From: Ectocarpus siliculosus
Taxonomy: Eukaryota; Sar; Phaeophyceae; Ectocarpales; Ectocarpaceae
Assembly (NCBI GenBank): GCA_000310025.1
Contig: FN649756.1
Span: 313,535-377,534, forward strand
Direction: 5' to 3'
Length of the DNA stretch: 64,000 nt
Part shown: piece by piece, positions 1 to 64,000 of the stretch
How the letters are laid out: each line of letters opens with the position of its first letter
Numbering within the stretch: the stretch's first letter is position 1
Program-made: the position numbers and the translations under genes
Notes under the pieces: model-generated
Databases searched by the model: none
What the model was told of the DNA's origin: nothing
What the model saw: the letters and a program-made list of their open reading frames with translations, nothing else

Positions 1-40
1 AAGGGGGGGGGGGGGGGGGGGGGGGGGGGGTAGGGGGGGG
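1..40. repeat. G homopolymer tract
   Basis: Runs of 28 and 8 G separated by TA open the window. Long C/G homopolymers recur in the window (2779-2795, 3051-3063, 10555-10576, 40372-40385, 57715-57727), several of them at retroelement tails. Homopolymer lengths are unreliable in sequence data. Confidence 0.9.
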
Positions 41-156
41 TATCATCTCCTCCACATCTGACTTCTACTTGCCGGCGTGGAGCACCGGTGCGCCAGCCTG
101 TGGTACAATCTCTCTCTCCTTGGCCCTCCCGCTCCCTCTCTCCCTCTTCGCTCTCT

Positions 157-3100
157 ATGAGAAACCCTTCACTTGCTGCTGCTACTGTTGCGCTGGGACT
201 CACCACGTTTTTCGCTAAGCGTAGTAGCCGATTGGTCAAGGCGCTCGTGCCTGCTGCGTGCCGCCATCATCATGTTGATCGTTCAGCCGCACGCTCGAGG
301 AGTAGCCTTGGTGCATCCAAAAGTGCGGGGGGCGTAGCGGAGCGCATCCATCAAATCGCGGGGAGAGAGTTTGACATCGGCAAGCCTTCTGTCCTGGCCA
401 AGGTTCGCGCAATACTTTACGGCAGCTGCTGCAGTGTAAATAAAATGTACAGCAGTAGTTGCCTACGGTGAACCGGCGAAACGCATGTAGACTCTATCTT
501 TGTGCGGTACAGCAGTACGCGTTTCGCTGGCTGGTCGTGTGTGACATACACCGAGTTGCCGCTTAGCAGAGGAGAGGTTTTGGCCTCACCAACTCCCCGT
601 TCGAAACCCGAAGTCCTGCTAGTGGTGTGTCTGTTCCGTAACTTCGTCGGCAAGTGTGTGTATCTGCGGTGTAACCGCTAGACGAGTCTCGCCGCTACCG
701 TTCCGTCCCGTAACTGCCTGTAAATAGTTTTTTTTTTTTTTTGAAGCCGAATCAAACCATGAGACTGCAAGTAGTCAGCGCTGTTGACCAGCGCTGTTGA
801 CTTCCCAACAGCGCTGATTAGTCTAATGTTTTGATTTCGTTTACTATAGAAGGCATACACCCCCTGTGTAACCATGTGCTCCCGTATGCGTATCTCCAGG
901 TGCTGTACGACGAAATGAGCGTCTTCAACCCTCAAGCCGGCAGCAAGGCAGCGCTCACGGCCGCCGGTCGCCCCAAGCCGAGGTCGGTGTCCGTGAAGAC
1001 GCTGTCGGCTGTGCTCGAGGCTGAGAGAGACCCGGCCAAGCGCGAGCTGATCGAGCTGGTGCTTCGATGGTTGGATGCCAAGGCGGTGGCTAAACGAGGA
1101 GGATTCGTCGCTGCCGGTGAGTACTGCTGTACTGGTAGTGATTAGTCAAGGGCGTGTCAACGTGTCGACCAAGGCCACCGTCACGTTGCTCTGCATGAGG
1201 TAAGGTCCCGGGCTAGCTACAATAGGGTCGTTTCTGATTTAGTTGGGTTCTGTTTTACTGCTGTTTGAAGGGTAGGTGGGCGCGCTCAACGGCGTACTGC
1301 TGCATGCTGCATAGTATAGCACCGCGGAAAAATAACGTTTTCGTTAGCAATGTGTTCGGCAGGGCTTTGTTGTTGCGTTTTTGCATACTCCCGAGTAGTT
1401 GGCTAAATATTATTAACTTCTACTCCCGACCTCCTCTTAACTCATGCTCTTCCAAGGCAGCATACTTAAATCCCGCCGTTGTGACTGGCGCTGGAGATTA
1501 ACATGAAAAATGGTGAATGGTGTGCCTCCAAGGTTCGTACCCCAAGTAGCGCACGACACAGCTCCCTCCAAGTATTACGGTGCTGTGCTAGCTGTTGTTC
1601 AATCGCCTGAACAAGGCGCGGCGTGCACAGATGGCCACCTCAGTGAAAATACCGCTCGGCACTATCACCAGCCTTCAGTAAGTCATGATCGAAACAGACA
1701 ACTTAATGATACATCATGTCTAGCTACATCGATCGAACATTGGCTGCCGTTGCTTGCTGGACCCTACCATTCCAGGCGAGAAGGTGGTGGACATACCAAG
1801 CTGGTCGAGCCGGCTCATTCCAGATGACGACGAACTACCGGCGGACCCGTCCGCGTCCCCTGTGGTGCTAGTTGACGGGCATTACATCACATACCGCTCT
1901 TTTCACGGTATGCCGCACCTGTCAGCGGCTGATGGGACACCGGTAGGGGCGCTGGTTGGGTTCTGCAACACCATGAACAAGTTGGTGAGCGTTGCGTCTG
2001 CACGCTGCGCACTCCAGGCCGCGAGCGTGCCGTTCGGTAGACGACGATGTCGGCGCGATCGTAGTTGTGGCCGACGCTATTTGCCGTGGTCGTAGTTGGT
2101 TTACAGTTACATGTTCCCGCTGTTTTGTTCCTGGGCCTTCCGATCCATCCCCAGGATTTTTCTCTCATGCCATCGTGTCCTTGGTATCATACTACTAATA
2201 TCGTGGTCCAGAGGGGTCTGGTCTGCTAGAGTCAGACGTGATTGGGACTGAATAAGCTACAGTAGGTTTGTCACAGGTTTGCGTTGCCAACTGTTTAAGT
2301 TTTTCTCTCCAGCTAACGGCGACATGGCCTTGTCCCCCCGGACCGGGGACATAGGCCTTCAAGAACGTCGACGAAGACATAGGACGGTAGACGACAAAGA
2401 CGACAAGTTCAAATGTGATTGCGGCTTTGAATGCGAAGACCGTGTTCATGTAGTCGCGGAATGTCCGTGGTACGAAGAGGAGAGGGAAGTGTACATGACT
2501 GAGCTGGGAAAAATACAAGGGACGTACAGGGAGATGTTTGAGGCATGGAATAGAGAGGAGAGGACGGTAGCTGTACTGGGGAGTAGGAAGTGGTTTGAAA
2601 AGGCGGGAAGGGATATCGGTAGGATAGAAAGACTAGGGAAGACATTTTTGAGCCACCTTTGGCAAAGTAAGAAGGAACGATTGGCCATCGGTGATCGGTC
2701 CTGTGGGAACAATGCTCCGTCCTTTGGGGGACGGGTGGTCAATGGTTTAACCGCTAAGGCATGCAAAACATAAGGGTACCCCCCCCCCCCCCCCCTGCCC
2801 CAGGTGGTGCAGCCTTGGGCTGAAGGCGTTGAGCGGCGGCAGAAGGTAGTGGTGGTCTTCGACACGGGTGACGACAACTTCAGACATGACCTTTCCCCGT
2901 CGTACAAGAAGCACCGGACAGAAACCCCAGAAGCTCTAAGGTAATCGGAGGAGTTCGGCACCTCTCATGGCATAGCTGCACAACTGAATCGCTTTTCTTT
3001 TCGGTTCTGCTAGTATTTTACCCTTGCAGAGAGTGTAACAATCTGTTTTTGGGGGGGGGGGGGGAGGGCGTTTCACATGCGCTGTTCGATGATCGTGCTT

Positions 3101-5718
3101 CCGACCCCCGACCCTTGTAATACCAATGCTTCCTCTGGCGGTTCGAAAAGCGCAGGCCACAGTTCGCATTGGTCCGAAAAGCTTGCGAGGCGTACGGGTT
3201 GGAGACCATCGAAGGGCCCGGCTACGAAGGCGATGACGTCATTGCCTCCTTGGCGTTGGAGGTAAGGTGAAACGTGTACATACATACATGGGTTCGACGC
3301 TCGCTCTACCGGAGCAAAGTGTTTGCGAGGGCGTGCCGTTTGTGGTTGTTGTGTTTTGCTTTTGCTTGACTTGGACAAGGACAAGGACATGTGTGCCGAC
3401 CCTGGGATAGTGCATGTTATCCCCACGCCAGTTTTGACCGGCGATCGTATTCTGCGCCAACGCCTTTCGATCAAAATGCGTTTTGGCCGTTCCGCTTGCA
3501 ACATTTCAGAAGGAGCTACGTGCAGAACGGATCGGGACAGCGCCCGATGATGGTGTCATCTCATCTCGTCTCATGCCTTTGCTTTGCTTCGCTTTACTCC
3601 GGGTTGGCAGGCTGTGATAGGAGGCGCGACGAACGTAACGATTGTTAGTGCAGACAAGGACCTGGCGCAGCTCGTGACTAGAAGGGTAAACATGCTCAAC
3701 GTCTACACTGGGGAGAGACTGGGCCCTGAGGAGGTGAGCGCCAAAGCGGACAACACCACTTCGCGCATCGCACGTGTTTGGACGCATGTATGTGCTGGGT
3801 CCTCAGTAGTGCCGGTACGCAGCGGCAATTTTGCCGGTACTTCTGCTGGAGGCATCCGGCACTACTGTACCCCAGAGCACGGAGCGGGCCTGATTTTTCT
3901 GTCTGTCTCGGCGATTTAACCGGCCCAGCTAAGAGGGGCCCCTGATGTATGCCTAGGATGTGTTGAACTTCCAATTGTACGCCTAGGATGATGTGTGTGT
4001 CCACCACTGCAACAGTGTTTTCGACGTACGTGCGAGTTTTCGCTCTTTGAGAATCGCCATTGGTTGAGTTGTGTGTTGTAGCTGATGCGGTCGTTTGCTG
4101 CCGGAAATCGTGCCTTTTGTGCTGGTTCATTATTGCGGAGGCGTGGTTGTATCCAATGCCGCGAGACGGAATGGCGACGTGCGCATGTGTACCCCAAGCG
4201 ACGGAGAACACTCGATCTTCGCAATGCAATACAGCTTCGTCAACACTAGTTTTTTTTTTTTGACGGCAACAAGCAGGTGCTTGCGAAGTTTCTCGCTCCT
4301 CCGGGACGGTTAGCGGACCTGCTTGCGATAGCCGGCGACAAGTCGGACGGCATCGTGGGGGCTGAGGGGTACGGTCCCGTTAAGGCAGCCAAGGTGCGGA
4401 GACACTATAGAGGGTCAAGTGGTGTTGCACTGCGGTGGGTGGCGTCGGTTACACTTTCATGCCAAGCATACACGGAATGTCGTTTTCACGGCGGAGGGGA
4501 TGCGTGGCAGAGAGAGGCGATACAGGAACCTCCACGGGTAGAGAGTGAGACGCCAGCTCCTACGTGATGAAAGAATTGCGTGGGGTCGGAGCACTTCGGC
4601 ATGCAGGAGATTCAAGTGTCTTTGATCCTTTGTTTTCAGATGGGGCATGCAGGTATCACCTGTGCTTCGATCTCTAAGACTGCTCCTTTGTAGGTTAGTG
4701 TGGGAAAAAGGCATGATTCATGAAAATCCGATGGCGAGTTCACCCCCGCCGGCTTAGTTCTAGTAAGGGGAGCAAGGATAGAATCGCGCGAAGCTAGACT
4801 GGGGGCGTTTGGTATTTTTTTCTCTTTTTGTTTGGCTTGACCTCGCGTATCGAGTGGGATGTCCCTGTGTATTGATCCCTTTTGGTGGTCTCTTTTGTCT
4901 GGCATGTCACCTGCTGCAAACGCTCACTATTTTTGTACTTTGTGCTGGGTAAATTCTGATGACAACCGCGGCCACCACCACCACTCAACAACAACGGCTT
5001 CTGAAGGTAATGGCGTGGGAGAGACGCAATGCATCAAAGAGCTCTGCCGATCATTTTTTGGCATACTTTCGTATTGTGACAGGTGCTGGCGAAACACGAA
5101 ACACTGGAAGCAGCGGTGGACGAGATTTGCTCCACGATATCGAAAAAAATTGAGGACCCGGTGAGGCGGCGGTGCAACCCCCTGGCTACTACTTCAGTAG
5201 GCTGTAGACGATACCCTGTCACTCTTCCATTGTACTCCGGAGTATGCATAGAAGTGTAGTTGGGTACGGTTAGGGTCAAGGGCGGAAATTCGCTACTCTG
5301 TGTTGAGTCTTATCGGAAATACACAAGCGTGGGGGGGGGAGTGTTCCAACCACGTGCCTCATCATCAACAAGTATTCAATGCATCCCATAACACAGCATG
5401 TTTCACTGGTGCTTGTCGGAGTCTTGTTCAAGCCCCAAGAACTGGGAGTAAACTTGGGGCTACATTTTTTGCCAAACACGCTGCCGTTGACAGGAACTCG
5501 TCGCCAAGACGAGGGAGCAGGTGTTGCTCGCCCGAAGGCTCGTCGAGCTCTGCACAACGGTACCCCTCGATCGAAGAACAGGCCTCAAGAGCCTCGCCTC
5601 TGTGCCGACTTTCCATCTGGAAGGGGAAGGAGCGGCGGAACGGTTGCTGGCGTTCATGCGGAGGTTCGAGATGGACGAGCTCTCCTTGCGGACATCCCGT
5701 CTGCTGGGCGTGAACTAG
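157..5718 (+). CDS. 5'-3' exonuclease (PolA N-domain / OEX type) preceded by a PolA thumb-like segment
   Basis: Nine exons, phase-consistent throughout: 157-402, 900-1116, 1776-1984, 2804-2940, 3156-3261, 3611-3733, 4277-4393, 5083-5160, 5494-5718, giving 485 residues. The 5'-3' exonuclease domain runs from about residue 185 to the end. Visible are VLVDGHYITYRSF (metal-binding Asp about 188), a VVVFDTG...NFRHDL segment, YEGDDVIA (Asp about 296-297), VSADKDL (about 320-322) and the helix-three-turn-helix metal loop GDKSDGIVG (about 366-374). The family removes RNA primers or flaps from DNA. Residues about 58-150 (RIHQIAGREFDIGKPSVLAK, then VLYDEM) resemble the thumb of bacterial DNA polymerase I, which normally lies C-terminal to the exonuclease. 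The first ~50 residues lack acidic residues apart from one Asp and are rich in Ala, Ser and Arg, so organelle targeting is likely. The start is the first ATG of the open frame; an upstream exon before the window cannot be excluded. The first intron donor is GTTCGC. Confidence 0.9.
2279..2795 (+). mobile_element. 5'-truncated LINE 3' end with poly-C tail, in an intron of the exonuclease gene
   Basis: An open frame at 2279-2773 encodes a C-terminal LINE-type segment. It has a Cys-His knuckle (KCDCGFECEDRVHVVAECPWYE) followed by a charged helical tail, like the end of many non-LTR reverse transcriptase proteins. No reverse transcriptase core is present, so the copy is strongly 5' truncated. It ends in a 17-C run (2779-2795) only eight bases before the acceptor of the exon at 2804. 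Its last ~85 bases resemble the 3' ends of the repeats at 39853-40386 and 57189-57708. The exact 5' limit is not determined. Confidence 0.72.
3804..3877. repeat. Small foldback element with 12-base terminal inverted repeats
   Basis: CAGTAGTGCCGG at 3804-3815 is exactly inverted as CCGGCACTACTG at 3866-3877, enclosing about 50 bases. It sits in an intron of the exonuclease gene. The TAGTGCCGG end is shared with the longer repeats at 12324-12456 and 52957-53142, so it may be a minimal member of the same family. Confidence 0.6.
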
Positions 5719-7257
5719 GCTAGGCGACCACCTCCTTGTGGAGTGTTTTTTTCTTCTTCTAATGACACACCAAATCCATATCCTCCACTGATGAAGAGTC
5801 TGGGACAGATTAGCGATGAACTCACAGCGTTGAATATTTAGTGGCGCTTGGTGTCGCGCTTGGTGTCATTACCTCGCTGGTTGCCGTGCTTGCATGCGCG
5901 TCTTTTGGCCACCGGGCGGCCAACAACTGTCTTGCTCACAGGGAAATGTACTTGTTTGTCGTTTTCATTTTTTGTTTTGTGAGAGTAATTTTGTCGTGAT
6001 TTTGTCATGTGCGCGTTAGCAGGCGTGCGGGTGACTGTATTACTAAAAACGACTCTCTTTTCTTCGGCGGGGTGCGTTCGATTACCAATCGCGCAAGTCC
6101 ATGCTAGAGGGCCTGGGGAGGTGTCACGAGCCTGTCTGCGTATATGCCGGGGGGAAGGCTGTTACAAGAACCACACACGCCTCAGTTCATCGTAGTTTTG
6201 CGGGGGGATGTTTGCGTTTGTCGGTTTCTGTTTGGGGGCAGGGTTAGCTGTACAAATTCAACGGCCGTGTGTGCATGCATCTTGGCATGTTTGTAAAGTG
6301 GAGCATACGCAGAGTGGAGTTGACCTCTTGTCCTTTACGAATGCTCGGAATGACAGCAATCAATCGGGTGTTGAAAAATGGTCGTGTGTGAAAAACCCGA
6401 GTGTGAAGGGCGTGCATGCCACGTTTGCGATCCGCCTTCGAGCCCGAAGGCTGAGACCCCCCCCCGTCTCACCGACCGTCAGCCAGCAACGCCCGTGAGG
6501 GGTCCGCGATGCGGGAGCATTTCTGCGCCTGCTCTTTAAAGTGAAATAGTATAGATTTGGACTCAGCAGTCGGTAAGTACGGGTCGATCCTCACAGGCAC
6601 ACAAGATACGAGATGAGGGAGAGGCTCAAAGCACCAAGTGAGCTAGCATATCTCTTCATGACAAATATATCCCTTAGATTTGTTGCGGCCATGTGAGCGA
6701 AGTGTACCTGGAGAGTATTTCATCTGTACGACGTTGTTCGTCTGCTTGACCGAATGTCAGGTGAAGCTTGAGTTGAGGAAGGCCGGCTTCAACGTTGTTT
6801 GTTGTGTCCGTCAATGTCTGCACCAAAATGTAGGGAAAACCGCACGTGCCTGCAAACAGCAACACCATCGGCTGCCACGCCGCGGCCTGAATCGAGTCGG
6901 CGATAATCCAAGGTACCGACACGCGACGTGCGTGGGGACAACAGCAGCAGTATACCAAGGCCTGTCCCGCCCCGCCAGAACGAAGCAAAAAAATATCGTC
7001 TCCCGTTGAGAGCAGTCACACGCTGCCATCGACGAAACACAAGCAAGTCATGCTTTCCTGTCTTGTCTTAATAGGACCCACCACCAGCGTTCGGTATATC
7101 AGGACCAGCGTCGCTCGATACCGAACTCTCCCCAACCTTCGCCGTGTCTAGTATACCACATAGAGAACATTCTTTGAGAACGGCCCTACTGGGACAATCT
7201 AATCAGCCAAGACAACGAACTGTCTGACGCAAAGCGCATCGATCAGCTACAGGCAGG
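5719..7257. other. Intergenic, convergent 3' flanks; no gene recognised
   Basis: This lies between the stop of the exonuclease gene and the stop of the opposing S20 gene. The open frames here show no family resemblance and no coherent splice structure. Both 3' untranslated regions must lie here, but I cannot place polyadenylation sites. Confidence 0.6.
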
Positions 7258-8433
7258 TTAGAACGCGGCGTCGGCGATGGTGACCTCGACCTCCACTCCG
7301 GGCTCGATGGAGATGGACGTGATCTCCTTCACGATCTCGGAGGGAGAGTGCAGGTCCAGGATGCGCTTGTGGATGCGCATCTCGAACCGGTCCCAAGTGT
7401 TGGTTCCCTCTCCGCAGGGCGACTTGCGGGTCACGATCTTGAGCTTCTTGGTGGGCAGGCGCACGGGTCCGGACACCTTCAGCTTCTTCTCGACCGCGCC
7501 CTTCTTGAGGTCCGCGCAAACTGCGGGAGAGCGCAAAGCACAGGGGCAGAGATTTGTCAAAACGGAGCACTGCGTCCATAAGTCGTCGTGAGAGTAGAGG
7601 AATGCGGGGCACTGTGACGTCAGTAGTATGGGTCATGTTTCCCCGAAAAACAAGAGGGACTCGATTCGATGAGCAAGTCAATACGTATGACGAGGTTGGG
7701 GAGGCTCCGCTACCATAAACACCGTCAAAACAAACCATGGAACCATAACAAATGCAGGTGTGACCGACACCACCAGCTGCGGCGCAGCACGAGGCAGACC
7801 ACGCCAGCCCACACCTTATGGAGAACCACGGCTTGTGGTTGTTCGAATCGCTGCCGATCGCTACAAACCGTCGCGGCACTCCCGGGAATTATCGAAAATA
7901 TCTGATTATTACTCGACGGATCTCATCATGATATCCAACGGGTCTTTGCCGCGCACTTACAAGCGGCAGACGGACATCGATTCTAGCAAATATTGAAAAA
8001 AGTAAATACCATGCTTCCAACCTGCATGCAAAAGCTAAACGCACGTGGGTCGAATGTCTGGGTCCGATTTACCAAGAAGCACCACCACAGCAAGAGACCG
8101 ACTTCCAAGCTCGGTTGCCCCCACAACGAAGCTTGTGCCAACAACAAAAATGGTGGTTTTCGAAACGTCTGGTTGAAGGTTTTCCGAAGACTATCGGACT
8201 CTTTCCGCACCCACTTGGTTGTGGGGCAATGTGGCAATCGAGCTTTGGTACATAGTCGGTCTTTCGGATGTGTGCCATCTCTCGGCCTCTTACTACAAGA
8301 CGGTATGCAGACATCATGCATTGCACGCACCCTTCTCGAGGTTCTTGACGTTCTTGGAGGTGAGGGTGATGCGGATGCGGTGCACCCGCGCCTCCTCCTG
8401 GCCGAGGCCCTTGCCCTTGACGTAAGCAGACAT
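7258..8433 (-). CDS. RPS20: 40S ribosomal protein S20 (uS10)
   Basis: Two exons on the minus strand: 8433-8331 (ATG at 8433-8431) and 7520-7258, giving 121 residues against about 119 in animals. The joined protein begins [20 protein letters not shown] and continues through [46 protein letters not shown] and [19 protein letters not shown]. These are the diagnostic blocks of eukaryotic uS10, a head protein of the small ribosomal subunit. The intron splits a Val codon (phase 1), with donor GTGCGT after AAGG and an acceptor after a CTCTCCCGCAG tract. The gene is convergent with the exonuclease gene and divergent from the TBL1 gene, whose start codon lies 1.1 kb away. Identification is secure. Confidence 0.97.
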
Positions 8434-9541
8434 GGTCTTTGAGGCGAGGAGGGAGCTGGCCGGACGAGGTGCAGAAGGTCAAGACTTCCGCAGTAACCTG
8501 TGCGTCGGGATGGGGGGGGGTCGGAGTAGACCGCGATGTCGGGGGGTCGAAGCTATGCCGATATTTGTGTGACGGTATTGTAGACGATGAGTCGATGCAA
8601 GCAAAACGTCGATTTCTAGCGAAGGTCAGGAAAAACATGGTTGGTTTACAACGAGAGTAACAGCAGTTGGCCTCACAACGCCTGTGTGCAACTACACACT
8701 TCCCCTATCAACCCCCACGTACCAAGTGCAGTTGAGTGAGCACTTAGGTGTGAGAATAGGATGAAATCGACATGTCGATATTGTGGTGTGCCGAGTGCGC
8801 CCAGGACCGCGACACGCACAGCTCGCAGTCGCAAGAGGCGGGAGGATCTAGGTGCTCAGGCAAGTGCACGCTTTCACGACAGGTACGACGACTAGCGTTA
8901 TCACCGCTGGTTGCTAGATATGATATGCATACGAGTTGGGCAAGGGTCGGTCAAATACAAACGCGGCGGTCGGATTAGAGTGCAGCATAGCCTCCACGTT
9001 TTTTAGACACAACGCACAACGCCGACAAGCGCACCGCGCTGCTGGATGCAACGGAACGATTCTCCAGTAGACTTTGCGTGGCTATGATCATTTGCTGCTT
9101 TCCGCACATGGGATCACCTATACTACACGCCACCCGCTCTTCTCGCACACAACACAACAAGGCATGTAGCACCCACACACGGCCACAAATTTAGGCAAGC
9201 AGAGGATAGGGCTGAGATCGTAGTCGAAAATCGTTCTGCCCGTGGTTCCACTGACGACTGATGCGTGAGGGCACAAGACAGTGCAGGAACCAACGTAGGC
9301 TACACCGGTTCTCTTACCTGATCCGGAAGGGTGTTGACAGCTAGCAGTGGTGCTTGGGAAGCGTGTGGTGCCTCGATGCTCGATGCTCTGGGAGGGGGAC
9401 GCCGCATCGGATACTGACAGAGATAGGGTACACATTCCTCGCCATTCTGCGGGCCGGAGCACGAAAACCTCTCCCAGCGCTGGATCGCACTGACTCTGCT
9501 GTCTGCTCTGAGTCTCGCAAGGCGCAGGGTTGGTGCGAGGC
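8434..9541. other. Intergenic region between divergent S20 and TBL1 genes
   Basis: About 1.1 kb between the two start codons must contain the promoters and 5' leaders of both genes. No clear TATA box or conserved element stands out. A 157-codon minus-strand frame at 9118-9591 overlaps the TBL1 first exon and shows no family resemblance, so it is not annotated. Confidence 0.5.
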
Positions 9542-12500
9542 ATGAAGCCGTGGAAGGAGAATGGAACTGCTATCAGCAGTGAAGAGGTCAACTTTCTCGT
9601 CTATCGCTATCTTCAGGAGTCTGGTGAGGATATCATATTATACATACCAATTTTTGTCCTCCTCTGTCTGGACTTGTACGAGCTCAGCAGCCGATGCCTT
9701 GTACCGTGTCTCTATCTTCACACCAACACTGGGTGATCCCCTGAAAACAGTGCCCAGCCAGTATGGTCGCTTCTTGAAGCCCTCGGAGCCATCATTAGTT
9801 TCGTTGCGTGGATCAGCTTGTGAGTTGTTGGTCGACCCTCCAGCTGTATGATGTAGAAATTTCACGCATGGGGGTTGACCCCCCCCCCCCCCCCCCCCCC
9901 AACGGAACGGTTTTTTCCGGGGGGGTTTCCCCCCTTTGGCTTTTCGTTTGGTTTTTTAAAACAAAAAAACAAAGTTAAGGGCCCCCAAAAAAAAGGGAAG
10001 GGGGGGGTATTTGCGGGTTTCAATTTTGGGTGGGTTTCGCTAAAATGGTTGGTCTTTTTAAAAAAAAAACCCAAATCGGGAGAAAAAATTGTTTGGGGGG
10101 AAAAAAAATTGGCCCGGGTATATTTACCCCCCCGGGGTTGGTGGGTAACGGTGTTACTTTTGTGCCCTATAAGCCTAACCAAATTTTTAGTAACGGGGGG
10201 GGGCCCTATCTGGACTTACAAGTTATTTTGAAAAAAAAAAATTGAAAATGGGGGGTGGTAAAAAAAAAACTGGGGGGAATCAAACCCNNNNNNNNNNNNN
10301 NNNNNNNNNNNNNNNNNNNNNNNNNNNNNNNNNNNNNNNNNNNNNNNNNNNNNNNNNNNNNNNNNNNNNNNNNNNNNNNNNNNNNNNTTTTTTTTTTTCC
10401 CCCCACCCCTGGGGGATCCCCAAAAAACTGTCCCCAGCCAGTTGGGTCGTTTCTGAAACCCTTGGGACCCACCTTTATTTTCGTGCCGGGGCTCAGCTTG
10501 AGAGTTGTTGGTCGCCCCCCCAGGTGTATGAGGTAAAATTTTCCCCCAGGGGGGTGCCCCCCCCCCCCCCCCCCCCGCCGACCGTACCGCTATTTCCCGG
10601 CAGGCTTCGCCCACTCTGCCTTCACGTTCGCTTATGAGAGCCAGATAACCAAGTCTAGCGTCGCCGAAGCACAGGTGAGGGGCGCGTCATTCGCGGCTTC
10701 GATCTCTGCATGTGTTCGTCTAAATCGCTTGATCTTTCAAAGATACAACCACAATCAGCGAGAGAGACTGCTCTGGGGGCATACGAATTGCGCCCGTGTA
10801 TATTACCCCCTCGTGGTTCGTTGTGTACGTGTGTACGTATGTAGCCATATAGCCATACCGACATGTTGAGTACCGGGCGTGCGCCTACTCTGCACTACCA
10901 AGTCATTTGCAAAAGAAACACTGCAAACTGGTGTGTGCTACACAAGATCCTGCGGCGATCGAAGCCGGTGTTGGCGCGTATGGCACTATTACTGCTAATA
11001 GGCGATGTACAACAAATACAATGCCATGTTCGAACCCTTTCGCTCGGTACATGTGTATGTGACTTGCATCACAAGACTTCCGCCTGGCTAAGATACCCTC
11101 AAATTGCCGTTGCAATGGAACGACATTAAGTACACGAGCCCGTTGAGCAGCGGTGGGGTGTTTCTCGGTGGAAACTGGCAGTGTGCAGTACTGCTCCACC
11201 ACGTGTTTTGTTTGGGGGGGGGTTGCTGAACTACGCGATTCGTGAGAGTGAGAGGAAGAGGGTAGGTACATGAAGGTGGACCCGGCTGTTACATGGCACC
11301 ATGTTGAGGCGTCGCGGCCTTGTTTCGGTAGTCATGGCAGCCACTTGAACTGTTGTGAATCAATTCGTCTGTGACATTGTGCCCTCGTTGCTATGAATAG
11401 CCGCGTGTGTTTCTTTCAACAGCGTCGACCGCGCTAACGCAAGAGATGGTGTCAGCCAGCCTCGCGGCGGGATTCAAAAACGAAGAACGCCATCCGCTTG
11501 TGTATGTCGTGCGCGTGCCGCTTCTCTCGCTGGCCCAGGTGGCGCCGGGCATGCTGATCACCTTCTTGCAGAAAGGTCTTGCCTACGTCGGAATCGAGGA
11601 GCACCTGAATGAGGTAATGCACGCTAATACAGGAGTGGAACCGCACCTGGAAACGATACAACGAAGATGCATTACAAAACGGTGTGCCAAGCACCGGGCA
11701 CAGCAGTTACAATTGAAATCGAGCTACTTTTCAATTGACGAAGGAAAATGTTCGTAGTAGTTTCCAAAGAAAAGCTATCTATGTGCAGAACTGCTGTTGT
11801 AAGTGAAGAGCATTGCTCCTTCTCAGATCCAGCCCTGGGGCATGACCCATACTTGGTGCCAACACGCTTCTGCCCAGCATGGCGTCAGCTGGCAATATCC
11901 CATTGGCGGTAAACCGCAGAAAATACTTGATCGACAGAAGCACCCCCTTTAGGTGTGCCGATTTTATCTGAACGCATCATGTGCTCCAACCCTACCAAGG
12001 CGAATCAGCCCTCAATGTCGCCGTCTCAGCAGTTTGCTGGTGTGGGTGACGTGTCCATGCGGCTGCAGATCGCGCGATAGCGCTTGATTTCGTAGAGATA
12101 ACTAGTGTGTCGAGTCTGGTTTACGTGCGGCTCATGGAACGCGACTACGACTTAGTTCCACAAGATGCTGCTGAGGAAACAGGTTCGGGAGCCTCCTTCG
12201 GATGTTAGCAACGCATCCAAGCAATCCGGCTCTTGGTTATTGTCGCAAGCACACGTGTCTGTGTTGCACAAATTCCACACGGCTGGCCCCACTTGTTGGT
12301 GCAGTGTGGGGGTGGGCTGTCTCGTGCCGGTATGTACCCAGAGAGCTAACCGGCAGTATCCACCGGACACGGCACTACTCAAAGTACAGACTCGGCGATT
12401 CAGTCTGTGCCAGCCGAATAAACCGGCACTATACCCGGCACCGGCACATTCAACAAGCGCCAAATAGCCCCCCCACTGCTTTATATCGACCTTTTTATAT

Positions 12501-15500
12501 CCAGGACGGGTCTGAGTCTCGGTGCGACGTGGACTTCTCGCTGCTGAAGGCGCACGTATGCGGTGTTCGGCGCAACGCCGTGGAAGGCGGCGGCAGTGGC
12601 AGCGGCAAGAAAAAGAGGGGGGCGGACGACGACAACGATAACGACAATAACCGGCGGGGTGCCGGTGCTGGTGAGTGTAGGGAGGAGAGATTCTCCATAG
12701 CGGTTCCTTTGATTGATTTTTCGGAGTGTGTGTACCCTTTTTAGGGGGTAGTTGGGGTGTGTGCGTCAGTTGGACCAGCACGAATTTTGGAAGTTAGAAG
12801 GCATTGGTTGAGCAGAAATCAGAAACGTTTTGTTATTACTGAGACAACAACGACAACAACAGTGTTTGAAGGTACTGAACAGACACCAGAACGTTTTGTT
12901 GACAACAATAGCATGCATCGTTTCCGATCGCGGGCGAGGCTGGTTTGGGCGGGGGGGGCTTCCCATAACGCTGACCCGACGGTGAAAAATTCCGATGGCA
13001 TCACCAGCAGCGAGTTGCCCTGGCCTCCGTGTTACGTGGCGTCCGTCACTATTATGGCCAAGTTGTGCAGTTATGGAGCATTTCTGTGTGGCACCCCTGT
13101 TTGGTTAGGCGGCGATTCAAAACTTTGTATCACACGTGACTGGCGCGCGTTGCTGGGAGGAAGGGAACCAACCCACCCCCGTGGTTGTTATCCACGTTTT
13201 TGGTGGCACCAACACGACACTTTCGCTCCTCTCCTCAACAATGGCGTGTTGGCCAAATCACTGAACCAATACCACTTTTTCTGCCGTCTATGCTATTGTT
13301 GGTGGCGACGTTGACACCACATTTGCTTGCCTTCTCAACAATGTCCATGTTGACCTATAGCGAACACTCCCTGAACCAACACCACTTTTCCTACCACCTA
13401 TGCTATGCATTGGTGGCGACCTGCACACCACTTTTGCTCTCCTCAAGAGACCGAACAAAAAAATCCCTGAATGTACCATATTTCTACCATCTAGGTGGCG
13501 AGGGTTTCCATAGGGGAGGACGAGAAGGTGCCACCGGCGGCGGCGGCGGAGGGAGCGCCGCCGGCGACCGGTCCCACAACGACGACCACACGGGGAGGGA
13601 GACGAACGGGGGGGCCGACGCCAGCGGCAGGGTGGGGGGGCACGGGCACAAAGGCGCAGCCGCCGGAGCCGCCGCGGGCGGCGCCAACATGGCGAACACC
13701 GGGGAAGCGATGGAGGTGGACACGGGGGAAGAGCGAGGCTACGGGGAGGAGAACGGGGGCGCGGGGGCGGCGGCAGCGGGAGGGGTTGCGGCGGGAGCGG
13801 TTGCTGCGAATGGCGAGGGCGCCATGGGTATCAGCATTGGAGACGGGTTGAAAGGGGGCCCCGCGGGGTGCGACGAGATTCCGGACGGGGACGTGGCGGT
13901 TCTCAACAACCACCACTCCGAGGTGAGTCTAAGTGTTGCTCCGAGGTGTAGTGTTGGAAATCTGGGGGGGGTGTGCCGTATTACATCAAAAAAGGGCGAA
14001 AGATGCAGCTTGCTGGGCTAAGCATTGTACCTTCGCGGGACTCATGAATCGCCACTTGACTCATTTGTCGCCATTACTTTTGAGGTGGAGGTGTTGCCTG
14101 GTCATGCACATCGCTCAGTTGGGACTGCTGTGTTTGACATTGCGTAATCTTTGGCCGTTGGTGGGTTGTTTTTGGCCTCCATTTGGTGTTGCGATTAAAG
14201 TTGTAGAGGTGCACAGCACAGCAGGCGCACCATCAAACCATCCTCCTCTTCGAGTGCAAGGCACAACCATAGTCACGCTGAACCCGAGCTTTTCACAATT
14301 GGAAACAGTTTCTGCCTCCCCCCCGCGTGATTATCGATGGTCCATGGCTGTTGTTGACCTCTAAAAGACTTTGACGGTGATACATAAAACACATATGCGC
14401 TTGCAAAGGACGTGCCACCACGCAACAACCTGAGAGACAAGTCGCAAAATTAGGTCCAAGAAGAGATGTATTAAGAGCTTGGCCATAAGAACAGGTAGTC
14501 AGGTAAGTACCCTACACTTAAAATTCTGTAGTCGGTTGTTGGCGTACCCCACGGAGGGAATGAGAAAAAGGAAGTTTTTTTCTGAAGTAGTGACACGATC
14601 TATGTACAGCAGTGCTGTACCCGGAAATTGGGGTCAGTCCAAGATCCAGGGGGACCTGTCGTTCTCCCGAATAGACCTTTCGGACCAGAACGTGTGGCAC
14701 TTTTTTGGAGGGTCTTTGGTGTTGCCACCGAGCGTTGTCCTAGCCCTTTAATTCGTGCGGAACTCATTGATTGCGCCTCAGTTGTTGACGTATATATGCA
14801 TTCACGCTCAGTCAGAAGAGCGATGCAAGCAACAGCAACAATTCGCGTCCGTATTTGTTTGTTCTGATTTGTGCCTCGTGTGTTTCATCGCGCACGTGAG
14901 GAAGAGACTGGGTCGAACAACACCACACTATTTAAACAACAAGTGTCGGTGGTGCTTGGGGCAGGCAAGGATAGTTACAGTTGATACCTGGTCGTACCCT
15001 GCGAACTACAGCAGTATACCACTTCGGTGTTAGTGAAAGATAGCGGCGTAAACGTTCACCCTGCAAACCGCGGAGACTTGCTGATCGGCCTTGTCTCTAG
15101 CTTGGCTCATCGCACCAGTGTGAAAATTCAAGAACAGGTCTTATGCATATGCGGAGTGCACACACCGCTCCTTGCTGCCAATAGACGCGAGGAAGAGATG
15201 TGTACAGACGGATAACACTCCACAGAATGTCAACTGTTGTATCCAGCCTCATAATGTATGTACTTGTGTTGCACCGTCCGTGTGTTTTGACAGGTGTTCA
15301 TGTGTGCATGGAATCCCAAGTACGACCTCCTGGCGTCGGGGTGAGTCTAGCTGCCACACGTCTCGCTATGTCTTGCAATATCCTAGCTAGCTATTAATTG
15401 CTGTAACTAGATTCTAGCAATCGATTGATCTATCTACGTATAAAAGGCCGACGTTCGCCCTGCCTGTGGTGTGTGCAGCGTTTGTTTTTTGCCAAGTCTT

Positions 15501-18500
15501 AGTCTTTGACGCGTGGAAGAAGGGTAGGCATTGTTCACGCGCGGCACGTGCCGCCCTGCATTTTAGTAGCCTACGTTGCTGGACTTGTCCCGCTGACGTT
15601 CATTGCGCAACAGACTGTATCAATCAGCTGCCATTGGTTCACCGTGCTTGATTGGTACACCCGGCCGGTGTCTTATCTCATGTGTTTCTTTCCGTTGTTG
15701 TTGCTGCTGCTGCTGCTGTTGTGGGTCTGCCGTGGTGATGTCTCGTCTCGAATAGGTCCGGAGACTCTACAGCGCGGATTTGGCAAATATCTCCCAAGTT
15801 GCGGTGAGAGCAAAAGCTGCATTCTACAGTACAACATCCATGTGGAGGTGCTGGCAACCATGCTCGGTCTGCCTGCCTGCCTTCTGTAGCGAGTGCCGTG
15901 TCTTTAACTCTTTAACTGCCGTCGTCGCTGACCAGTGCCGTGTTGCCATTATGAGCACTGCCATGTGCATCGTTGTGGGGCGCTCTTTTTAGCATGGTGT
16001 GGGACATGATGGAAAAATGTGTTACTTAAAATGGCACCCAAGGGAGACCATATGTTTGCCTGTTCAGCGTTGATCTTGTTTTGCACGGTAGGCCTGTTTT
16101 TTTGTGTCTTGTTCCTTGAATTGTTAGTTGTGGTCGGTGTAGAATGAATCCTGTTGGTGCTTGTCGGGTACCCTGAGTAGTCTAGTGCTCATGGTGTTTG
16201 AGTTGGCACAATGCCGTGCTGTGCTCGACTTGTCTGGTTGTTTCCGCTTCTGTTTTGCAGAGGCTCAAAGGTGGCGGAGGAAGCCTCGCGGACGTCGATG
16301 GTGCTCAAGCACTCTAAGGAGGTGGGGGATAAGAACAAGGACGTCACAACGCTAGAGTGGAACAGAGAGGGCACCCTATTGGCTACAGGTGATTGATTGC
16401 GTACTGCTGTAGATAGGTGTCGCCGTGATGAACGCGTGGCTCACAAGCAGCTGGTTCACACACAGCGGTGAAATACATTACTTGCGTGCTCGTCTTGGTG
16501 CCTGTACGCTTGACTACCGCCGCAGGCATAGTGCGTTGCAAGCTTGGTATTGTGTACAAGCTTTCAGCAGCCATGGCTGTGTTGGCTGGGCGTCCAGCAG
16601 TGCAGGTGTAGTCTACCCCAATCGAGACAGGACCGCTTTCCAGGCAAGATTTGTCGTCTCAGCCTAACGCCTAGGCTCTCGTGTCTCTTCCACACACTCT
16701 CATACTCTTCAAGTCGAATATCTGGGAAAGGACAACCTTCTGTGCTAAAGCACCTCTTGCTGTTCTTGCCGTACTCGTTTCCCTCGTTTCATCATGGTTT
16801 TGATGCCTTAAATCATCTTGACTACGGTCTCCAACCTCTCTCTTCCCCCCCCCTTTTTTTTCCTCTTTTTTTTTCAGGATCTTACGACGGCGTGGCGCGC
16901 ATCTGGTCTCAGGATGGAGCGCTGCAGCACACTCTGGAGGCACACGAGGGGCCGATTTTCTCTCTCAAGTGGAACGATAAGGTGAATGAGTGAGAGAGCC
17001 GGAGCGCCGCCATCACCATTATCTCACGTTGGCACCGGTTTCGTTGGGTTTTTCTATGCATATTGTATTGTATGCTATGCATATTGTATTGTATGCTATG
17101 CATATTGTATTGTATGCTATGCATATTGCATTGTATTGTATTGTATTGTATTGTATTGTATTGTATTGTATTGTATTGTATGCGTGTTGAGTGGTGAGGG
17201 TGGTGGTATCGTTTTCGTCTGTACCATTTTTGTTGTGCCATCTTGCAATATCATGTGTCGTGAACGTAGTTGATGTACGTGGGCCTCGGTTAAAACCGCC
17301 TGTTGACCTGCTTTGTGGAAAACGCAAGGTGCTGGTGTGAACGGCTGTTGTTGTTGGTGTTGTTCGCCTGTGCTTGCTCTATCTGCGTTGTAGGGAGGAA
17401 GACGTTCGTTCGAAGTTTGGCGCAATTCTGTTGTGCACCAAAAATTCGCTGTTGGAGTTAGCTATCTTGCGGAACGAAAGACACTCACAGCAGTGCAAGC
17501 GTAAAATGAAAACGTGTTGTCCTTAAGGTTGCCTTATGATTATCTCTGAAGCTCTTTTTCATTATTGTTTTGTTGCCGAAGGCGTATGTTGTATTGTGCG
17601 GACAGACTCCTTGAACAACAACCCCTGACTGTCCGACAGTACCGTTAGCTCTTCGCCAACCATCCTCGAGCAGTCTCGATATCAGTTTCATTGTAGATAG
17701 AGTAGTAGCCGTAAAGTTGATGGTGGTTTGTTCACGTCGCAGCTGTCACATTCGTATTGTTGCGTAACTTTAGACAGGACTGCGAGAAACTGCACATGTG
17801 GTAGCGTCTACTTCAACAGCAACATAAAACAGCACCATCGCTAGTGCCGACATCCGACAACAGCCGTGCCGGACACTTGTATCTCAATGTTGTAACCTCG
17901 CTCGCCGTTGTAATTGTCCCACAGGGGAATTTCTTGCTGAGCGGCAGTTCGGACAAGTCGGCGATCGTGTGGGACGTCGCCAGGGGAGACGTGCAGCAAC
18001 AATTCCGATTCCACGAGGCCCCCACTTTGGTGAGTCTGATGGTCGCGTGTTGTACCGGTTTGCTGTCGGTTTCAGTTTTTTTTCTTCCCTTGTTCCTCTT
18101 CGTCGTCCTTGGTGGTGTTTGTTGCTGACAGGTTGTTGTCTCATTTAAGTGCGTAACGCATCACACAGGTTGCCTGCGGTACGCCGTTGACTCCTGTGTC
18201 GGCTTGCTGTTGCTACTGCTGGTGTCATGTTGTGCTGTGCGTTGATTGGCCGAGCAGGATGTGGACTGGAAGGACGACCTGACGTTCGCGACGTGCTCCA
18301 CCGACAAGGCTATCCACACCTGTGTCATTGGGGAGGAGTACCCAAGACAGACCTTCACCGGTCAGTTAGTTTTCGCCTTCTGTTCCAGTGCGAGAGGTGC
18401 AGATTTTACAAACCTCCACTGGCTACAGTCTCCTCTCGAGCATCCTCATACTCATTACAATGACACACCCATCGTTCGTGGAATAATTTAGCCATCATTT

Positions 18501-21500
18501 GTGGAATAGTGTTTTTTGTGTGAGAATGTCAGCTCTCAGATTGTTTTTGGCTCAGCAGCAAAGCTTGCTGTGTTTGGTAGCAGCATCCAGATATGCCGGC
18601 GGCGTTTCAGGCTGCACGCAGGTAGGACAATCATCGAAAACCCCGTTCCCCTCTGTTGCTTGAACAAACTAAACGAATGCTTTGGTCCATTTGACACCGT
18701 AGATTAGTCTGCTTTCAGAAATATATACCACACCCGGGTGAACATGCTCGTGGATCGGAAGGGGGGTGAGCCATTATCAGCGACGGAAGATAGCGAGAAC
18801 GCTATCGTGACAGGGCTGTGCGAACGTTGAGAGGGCCTGTATTTTTGAGTTGTGATGCACCGACAGTCACTCCTTGGTAGGTATGCTAATATTTGTAGCC
18901 ACAACATTGTCACCGATCAAGGATATGTTGTGGTGCTCTATGCGTTGGTCCTGGCAGGGCACTGCGACGAGGTAAACGCGATCAAGTGGGATCCCAGCGG
19001 TACCTTCCTCGCCAGCTGCTCGGATGACTATACAGCCAAGGTCAGTCAGTCAGTCGGTCGGTCGGTGTCGCCTTTAGCCGTACCGCCACACCGCTTTTCC
19101 TTGTCGTGACATTTATTCGGACTAGACGATTGCCACAGCCACGGCTATCAGTATGCATTGGTGTCGCCTTAAGTGATGTCATGTTGCCCTAGCGCTTCCC
19201 CTGTCGTGACGTCTCTTGGGATTAGACTAAACAGCCATGGGCAGTCGGTCGGTTGTGTCATTTGCCCTACCGCATCACCTTGTCGTGGCATTTATTCGGA
19301 TTTCTACACGACCAAGCTGAGCCCTTGCCGATATGTCCCCTCTCACGCTATCCTAGCCCCAACTCCAAACACGACGAATGGTTGCTAGCGAGATACGTAG
19401 CACAGGCATTGGTTAATCGGTACTGCACGTTGTGTTTACCATCCATGGTCCTGACCGTAAGGTCAAACCGTTCCCGTTCGCGAGATAATGTACAGGCGTC
19501 TCGAGGACTGTTTTTTTATGCCATATGTGCATTACCCTGCTGCGGCTCCAGTCCTCCCAACGGAGGAAACCACAAACATCCTAATACGTCTGATGCATGC
19601 AGCGTGCTTGATGCAGCAAGAAGAGAGCTATGCGATTGGTCTGCACTGTCTCCTTCATTCCTGTCCCGGCAACGACAATCTGCAACTGCTACTGCTGTAA
19701 CCCTGTGGCGTGCGCCCTGTTCATAATCTGCAATTTATGGGGGGCAGATCTGGAAAATGGGCCAAACGTCGTGCGTCCACAACTTGGAGGAGCACGACAA
19801 GGAAATCTACACGATCAAGTGGAGCCCCAGGCCAGAGAAGAAGCTCCTGCTGGCAAGGTACGATCGATGCTGGCGGTGGTGTCGTCGACTCAAATATGAG
19901 GATTTTACGAGGCGCAAGATTTTCCCTCCCATGTGCAACAGTTGGGACCGATATACGTGTGCTTTACTCCCCGTTGTTTTGCCGCTTTTTTATATATGCA
20001 TACTCCGGAATGTGTATACGTTTACCTTTTCCATTCTTTTGTTCGATTGTTTTCGTGTATGCATAGCGTGTCTGGTTCTGTCGAAGCGTTTCAAAATCGA
20101 TCGATTCTGTTGTTTTGGCAACACGCTTGTATGTAGAGTGTAACATGCGGGATGATCACGATGTTTTTCGGAGGTGGTGATCCGGCTCGAAGATACCGAC
20201 CCATGGAAAGGACCATGGTTGATGTTTGCCACCACAATCTCGCCCCCCAAGCATCCCATGTTCGACGCGTTTCGTACGTGGTCTGTAGAGGTGTGGCACG
20301 TGGCACACGTTTCCGATGAAGACCTGGTGTCGGTTGGCGTCCAAGGAGATGGTGGTATTTGATGAATATCATGCTTGTGCTCGTGCTTACCAGCACCGCC
20401 GTGTCTTTGTTTATTTGTTGTTTTGGCGGTTTCACATTTGTCCACCCACCTTTGAATTTTTGGATCGTGATTAGTGATGGTGATGACTTTCTAGTCTGCT
20501 CTGGTCCACGGGGTGTCCAGTCAGTCAGTGAAGGCTGCTTGCTTGACGCAAGCCCGTTATGATGAAACTGTTTTATGTGTTTTCGTTCGTCACCCTTTGC
20601 CCGAAGTCTCTTGCACCCAAACGTGTTGTTCATAGCGCCATACAAACCGCCCTTGTTGTTTTTGGTGTGGCAGTGCTTCGTTCGATGCCACGGTCAAGCT
20701 CTGGGATGTGCACGCCGGCAAGGTGGTGTCCACCCTTCAGAGGCATCAAGACCCCGTCTATAGCGTGGCCTTCAGCCCATCAGGTGCTCCACGGCGGTGT
20801 GCCTATTAGTGGTGTTTTGTATTGTGTCGCGTGTGCGTCGTAGTTGTCGTCCCCATGCGGTTTAGCGAGAATGTCTTGTTGGAAACGTTTGGTGCTTTGG
20901 TTGCCACAACGCTAGACAGAGTTGCGCTAGTACAGAGTTGTGCTGGTGCTGTCACGTGCAAATAGGCACTTGGTGTTGTTTTGGTTTTGGGCGCTACCCG
21001 GCGCGTGAGTTGGTGTGTATGTCCTCTCCGCTGTTTGCGATCGTTAGGGTCTTGCTGTTGTAGACCTCGGCATATTGTAGTGTAGGCCCTATAGGGCGCG
21101 GTGCGGAGTAGACATGAGAGTCGACAACGACCAACACGAGGCAAGCGGCACGTGGAATGGATTTGTCGTGAGAACGTAGGAATTACATTCGACGGAGTAT
21201 ATGGGTACCGCAGAAGTCACAGCTCCGTTCGTTTTATTTTGCCAGAGAGGAACGCATCTTCCGAAAAGCGCACATAAAATATGAGTTTCGCTAGGTGCAT
21301 GACTTTTCCGGGCAACTGCTGTCCCCGTTTTCTTTTGTTCCCACGGCGGACGTTTTGACAATTTCGACAACACCAATGCACCTGGTGCTCGTCACGGTCC
21401 TTTTCAAGACCCAGACCTGAACCATGTATCACACCTGATGCTCGTGTTTCTTCTTTCCTTTACTCCTACCTGATCGTAACCTCACCCTTTCCCGCCGACC

Positions 21501-22246
21501 CCGATCGTTTGTTTAGGCGACTACTTGGTGAGCGGATCTTTCGCCGGACATTTGTACATCTGGAGTGTGAAGGACGGCACTCTCGTCAAGAGCTATCAGG
21601 TACGTGGATTCAGCTATGTCATCGTTGCCGTAGTCAACATTATCTTGCCGCCGTCTTCCGATAGTTTATTTGCTCCTGATGCGGTCGAACTTCTTCGATC
21701 TTTCTGTTTTGTTCCTGGCTACCGCGAGTGTACGTTGATTGATGTTGGCATGTGCCAGGTCATTTATGCCCGGCGAAAGCAGAGTGTGTGTTCCGCCGTG
21801 GTTTCCCATTCCACTTGATGCTAACACGAAGCAAGTTTGCGTCTGCACGAGAACCGTTTGCCATCACGACGGAGTCCTTCTTTACATCGAGCACACCTGT
21901 TCAGTCCGCCAATCGTCCCTGTGCAAGAGGTGCCGTGCGGCCCCCAAGTACTCCATGTCTTATTAATATTTAGCTTTAAGGGAGTGTGTGTGGTGTGCAC
22001 CACAACGGCGTGCCACACTTTGTGTTGAACGTTTCCGTGCGTATTCTTCGGGTCCGTTCCTCAACGTCAGCCTCGCGTCCAGAAGCCTATCCTGCCCAGT
22101 CTAAACATGAGCCCTCTCTCCTGTTGCCTCTTGATTTTTCTAAGGGGGAGGGCGACATCTTCGAGGTTGCCTGGAATTTCCGAGAGGATCGAATCGCTGC
22201 TTGTTTCTCTACAAGCACGGTGTGCGTGATGGACTGGCGTATGTAA
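9542..22246 (+). CDS. TBL1: TBL1/EBI/Sif2-type LisH and WD40 transcriptional corepressor subunit
   Basis: Sixteen exons, phase-consistent: 9542-9623, 10604-10674, 11539-11613, 12505-12670, 13495-13922, 15294-15340, 15756-15803, 16261-16388, 16878-16981, 17925-18029, 18258-18360, 18958-19040, 19748-19857, 20674-20783, 21517-21599, 22145-22246 (614 residues). Residues about 12-45 are the LisH domain ([17 protein letters not shown], then FAHSAFTF), followed by [20 protein letters not shown]. Residues about 77-265 are low-complexity, rich in Gly, Ala, Asp and Asn. Eight WD40 blades follow, with motifs such as [47 protein letters not shown] and [11 protein letters not shown]. Family members are core subunits of nuclear HDAC3/Set3-type corepressor complexes, with LisH mediating oligomerisation. 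The 48-base exon at 15756 restores the first blade. An in-frame ATG at 9538-9540 is absent; an upstream GTG frame is not used. The first intron contains the assembly gap. Confidence 0.96.
9890..10576. other. Probable false assembly duplication around a gap
   Basis: About 9893-10287, left of the gap, is a homopolymer-rich, degraded copy of about 10575-10965, including TBL1 exon 2. About 10388-10560, right of the gap, is an equally degraded copy of about 9712-9890. This is the pattern of two contig ends that overlap but were not merged because poor read tails met at a poly-C tract. The real intron is probably about 300 bases rather than 980. Confidence 0.85.
10288..10387. other. Assembly gap of 100 N
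   Basis: Exactly 100 undetermined bases, the conventional size for a gap of unknown length, inside the first intron of the TBL1 gene. Confidence 0.99.
12324..12456. mobile_element. Repeat of the TAGTGCCGG-ended family, copy in TBL1 intron 3
   Basis: It starts with GTGCCGGTATGTACCCAGA and ends near CCGGCACTATACCCGGCACC. Both ends match the copy at 52957-53142, and the termini are roughly inverted (G/A TGCCGGT). It has no coding capacity. It lies about 48 bases upstream of the TBL1 exon 4 acceptor. Likely a MITE-like non-autonomous DNA element. Confidence 0.55.
13200..13500 (+). repeat. Minisatellite running into a splice acceptor
   Basis: Three imperfect units of roughly 85-110 bases begin at about 13200, 13300 and 13411. 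Each holds TTGGTGGC, ACACCACTTTTGCT, TCCTCAA and CCCTGAA-type blocks. The last unit ends at the CTAG acceptor of TBL1 exon 5, whose first bases GTGGCGAG match the start of a further unit. Confidence 0.65.
17056..17182 (+). repeat. TATTG-type microsatellite
   Basis: Three nearly identical 21-base units containing TATTGTATTGTATGCTATGCA are followed by about nine ATTGT pentamers, within a TBL1 intron. Confidence 0.95.
19041..19320 (+). repeat. Imperfect intronic repeats of an exon-intron junction
   Basis: The end of TBL1 exon 11 with its donor (GACTATACAGCCAAG then GTCAGTCAGTC) is echoed within the following intron at about 19225-19250 (GACTAAACAGCCATG then GGCAGTCGGTC). A block like CTTGTCGTGACATTTATTCG recurs near 19100, 19200 and 19280. 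It looks like local duplication of the junction. Confidence 0.5.
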
Positions 22247-24190
22247 GGCACCGACCCGGCAGAAAGCACATCCGGACCCAGCAGTCTTGGGTCGTTTTCG
22301 GACGTGCCGGTGCCGTTGTTGGCGATGCCTAGGCTGAGGGTGATTCTTTCCTGTCGAGTCTTCGATTCTAACCCATGCACACGAGAAAGCGCTGCTCCTG
22401 TTCTCGGTTGTTGTTGAACGGTCCATAGACGGGTAAACATGTTGGGATGACATTTTATCTTTGTCCCTTGACGGAGTTCAACGTTACCTTTTGGGGCTGA
22501 GCTAGCGGTTGTCGCGGCCGTGATGCTTCGAGGATAAGCCGTGCAATGATTATTCGAGTGAGCTTCGCGTTACTCTGCTAATGTATGCATTGCCTGCTGG
22601 TTGGCTGCCATGCGGCAGCAACCCGGCGGAGATGTGGTGGGTTGATGTCCTTTTCGGCATGATGTATCGTTGAGAGTTATATTTGGAAGCTGTCTGGGTT
22701 GGCTGTGCCCTGGGTGTTCATTGAGACCCGCGGAGCTGGGTGTTTACAACCGGTGCGGCTATGTTCCAAAATGACTACACGGCCGTTTCTCTGCTGTGAC
22801 CATCCATGGTTTTGGCTCCGCCGGAGGTTGTTGCTGTTGTGTTGTGTTGTTGTATTGTGCTTTTCGTTCTCTTTCTTTTTCGGTTCATTTGCACACACAC
22901 CCCCTCCCCCCCCCCCTCCTGATCTATCGCGAATTGTAGTTTTCATTCGTTATGTCCGGCGTATGTTGAAATTTTCGAGGAGGATGGGAGTGAAGTTAAC
23001 AAAACTGAATTTAGCACTGTATTCTTCTGTCCGTAAAACTATGTGCTTGTTGCGTTGTTTTTCCCATGTTGCTTTCAGTCTAGCTCGGTTCGATAATCTT
23101 GGTAAAATAGCTTGTGGATAACGTCTAGGGTAACGGAGCGAAAGGTCCGCACAGCAAGTAGGTTACGTGACTGATCGATACAAGCGTGGGCGGGGGTGCC
23201 GTGTTGGACCAGTCGACCAGACATTGTTGTACCGTATATTTTTTTTTGTAGACAATTGATCACAAAAGTGGACGAGCGTGATGTGAGCGAAGGGAGGAGC
23301 TCCGAGCGAATTGAATATGCATTCGAAATTATGATGAAAGAAAGAAGACCGTGGAAACAACCTCCATCATCAGTTCATCAGAAGGACAACACTACAGCAG
23401 TACATGTCCTTTGCACGCTGTACAAATTCGAAGTGCGTACGTATTGCATGTTTCGTCTAAAGTCTTGTTTTTTTTTCTTCAGACTTGATCCCAACGTGAA
23501 TTATTAATCTTGATGTATGCAGCCAAATGCGGCAAGTTTCGTTTGATGATGAGCCGTCCAGTACCGGGTGGTAAAAATACGTCGTTTGACAAAATATTTC
23601 TGGTAGAACCTACCGTCGTCAATGGTATATACGATTGATTACTCTTCAGCAAAATCGGTGACGGCGCCGAAAATCGCGGCGTTAGAGCCCACCTTATCCT
23701 GAGGAGAACTTTCCGAAAAAGCGTCATTACATTCTACAAGATTCACTTCGTAGCAGTCGGGCTGTGCAAATTGGCGCACCGGGGTATGGTATCTTGCGTA
23801 ACCTTCGAATTCGCATGGTCGTAAAAAATATGATAGCAAAAAAAGAATAGTTGTTGTTGACACCGAAGGATGGCTCAGCTTCGTCCTCACATCTCGCGAG
23901 CTGTCCGAATACATGGCATACCCTCGGACTGCACTACTGTGTGACGACAAGGGCTTGGTACGGAGGGAGAGAGAGAAAGAGTAAGAGAGAAGTTGTGAGA
24001 GCGAAGTCTTCATGCGGGGATGAGAAGAGACCATCCCCGGGGGTTTTAAGGCAGAACTATTTGTGTCCCCTGTGCCCCGTGGGTTGGCGTGCTTTGAAAC
24101 CCACCCCCACGAGTGGTGCTCTCAGCAGCAGCGGCAGCAGCAGCAGCAGCAGCAGCAAGAGGTGTATCACCTCAAGCAGCCGGTCGCACC
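22247..24190. other. Intergenic; TBL1 3' flank and eL38 5' flank
   Basis: About 1.9 kb without a recognised gene. Minus-strand frames at 23479-23727 and 23639-24034 have no identifiable domain. An AGC/CAG repeat (24120-24161) lies just upstream of the eL38 start codon and is probably in its leader. Confidence 0.5.
24120..24161 (+). repeat. AGC trinucleotide repeat in the probable eL38 5' leader
   Basis: About twelve near-perfect AGC units, interrupted by one CGG, end about 30 bases before the start codon at 24191. Confidence 0.9.
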
Positions 24191-27100
24191 ATGGTAAGTG
24201 ACATTTCTCCTCCCGCCGTACCAGGTGACCACCGTATAGTGACGACACCGATGTGTCCTTGGGTGGTAGCGGCGTTGCCATCTAGTAACCAGGAGACAGA
24301 CCGCGAACTGGCGCTTGTCCCCGACTCCTGGATGCAGCGTCGTGTGGGTGTCCGCCTGGCCAGAGCACAAGACACTACAGAGTATCCCTCCGGACGTGTG
24401 TTTGGTGGTGTGTTGTGGGAGGCATGTCTAGAACTTCGTTGCACGTTTTCTGAAACCACCTCCCACTGTTTCGCGATTGCTGTCTTTGCTCCCTGTGCCT
24501 GCTCTCGCTTGGCTGGATGTCGGCGTGGTTGACACCTTGGCTCTCACTGGTGCATGGCTTTGCTTGGGGTTGGGTGCGTCGTGCCCACTATTGTTGCAGC
24601 CGAAGCAAATCCACGACATCAGGGACTTCCTGCAAAAGGCTCGCCGGTAAGAGCTCGTGTCTATCGGGGTTTGCCTCGTTAGCAACGCTTTTCCATCTCG
24701 GCCAACTTGCAGGCGCGGGCAATGCTGTGGTGCTCGTTCTCGAAAGACACCCCTCTCTGCTGCGTCTCTGCTGTGTGTCCTCTATACACAACCTTGGCGT
24801 TCAACGCGTCTTGACGACTGCTGCTGTATACAAACAGGTTGTCTCTCTATGCTTTTAGGGCCAGCCTGCTTAGGCAACGGCACGATTAGCGTTTGCCTAC
24901 GACATATCCCTGCTGTTGCTGTGCAAATGTACTTGTGTACAATACAGCAGTACAACTACTGCTTGCACATGCCATTCCCGTTGTAGCCGACAGCCGGTGG
25001 CCCCGCAGGTGTAAGACGTACACTGCACGCAGTGTTCGTAACGCCATGTTGACACAAGTGTCATGGCTCGCCTGGGTACCGCCGTGTATGTGCTCTCTCA
25101 TCCCTTCCCGGAGCTCTGTTCTTTCGCCGGGATCAATACGCGCCAAATACCCTGTGTTGCCGCCTTGTCTGTCACCTCCAAAACTCGAAACGGGCACCAG
25201 CGGGAGGGGCCCTTCTCTGCCATAATCTGCAATAGCGGGGGCGCGGCGTACATGGCGCGTGCCTCAGTATGCATAAGTGCGCCGTTTCTCCCCCAACTCT
25301 CGCACACAGCCGTGTATCCAACATGCAGTTGTAATTTTTTCCAATCTTCTGGGTGTGGTGCTTTGGTTGATTGGGTTGGTAGGTTGATACATCAGGGTAC
25401 AGCAGTCTCGCGGCTTGTGTTTTGGAAGGAAACGAGCACACCCTCCACGACACATGGCGACTGCTGTCTGCTCGTAACTGCCGTAGATAAGCCCTGTTAA
25501 CGTGGTTACAGGGAGGAAGCAACTTCTGCATCTGAGTAAACATTAACCAGAGAGCGCGCCACGAATTGAAACACGCAGCAGCGCGACACAGACAGCTACA
25601 GTGGTTTCCCAAAGGACGAATCCTACTTTTGGAACCCCAAGCACTTGGTTGGCTGCACTACAAGAATACGACGGCTATCGCTCCACCTTGTTCCAGCAAG
25701 AAACACCACTAGTAGAGAATTGGAAACGTTGGAATTCTCTCGCCTGTCCCACCGTAACAAGGTCCCACCGTTGTAAGTCGCTCTTCAGCCGCTCTTGTCG
25801 GCTTGGGGGCACACCCTAACTCCCAACTTAACCTCAGGTACCTCAGGTACAAGTTTTCATTGAAGGCATGCACGTGAGTGTACCGCTTTTTCGCGACGTC
25901 GGACTGTAGCTCTGCGCATCCCCGAACGGCAGTTGATATATGCTGCTAGCGAAAGCAATCACTTCCGCTTAACCTGCCATGTCCAGCCGCTACTGCATGC
26001 TACCTCAGGGCACCGTCACCGAGGAGAGATCTGCTCGAAGTATTACACGTTCACACAAGAACGAAGGACCGCGGCAGTTGTAACATAACAGGCCAGCAGT
26101 TGCACGTAGATGGAGAGCAAACCCGTTGCACCGGTGCCCGTACGCACTGTTTTCGAGCGGGATCAACGGGGCGCCTCGAGTGGATATTGATATGTATTGC
26201 AGGCGTGGGTTTTGAGGTTGACCTGCGGACCTGGCTGGGCCGCACTCGTCTGCTGGGTTGACGTTAACGCGAGAATCGACCACGTGAAAGAACACCAAGA
26301 AGGACACCAACAGAGCCGTATGCCGAGTGCTGCTCCAGTTCACCGTGTCTGCATTGTTGGCGCTAGGTGGCCATCGATCGCACACGTCCCTTTATCTCAC
26401 ACGATGTTTATCGCTGGCGTGGCGGATTCCATATTTTGGCGAGATCAGATATGGCTCTCTATTGCCCTGCTTCCGTGTCTAATGTGGTTACCTTCTGTGC
26501 GTGTGCTCTGTGCTCTGCTCCTGCCTTGACTGTGCCTCCCAACGCAGCCGCGATGCCAAGTCTGTGAAGATCAAGAACAACAAGGCGACTCACTCGACCA
26601 AGTTCAAGATCCGCTGCTCCAGGGTGAGTCAAGTTGGTCACAAGACTCCGCCTTTGGATGCCCAAATTACTCCCACATGCTGTCCTTCCCGCAGTGCTTG
26701 CAGCACATTGTTGCCTGGATGTTGTAGGTAATTGCCTCAGCAGCTTGATCTAACAGGGTCCAGGTTCAGAGTTTCACCCTTTACAAGGGAAATAGGGGTC
26801 AGGACAGGCAAGAAACGACTGCTGGTACGCTTTTTTTCCCGCACCCGTTTGTGGTTCTCTTGCGGATCTTTACTGCAATCGTTCTACAGTTTTAGAAGGC
26901 CGTCTCCAGTGTATACCATACATGGTATTTAGGTACACATTAAGTTTTCTTTCGTGACGCACGAATGCTATGTGCTTCGGGCGGCAACGCTGCCGGCACG
27001 TGCAACGAAACTCCGTTGTTTCATCGCTTGCTTTTTTTTTGTTTTGCTGACATCGGCCGGTTGTTGCTAGAATTTTTATCTCATCTCTCATGTTTGCCGT

Positions 27101-27830
27101 TGAGAAGAAAGCGGCAGGAAAAGCCATTTAGTATGCACGGAAAAGTGTTTTCCAAGTGTACGTACCCCCTATCGCATATCGGAATCCTCCCACAGAAATG
27201 GATTTGAAGGTCAGTTCTCGATGGAGGGCGACAGCTGTGGTTTTTGTTTTGCCGTTTGAAGACAAACCTGGACTCCGATATTGGGTAGCAGGCTAAGACA
27301 TTGGCGACTTGTGCAACTTGCATGCGCATCAGTTGGCACTATCTTGCGAGGTATTCTTTTCAGCCATCTAAATCGTCCCGTTCCAAACTGTTGTTTCTCG
27401 TTTCCCCCAGCTGGGCTCGGCTTTTACATGTGTGTAGTAGTCCACCTGTATGCGTATGGTGTCACTGGGCTTCTCATCATACACCTCCTCATCCCTCGCC
27501 ATTCCTGATTCTTTTTTCCTTTCGTGCTGTGCTTGACTCGTGGCACTTGCAAGTTCACCTGTAAATAGTAGTCTCACCTTCTCATCATACACCTCCTCAT
27601 CCCTCGCCATTCCTGATTCTTTTTTCGTTCATGCTGTGCTTGACGACTCTTTCAGCTCCTCCCCTCACCCCGTTGTTTCTGTTCCCCCCTTTTTCTCTGC
27701 TCTCCCTTGTGAACGCTGTGTGTGTTGCTGCGCGCAGTACCTGTACACCCTGTGCGTCACCGACAAGGAGAAGGCCGACAAGCTCACGCAATCGCTTCCC
27801 CCCGGTCTTCACAAGAAGCAGCTCCAATGA
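24191..27830 (+). CDS. RPL38: 60S ribosomal protein L38 (eL38)
   Basis: Four exons: 24191-24193 (the ATG alone, followed by donor GTAAGT), 24600-24646, 26548-26623 and 27738-27830, giving 72 residues against 70 in animals. The protein reads [15 protein letters not shown], then [20 protein letters not shown], then [20 protein letters not shown] and [11 protein letters not shown], matching eL38 along its full length. Human eL38 lacks the two or three extra residues around KATHST. eL38 is a small protein of the large ribosomal subunit. A start codon isolated in its own exon, with a leader intron directly after it, is common in ribosomal protein genes. Introns of 406, 1901 and 1114 bases make the gene about 3.6 kb for a 72-residue product. 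Confidence 0.96.
27436..27648 (+). repeat. Two-copy tandem duplication in eL38 intron 3
   Basis: Copies begin near 27441 and 27554 and share CTCATCATACACCTCCTCAT and the following pyrimidine-rich ~45 bases with few differences. The duplicated block is part of the long pyrimidine-rich stretch before the last exon. Confidence 0.8.
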
Positions 27831-29574
27831 TTCATCTCATCCGTCTCGTTCAGACTGGATTCGTCTCAAGGTTTCCTAGCTTCCTGATGACGGGGTTGAC
27901 TTTGCTGCCGGGACCGGACCTCTCGAATCGATGGGTTTCGTCTTCTCTGCTGTGATGGCTCGGGGATGGGAGGGAAGGGGGGGATGTTCATCTCCAATCG
28001 ACCCGTTGTTGTCACTTGCGTGATTATGCACGGGCTCGCGCCCTTCCTTTCTCGAGTGCGGATGCGGAGGGATAGCGTTGACACTGCTTGTGTTGGAAGT
28101 GGCTGGGATGTTGAAGGTTGGTCGGTTGTTAATGCCGAGCATTTGAGATTTGGGATTTTAAGGGAGGTGCCGAGCTGACTGCTGCTCTCGAAAAAATATG
28201 ATTTTTTTGAAACACATTTGGTTTTTGTCTCGTCATTTGGTGGGTTCATCGCATTGCTGCTGCACCAAAGGTGCGCATGCATCAGCTGCATGCTAGCAGC
28301 ATCACCGCGCCTGTGTCCGCCGAGCGAACTGACTGGCAGTGCGAGCGGTGGCCGTGCTCTCCACGACGCGTGTGTGTGTTCGAAGGTTTCATTCGTCTGC
28401 CATCACAAATCACGCTATGATGCTTCTCGTCACGTACTACATGGTGACATTTTCCCTCATCTCCACAGCAAAGGGCGGCGATCCGGACGGCAGTGATCCT
28501 CACCCTTACGAAAACAGGAATTTGTAGTCTCTTTGTCACACGATGCATACTCTTCCGGACACTCGCCGCCTGAATACATATGCGTGAAGCGCCTGCTAAG
28601 AATATGCCGATGGGTTGACATCTAGGAGAAAACTACGAGTAGCCCTTCCGTACCAGTGTACCCGGCAGCAAACCATGGGTGAATGACAGATGCCGCATTC
28701 AACCTGACCGTTTTTATTTATTGGCAGGCGTTCTTGTTGTAGAGAGCCGAGACGGCTTTGACCGCGTGATCACGGCAACGAAGCTGTTTGAAACTTGAGC
28801 CCGGTGGCATCACTCAATTGGACAACACTGGTCAGGTCGAGCGTTCAGTCAGGTTCGAGCCTGCGATTGAAGGGAAACAGTCTGAAACCCGGAACAAATC
28901 CGGGGATTCGAACTGGGATCCGGCGAAACAAGACTAGTGAAGCATTCAAAGTCAACGAGAGGGCCGGAGCTCTGTTGCCTCACTACATCTAAACAACCGC
29001 ATTTTGAACGTTTGTGTTGGTTCAACCAGCGCGACTTGTTACATGGCCACAGGCTGACTACCTCCCAAACTGGGCAGTAACTACTATTTACGAGATTAGA
29101 GGACCCATCAATCAACTCAAAGCGACACTACAATTCCCGTGATGACGTCCCAAAACGTCCGACGCCGCGGGTGATCCACGTCGGACGATGACCGTCGGTG
29201 ATAATAGAGATATGCATAGGACCACCTTCTCCGCTCGACACGCGAGGCCAAACAAGGCAAACTCCTTAGTTCCGCAACTTTCAAGGTTTTTTACATCGAG
29301 AGGGGAGAGGTTGTGTCCTTCTCGCACGCACCGATCGATGACGTTCTGTCCCGAAATCAACCCGCAAAAGAATGTACTTCATCTGACCAACCCCCTTTGG
29401 CATGAGGCATGAGACACAAAACAACGACTCAATCCATACTTTCTCAACGCGGGACTCATCTATCTACACATGCTCTACCCCTGCGTCACAAAAACTCAAC
29501 AGCCCGCTACACAAATATACGGAGAGTTGTGCGAGAGCACTTGTTCCTCAGAACGACGACGGTTGGTCATGCTC
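27831..29574. other. Intergenic between convergent eL38 and cupin genes
   Basis: No gene recognised. At about 28896-28960 the minus strand has a B-box-like GTTCGAATCCCC, a weak hint of a tRNA-derived repeat without a convincing A box. Confidence 0.4.
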
Positions 29575-31280
29575 CTACGTGGGCTGGAGAATCATCACCT
29601 CCACTTCTTCCTCTCCAACGTTGCTCCATGCACCATCAGTAGTAGTGCCAGCGTCACCGGCAGAAATGTCTCCCGAGGACTTGCCACACCACCAATTGTC
29701 GCCGGGCATAACCCCCCCGCTCGACAACTTTGCGATGGTCATGGCAACAGCGAGGTACCCAAACGGCACCGGCACCATCGACCCGTCTCCACCTCCCGCA
29801 TCGAAGACACTGCCGATGCACTCCCCAGGGGCAAGCTTTACCCGGTAGGCGCGCAGGACACCATTTTCGAAGCACAGGTCCCGTTGCAAGGTGCTTGGGA
29901 GTGCGGGGCTGAGGCTTGCGGGTCTGGGGCGATCCGCTTTGATCTCGATATCCATGCAATCTAGCTTGCGGTTGCCCACGCAGACCTGAAAACAGATGGA
30001 TAAGTCATGCAGTGCTTCTTCGGGGTGAACGCTTGGCAGGGTTGGGGCTTTTTGGGAACGGAATGTAACGCACAGAAGATCCAAACAAATCACCTTCAAC
30101 ATCAACAGGAAGAGCAGATACATGTGTCCAACGCCCTATTTCTACTGGACAAGCGGGCTTCTCGAACGTACCAAAGAACTTACAACGCCTGCTATGTCCA
30201 AGCGTATTTGTTAAGCAGCAGGTTGGGGAAGATGAGATTGCTTTACAACCACGATCGGCAGCGGCCCACCCCCCGAGTCAATCCTGTTTCAAATGCTTTA
30301 ACAGTGTTTTCCGGGGGCGACACCACCAACAAGAGCAACACGCCAGTTTCTTTAACTGGCACTACTGTATCCACTGAATACCTTCATCGCTGTATGAAAG
30401 AGTTGTATGCATAATAATAGCAGTACCATTGGTATGTTTGCTTGAGTCCTAGATTCTCTCCGTTCGATCATGCCCTGTGCACCCTCTGGCGTTGACACTC
30501 TGCAGTGGCATACCGAATCCAACTTGAAGATCCGCTGGTTCTGTACGATAGTTGGTGGCATTCCACCCTTCTCTCGAATATGCCTCTTGCGTGGGATCAA
30601 ACATGAAATCAAGACGATCAAAAAGACACGGGATACCCATGCATAAAAAAGCTAGCCATCAGCGGGTGAGGCGTTTAATCTGTACGACCAAACAGCACTG
30701 GTGTGGCTGCTGTTGCTCTCCTCGCCTTGTGGATGATGGGATTGGCCAGATGATCTCCCCAGTAGAACGACCCCGCTTCGAGTTCCACCTCAAAGGGTTC
30801 CTTTCCCACCACCTCGTTGCGAATCTGAGCACAGCAGTATAGTATGTACAGTAGCCACGACATGACGCATCAAACAAGACAGCAGGACAAACAACGGCGA
30901 GAACCGATAGAGCGTGTCAGGTGCCGCGACGCTCTTCAAATGCTGCATTGCACACTATAGCATATGCTGTTGAACCAAAACAACTGGTCACACTTGTTTG
31001 CAGATGCTCGAATTGCTACCTCTCTGCCAAACTGCGCGCTGGCTGTGCCAAGAGCAATCGGTCCAACCTGGGCGGTTCTGAAGAACAAGAAGAAGCTGTC
31101 CTGACTGTGCCGATGATACATAGTGTCTTGGTTCATGGGGCAGTCGACCTTAAGAACCCTTACATACTCGTTCTCAAACACGGTGGGATGCAGCGGTTCG
31201 TCATATACTTCCACAAACTCCGGCGCTTGTACTTGGGCATCCTTCGCAACAGCCGAAACCGGAGCCTCTGCTGTGGTCAT
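29575..31280 (-). CDS. Double-cupin domain protein (RmlC-like)
   Basis: Three minus-strand exons, all phase 0: 31280-31068, 30824-30726 and 29985-29575, giving 240 residues. The first cupin (about 25-125) carries EPLHPTVFENEYVRVLKVDC, the metal-site pattern HRHSQDSFFLFF, EVELEAGSFYWGDH and, across the second intron, the HK-VCVGNRKLDCMDIEI strand pair typical of cupin motif 2. The second half (FENGVLRAYRVKLAPGEC to VEVMILQPT) has cupin-like strands but lacks the His cluster, so it is probably a degenerate barrel. Cupins are small beta-barrels that often bind a metal; the substrate cannot be told from sequence. The second intron uses a GC donor (AAG|GCGAGG), supported by reading phase and by the cupin alignment. 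The gene is divergent from the FN3 gene, 720 bases away. Confidence 0.8.
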
Positions 31281-32001
31281 AGCTCAAGCCTGTTAAACCG
31301 TGGGTGCATAGGGTAGTGAGGGAAAAAGCGCAAGCTCATGCGGTGAAGGTGTGATGCCGATCACGCACAAACTGAAAGCTCCATGGCTCCCGTATCGTTG
31401 AAGTATAGCAGCTACAGTGTAGTTGGATATCTCTCGTGGGGGTTGCTAGCTGTCTGTCTGTTTGTCCAAGGTACGCATCGTTGAATCAGCATGATCTCTT
31501 CGCTCATCATGTATACAGTAGTCTAGAGGTACCTGGGCAACAAATCATCAGCACGAGGCCAGCTAAAGCCCTCTACCTACCAACACCACGCACGTTCTCC
31601 TTCAATGAGTACCAGCGGGCATCGTTGTTTGGGTACAATGGCCGTCATGGCGTGTGTCGAGCTCCTGACTCGGGGACGGACTCCTTTCGTCAGATCGTCG
31701 ACTCACCACTCGGTTGTGTCTGAAGTAAACCGCGCGAGCACGTTCAGATCCACCTCTACCGTTCTTGCGCCCTATACTCAAGCCCAGTAGTCACCTATAC
31801 AGCAGTGGACACACTGAGGAGAGAGAGACTGGCGTGAGGAGCCTAGGCCCGTGCGTTAGCCCCGTCGCGCCCGCGGGTGAGGTGCGCGCGTGTATGTCGA
31901 TCGTACCCCCCCAGGAACGCCTCGGGAACCAACAAATATATTGTCCGCTTTCATCTGCTGCTGTTCACTGCTGCTGCTGTTTACTACCCAACGTCCGAGC
32001 G
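31281..32001. other. Intergenic between divergent cupin and FN3 genes
   Basis: About 720 bases that should contain both promoters. No recognisable element found. Confidence 0.5.
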
Positions 32002-33934
32002 ATGGCGGTGCCACAGCTGCAGTTTAAGGACTGCGAGCTAGACTCCATCACTCTTTCGTGGTCAGTGTGGCCACCGCGCCTACGGGCTCTTTCAGTGTTT
32101 CTCTTGGAAATCGTAATCGAGAGTACCACGTGCGCAATATATACAGCAGTGTACTGTACTGCAGTATGCATACACTTTGCAACAACCAACCAACTTTCCT
32201 TGTAGTTTGGCGACGACCTCTCTCTCTCCCCCCGCCCACACTTAGAACACCGCGGGTGCATTGATATGCACCAGCAGCATCAACCAACAGCACGTACCAG
32301 CAATGGGGGGTTGTTGTTGACCACAGGCACACGCACTTTTTCAAAAACAAAACTTCCCTCCGCTCTCGTTGATCGTCGTTGTAACTCGACTCGGTGGCCA
32401 TGGCATTTTCAGGGAGCGGGCCGAAGGCACCGGCTATAAACTGGAATTCCGGGAGATTCTTGTTTCGGTGAGAGATGTACAGGGTAGACTGCAGCACTAG
32501 ACACGAGTTTAGACTATTATAGCCTACACTGCTGTATACCGTAAGAGTGGGAGAGATGGCACCCCCGTGTTAGTTTTTTTTTGTAGCGTATTTCTCCACA
32601 ACTATATAGTAGGAGGGTGCGAACACCAACCGATACCTCTCAGGAAAGCCCTCGACGAGATGTTTCCAAAACTACCCTTTTCGGCAGTGGTACCCCCCTG
32701 GTTGTGGAGAAATACGCTATACATAAACGCCAACACGGGGGTGCCATCTCTCCGACTCTTACGGTAGTCTATGCAAAGTTGGCAAAGTATTTTTTTGTTC
32801 TCGATCCCGTACTCTCCCGTCTGACCGCCGGTCGTGAAGACATGGTGTTTGCTGCTGCTGTCGCAAGATGCTTTGCTCGGGTCGAAAACAGCAAGACGCT
32901 CGGTTTTACATGTACATTACCGTAAGCACGGAGCAGATCATATCGTGGACTGGTGCAACCTGGCGCTGGAAAAATTGAAAACTGAAACTTCGTGTATATC
33001 TATCCGACATGTGTACATATATGTGGTACGAAGCTGGACTACGGAGCTGGTTTTCAAAATCTCTGTCGTGTCCAAAAACTGACATTGTAAACATTTTGTC
33101 TGGAGCATGTGTCTCACCCGTTTCACCCAACGCTGCTGCCGTCATCAGTAATCTGCATCGCTTTGCCGCTGCACAACCCTTCAGCGATCACGCGCGCCCC
33201 TAATGAACACCACTCTCAACCCTCGCTGCTCGCGAAACTCTTCTTTTTACAGTAAAGACGTTGTTGTTGGACTGATGGGGGGGTCCTCTGTTGTCTATAA
33301 CGCTACCGCCAAAAAAGTGCGGGTCGGTTAGATGCTGATTTGAACGCTCGGCTTGGGTACAAGTCACAGTTCATTGTTCAGAGGACTTACAGAACCCGTC
33401 TCATGACTCAAGTTGAGGGCATACACCACAGAGAGACGTTTGGGGAGGGGGCTCAGGGATATATAACAGCAGTTCCGTGTAACCCCCTTCTGTGACGTCG
33501 GTTCAAACGGTGTCGCTGACAAGAAAAGGTTAAACTGACATCTTGAGCAGGTAGGATGGGCGAGAAGAAGAATTTGTGGTGTGGCCGGCAGAGCCGGACC
33601 TGTCTCGTTTGACACAGCAGTTCGCAGAAGAGTTTCGGTTTCGACTGTCACCTATCAGGTACTTAGGACCGACCTTCTTTTAAAAACCCATTTTCGTCAA
33701 GTTTCGACAATCCTTGTAACCTGTCACGCGCTGTGCCTCGTCCTGTTGCCGTGCTACAGGATTGGGCAGGATGTCGCTCGATTGCAATAGCGCCAGAACA
33801 ATCTTCGTCTACGGAGATGAGCACCAAGGTTACTGGTCTCAACCCTTCTTCTTCCTACATTTTTCGGCTCTACACGGTTACAGCTGCCGGCCAGGAGGTG
33901 GGCCCCGGGCCAGAAATCGCTTTTGATACCGAAG
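32002..33934 (+). CDS. Fibronectin type III domain protein (5' exons)
   Basis: Three exons build one complete FN3 domain: 32002-32060, 32413-32467 and 33760-33934. The protein starts MAVPQLQFKDCELDSITLSW and continues GTGYKLEFREILVS, then TKVTGLNPSSSYIFRLYTV and GPGPEIAFDTE. The Trp before the first junction, the TGLNPSSSY-FRLYTV strand F and the closing DTE are standard FN3 features. FN3 domains are protein-interaction modules. The start is the first ATG before the domain, with no signal peptide, so a cytosolic product is likely. The last exon ends in phase 1 (GAA G|GTATGG), so at least one more exon is required; I could not place it with confidence. The exon at 36478-36642 is a candidate 3' end but needs phase 0. 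The second intron contains the transposon at 32539-32764. Confidence 0.65.
32539..32764. mobile_element. MITE with ~68-base terminal inverted repeats and TA target duplication
   Basis: The element begins CCGTAAGAGTGGGAGAGATG and ends with the inverse, CATCTCTCCGACTCTTACGG. The similarity of the inverted arms extends about 68 bases inward with a few mismatches. It is flanked on both sides by TA (32537-32538 and 32765-32766). It is 226 bases long and has no coding capacity. TA duplication suggests mobilisation by a Tc1/mariner-type transposase. The close match of the arms suggests a fairly recent insertion. Confidence 0.85.
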
Positions 33935-36477
33935 GTATGGTCCGCTAATATGTACATTTTTTGCATCAAATGGCTACTATAGATGGTAGGGCCCAGAACG
34001 GAGTGTAATATGGTGCTCTCCAAAGCGTTGCAGCAGGAGGTGTACCCGGTTACAATCTCAAGAAAATGCGGCGAAGAAGGAATGGATACCTATAGGATGG
34101 CAGCATTGTACAAGTGGGTACAAGTTTGGACAACCTTTCTATGCCGTGAAGAGAGGTGAACAACTTGAGAAAAATGCTAACAAAAGATGACGCGCGGATC
34201 TACGCTGGGAATACAGTAGGGACATTGTTCTAGAAGACTCGGGACATCAAAGTACACACAGTTGCACATATTTTGGGTGGAGATTAGCCATGAGCATGAC
34301 TGACCTAGACCACGTGTACATACCAAATGGTAGGTGAGTATGGAACAGGAAGCTAATGATGCGGGGGGTCTCGGAATACATCGTTTCCTTCACGGATGCC
34401 CAGAAAAGTTGGACACAACGGTTCGGTGAATGCGCTATCAATAGCAAAAGCTTGACAGCGTCTAGCCGACAGTATCTATGCCGACCGTGCGAGAAGTGCG
34501 ATGATGGCGACAGACGGCGACGACATCTGGTTGTACTGATATCTTGCAAGGAGTTGCACGGGGAGGTGCCGCACGTGTTTTCGTCACGGGTCTATATGTG
34601 AATGCCATGACGATGATGATGCACTACAGAAAGGAACGCAGGGTTTCGATTCTGCTGATGATTCTACGCAGTGTGCGAGAACTTGGCCGGTTCATCCCGG
34701 TGTGCCGCAAATTATTAATGTTCCGGTTCGTATATTTCCCCCCACCCACATACATCAGTTTGAAGCAAAGAAGCTATAATTTCGCGTGTTGTGTTTCTCG
34801 TTGCCTGTCCGCGACCTTCCCACCCAGTTGTGTCGTGCGCACCAACAAATAAATCGTGCTGCACGATTTCCTAACGATGGATGAGTCAAGACTACCGGAG
34901 AAAGTAAGTGAGTGGGTGAGAAGCAATAAAGTTGACTTCAAAAAGCCTGGCGTCGACGTTATCTTGTTCCAATAGAAGCCCGCGGCGTGCGCGATTGCTT
35001 ACTGCCCTTCTACTCTAAGCTCCGTTTTCGTTGATGGGCCTTCTTCATGCGTCGGCAAGGGTTCGTTGACTGTATTTTGGGAAGCAGGGAAGTTGCTGTG
35101 CTTTTTCGCGAATGGCGTCGTTTCGTGTCTGTCATGCGAGACCAGGTGGTCGTAACGTATCAGGTGTCGATGCCCATCATTCCAGGTGTTAGTTTGTAGA
35201 TATGTTGAGGTTCTGCATGCACAGGGCTCAAGCAAGGTAGCGCATGAGGCTTCGGCATTGGCCGTTTTTTGGGGGGGGTTTGTCGTCTCTACGTTTTTTC
35301 TCTCTGTTACCCAAGGTGTCATCTGGGCGTTATCCTTGTAGCCTACTGCTGTTGCTAAGCTGTAATATTTTTGTGTGCTATAGATGGGCTCTAGGCGCGC
35401 TTGCGGTGTCTCTCCTTTGGGTGCTTCCCGTCTGTCTGTTGTTGTGTTGGAAACCTCAGCTGTCAGTGTTCGACCGTGATCTGCTATCCTCTCTGAGAGA
35501 GTTGCATATCGCGATGCATCGTGCGGGTTTGTCTAGGGGAGCGCGAGTCATAGCTGGTTGAGATCATGGCAGCCTCGCCTTGTTGATTTTTCTGACAACC
35601 AATTCAGCCTGTAAGAATAAACCATTCCCAAGAAAGTAATCGAAACTCTGGAGAACCAGTGAATGTTGGCACTCTGCGAATTCCCTGGGTAAGACGGCGT
35701 TGAGATTTTGAGCACGGTGCCTAGTACCGTGCCTAGTGTACTCACCGCAGCAGTCAGAAACACAATCATCCCTTGCTATTTGTTTCGTAACAACTGGAGG
35801 CCCACACTTCATTTGTGAATGTGGACTATTGAAGAGTCTTCGGAGTTTGTCACCTTTGGCATATGTGTCACACGTCCCACTGTATCTTGTCGCGAGGCAT
35901 GCTCAAATCCAATCCCGCGGGGCGTTTTTGGATTCCCCACTCGCCCTCTTTTCAGTACCCAAATTCAGAGTCCGGTCCCATACCACTTAAGGCATATGTT
36001 TAATGCGACGAACGAAAAGAGGAACAAGAATGCGTGTTTGCCAACGTATCATTCGACACGCTTTTGACAGGAGGGAAAAACAGCAACGAGCGCTCAACTG
36101 CCAGAAACATCCTCTGGGCTCAGTACCTGGTATGTTGGGGTTGTTTATAGTTTTCGGTTGTACAAGATGGGCCGATCGACGCGAACTAAAAACTGACTGG
36201 ATGCCATTTCTCACGTATTTTACCCTTTTTTACCTGAAATGTGTTGACAGTTTCTTGTGAAAGACATCAAACGTTCTCAAGGAGCTACGAGTGGCTCTGC
36301 GGCGATCTGTGCGTGTGTGGCCGGCCTGAGTGCAATCTCGCCACACATTTTTGTCATCTCCCTCCTACTCTCCTTTCTCCTATACTCCAGTCGCGCCGGA
36401 TACTCATACGCCGACTACCCTCTGTGTCCCGTTCAGCCGCACATGCTCGACTGAGCTTCCCTTCCTCCTTTTGCCAG
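33935..36477. other. Region without a resolved gene downstream of the FN3 exons
   Basis: About 2.5 kb that probably contains further FN3-gene introns and exons. Candidate donors exist (for example after 34897, AAA|GTAAGT), but none could be tied to a coherent reading frame. Confidence 0.4.
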
Positions 36478-36642
36478 GCGACCATGTCTTTACTGCCCCC
36501 CATTCACATAGCACCCCAAATACAGATAGCCCCCAAAAGGTACGCCGCGGTAGACAAGATGGCCAGGGCCCATGCGCTCATGAAGAACATCATCTCGTGC
36601 ACCGTCGGAACTTCGCAGCTTCGGAGAAAGCACCGTCTGTGA
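36478..36642 (+). CDS. Candidate terminal exon of unknown protein
   Basis: After a strong pyrimidine-rich acceptor (CCTTTTGCCAG) a phase-0 frame runs 54 codons to TGA. It includes PIHIAPQIQIAPKRYAAVDK and MARAHALMKNIISCTVGTSQ. Third positions are GC-rich in the second half, as in confirmed exons nearby. No family is recognised. It could be the last exon of the FN3 gene, but the phase-1 end of the last known FN3 exon then requires an intervening exon. Confidence 0.35.
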   Translation, partial: ATMSLLPPIHIAPQIQIAPKRYAAVDKMARAHALMKNIISCTVGTSQLRRKHRL

Positions 36643-37534
36643 GAACCTACCCGTGGTATATACATCGCGGCCACTCGTAGCATCACCTTAGGCCAAAACT
36701 AGAGGAAACTAGAGGTTCTGTACCATGACACCTGACCCTCCACCTCCGCTGCGAGAATCAGCGAAGGACGTATGCATATAACAGCTTGCAATTTGCAGGG
36801 AAAACTAGCGATGGCAACAGCACTACTGTATGTGAACTGCCCGCGTCAGGTTCTTCTGGTCGAGGCTCAAAACACTTATTTTTCCCGTGCACCCATTGCA
36901 CATTTTCATTGCACACTTCTACTGTTGATACGCCTGGTCCGGTTGTGATTGTTGTGCTTATTGGTTAACCGAGGCGCATGTGTGGTTGTGCGAGAGAGTG
37001 GAAATTGATCTGGGGTGGTGGAATCACAGACGGGACTCTGTTCGTTGCCCACGGCCAACGCGGCAACGGCGGCTGCGGTGCGTTTAGTACGGTATTGCAC
37101 TCTGGCAGGGCGAGAGGTCGAAAGCGGTGTTCTAATAGCAGCAGTCGTTATTGGCAGCGAACGTGGGCATACCAATAGTGCGTGATGATGTAGTGAGCAG
37201 CTGGTAGTGAGGCAGACCGGGTCTATTGAAGCTCTGCGGAATCTGCGAATCAACAATCAAGGACAAGAAATATTCCGAAAATTCTCGTCCGAACCAAACC
37301 ATTTTTTGGTTGTCCCGAACCGGTAAGTACGGCAAGTACAAAAATACTGTAGTCCCGAGCAAGCTGCCCACACCTCGCGGGGCATTCTCAAACGCACCGC
37401 AACTTTCCGCACGGCACCAGTCTGCTTGCTGGTGCCCCTGCTGTGCCCACACGCACCCTATGATCATTCCATCTCTCACACCAGCCGTCCTATTCCTCAC
37501 TGCACCAAATCTTCGATCCTTTCATCACACCAAC
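36643..37534. other. Intergenic; nothing recognised
   Basis: About 0.9 kb before the ChrR-like cupin gene. No coding or repeat feature supported. Confidence 0.5.
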
Positions 37535-40500
37535 ATGGCGTCTCAACTTTCGGTCGACAGGTAAATTTACGCGAAATGCGAAAACATGACGAGAGGTTGA
37601 ATCACATGAATCACGAGCGTCCGTCCGCGTGCTTCCGCTTCGAGCAGGCGGTACAGCAGTATGCATGGCACCAGCCAATAGTAGGGTTTTCTGCCGTACT
37701 CGCACCCTTTGTCTACTACTGCTGTCGATCCAGGGTTGTTGCAGTGAAGATGAGATTCGTTCGTTCGGTTTCCGTACCTGCAGCAGCAGTGGCTACGCTT
37801 TTTGAGCTGAGACAGCTAGCAGTCGCAGCCGGTTGCAGTGGCAACAGCGTCCACCGTTTTCATTCAGAGATATGAAGTATATCCAAGCGTAGGCGATCTG
37901 TACGGGCAGGCAGGAGACCGCAATATCACGGTCGTGATTTGGTGAGGACATCGCGATCGTGATCAGCACGTGACGCTGCTCTCGACACACTCTAAGACTA
38001 CAGCAGTAGTCTAGACTCGTAGTGATCGTACAGCTGATAATGCCTGCAGTGTTGAGCACATGATACGTTGCCGATCGATGTCTCCATCCCGCCAATCCCA
38101 CGCAAGTTTAAGTGCGTTTGGGCGTGGGCAGAAAGAGCAGAACCAGGGCTTGGTCAAATATCAAGTAACTGAGGCAGGAAACACATGGGCCCGGAATACG
38201 TGTGCATGTTGCCCTCAGACTGCGACACCCATGCGTTACAAACACACAACTTCGCTTTTACACGTTTTCCCCGATGCATGCCACGGTCCGTGTTCACTTC
38301 CCAGGAGCGTGCGGGTCAGCGTCCACACCAGCGGAATGGAGTGGGCACCGTCTCCATCTCCCTCTGTTTGGAGGAAGCGAGTTGCTCTGGAAGGCCCCCA
38401 AGAGTCTGGCAGAGTTACGTCTGTGGTGAGCGACGCTCGCGCGCGAGACCGCCTAATGTTGAAAGCTGTAGCTGAAAAGCAAAGAAACAGCGAGGAACGC
38501 TAAGAGGGTCGAACCGATTGCGCGAAGAGCAGCAAGTTTCAGGCACTCGAGTAGCTCACCGAATGAAGTAGCGATCCCCTTGTTGCTCATGGCGCGCCGC
38601 ATGTTTGCGTCTGCTCCACGAACTTTGCGAGGGTTCTAAAACATTGTGCAATTTTCTCTCAACTTGTCCTTACCTTGTTTCCCCGTTGTCTCCTGTTGGA
38701 CCTTTTCGCCCGCGAGGTGCGCTACGACGCCAACAGCCAGTTTAATGAGCATGGTCACCCAGATGGTGAAGAGATCTTGGTCCTTGAGGGTTCGTGGCAA
38801 GGTGACCTTTCGTGCGCATTGAGTCCTGTTTCTTTGGCGTGTTCACCGGTGGATATCGAATCAACGGCGAAAACTACTGTAACTTGGCAAATGGCACTGT
38901 TTCTGCTTTTTCGCTGTGTCATATCCTAGCAGGTAGGCCGTCCTGGCTCGTTCTCCTATGGTTTTAATGTGTCCCTTGATGCCCCCTCTAAGAAACGTTG
39001 AATACTCTTAAGAGTTTTCCCTTGGCCTTCGCTGTTACCGGACCTAACAAGATCACTCTGTCCTAATGCATAAAACACTCCAATGTTCCACACGCAAGCT
39101 ATCAACTGTTGTAGGTCGTCGTTTGGCAACTCTCGTTGACGATTAACGAGACGTCGTTCTTTCAGAGATCGAGCTTGCGCTTTCACGCCCCCCGATTTTC
39201 CGTCAGGATAACACACCGTATCGCGCTCGCCCTATACTCTGCCCTGTTCCCCTCTTTCCCTCTGCCTCTTCTCTTCCCTCTCACCCGCGTGGTGTGTGTG
39301 TTGGTCTACGTTCTCTACGTTGGCGTCCGTAAAATTGACGAAGATGCCAACGGAGACCATCCCGCCGGCACGTACATGCTCAATCCGGAGGTACGTGACG
39401 CGGATTGGTTCAAACGAAGTCGGAGTGTGGCTGCATGCGTTTTGTTTGTGAGGTCCCGATGTCCTCGAAGACCCCCCAAGATGTTTTGTAACGTTCTGCT
39501 CCTCAGAGCTGGTCTCTCATGCAGCTGCTATAAGAGCTACCGCTACGCGCCAAAAGGGCACGCTGTATCAGAAGACGTACCACGCTATCGCGCTGGCCGT
39601 AACTCTGTGACCCACCCCTCTCCGCCGCCTCTTCAGTTTCTATCCTCCTTGTACACGATATTGTGGGTGGCTTGTGAACACAGGCTACATTTGGGTGACA
39701 AGCTCATGTGGCTACCCACCACGACCACCCACGAAAACAACATGAACAACAGGATGAACAGCAAGGCTTTGTGCGGCAAGAGTTCGCGCTCCAACGATCT
39801 TGGTATTGTCGTGAAGTTTCCTCCCTCCCCCCTCACGCTCCGCCCCCTCGGTGTTGGCCATCGGGGTTAGGTTTTCGTCGCTTGGTAACGACGTTGTAAA
39901 ACAAGCGGATCACTTCGTGAGCTCGACAACCATGTTACCACTTTATTTATACGTTTTATTTTTTTTGCCTCTGTTTTTTTTGCGGTAACCATAAAGGTCG
40001 TCGAGAATGTTGTACGGGGTCAAGAAACCTCACTCCGCGCAAAGGGGATGATCGCACCACGTTGTATTAAAATGGCCAAGCACCCTCGAGGCAGTTACAC
40101 AGTGCTTATAACTGTCGCTGCAAGTGAAAGCACCAGAACATAAACTATGTCATACGCAGCTGTCATCCGTACGCAAGGAAGTAAGCCAAGATGCCGAACA
40201 CCCTTAGCAGGATGCAGCTCACCCTTCATGCGACTCGCCGATTGCGTAACGGTGCTTTGCACTTGGTGATGTGAGAGCCTGGTCCGGTGAGAACCCGACA
40301 TGCTCCGTCCCGGTTTTGTAGGAATGCGAGGTCAATGGTCTAACGACTACGGCATGCACGACTATTGAGTACCCCCCCCCCCCCCTCCCGCTCTGTTGCT
40401 CGGCCACCCCCACTCGACACGTTTGCAGGGGTTCCGTCACGCCCCGTGCTCCAGGGACGGTTGTGTGCTCTGGGTAAAGCTCCGGCAACACGGCGGCCCT

Positions 40501-42026
40501 TCTCGCAAGCACACTCGCCTCGACACCAACAGCATGCAGTGGGAAGACACCGACATCCCTGGGGTGAAGGCCAAGGAGCTGTATTCGTGAGTCTGCGGGA
40601 TCCCCGTTGTGTGCTGCCGTCCTGTAGGGCTCAGTGAACAGTCAGCCCGAAAGTAGTGTTTCGTGCTGCGGATTTGGAGACGGGGGGGTACACGTTGGTG
40701 TCTTTGCCTTCGTGCTAAAAGCTCTTGCTCAGGCTGTTTGGGGGCGTCACTATGGTTGTCCCAAGCGTGGTGTCCACGCGCGTTCGGCAAGTTTTGCTGC
40801 CAAGGGGTGTGCCGTTGTCTCCGCGCTGCCGGTGCTGAACGAATGTTCGAGTCGCGGCGTAGGGAGCACCATGTGTTTCGGTTGAAGTTACCCACCTATC
40901 AAGCAAGCCGTATCATAGAGACCTCGACAAGATATGACATGCCCGCGAACAACAAGAACAAGGCATTTCGGCCAACGTCTTTTTTTTTACTGTTGATTTG
41001 TCGTTGCCCAGCTGCTGGAGCGGACGACCACCCCTCTTGCAATTGAAACGACAACAACCTCGTTACCTGTTTGTCGGGGTCCTCGTCTATGCACCATGAA
41101 GAACGAAGGTATACATCAATTCACAATCCTGGTCGTGTACCACGTAACGTCGCCCATCCCGTGATGCCCACACGGCCACAGGCACCCCGATCATGTCGAA
41201 TCCATGCGAATCGAGAAGTGGGATGCTGGCGCAAAGGTCGAGCGCGAGTGCCAGAAGATGACTGAGTTTCTGGTGCTTGAAGGGGAGGCTGAGGCACACG
41301 ATGGTGAGATGCTGCATCCTCCTCTTCAGCACCGATGTACTCAGTTTGACCGCACGTGATAGTTACTTTGGTGCCACCTCTTTTACTACCAGTGTTTATC
41401 CCAGAGCGACCCTTGCCTTGAGAACTTTCGTGGTTCTTATCGAGAGTGTTGTGTTTGACCGACCGATACCGCCGGGTTTGAAACGGAACCTGTCCAACTG
41501 CTTTGTTTCATTCGGTATTCATTTTCACTCGATTACGAGACCCTGCTGGCTACAGCCGTTACTTACCTTGAATGCCAAGTTCACTTTTTCCGACCTGCTT
41601 GGGAGTCATTGTTAAAATCGAACACCCCTTTCACGGCCAATCACGGGTAAACCCTCTGCAGCTCTACTGTAGTACGTTCCCACCAAACGTGCCTACAGTT
41701 AACATTGTAGGAATGGCAATGTTGGAGCCCATGTCCTGGGTGGGCATAAACACCGGAGCTGTTCAAGTTTTTCAGTGGCTGCTGTTTCGTACAGTATGGC
41801 CACAACCCGCAACGTTTTGTTTGGTGCTTGTAGTCATATACTTCCCGGTGACGGCGTGCCCTCGTGCTTGCTGTGCTCCGCAGCGAGCGAGACCTTCACA
41901 AAGCGGAGCTGGCTGAGGCTTCCCGCGGGAGCCACGCTGTCCATGACATCCGCAGCGGGCTGCCAAGTGTTCGTCAAGGAGGGGGAGTGGCTCCCGCCCA
42001 GCAGCAGCAACACCGACGCGCCGTGA
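37535..42026 (+). CDS. ChrR-like anti-sigma-type double-cupin protein
   Basis: Seven exons, phase-consistent: 37535-37560, 38305-38425, 38717-38801, 39344-39390, 40429-40586, 41182-41303, 41884-42026, giving 233 residues. The first cupin reads EWAPSPSPSVWRKRVALEG, GRVTSV, then FNEHGHPDGEEILVLEG with the H-x-H-x3-E metal site, PAGTYMLNP and RHAPCSRDGCVLWVKL with the fourth-ligand His. This matches the cupin domain of bacterial ChrR and related proteins, which usually bind zinc. The second half (MTEFLVLEGEAE, then SWLRLPAGATLSMTSAAGCQ) repeats the fold but has lost the His and Glu ligands. ChrR proteins sense oxidative or singlet-oxygen stress in bacteria; in algae the role is not established. 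The exon 3 end at 38801 was preferred over 38789 because it restores LEGSWQ before DANGDHPAG. A SINE-like element with C tail lies 43 bases before exon 5. Confidence 0.85.
39853..40386 (+). mobile_element. SINE-like element with poly-C tail, copy A
   Basis: About 525 bases that match, in inverted orientation, the sequence at 57189-57708 over nearly the full length (estimated around 90% identity). It begins near CCATCGGGGTTAGG and ends ATTGAGTAC followed by a C run (40372-40385). The last ~85 bases also resemble the 3' end of the LINE fragment at 2279-2795. It has no protein-coding capacity. It lies in an intron of the ChrR-like cupin gene, in the sense orientation. Confidence 0.8.
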
Positions 42027-45000
42027 GGAAGCCGGTTGGCGCGGTGCTGCACTGCGTCCCACCGTATAAAGAACCAGCAAAGAAGAGACTGGCGCTTTGA
42101 TCGGTGGTGGTGCCGAACCTCGAGGGTGCATTTCGCAATTTCGGCGGAAGCGTACAATACCGTGTTGCTTGGTGGATCGCGGAAGGTCGCCATGGCGATG
42201 ACAGTGAATATAATAATATAATAGTCTACAGCAGTAGTCTAGACACCATATGTGTAGTGTCGAACGAAGAGCGGGGATTGGGGGGATACTATCTCCTTCG
42301 TAAGTGCTTCGGCTTTGTGTATTTCCATACAACAGCGAGAACGGATTGCGTGTGTGGGGGGGTGACTTCTCGTACTTGTACTTAGGCAGTTGGTAGGCCG
42401 GCCCGTTTCTTGTAGTGTGATATAGATAGCATCCGAAGTGAGCTATTAGAAATTGACAAAGTGATTGGCGAATACAGGACAGCACCAGTCTATGTGTGCT
42501 GCTATCCTGCACATACATGTAGTTGCAAGATCAAACAAATGACAACGATGATGACGACGACATCAGACGGTATTTTGTAGGTCGAGATGCGGTTGCTGGC
42601 AGGAGCAGAGCCGCTTGAAGTTTTAGCGACGGGACGGCCGCATCACGGTGCGACTTTTTGGCGCGCTTGTGACGTCATGCGCATACATGACCAGCAAAGA
42701 ATATAATGGATGGGGGAGGTGCTCTGTACCTACGTCGGAATCCCGCTCCGTGGGCCCTCTCGGAACGCGTTGAGATCGATTGTGCAAGAGACAGCGACCC
42801 GGACCTTAGGAGACCAAGACAGAAACACGAACGCATTCCCACCGTGCCTGTCAAACGACAAACTTACACCAGGTACGTATGTATCCAGCAAGTGGTGTAA
42901 GCTCGGCGTGTACTGTCGTGGTACCTGGTAAATAAAGCAGAGAGACCGTTGATGCGGTAAACATCACGAGTATGTATGCGAAACGGACGCACGCCGTTCG
43001 GCGCATTGACCGACGGGTGGGCGTGCTTGGCCCATGCGTTTTGCATTACGTAACATACCGTGATCGGGTGTGTGCAGAATCGGATTGGAGGGGTTAGATC
43101 GGATGGGGGCCGAATAACTGACGGGGGAGGGGAGAGAGGTGCGGAGAGAGGCAACTCACCGAGACAGACAAAAATTTCTTGTTTCAGCCGTATGCACACG
43201 ATGAATACAACTGAAGAGACGCTTGTCGTGGGTCATGGGTCTCTCCCGCAACAAGTCTGACGTGGACAACGCACCGGGAAGGCTCCCTGCAAACAAATAT
43301 TCAAGAGAGGAGAGTTAGGCGCAACCTGGTTCTTCAATATAGGAGTACTACAGCCAACAAGCTCTACGGTGGTGTAACCCTACGCACCCAAGGAAACCAA
43401 ACAGAAATTTCCTACGGTACTATACGTACTCCGTAGCCCACGCAACTGCTGTGTATCCGACCGCTCTCCGCCGACATCCATCATCCATTGCACTATGAAC
43501 AAGGGCTACGGTTACAATAGGTCTATGAGATCATCCTAAATATCATGTGCAGACAAGCGTCCCCACACTAGGGATAAAATTTATACTTTCCGAAAATACA
43601 AGAGCATCGTTCCTGGGACCAGTCCTGGATCCCAAAGTCTCAGATTTAGCAAATGAAGAAGAAAGCTCCAGTGTATCCAGAGGTTGCCCCCCCATTCTCT
43701 GTAGAGAATAAGACTTAACACACGTCCCCTTCGACTATGGTGTTATCTCGAACGGGTAGTCTTTTCTGTATTTGTTTGTATGCTTTCAAAAAAGACTGTC
43801 AGTTAAGCAGCGTTCCTGGGACCCGTCCTGGATGCGAACAGCTTCATATTTGCAATAAATGTACGTACTTGAGAGCGATGACTGACTGTAACTGCGCTGT
43901 TTTTACGGGATAAACGCTTACTACGTGGCCCCGGTATCTCGACGAAGGCAGATGCCAAGGACCTAAATTTCTATATTGTCTCTGTCACAGGCGGTCCAAA
44001 GGCGGCGCTTGGGTCCTATCGTCGAGGGCGCCGACTACATGTATTTGTGTTTGCTATTGATGCTAAACCTTGATCGAGAGCACGATAATATGTTCTTATC
44101 CCGGCCTGATGCCTCACACCTCACACCCAAGCAAGGCTTCAGGAAGGTCCTCATGCAACTCTCGGCATGCATAGACAGTAGCCGTGCGGCAAGAGCGTCT
44201 ATGTGTGGTGTGCGTGTTTAGCCTGATAATCCATCTATCTATAGGGTGGACCGCGATTCCTTTGATACCCTCTCTCGTTTGTTGTTGCTCTGTTGTGGTG
44301 CTCAATTTGCTTGCAGCTCGAAAGTTCCTACTAAAGACGAAGATATTGCCGACATCGTTGCAGTAGTCGTCGTTGCTGTTGATCTTGGTTTTCGTATGGG
44401 TACTAGACTATCGATTTTTACACAATGATTTTGCTGGTAGACAACGAAGGCAGGTAGTGTGGAGCGCATGCAGGTCGTCGCCAAAAAAATTAAGTTTGTT
44501 AATTGCGATTAGGGTTGATTGCAGGAGGATGAGACGTGCGACCTGTCAGCGAATGAAAGATGCAGATGGCGGAACCATTTCTGCATCTGCCATATAGACT
44601 CTGTTGGCAAGGCACATGAGACAGCGCACCTTCGCTTCGGGGCGGTGTGGTGTGTAGTCTACCATACGAAGAAATAAGGAGACGCATCCGGATTCTTACA
44701 AAGGACAAAATGTCTTTGACTGACCAAGCGCGCAAGGCTCGGATTAGAACACGCTATGACGGAGCAAGGAGTGCGATCTCCCGCTGATTCATGCAAATCC
44801 GAAACGCGTTGCCCCCACTGGAGCTCAGACCGCCTCGTCGCCCCTAAGAAACTTAATGATAACAACACGTGAAAAAAGAACACACACGAAAAAATCACTA
44901 CGGTACTTTTTCCTACGTCAAACGTGCCACTATCGCAGCACAGGAGACTCGCTTGGCATGGGTGACGGCAGACGTTCTGGAGCACCGGCTCCGCTCACTT

Positions 45001-45563
45001 TAGCTTGTCCCAAAGTACAAATTCATACGGTGCTACCGCCTCATGTTCGATGCGACAACAGGGTGGGGTTGGACACTGTGGTCTGTGGTAAGGGGTAGCT
45101 CTACAGTACACACGAAAAACACGTTGCCATGGCGTGTAAGCCATTAACAGTACGATGTGTGTGATGGAGCAATTTCAGACCACGGACAAGTTTCAAATGC
45201 ACCCTTTTTTGTACCGTAGAAAATTGTTCCTTTGATTCCGGAGAGTGTGAAACAGCGGTAGCGGAGACAGAAATTATATCGTCACCCCAAGGGCAAGGTC
45301 AGTGAGCAGATACGGTGGTCGGTGTTTTACCCACATGTGAAGAGCGTACGCAACGGCCGTGGTGCTTGACGACAACACGTACCTTGTTTCGTGTTTCGAT
45401 GTCTTGGCAGCAGCACATGTCGAGCAGTGTGATGAGTCTCGTGGTAGCAGGGAAAGACAGTAGCAACGATGGACGGTCATCCTGTTGACTGCCACGTCGA
45501 TATTTATGGTATATTTATTCTATGCCCAACAACTTCCTTGCCTCGTTGTGCGCTCTTTTACAG
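42027..45563. other. Region between ChrR-like gene and LRR-ROCO; no gene recognised
   Basis: About 3.5 kb. One exon-like frame follows a CTGTCACAG acceptor at about 43990-44221 (AVQRRRLGPIVEGADYMYLC and onward) but resembles no family I know. It could be an upstream exon of the LRR-ROCO gene, whose first coding exon is not located. A ~45-base motif (GTTCCTGGGACC...GTCCTGGAT) occurs at 43608 and again at 43812. Confidence 0.4.
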
Positions 45564-48500
45564 CTGCCCTCGGCGATGGCCCATTTCGGACCGTGACGCC
45601 CTGGTTTCCCTATACAACGCGACTGGCGGGGCTAACTGGAAGCAAAAGGAAAACTGGGACACTGGGGCCGACCTCTCGCAATGGTGTGGTATCAAAGTCG
45701 ACGACCAGGGCCGCGTCGTGGAGCTAAACCTTTTCTGGAACAATCTACAAGGTATCACCCGCACGCGTTGCTCCGACGTGTTGCAAGTTTTCCAAGTATT
45801 CGTCGACAGAAAGAGATCATTTCATGAGCTCTTTTCAGTAAGCCACAACGCTGTCTTTTTGTACGTTCCCGTGTTCTGCGTGAGATCGAGGCCTGAATAC
45901 CCTGCGCGTCGAGTCGTCCTCGTGCCGGCACGAAAAACCAACCGATACCTTCATGTTCTCCTTCGAGCCTGCTTCTTGGCTCACATAAATTTAGCTATTG
46001 TTTACTGATTAGGCTACATGTTGAGCAAGGCTCTGATGACTCGCTTGTCGAGGCTCGGATGACTCACTAGTCGTACTCTTGAGCGTTCTCAACAATTAAT
46101 GATTTCTCAAGCGGGTGTTTTCGCCGCTGACATTTTTGCGCTATCGTTTTCGCAGCAATACCTGCGGCAACTTCGCGAACTCTCTACGGTGAATTCAATG
46201 GTGCATTTTCTTGCGGAAGAAGATCTACGCAGACGCCGGCAGTTTCCGACGCTGAAAGACGTTCTGCCTGTGTTTCTAGAAGACGTGTCCACTCACGATT
46301 CCTGTGTATGACGCCCTCACCTTTGAAAGAGTTGTTTCGTAGCAGTATGTTTTCGCCATGCAAATACTCAAGCCCTTGAGAAATACTGTACTCGGCCCTG
46401 CTTGTGCAGGAATCATCCCGAAGGAGATGGGTGCTCTGGACAAGCTGGAGAAACTCTCGCTCTACGGCAACAAGCTAACTGGTATACGAACGAGCCTGGG
46501 TTTCTTTCGTATCTACCGTGTGTCCTGCGCACGCGTGGGCCGAGTAGGCCATCGCATGTATGGTATTCATTCGTTGGCGGCTAGTAGAAACCCATCGCTC
46601 AGCTGGTTTGGGCGGTAGTAGCGTCGTTGATTAGCCCCCAGGCCCCAACCTTCGGCCCCGTTTAGACTAGTAAACCGGCAGTTTGGATTTGTAGTGTGTA
46701 AGGTTGACGTGTCGCCATGCCTGCGAGGGTTCGACTTGGAGAGCGCGTGTCAGCCTATTCGCCGAAGCTTTGGGGGGACACGTCTGACAGTACGTCTCTC
46801 TCTCTGCCGGCAGGATTAATTCCAGGGACGCTGGGAGCTCTCAGCAAGCTGGAAGCGCTGTTCCTGTTCAATAATCAGCTTACCGGTGAGCGGCGGCGAG
46901 CGGATTCTTTCTGCCTTAACTCATTTGTTGAAGCCTACTCGTCGACGCGTCGGTGTGACACAGAACACAGATGTTCGACATGGGGAACAATAGTTACATG
47001 CCTTTACGAATTGTTTTCAGGTCCCATCCCGCCGGAGTTGGGAAACCTCGGGGAACTTCAAGCACTCGATCTCCAGAGGAATCATCTCACAGGTGAGATG
47101 AACGGGTCTCAGGTTTCCCGCCCGGCGTCCAGTGCATGTGTCTTGCCAACGCGTGGATGGGTAGGTCACCATATCCCCTAGAAATAAGGACAGTTGAAGG
47201 CGAGAGAACGAGTCTCGGAAGCCGTTGGATATTTGTTTATTTGTTTTGTGAACTATGAAGGCTATCCTGTTTGATCAATCCTTGCTGAGACAGATTCAGG
47301 ACGTGAATTTGCTCTGATCCACGATCGTGTACTGCAGGGGCGGGCCGTTATAAATGGTGGGGAGATAAAGGTCTGAGCCGTGGGGGCTTGAACCCTTGAC
47401 CCTCGCTGGTTGTACAGGGGCTATTCCTACCTCGTGACCGTTCCACATCCTACAGGACTCCAGTCCACCTTGATTTTGGCTGATTTCGGAAACAGCCTAG
47501 GGAACACCCAGAAATCACACGTGAGAACGCAGAAGACAACGTGGAAAGTGTTGCGCGTGTCGCTGCTTCACATTGTCCTCGAATACTGGTATAGATGTTC
47601 TTAATGGGACTCTTCAAACAGGAAGGCCATTGTCATTTCTTTGTCGCGTCCAACTATCTTGGATTTAGACTCCACTGATAGCTGCCTTTGGGCAGGACCC
47701 CGCGTAAATCACACCGTTGCGCTCCAAGCGCTTCACACAACTGCCCCCTGCTCTTTCCGGTGTAGGTCCCATCCCGCCGGAGCTGGGGAGCCTCACAGCG
47801 CTGAAAGACCTCGGTCTCGACACTAATCAGCTAGGCGGTGAGTCGCCACGTACACGTATGGAATCCCAACCGATGCGTAGGCAAATACTCTGGATTCTCC
47901 CAACCTTGTATTGGACGCGTGCCGCATCTTGGACTGACGTCGTCGCCTGCCTGAACAGGATCCATCCCTGAGGCGCTGGGAGCTCTCAGTGAGCTGAAGG
48001 GGCTTTGGCTATCCAGCAACAAGCTCACTGGTGAGAGGATAAAAAATAACACCATTCAACGTGCAGGACATGTAACAATAGCCTACACGTGGATGAGTAG
48101 GCCGACATAGTTCGAAGCGTGGTTGGAACTCAGATAGGCCACTTGAGTCTGAAAAATATCAAAACCTTTTGGGTCTGGCCGTTTGTACAGGGTCCATCCC
48201 TCCGGAGCTAGGGAAGCTTGGAGCTCTCAAGACGCTGGAGCTTTGGAACAACAAGTTGAGCGGTGAGTCGTTTTGGCTTCCAAGGACATCGGTGGGATTC
48301 ATGCATGCATAAGAAACTCCTTCCGCCCCTTGGATTCACCACGTAGGTGGTTTAGGTTGAGGTTGACGTGCTCCAGTACAAACAAGGCTCTGGCGAAAGG
48401 GGAGATGAAGCGCAATAACAATTATTTGCCCATCTTCGAACCCGTTGGCGGGCCACATGCTTGACGAGTCGGTTTTTCCTTGTTATCGCAACTCCCATCG

Positions 48501-51500
48501 ACAAGCTATTTGTGAAAGAGCCGCAGCTTTTCCAGCTTGCTGAGAGCTCCCGGGGCCTTGGGGATAGGCCCTGCAGCAGGGAGGGATCTTGTAGAACATT
48601 ATCTCATCAACACTCTTACAACGTGTGATGGCCTACTCACGTATGCAGCACGGCACTATTGTACAAAGCGGGGAAGCGCGGTGAAGGCCACAAGATCATC
48701 GGTCCCGCCTAGGTGTTGGCAGGACAAAGTCTAGGAGGGGAAAGACGCTCTAGAGCAACGAAGACCCCCTTCTTTGGCACATTTCTAATCACATGTCTGG
48801 TTGCAGCGGAAAGAATGACGCACGCAGCTTGCCAAGAGCTCCTACGCCCTTAGGGATGTGTCCCACAACGGTAGCATGAGACATGGTAATTCGTGTCCCT
48901 GAAGGCAGGTTTCTCAAACAATAAAAGACGGTTCATATTGCACGTGCGCTAGAAGCCACCTGACCCACTTCTCGAAACCCGACAGGACGATACGCTAGCT
49001 GGTTGTTCCACACGCCAATCACCTAGAGCTTGGTGAGGGGTCTCATTTGTTTGCGATACTGCCTATACAGGCAGCAGAGGCGCCCGTCCTATCTATTTGA
49101 GCAGCGCGGGATCAAAGCAACGGGCAGCATCTGGTACGACGACTTCGCTTGCGCCGCATGCGTCTAGCTAGTGTCGCGCCCACGCGTGGGCGAATCTCAT
49201 CGTTGAAATCGGTGTCTTTGTTGATTGGTTGGCCGCTGCAGGTGCTATCCCCGCCAACTTGGGGGACCTTGTGGCCCTTCAGACACTATCGCTTGGAGGG
49301 AATCAGCTGAGTGGTAAGTGGGTAGCCGAACATTCGACTCAATCGAACCACCGTGTCCCGCCCAAGTTGATGACTATTCCACTATTGTGTTTTATGGAGC
49401 GCTTGAGACAGCGAAAACGTGAGCCCGAGCCTGGTAGTGAGGAAGACTAGTGGTTCTAGTGGTCATCGTGCTTCCCAACAAAAGCTAATGTCCGGGGTTC
49501 GAATCTCCCCTTGAGCGTAAATTTATTTGCGCCCGATCTATGGGAAGAAAAAGTATGAGGAAATAGGCTTATAATAGCAAAACATGCCGGTGAACCTCTT
49601 GTACCGATAGTGATTTCCGGGCAAGACAGCGCTGATCACAGGGATGGCAGCCCTGGGGGGACGTGTTCGTGGCTGCAAAGCCAGACCGGACACAGGCATT
49701 TACTTTTGTTGAGAAGCATGATGACCACTAGACCACTAGTCAACGCTGACTAGTGGTCTAGTGGTCATCATGCTTCTCAACAGGTATCCTGAGGTTGGTA
49801 GATGAATGCAAGGTCGGGGATCGAGGGCCACTTTGGCAACAGCGTGGGGTTGAGTTGAACCCTATTTTTCGTTGGCATAGGCACTAGGGTTTCGCAGCAG
49901 CCGAGACCGGAGTGAAGAAAGACCGCACCGTCTGGGCATGGGCACAAGCGAGGAGGGAGTATGTTTCACCAAGTATGTGTGTGAAAACATGGGACCATCC
50001 TCGGCAGACGTTGAGAGATTGTACCCTTTATTTATGAAGTTATCTCCACATGTGGACATATTTCGTTTTGTTTTGCACAGGTTCCATCCCCCAGAAGTTG
50101 GGAGGCCTCACCAGGCTGTCGACGCTTGTCCTTTCCAACAACCAGCTTACTGGTAAGTGGGGTGTCATGACAATATGTTCTTCTAGAATACCAGTGCGAG
50201 CCTTGCCCTAGACCGCGCAGGGCATGTAGTTGATAGCGTCAAAATTTCTCTCGTTTTTTGCCCTTTTCTCTTTGGTGTGTTGGTTGAGAGCACCCCAGCA
50301 TCTCCAGCTTGCCGAGAGCTTCCAGTGCTACGAGAAAGGGCTTGGAGCAAAAACTGCCCGTGAAATTGGGTGGCAAATAGAATATCGGGTCGTACCGTTC
50401 TAAGAGTATTCACTGACACGTAGGCACAGTAGGTCCATCACGTTCGTACATGTTCTAGAAGCGTGGGTGGGGCACACGCTATCTGTAAAATATTGAATGT
50501 GGGAAGATACAGACTTTGGGTTCCCAGCGTGTGGTCCGCCTTCACGTTGGAGGAGCACGTGTTCTAGAAGCCGGCGCGATGAGCTGTTTATTTGCGAGGC
50601 GAAAACGAATCGCACTACAGTAGTTCGCACAAACCACGAAGCTTTGAAAATCTTGGAATCACTTGAAATCTCTTCCGCCGAGTTATACACAATCGTGAAA
50701 CCTCCTCTCACGGTTTTGTCAGGACTTTGGGAGGTCGAACGCAAATCACGACAGGGACGCACCACGCCGCTTTCCGCAAAAGGTTGGTGTGAGAGTGGCA
50801 GATGTGAAAGTTTGGAGGTTTCTGTGGTGTGGGCAAGGCTCTACTAGTGCAGCTTTACCCTTGGAGCCTGGGTGATGCAGAGTGGTTCGTGCAAAGTTGT
50901 TTTGCTGTTCATATTTCTTCACTCGAGAAGCGTTTCCGCCCAGAACACAAGCGGGAAATGTTCAGAAATCATTTTGACCCCAAAAGTAGGCGCAGCAAAC
51001 AAGATATCAAGCGACCGAAGGGCCTATCACTCCGGCTCGAGAAAGTACGAATTGATGAGCCCAAGATTTCCAACCACGAAAATATAGCGAGTCCCCCATG
51101 GCTCTACCGAATGTACTCTTGCTAGGTTGGAGTTCTTGCTAGCCAGGTCTGTATTTGGATTGTCTTCAAAACATATAGCTGTGTACATGTTGGATTGCCG
51201 TGGCAACACACTTTGAGATTGCGTAAACACACGGTACGTTTCTCCGAGCACCGCACGTTTGTTTTGTTCCCCTACCGTACCTCAGAACCTGTTCCATCTG
51301 CGTTGGACTCGCTCCTTCGGGTTGTCGAGGGATGCTCCCAAGTACGATGGGGCAATAACCCGTGGCGGTACCCGCCCGCCGAAGTGATGGGCCAAAGCAT
51401 ATCTGTGCATGTACGGCAGTATTTCAACGCGGTCCTCGCTGGATCCGTGAGTACCGTGCGGCGGCCGCTAAAGGTTGTGGTGGTCGGCAAGGAGTCGGTT

Positions 51501-54500
51501 GGCAAAACGAGGTATGTGCACCTGAACATCCGTGTACTACACCCCACCATCCGTCATCTGCAGATTTAGGGCGCAAGTCAGGACGTATGAGACGAATCTT
51601 CGCACGCTCTCTCCGTTGTGAGGAGGGAAAGGGATTTGCCGCGGAAGATGTCGGCCTCGAGTCGTTAGTGTTCGACATGAGGCGCTTGATCATCGGTGAC
51701 GGCGGCCAACTCAAACCCGCTTCGTTGCTGGTGTCAGTGGGAAGTGGTGTTGTCGTCTTGCGGATTGTCTTTGTCGTGATGAAACAATGTTTTGTGGTCT
51801 CACGTCGTTTTGATGGCCAGCTATAGACGTTGTGTTCTGCCTAACGTCTTCGTGTTTTATTGCCTTTTGCCTTTTTTTCAGTTTGCGGCAGAGCATTGTG
51901 GCAGGCAAGGCCAGGCCAACACGTAATCACGGGGGGGAGAGCACCGTGCACATCGATGTCGAGGACCATGAGCTTGACGGTAGGCCAATTCGGATCTTCG
52001 ACTGCGCTGGGCAGGTAACACGCTCGCCATTGCTGCAGTAGTAGCGCAATTCGTGGCTGGTGAAACCCGAAATCCGCTTGCTATGACGCAGAAGTTGAAC
52101 TATTTAATTATTTCAGGCGCTTATCCTGCTCTTACTGAGGGAGCCGGATTATCCCGAGACCCTCCGCTTTCGTGCAGTAGCCTCGCAGACCGCGTGATCC
52201 ACACAACGTACCCCAGGAACGCCCAGAATTGCGGTTTGCACTCAGTTGCGGCTTCTTGTCGAAACCATCTCTATCGCCCCTCCGTACAGGTGGCGTACAC
52301 AGGCCTGCTTCAACTCTTCCTCACCCCGCAGGTCATCCATCTGTTGGTGGTGGACATGCCGAGTGTCGTCGGCAACATCGAAAACGGCACCTCAAACCCC
52401 TTAGAAGATCTCGGAGCACTCAGATGGGTTCGTTCTCTCAGTTTCCGTGTACCCGGGGCAGCTGTCATTCTGGTGGGTACAAAGTGCGACCGCGTGAAGG
52501 ACACGGACGGAGAAACCACGGAAGCGAGACTTTCGAGGGCAGCAGGAATGGTGGAGGACAATATTCGCAGCTGGATACACAAGTGGACTACGCAACGGTT
52601 GCATAACCACCACGCCCAAAGTATCGCCTTCGAGAACGGCGTTAGCCTCGTGAACTGCGGGTTACCGTGCGACGAGTTGGACGGAGGTTGGCCGTGTGAC
52701 GTCAGCCAGCCGAGCCTTCTGCATCGTATCACTTTCAAAGACGGCAAGGCGCGAGGAGTCGACGCAGACCTTCCTCTGAGCTGGGGGTGTGCTCTCAGCC
52801 TTCTGGACGAGACAGCCCGCCGTGTCCGGTACGTGTTCCTGAGCGGCCCCTGCTTTGAGTGTTGACGCAGCCCATGATTGAGATGCTTCGGTATGGGTGA
52901 ACGCCTGGCTTGTACCTCTGCACGTACCTGTGTACAGCAGTAGAGGTCCCTGTTTAGTGCCGGTATGTGCCCAGAAAATTCCCCGCACTATACCGGACCG
53001 GACATGGAGTTCCCTGTGTGCCCGCCGAAAAACACCGGCACTACGCCGGACAGGCACTGTTGAAAGTATAGAACAACTTGGTATTTCAGTGTGTGCGAGC
53101 CGAAAAACACCGGCGCTATACCGGGCACCGGCGCTATCCAACTGCACTTGCTTTCTGAGCACACCGCATCCCCTTTCACCCGTCGCCGTCTCTTCGCGAT
53201 CGATGGCTTTCAACAGAGGGCAACCGGGATTCCGAGGTGTCGAGAGGACTGAGCTTGACGGGCTATGGCACGACAAGGTTGACGAGCTGAAGCGGGGTGG
53301 GCATGAGATGGAGGCTACCGAGCACGCTCTCGACGGGGCAATATCAATTATGTAAGCGGAGTTGTGCCCAGGTTCTACTACTGCGCTTGGCTAGCCCATA
53401 GAATAGTGCTGACTGCCTCCCGTCACTTCGGGCTTTAGGGCGAAGCCCGCTATGCTTCGCCGTAGAACTTCCACGAATTTCACCTTCATCACGTCCTCTT
53501 GGTCAGCTCCTCACAACGTTTTCACTTCTGTGAGGAGAACACGTCTTGGTTAAAGAATAATCTCGTTCTCCTTGTGTAGATAGACTAGCTCACGTCGTCC
53601 GTGCGCCGCTGTTGTTTCTCTTTGTCGCAACCGCCCACCTTGTCAGGGCGTACGAAGGGAGCCTTGTAGTGTACGGTTCGTTTGTGATCGTCGATGTGCA
53701 GTGGCTCGCCACCGTCTTGAAACCACTATGCAGCCATAAGGACATGTCAATGGGCGAGGTAAACCTCGGTGGTATCACGGTGAGGCCAGGTCCAAGAGTG
53801 GAACGGTTGGTGAAAGACGGTATTCTGGAGCCCAAGCTCGCCGAAGAACTGTGGCCGGACACGTGGGAACATCTCCTCAGGGCGCTAAGCAGTGCGGGGC
53901 TGACGTTCCCGCGCCCGAACGATAAGGAGGGCGGGTTGGTAGTGCTCCTGCGATTGGACAAGGATCGGCCGGATGATGTGGGCGACATTCTGGACGACTT
54001 CCGCGCATCGCACGATGGCCAAATTGTGGCATCGTGCACGTTGTTGCAGGGCGCGCCGCCCGGGTTCATCGAACGGCTGCTTTCGACGTGCTGCCGTCTC
54101 GGCTCGTGCAACCACTTTTGGCGGTACGGCGTACTCATCCAATCTCGATCCTTTTCAGTGATACTTGAGTATGCCGAGGACGACGATACCTTGGTTGGAA
54201 AATTCTCGGTGGACGCGTTTGGTGACTCCCGCACCGCCGGACCTTGGCTCGCCCTGTCGGGGTGCCTGTCCGTGTTGTCGAAGATGCTCTCCGAGTTCCC
54301 GGGGATGGACGTTGAGGCGACGCTGGAGTGTCCGTATCACAGCGGGGGTTCCAGGCTGATTCCAATCGACCTCTACCAGGTATAAACGCATGACGATCCT
54401 ACACAGTAGATCTTTGCCCTTGCTTCGCCACTCCCCGCTGGCCGTGGCGCATATACCGTTGATCTCACCCCATTGCCCGTCCACCTTCCCATATACACCG

Positions 54501-56083
54501 CCCGTGACAGCGACGGCCGTGGCAATGCTTCATCAGGGAGGTAGATGGGTGCCGCCGGTGTATACACGAAGGAGAGCAAAACGCTAGGCATCTTTTTTCT
54601 AGAGGCCTGGTGGTTGTCCCAGTGACCGATTCAGGCTTCGACACCGCGGGATTCACTCGGAAATTTGACGATGCGACGACGGAGTACAATGTGAGGGGGG
54701 CATGCATGGTTGCGGCGTGCTTGACCGATATCTTGATCTGGATTAGTTTTTCCTTTGGATTTCCAGTCGAGACCGCGCGGTGCGGAAGTATACCTGAAGC
54801 TTCTTGGTTTTGGCACAAAGCACATGATAAACCATCGCGTCTACCTATGTAACTTGTTCCTCCGACCTCCTTATACCTTGTTCGTGGCGGAAAGGGTTCT
54901 GTCTGCGGAAATCCTGCCACGTGGACATATTGAAACCACTCTTGCTCTGGAACCCAGATGTCGTCGATTTTGCCGTAACTGTCTTGTCTGATCTATGTAC
55001 AGGAGGGAGCATCGGCACCGAGGGTCACGGTTTCAACACCGCCTCGACCACAGGAATCTCAGGTGGTGCACTTAAGGGTCCGTTGTACGTTACGTTTGTT
55101 GCGAGAATCGTTAAACGGCACGTGATAATATAGTCCGATTTACTCAGGGTAACATACAAGTCTAGCAACCATCCTACAAGAGCCAGCGGTGCGTTGCTTG
55201 AGTCACTATTAGTTGCTACCTGCCACAGAGCGAACGGGTTCAGCACCGTTTGATGTCGCGGGTGACCTGCAGCCCAGTTCCACTACCTTGTTGATGTTTC
55301 CTCACTTTGGACGGATGCAGCAGGGACTCCCAGCATCGCGTACTACGGTGAGCATCCCCGTCGGCCCTTCTGCAGCCCCTCGTCGAATGGAACCGCAAGA
55401 TCGTGTTCCTGCCCAGGTGAGTCGCCCCTTCGATCTCGACGGAGATCGTTCCTAAAGAGCTATGATACTGCGGTCTTCGTATTGGTCGCTGGGGGACGTT
55501 CAGCCGTTCTACCCCGTCTTCGATTTGATTCCCCAGCGAAAAGCATACTTGGGGCATCCATTCACGCTTCCAGCGCGCGGCCGTCCGCGCTGCTCGATTC
55601 TGCACCATGTATTTCATTCCAAAGGAAATCAGGCATGGTGCTACCACAGCCAAAACGCAATACACGTGCCTATTTGTAGTGTGGAGTCGTTGTCCTCGTG
55701 TTTGAGAGCTGACGAGGTGCAGAAGAGGAGGAGACGCCGAAGCATTGGTGCCTTTTCAAACACATTGTACAGCACTCAGTGTGCTTAGTTTATCCGTTTC
55801 CGGCGTGCTTTGGTGACAGATCGAAGCCCTGTTCGGAGATCTGGAGAAATCATTCACCATCATAGCCGGGGGGTGCTTGGCTGCCTTTGCTGGCTTAGCC
55901 TCCGTGTACGCACCCGAGGTTTGGGCACCATTTCTCGTGTTGGGGATGTGTTTTTCCCTGGCTGCGGCGGCATCCGTCCTGCGCAAGTGGTGCTGGAGAG
56001 GAGGTCGGCTCGATCCAAGGAGTGCAACGGGATTTTCAGATCATGTTCACCAAAATCCGAGGAACGGCTTCGAAAACGTTTGA
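45564..56083 (+). CDS. LRR-ROCO GTPase (LRR, ROC and COR domains)
   Basis: Coding exons found: 45564-45751; LRR exons 46410-46481, 46814-46885, 47021-47092, 47766-47837, 47959-48030, 48191-48262, 49242-49313, 50081-50152; then 51286-51511, 51882-52014, 52290-52828, 53217-53351, 53584-54379, and less certainly 55013-55072, 55231-55416, 55820-56083. The N-terminal cap contains DRDALVSLYNATGGANW and RVVELNLFWNNLQG. Each LRR exon is exactly 72 bases, phase 1, encoding one 24-residue repeat such as PIPPELGNLGELQALDLQ. The ROC domain has the P-loop VGKESVGKT, G3 DCAGQ and G4 VGTKCD. COR follows with IVDVQWLATVLKPL. The last exons encode two hydrophobic stretches (FTIIAGGCLAAFAGLASVYA and PFLVLGMCFSLAAAASVL). 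The start exon is upstream and not found. The family is expanded in Ectocarpus and proposed to act in pathogen recognition. Exons after 54379 are tentative; the 53584 acceptor was chosen by reading phase. Confidence 0.85.
47355..47450 (-). repeat. Possible tRNA-derived repeat in an LRR-ROCO intron
   Basis: On the minus strand a B-box-like GGGTTCAAGCCCC (47383-47395) lies about 35 bases downstream of a weak A-box-like GGTCACGAGGTAGG. No acceptor stem forms, so this is not a functional tRNA gene. Confidence 0.3.
48499..48570 (-). pseudogene. Inverted, decayed 72-base LRR exon
   Basis: Read on the minus strand, an acceptor CCTGCTGCAG is followed by exactly 72 bases encoding PIPKAPGALSKLEKLRLFHK, then an in-frame stop. 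The donor GT is changed to AT. Downstream on the same strand (about 48650-48625) the sequence ACGTGAGTAGGCC matches the intron signature that follows forward LRR exons. The cassette therefore inverted together with intron sequence and is now inactive. Confidence 0.85.
48815..48863 (-). pseudogene. Inverted LRR exon remnant
   Basis: The minus strand encodes GHIPKGVGALGKLR, the first half of an LRR exon. The second half no longer matches the repeat. It belongs to the same inverted block as 48499-48570. Confidence 0.65.
48992..49038 (-). pseudogene. Inverted LRR exon remnant
   Basis: The minus strand reads LTKL, a stop, then VIGVWNNQLA, corresponding to the second half of an LRR exon (consensus LxxLxVLxLWNNQLTG). 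No functional donor follows. Confidence 0.65.
49446..49520 (+). repeat. tRNA-derived SINE head
   Basis: An A-box-like TGGTTCTAGTGG and a B-box GGTTCGAATCTCC lie at tRNA-like spacing, indicating an internal RNA polymerase III promoter. No complete acceptor stem is seen. The first part is nearly the same as 49747-49782. It lies in an LRR-ROCO intron. Confidence 0.6.
49707..49782. repeat. Perfect 36-base palindrome made of two tRNA-like heads
   Basis: The 36 bases at 49707-49742 are the exact inverse of 49747-49782, with a 4-base loop ACGC. The right arm begins TGACTAGTGGTCTAGTGG and continues beyond 49782 as a degenerate SINE like the one at 49446. So two SINE heads stand back to back. Confidence 0.9.
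50286..50335 (-). pseudogene. Inverted LRR exon remnant
   Basis: The minus strand encodes FLVALEALGKLEMLG, matching the central part of the LRR exon consensus (EALGALxKLExLxL). No intact splice sites flank it. Confidence 0.55.
52957..53142. mobile_element. Repeat of the TAGTGCCGG-ended family, copy in LRR-ROCO intron
   Basis: It begins GTGCCGGTATGTGCCCAGA and ends CGGCGCTATACCGGGCACCGG, matching the copy at 12324-12456 at both ends. Inside, a block like GCCGAAAAACACCGGC is repeated twice. The termini are approximately inverted (TAGTGCCGGT and ACCGGCGCTA). It is non-coding, and sits about 74 bases upstream of the exon at 53217. Confidence 0.6.
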
Positions 56084-56940
56084 GGAGAGGTGTCCAGCAA
56101 GCTACTGTAGGTAGATCCGTCATTGTTTTGAACTCTTCACAGTTGGGAATGTTCCCGTCGCTGATGGCGCAGTTGTTTTTTTCCAGGAAGTGACTCATTG
56201 TCAATAGTGTGCTTCGGTAGCTGGCGACATCCCGCATTCGGCTGCTTCAGCTATCTAACCCACACGTTGTTGCGACAGTATCGACTTGAAGTTGAGTACT
56301 GTATCGTGCTGTCTACGTTCAGGTGTTTCCCTTGCTCATGGGAATGACGTTTCAGGGTTTGGTGGGGGAGGGAACGTCGTCTTCAACAAAGACTACGGGC
56401 CGCCCATTGCTGTGGTCTTGTGGACTGTCAGTGATGGAAACCTACACTGACAACGTGGATATGGCAAACAGCTTGCCGTAAGCCATCGATTTCACTTTTT
56501 TGGAAGCTATGGAAGCTCTCCGTGGAAGTTGTGGAAGATTCCACTTACGTGGCGAACGCTTCCATTTTGCAAATTGTTTCATCATATCCCAGGATCTCTT
56601 GCATGAGCTTCCTGTGGTAAGTCGATCGTGGGATAGGACGCTGCGAACGATGGTGCTGTGGATGTTTTTAAATACGAGTGAACATCATCATGGTGCCTTT
56701 AGTAACAAGAGCGATTGAGAAAACCAACGTGGATGCGGAAAACATAAACATGTCCATCTGTAAGGCGTAGAAACAAGAACTCGACCTCATGCTGGAGTGG
56801 AAACGTCACGACGTGTGCTCGCTGTAAGTGCGCGGGCCTTTGTGTGTGTGTGTGTTTTTTTATTATTAGCATCGACCGCGCTAACCGTCTGACCAATGAA
56901 AATACGTCAGTCTCAGTGCGGTTGAAAACACAAAACATGT
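56084..56940. other. Intergenic downstream of LRR-ROCO; nothing recognised
   Basis: A short frame after a TCTTCACAG acceptor near 56142 could be another 3' exon of the LRR-ROCO gene, but no domain supports it. Confidence 0.35.
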
Positions 56941-57172
56941 CTAAATGCCATTAACTGGGAACCCGTGAGGGGGCGGCATGGGGGAGACTAATCTATTCTC
57001 CGGATCAAAGACAGAAACGGTAGGAACAGAAGAAAACTGCACACGTCTACGAAGGCTGCTACCTTGCACTCGAGTTCGTTTTTGAGTGCTTTCACCGTTA
57101 TCCTCCGTGCTTTCAACTTCATCGTTCCCGTTATCGTTTTCACAGCAACTCTTCGACATTTCTTCTCTGGCC
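56941..57172 (-). CDS. Candidate terminal exon of unknown protein (minus strand)
   Basis: A minus-strand frame runs from an acceptor CGACGCAG (57173-57180) to TAG at 56943-56941. It encodes an acidic stretch (CENDNGNDEVESTEDNGEST) and then a basic segment, KRTRVQGSSLRRRVQFSSVP, and TVSVFDPENRLVSP. RVQF fits the RVxF docking motif for protein phosphatase 1, but that motif is short and often occurs by chance. No upstream exon was located and third positions are AT-rich, so coding status is uncertain. Confidence 0.3.
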
Positions 57173-57188
57173 CTGCGTCGTTTGTTGT

Positions 57189-57708
57189 GGGGGGGTGTAC
57201 TCATGTACTCATAGTCGTGTATGCCGTAGTCGTCAGACCATTGACCTCGCATCCCTACAAAGCCGGGACGGAGCACGCCGGTTTCTCACCGGACCAGGCT
57301 CTCACATCACCAAGCGCGAAGCGCCGTGGGGTATTCGGCGTTTCGCATGAAGGGTGCACTGCATCCTGCTAAGGGTGTTCGGCATCTTGGCTTACTTCCT
57401 TGCGTACGGATGGCAGCTGCGTATGACTTCATCTATTTTCTGGTGCTTTCACTTCCGGAGACAGTTATAAGCGCTGTGTAACTGCCTCGAGGGTGCTTGA
57501 CCAATTTAACACAACGTGCGATTGTCCCCTTTGCGCGGAGTGAGGGTTCTCGACCCCGAACAACATAATCTACTCGACCACCATTCATGGTTCCCGCAAA
57601 AAAAAAAAAGGTAAAAGAAGTGGTAACCTGGTTGCCGAGCTCACGAAGTGATCGGCTTGTTTTACAACATCGCTGCCAAGCGACAAAAACCCAACTCCGA
57701 TGGCAAAT
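57189..57708 (-). mobile_element. SINE-like element with poly-C tail, copy B
   Basis: Inverted copy of the 39853-40386 repeat. On the minus strand it begins near CCATCGGAGTTGGG and ends ATGAGTACAC followed by a short C run (G run 57189-57195 on the plus strand). An internal A/T-rich spot (57598-57609) corresponds to the T-rich stretches at 39955-39980 in copy A. It has no coding capacity. Confidence 0.8.
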
Positions 57709-60073
57709 CCCCCCGGGGGGGGGGGGCGTCGTTTGTGGTGGGGAAGGTCATCTGGCTCGAAACTGTTGCTCTCTTCCACGCCATGATTCACTCCTCGACT
57801 GCTGTTTTTGTCTATGTCTTTGTCCTCCTCCCGTTCCCTCTTCTACTCCTACTGCTTCATCATGGCTGCCAAACGAATTCCCCTCATTGCCATCCTGGTT
57901 GTTTCTATCTGCACTACTACCAAGATCCCAACCTAGCTATTGGTCGTGGTGGAAACTGATCGAGACGTAGACTAGTCCCATGACGTTTGAAAACATCACG
58001 AGTTCGTACCCCATTTTTCGTGGTAAGACGTGTAGTCTGTACTGCTGTACACGTCAGGGTGTGTAGATCTAGAGCTGTTGTATACTCTTCAGAGTGTATT
58101 TGATTCGTACAACTACAACCATCCAGGGCTTTTTTGCGTTCCCTCATCAGCAAAGGGATTCCCCGTGGTTTGTCGACACACAGGTTACGTTGTTATTGGT
58201 CCAACTTCAACGGCCCGTCTGTCGTTTGCGACACCCTAAATACGGTTCGCATTGGTTCCAACGTATAGTCCGCGAGTCTGGCTGTCTGTACAGAAAGACT
58301 GACTGTTGAGAACATGCAAGGGCTGGTCAGGTGACATGCAGGATGGCCTTGCGTGTACCAGAAAATTCCAACATAGACTAGACAAACAAACTCGTTTCGT
58401 TGGTTTACGTTATGGACAATTTATTTATCTGTGTCGCGGGGTGGTTGGGACGCGTCGTACTATAGTCTACTACTGTGTACCGTCATCCTCGAGATCTGCT
58501 TTGTGTACCGCGTGCACTACTTTGTATTGTGCGATGCGCCCATGCTTTGTGCTTTTCATACAATTCCGCGAGCTAGAGTATTTCACGCAACTAATCTGTC
58601 GGAGGCGGATATACCACCTGTTCTTGATTCTCTGTCGCACTCGTCCCATTTATGCATAGAGACACTACTGGTTCTCTTCGCGAGTCGCGACATCTCTTTC
58701 AGTGCGCGTGCGTGCATGATGAACGACAAAACCCCAATCAATGAATGAGAGAGCCATCATCAGCGAGTACGCGGTACATCGTCGGAAGCCTGATGAACCT
58801 GCGCCGCCTTCCCACAAGCCATTTCAGGATTCTGTGCAATAGAGCTGCTGTGTATGATGTGCAGCTTTGCCGCACACTACACACCAGCTGTCTCGCAGTA
58901 GTGCCTGCTGTATCGCAGGATCGCACGCGGTTGGTGTCCTCACAGTCCCGCGGGGGACCCGCGGGGTGGGAGCAGAGAACCATGGGTTCCCGCAGGGAAA
59001 TACGACCTGCGTGTCCGTAGATCCGAGTCGTCGGACCGTCGGACCAGACCCGAGCCGGAGCAGAGCATCAGCAGACCGACAGAACAGACGAGCGTTAAGG
59101 ATGGCTGCCTATACCCACCCATCGACATGGCCACACGTGATATTGACCTTGGGCGGCTTTCCGTTCCCCCACCTTGAAGACTGCAGGTGATCTGGTTCGC
59201 GCCCCACGTTGCTTCGATGATCGGTATGCAGACAGAATTGGGTCTCCGTGTACTTGCTTGTGTTCAACCCAACACCGCTTGCACAAGCAAGAGATGCCTT
59301 GCTTAAACAGCACGCCTGCCGACCTTCCCGGCACCGCCGACATGAAACGCACCCGGATAAACCCACCCCGCAGCAATCAAGCACAGTGGTGATGCCGTAA
59401 GTCCTCGTACGTACGAGTTGTCGTCATGCTTTTCACCGACATATGCATAGTTGACTTTGGCGCAACGGCGGCTCTTCCGCTGCTGTTGCGTACTACAGCA
59501 GTATGTATGAGTACGGCACAGTATTGCAAACACGTGTGTTGTTCGTACGCTGCTGTGGCTGGTGGGTGCGCAATCGAGGCGGCTGTAGAGGAGCGCTCGA
59601 TGCCTGTTGGTGGCAAGCACCCTGGTGATTGCCGGAGTGCACCAAGACTCATCGAACTCTCTTTCAAACTTGTTGTTCGTTGCTGCCGTTGCCGTCATAC
59701 GTACAGCCATGTTCGTTCCCGCCGGTTGGCGGTGTACCCGATGCACGCTGTTTCCAACCCTTCCCTCGCTCGGCTTAGAAAAACCACTCTCGCGACAAAG
59801 CCTCCTCGTGCACCCCGATGTCAACTGCTTCGCGCTCCGCCTCACCAAACACCTTTTGCGGTGGCTGACCGACCCAAACCAGGCAAGAGATCGTGCCGGG
59901 GCCTGCAGCGACGGAAGACCCCACCTTGGTTAGGTTGCGGGGCGGCAGGACTTTCTGGCTCCAGAGGCGATTGGTCAATTCGATTTTCGGCGCAGTCTTC
60001 CACGGTATCGAGGGGATGTGGCCCAACCCTGACGAGTGAGAAACTACAGCAGTACCTGTGTCCTGGTGTCCAA
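57709..60073. other. Region with no recognised gene
   Basis: A G/C run at 57713-57727 adjoins the SINE-like element. Long open frames at 59426-60082 (+) and 59303-59848 (-) overlap each other and show no family resemblance or splice structure. Confidence 0.4.
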
Positions 60074-60260
60074 GATTTTTAGACCGACTCTACTTGCTGT
60101 ACGAACAACCCACATTGTGTAGTGCGTGTGTTCATGGATGTTTATTCGCGGGTAGATTTTTCGGCCGACTCTACTGGAACTACGGTAAGAACCCACATTG
60201 TGGAGCGTGGTGTTCAGGGTTGCTTATTCGCGGGTAGAGTTTTTCAGCCCACTCTTAATA
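60074..60260 (+). repeat. Tandem repeat with ~80-base unit
   Basis: Two full units and the start of a third. Each holds a CGACTCTACT-type block, AACCCACATTGTG and TTATTCGCGGGTAGA. Units begin at about 60074, 60154 and 60237. Confidence 0.85.
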
Positions 60261-61036
60261 CTTGGTGATAGACTTTGCTTAGTGTCGAATTGCCTCTCGG
60301 CTCATGTGCTGTGCACTATCATGCTCCAGGGTGTGTGTAGTATTTTTGTAATAGAATTTGCCGACGCTTACATATGTAGCTGAACAATCAACGAAGGCGG
60401 TGCTTGTTACTGTGTGCGAGGTATCTTAGAGTATCGAATTTCCGCGGCCCAACTACAGTACTGTAAGGTAGATGCTCGTCGAGGCATCACACGAGTCGGG
60501 GACAAGCAGTCTCCTATGGCTATTTTAAGACGACTGTCTCATTCCGAGCACATGAGCTACCCCGCTCCAAGTCACGGCCAATTGGGAATTTCGGCAGCAA
60601 CTGGCGGCGTTGCAGTATAGCACCTGCAATGCACAAGGAGAAGAATGACGGGTGTCATTCTTCCGATAGATAGTTCAAGCGCAGACAATGCATGTTGGCG
60701 CTGGTGTGACCGTACTGATGGTCCTAGAACTATTGAGCCGTTTTGTCCAAATAGCGTTGTCATGGTGCATGCACAGTACTCCAGAGGAGTGGGCCGAGCA
60801 CCTGACCCTGGGGATATCGGCTTCGCACTGCTCCATTGGGACTGCGTTCACCCGGAGTTGCGTTTTGCCGGGTTACACGTACTGGTCGCGCATCGATTCC
60901 GCCGTTTAGAGCAGTACGTGTGTAGTAAGACGGGGAGGGTAAGCACGTGCAGCGCACGTTCCGTTTTTGCGGTGTTTGTGCTGCTGTTGACCGTGCTGCC
61001 TGCCGCCCCGCGTTTTTTTTCTTTTGCGCGCGTCAG
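60261..61036. other. Probable upstream part of the kinase gene; exons not resolved
   Basis: A frame at about 60777-60906 (TPEEWAEHLTLGISASHCSI) follows a GTGCATGCACAG acceptor and may be coding, but its phase cannot be matched to the kinase exon at 61037. Confidence 0.3.
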
Positions 61037-63965
61037 TTCGGCGACGTTTGTTACACCCTTCAGAGAAGAGGATCGGACCCACGTGGCGGTAAAGATGTCA
61101 AGCCTGGAGAAAATGGCAACAGTTTCGCAAGAGAACGCCTTCAAAGAAATCTCCGTCATGGTCAGTGGGATTTCGCTTCGGCAGTGCAATTTTCTCATGC
61201 TGGCCGGTGTGCATGGGGCTATCGACGACGAGGCACGACTGACTGCTGTTTGTGCCGCCCATTCCGCTGGCGACTTTGGCGTCGGGGGGTTGGCCAAGTT
61301 GCACAAGTAGAGCAGAAGCAACCCGACTGTTGCCTTTGTCGTAAAGCTGACGGGGATATGTACATGGCGTCCGCGTTCCGAGCCAGCTCATTCAGCCACG
61401 GAGCTGCATGGTCAGCGTCGGGTCCCACGGCTATTGTAGGAATCGCCGCGGACCTTGCTTGTTATTGACTGTATTCTTAATTTTGTCCTTGCTCCTCATC
61501 TCAATCCAACCGTTTCACCCTTCCCTTGCTGCGTCTATCTGTCTTCCGCCCGTGCGTTGTACCAACCACATTTCTTTTTTGCCGTCTGGCTGACGTTGCA
61601 GAGGCACTTGATGCAAGCGGGTGAGCACCCGCACGTAATGCCGGTGATATCGGCGTGCATGTCAACGTGAGTCTCCCGCTGCCACTGGGCAAGCAGCAGC
61701 CCGCCTGGGTTGGGTGTGCCCCTCAATCCGATGCGATTGTTGTACCTAAGGGCCGGTTGACTTCTGTGTGGTGGCTTGGGGTCACCGGTAAGGCGCTTGT
61801 AGATGTGTTTGGAAAAAGTCGTCGCGCGATCTAGGCGTCTCCGGCTTTGATGCAATTCTTTGTTTTTCTATTTAGTTTCTTGGCCAACGTTAGACAGTAT
61901 CTGGGACTCTGACGGAGTCGATTAGTCGGCCTCCTCCTGTACACACGCAAGCACAAGCACCACGATACGGCTCAACAGACGGTGGAAAATAAACACAACA
62001 GCGGTGCTGCTTTTTGGCGATAAAGATCGGCGCTGAGTTAAACTGACACACGATAGTGTTGCTCATCTCGCTTGGGTGGAGCCAAAATATGAAAATATGT
62101 GCAGCAATCGCCGTGATACGTGGGAGCCCGCTTCTGCCAATCTTGTCTCTGGTTTTTCGATCCCATTCCCTTCCACGGGATTGAGCGATCATTTTTCTCC
62201 GACGGCCGTAGGAAGAGCCTTCGTTTGCATTGCAGGCGGTACGGTCCGGTACTTCGACATGAACGCCATGTCTGAGGTTTTTAGTCCGTCGCCAACGTAG
62301 CTGCTGCTCAAGTTTGGGCTACGTAGTGCAAGGTGGTCGATCCGATCTTCGCGGACACGGGTGAGGTGCATTGCCTCTTTGCTGTCTGTCTACACGTCTT
62401 CCGAATGAGCAGTCTGTGCCACCAGTGTTTCGTTTTCTAACGCATCACGGCCCCTCGTTGATGCACGTGCCTCCTTACGACACACCCACCTGCGATTCTA
62501 AGCTGCCGTTCTGCGGCCCCCCCCTTCTCCCCAGGACGCACTTGTTCGTGGTTACCCCCTTCTACATGGGGGGCGACTTGCTGTCACGGGTAGAACTGCA
62601 CGGAACGGGCGAGGGCAACGCAAGAAGATGGTTCCGGCAGATACTTCTGGGGTTGGCGTACATACACCAGCAGGTGAGGACGACCACGAAGGACCAGTTC
62701 CAGGGGAAGGTGTGGGCGCGATGGCGGTGTTCATTCCTGGGGGTAGGCTTGGGCCCATTTTGCTGTATTTTTTCTTATCACATGCTTCCGTTTTCCGGCA
62801 AGCATGTACGTCGTCTTTGATTTTTTGGCCAATTGATTGAATGCTCTTTGAGGCGATCTACGCTCGGAAGTATGGTTTGAATCTGTGCTTCTGCTTGGTG
62901 CATCCTAGCATTGGCGAGTTATGCTTGGGCTCTGTGGTGCTTTTGTTGCTACAGCGCAAGTGCAACACATCGGAGGAAATTCCTGAAAGTTTCCAATGGT
63001 TGATACCTCTACCTGTTACAGCGGAGAGAAAGACGGTGCCGTAACGGGTGGTACTGGAACGGAAGGGTCTCGTCGAGATGAGATTACATTTTCAAACGCG
63101 TGTCGTTCGGCGGTAGCGTTAGCGCTGTCTTGGTTCCGGAAATGGCGGGCTTGAAAATTCGATCGATAGCAATTGGGTGTATGTTCTTGGTCTTGCTTGG
63201 TTGATTTTGTGCGGAAAAGTACCCACGAGTAGCATACCAGCATTTTTTTTTCTGAGGACGGTCGTCGTCGATCTTGAGTCTCAGAAGCAGATCCCGAAAG
63301 AGACGGAGGCCTCGCCCAATTCGATCGCGGCGTGTGAGGTGTGCCCACCAAGCCGGCCGGAGCATTCTACGCAAAATATGCTATTAGTAGGCTTCTGGTA
63401 CGGCTTGTGAGAGGAGGTCAATTTTGTTTTTGGCCGGGGTCGTGCGGCTGATGAGCTGCGCGTTGGACGTAGGCCTGCTGGCGCGATGTGAATCGTGACA
63501 AGGCCCCCTTTTCCCGCGTGGGAGATGCTTATACCGTTTTTTCTTTCACAGCAAACTTCCCTTTCAACGCAGCGCGGAATACACCCGGTTTTTTTAAGAC
63601 TTTGAATTGTTGGTGAATAGGACCCCGCTTGGAATCGTCACGCCTGCTTCTACGGCAGGTCATGCTGTACGGATTTACAGGACTAACCTTCTACAACCGC
63701 CTTTGCTCGGCACGTGCTCTTTATAGAAAGCGAACGGTATTTGCCTTTTTTTTTTTCTTCTGTTTTTATCGCTTCTCTCGATGTTTTTCGTCCTTCATCC
63801 GTCAGGGGCTCTGCCACCACGACGTGAGCCCTGAGAACGTTGTGATCACCAACAACGGGGAGGCGGCGGTGGTAATGGACTTCGGCATGGTGCAGCGACT
63901 GCAGACGGGTCCTAACGGACAGGTGGTGCCAATGCGCGACCAGCATGTGTTTGGGAAGATGAGGC
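61037..63965 (+). CDS. Protein kinase, partial (runs off the window)
   Basis: Four exons: 61037-61160, 61602-61666, 62535-62673 and 63806-63965 (the last boundary is approximate). The first carries THVAVKMSSLEKM with the beta-3 lysine and NAFKEISVM with the alpha-C glutamate. The second is RHLMQAGEHPHVMPVISACM. The third has the hinge and alpha-D/E region (HLFVVTPFYMGGDLLSRVEL, WFRQILLGLAYIHQQ). The fourth holds the catalytic loop GLCHHDVSPENVVI, the DFG motif VMDFGM and HVFGKM before the activation-loop end. The catalytic Asp and Asn are present. The Lys two residues after the Asp is Ser, as in several stramenopile kinases with HxDxSxEN loops. The first exon needs a phase-2 partner upstream that supplies the glycine loop; it is not found. 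The end GAG|GCAAGG looks like a GC donor, since the next residues should read roughly YMAPE. Substrate unknown. Confidence 0.82.
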
Positions 63966-64000
63966 AAGGTTTTAGGTTGGGCTTGAAAAACTGTTGCGTT

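Follow-up and report, generated by a model that had tools for sequence, protein, structure and literature searches.

The 10-mer TACAGCAGTA occurs in 15 exact copies on either strand of the Ectocarpus siliculosus window analysed here (the whole stretch of 64,000 nucleotides), where 0.43 copies are expected under an order-4 Markov model. Other over-represented dispersed words in the same window are built alike, with two TAs enclosing a short core that forms an inverted repeat. Since TACAGCAGTA belongs to this set, we tentatively favour a reading in which the copies would be repair scars of an excised TA-targeting DNA transposon, Tc1/mariner-like or similar, with CAGCAG ends. The preliminary description had already listed the excision footprint of a small element among its readings; we come to prefer it for another reason, which is the set of TA-bounded words.

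Exactness and setting of the 10-mer

Once runs of N, C and A are set aside, TACAGCAGTA is the top 10-mer of the window. Given that 40 simulated sequences contained it 0.425 times on average and twice at most, its excess lies far beyond chance, and a chance origin was rejected on the Markov expectation, the simulations and the list of copies. The excess claimed in the preliminary description thus stands, although its expectation of 0.1 was a few times too low, and 14 of its positions were found again while the copy given as 42237 really begins at 42227. Its "many near-matches" did not bear out: all 30 single-base variants together total 15 sites against about 8 expected, four of these sites being a single word, TACAGCAGTG, and two being one palindromic site at 32157 counted on both strands. 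A degenerate repeat was rejected on these counts. TACAGCAGTA is not a perfect palindrome, as its complement TACTGCTGTA differs from it.

The strand split is 11 versus 4. Forward copies lie at 448..457 and, 60 bases past this first one, at 508..517, as well as at 15007..15016, 23393..23402, 24943..24952, 37652..37661, 37999..38008, 42227..42236, 52933..52942, 59494..59503 and 60045..60054; reverse copies lie at 1122..1131, 16402..16411, 19690..19699 and 58040..58049. The copies at 15007 and 16402 fall, by eye, within a presumed WD40-repeat gene span and there likely in introns, that at 19690 lies downstream of the final WD40 piece recognised (18849-19106), and that at 52933, which adjoins a dispersed GTGCCGG-rich repeat, is in the span of a presumed LRR-ROCO-like gene (identity by eye). 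The starts of the copy at 59494 and of a TATGCATA site are 52 bases apart, and the copy at 60045 stands immediately ahead of an 81-base tandem repeat. Placement outside exons, as first described, agrees with our partial gene reading, in which exons are incompletely mapped. The copy at 1122 is right behind a possible 5' splice site (GTGAG followed by TACTGCTGTA, by eye) that ends a coding-like stretch at 876-1121; a splice-site element was rejected, as one copy follows such a site and the 15 flanks have, by eye, no common placement.

The preliminary description had also considered that the copies might be pieces of one long repeat, which was rejected. In the 40-base flanks of the 15 copies no sequence was found that is kept on along one side of the motif, as would be expected of a long dispersed repeat or the terminus of a MITE, and within 40 bases only four copy pairs share words of 9-10 bases, besides the overlap of 448 and 508. 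Clustering of the copies is not significant (seven gaps below 1600 bases versus 4.4 by chance, p 0.08). The bases directly adjoining the motif are biased towards G/C (25 of 30; chi-square 9.0 on 3 df), a point against scars that may reflect either a preferred target or a binding site that extends beyond the 10-mer. TAGACTA is associated with TACAGCAGTA copies at four distances with p values of 0.018-0.047, which are uncorrected for the five word pairs examined at four distances each and derive partly from the copies at 37999 and 42227, which have 19 bases in common, motif included.

Inverted-repeat words between two TAs

Among the words built alike, TA-TGCA-TA is present at 12 sites apart from microsatellite ones (simulated mean 1.1), TA-GAC-TA at 17 (4.7) and TA-CAG-TA at 21 (5.9). 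Counted on both strands, TA-NNN-TA words with complementary outer bases amount to 134 against 47.4 expected, a 2.83-fold excess, compared with 1.15-fold for the remaining TA-NNN-TA words and 1.18, 1.19 and 1.06 for inverted words bounded by AT, CG and GC, respectively (a control range of 1.06-1.19). The idea of TA-bounded words was formed after the words had been seen, which counts against scars. Without the CAG and GAC cores that had prompted it, 29 sites are left versus 14.3 expected, two of the 29 being the ends of the resident MITE at 32537-32766. By core length, the TA excess is found at 3, 4 and 6, is weaker at 5 and 8, and is absent from 9 to 14. Two observations speak against scars here: the controls are partly raised (AT-bounded cores of lengths 2 and 6 at 1.73 and at z +3.9, respectively), and at three of the 21 TACAGTA sites the sequence is TACAGTAGTGC, so that these three may instead be the ends of another repeat.

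Some of the words share their TAs and form chains, namely TA-CTG-TA-CTGCAG-TA-TGCA-TA at 32152, TA-CAGCAG-TA-GTC-TA including the copy at 37999, and TA-GTC-TA-CAGCAG-TA-GTC-TA, which starts at 42222 and includes the copy at 42227. Such chains of footprint-like words, at 42222 and 32152, argue for scars. The forward-strand sequence TACAGCAGTGCTGTA at 14605..14619, in which CAGCAG and TGCTG stand between TAs, is possibly a longer, imprecise footprint.

Possible excision footprints and candidate source elements

In the route that we infer for the scars, an element whose ends start with CAGCAG would duplicate TA upon insertion, and its six terminal bases would remain between the two TAs upon excision. 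The single-stranded six-base CAGCAG ends from both sides would then anneal at four of six positions, with two A-A mismatches, and repair toward one strand would yield either CAGCAG or its complement CTGCTG, outcomes that give the same 10-mer read on either strand. Sister families whose ends differ might likewise produce TA-CAG-TA, TA-GAC-TA, TA-CCG-TA and TA-TGCA-TA.

The Mariner-Tc1 superfamily targets TA, and the footprint of Minos retains up to 4 bases. TA stands at both sides of the core in all 15 copies (by definition of the word), as a Tc1/mariner footprint requires, whereas the six bases retained here exceed the 2-3 (up to 4) of such footprints, which counts against scars. Usually, Tc1/mariner transposition leaves a footprint of 2-3 bp (PMC3464196, in excerpt), and TACAGTA/TACTGTA are the two consensus Sleeping Beauty excision footprints (excerpt of PMC4378557). 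The window resembles the latter system in the TA at both sides, in the inverted-repeat shape and in the enrichment of TACAGTA/TACTGTA itself (21 versus 5.9), but differs in that the core of TACAGCAGTA has six bases (CAGCAG) and not three. These six bases are not CAG plus CTG, since TACAGCTGTA, the fill-in product of a three-base cut, has 0 copies. A further likeness, which argues for scars, is to the ends of Paramecium IESs: the TA-bounded TACAGCAG satisfies their weak consensus TAYAGYNR, said in the excerpt of PMC3464196 to resemble Tc1/mariner ends. According to the same excerpt, IESs are excised precisely, with no scar remaining, unlike what is proposed here.

Mariner-Tc1 elements are abundant in Ectocarpus (17 families, 11,912 copies), with the 217-bp MITE TcMar-N1_Ec32 as an example (PMC12477816). 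The clear case of a TA-flanked element resident in the window is a mariner-like MITE at 32537..32766 (no strand assigned) with a TA target duplication, whose arms match over their outer 24 bases with one mismatch (CCGTAAGAGTSGGAGAGATGGCAC). At about 226 bases it is, like those MITEs, short, non-autonomous and TA-flanked, going by their description. It adjoins an inverted pair at 32140..32538 (likewise unstranded) that carries TATACAGCAGTGTA at both ends and constitutes a weak candidate source element. In its favour, and in that of scars, TACAGCAGTGTA is found there twice within 400 bases, inverted, with about 0.02 expected; the arms of this pair, with CAGCAGTGTA ends, match over 12-14 bases only and score 12 versus 13 for the best shuffled arms.

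Inverted-arm alignment in the window found no convincing CAGCAG-ended source element, which is evidence against scars. At seven terminus-like sites (four of TACAGCAGTG and three of TACAGTAGTG, with 30 shuffles each) the best inverted partner arm exceeded the shuffles at a single site, by 15 to 14. Furthermore, the clear TA-flanked inverted-repeat elements within 1000 bases number only two, so that scars would far outnumber resident elements, and one of these (49457-49730) has GTG ends that no word excess matches (TA-CAC-TA, 3 versus 5.48). Both points weigh against scars, and so does the finding that the aligned repeat pairs yielded neither an empty site nor an informative paralogue. Per dinucleotide pair, inverted pairs flanked by TA exceed those flanked by AT or GC by a factor of 1.3 to 3.1, but the raw counts are 6-11 for TA, 6-10 for AT and 9-22 for GC, with several rows representing the same element in shifted register.

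Alternative explanations and meaning

The strongest competitor, which we consider possible but rather doubtful, is that TACAGCAGTA is bound in a sequence-specific manner by a protein, probably a dimer (transcription factor, insulator or origin protein), that recognises two TAC half-sites four bases apart and whose site is kept exact by selection. The exact word with its few variants, its two-fold inverted symmetry, the G/C bias directly outside the core and the apparently non-coding placement would all suit such a protein, and TAC-N4-GTA with other loops is somewhat raised (36 versus about 22, both strands). Proteins of this kind could also bind TATGCATA, as four of the 15 copies lie within 350 bases of such a site (p 0.09; shifting gives 1.8 on average). 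Variants are normally tolerated in binding sites, though, and are nearly absent here; the copies have, by eye, no consistent position relative to the few genes recognised; and several other enriched TA-bounded inverted-repeat words would be left unexplained. A recombination or chromatin-protein site is likewise possible.

We regard it as improbable that the word is iterated by DNA modification, repair or biased mutation without any transposon, in the manner of HIP1. HIP1 (GCGATCGC) of cyanobacteria is a very sharp, dispersed and symmetric word with few one-mismatch relatives, and TACAGCAGTA is equally short, frequent, dispersed, symmetric and poor in such relatives. It differs in that HIP1 is a perfect palindrome of prokaryotes, whereas here a non-palindromic AGCA centre coexists with several different TA-bounded words, which one would not expect of a HIP-like word. 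The excerpt of PMC4390886 links HIP1 to methyltransferases.

That the copies serve as short signals in RNA or DNA by forming the hairpin TAC-AGCA-GTA, corresponding to the "structured RNA signal" and "terminal hairpin" of the preliminary description, seems very unlikely. Every copy does have the three-base stem and AGCA loop, some have longer stems (a perfect 7-bp one at 37999), and fold energies are mixed (mean z -1.0 versus shuffled flanks, two of 15 below -3). Yet the flanks do not often extend the stem as had been claimed, since position ±1 is complementary in five of 15 copies with about 5.3 predicted from base frequencies; positions 2-9 pair in 1-5 copies and positions 10, 11 and 12 in 7, 2 and 6. 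The 63 other stems around AGCA total 14 matches versus about 12.6 expected, copies occur on both strands, and the window has no Rfam match at gathering scores. As stem and loop are identical in all 15 copies, there is no compensatory change among them by which covariation could be demonstrated. Least credible is slippage of CAG repeats between TA and TA: although CAGCAG consists of two triplets and TACAGTA, too, is enriched (21), it was rejected for want of a repeat-number ladder in the window, TACAGCAGCAGTA, TACAGCAGCAGCAGTA, TA-GACGAC-TA and TA-CCGCCG-TA all having 0 copies.

The titles of the literature matches listed for the 10-mer and its complement do not point to work on the motif, no paper was found that combines either with "brown alga" or combines brown alga, mariner, excision and footprint, and none of the listed matches on Ectocarpus promoter or palindrome motifs is plainly on the 10-mer. 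In viral contigs, three protein scans gave 7, 4 and 4 pattern matches with no confirmed relative, and there were 0 matches to the patterns for repeats, for the MITE and for the 19 shared bases; a repeat pattern matched seven prokaryote contigs, with at most 21 bases common with the window (BLAST). A paired-motif scan returned 113 viral stretches, which we take to be unrelated because the spacing within pairs is divisible by three in 121 of 122 cases, as repetitive coding sequence would give.

Overall, our tentative view is that the genome of this brown alga carries, at about one copy per 4 kb when extrapolated from this one window, an exact 10-bp site that belongs either to a dimeric protein or to a six-base TA-transposon scar. 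If it is a protein site, it would represent a regulatory or architectural element of striking exactness and density, and such signals are, to our knowledge, little known in this lineage. A six-base scar would suggest that the transposase cuts in an unusual way. If the words are scars, tens of thousands of datable marks of past element activity would exist, scars by themselves would suffice to count and date the earlier activity of DNA transposons in a genome, and the families behind several TA-bounded words could be traced together.

Exact copies of the motif

The ten-base motif TACAGCAGTA (TA-CAGCAG-TA) occurs in 15 exact copies on the two strands of the 64-kb window, where an order-4 Markov model predicts 0.43; since the model was trained on the window itself with the motif copies left in, this expectation errs on the safe side. 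Forty simulated sequences contained 0.425 copies on average and two at most. When one mismatch is tolerated, the number of matches rises to 30, whereas 100 dinucleotide shuffles averaged 2.94. The preliminary description had counted the same 15 exact matches and placed them correctly, save for the eleventh, which sits at 42227. It had also mentioned many near-matches. The 30 single-base variant words account for 15 occurrences in sum versus about 8 expected, four of them being TACAGCAGTG, and the statement therefore fails. The motif is a real, strongly non-random and exact word, and the process that makes or maintains its sites is one that yields exact copies, be it recent or continuous.

Two copies (37998-38016 and 42226-42244, 4.2 kb between them) have 19 bases in common, CTACAGCAGTAGTCTAGAC, and TACAGTAGTCTAGAG at 31514 resembles this sequence with CAG replacing CAGCAG. 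In viral contigs, 121 of 122 spacings between close pairs of TACAGCAGTA are divisible by three, i.e., codon spacing. Scans of viral and prokaryotic contigs turned up no further DNA of brown algae.

Genes and other repeats of the window

The window looks eukaryotic, its coding pieces being exon-sized. Two genes, one with a 5'-3' exonuclease domain and one with WD40 repeats, have Pfam matches above cut-off, and a kinase match was weak. A putative ribosomal protein uS10 near 7.26-7.52 kb and a presumed LRR-ROCO-like gene at about 45.4-54.4 kb, with LRR exons similar to one another, were read by eye; for the latter, Pfam gave one weak LRR match, and no match for the three pieces tested. LRR-ROCO genes of brown algae are described in terms of exon shuffling in excerpts from PMC11378527. 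The window presumably belongs to a brown alga, with Ectocarpus as the probable genus.

A dispersed repeat of about 560 bases is present in two inverted copies (39835-40380 and 57189-57729, 83% identical) and, in size and density alone, resembles the abundant Ectocarpus element RTEX-N1_Ec32. Related blocks of GTGCCGGT/ACCGGCACTA units lie at 12349-12454 and 53034-53142 (77% identical, about 110 bases), and the latter block is a near neighbour of the motif copy at 52933. A 64-base inverted-repeat stretch (3804-3867) has the ends CAGTAGTGCCGG, and TACAGTAGTGC from this stretch is seen again at 30360 and 36821. Around a gap of 100 N (10288-10387), the homopolymer-rich stretch before the gap is 69.6% identical to that after it; this resemblance (9717-10958) seems to stem from read ends of low quality beside an assembly gap and not from biology.

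The family of TA-bounded words

In a scan for words bounded by the same dinucleotide, leaving aside microsatellite words, CAG-repeat words and shifted motif versions, the top words were all TA-bounded, namely TA-CAGCAG-TA, TA-TGCA-TA, TA-GAC-TA and TA-CAG-TA. Counted on both strands with the TATTG-unit microsatellite (17054-17183) masked, TA-NNN-TA words with complementary outer core bases number 134 versus 47.4 expected, and the remaining ones 178 versus 154. Inverted control words bounded by AT, CG or GC reach 1.18, 1.19 and 1.06 times expectation. As the TA idea came from the top words, a fair check omits CAG and GAC, which leaves 29 inverted sites versus 14.3 expected, two of the 29 being the ends of a MITE (32537-32766).

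In simulation, the TA excess amounts to z +7.7 at core length 3, to +4.7, +2.9 and +3.3 at lengths 4, 5 and 8 (two complementary pairs each), and to +5.8 at length 6 (one pair), where CAGCAG provides 15 of the 54 sites; lengths 9 to 14 gave no TA excess. The biggest control excess was that of AT-bounded words of length 6 (z +3.9), and in the two-strand count against expectation the AT-bounded control of length 2 stands at 1.73 times. TATGCATA, a perfect palindrome, comes close to TACAGCAGTA in prominence, with 12 sites outside the microsatellite (5243, 8924, 15142, 19995, 20058, 25268, 29211, 30406, 32165, 36771, 58651 and 59442) versus a simulated mean of 1.1; the longer TCCGGAGTATGCATA is common to those at 5243 and 19995, and the microsatellite holds four more within a 21-base higher repeat.

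A possible excision scar or protein-binding site

The motif is best read, if tentatively, as a variant kind of scar, i.e., the bases left between two TAs after a TA-targeting, Tc1/mariner-like transposon has excised. Excerpts from PMC3464196 state that Tc1/mariner elements duplicate TA and retain terminal bases, usually two or three, and TACAGTA and TACTGTA are named as Sleeping Beauty consensus footprints in parts of PMC4378557. A three-base overhang with complementary first and third bases could self-anneal, which would yield precisely the enriched class of cores. Re-insertion into old scars would be expected to produce TA-sharing chains such as TA-GTC-TA-CAGCAG-TA-GTC-TA (42222-42241) and TA-CTG-TA-CTGCAG-TA-TGCA-TA (32152-32172); runs of three TAs spaced five bases apart number 32 versus 19.3 expected, and the corresponding runs of seven other dinucleotides stand at 0.8-1.3 times expectation (both strands each). 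Moreover, TACAGCAG fits TAYAGYNR, the weak consensus of Paramecium IES ends, which PMC3464196 likens, in the same excerpts, to Tc1/mariner ends.

A retained core of six bases would, however, be unusual, and no convincing source element was found in the window, nor did the repeat pairs that were aligned reveal an empty site. The MITE is flanked by TA on both sides, and its inverted arms match at all but one of their outermost 24 bases. Two copies of TATACAGCAGTGTA, inverted relative to each other, lie next to it (32140-32538, arms agreeing over 12-14 bases only); together with a third TATACAGCAGTG at 31796 and TACAGCAGTGCTGTA at 14605, this pair would fit element ends CAGCAGTG. A further TA-flanked inverted-repeat element (49457-49730) ends in GTG / GTGGTCATC and adjoins a near-perfect 76-base palindrome built of GTGGTCATC ends (within 49445-49782), and the three-base word predicted from its GTG ends is not enriched in the window (3 versus 5.48 expected). 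Among seven terminus-like sites, a search for partner arms by alignment exceeded shuffled sequence at one, by one point.

The outcome of this search counts somewhat against the scar reading and in favour of its live rival, the recognition site of a probably dimeric DNA-binding protein, which we regard as possible but somewhat less likely. Of the 30 bases directly outside the motif copies, 25 are G or C (chi-square 9.0, 3 df), as would suit a 12-base binding site, and a transposon's target preference equally. A hairpin role of the stem-loop core TAC-AGCA-GTA with extending flanks, as initially proposed, is not supported: flanking bases are complementary at ±1 in 5 of 15 copies, the base-frequency prediction, in 1-5 at positions 2-9 and in 7, 2 and 6 at positions 10, 11 and 12, fold energy against shuffled flanks has a mean z of -1.0 (below -3 in 2 of 15 copies), other three-base stems with an AGCA loop show no group enrichment in the window (14 versus about 12.6), no Rfam family reached its gathering score there, and the stem, identical in all 15 copies, leaves no room for covariation.

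Excerpts from PMC12477816 give 17 Mariner-Tc1 families with 11,912 copies, mostly non-autonomous, for Ectocarpus. If TACAGCAGTA is an excision scar, resident elements in the window would be far fewer than the scars.
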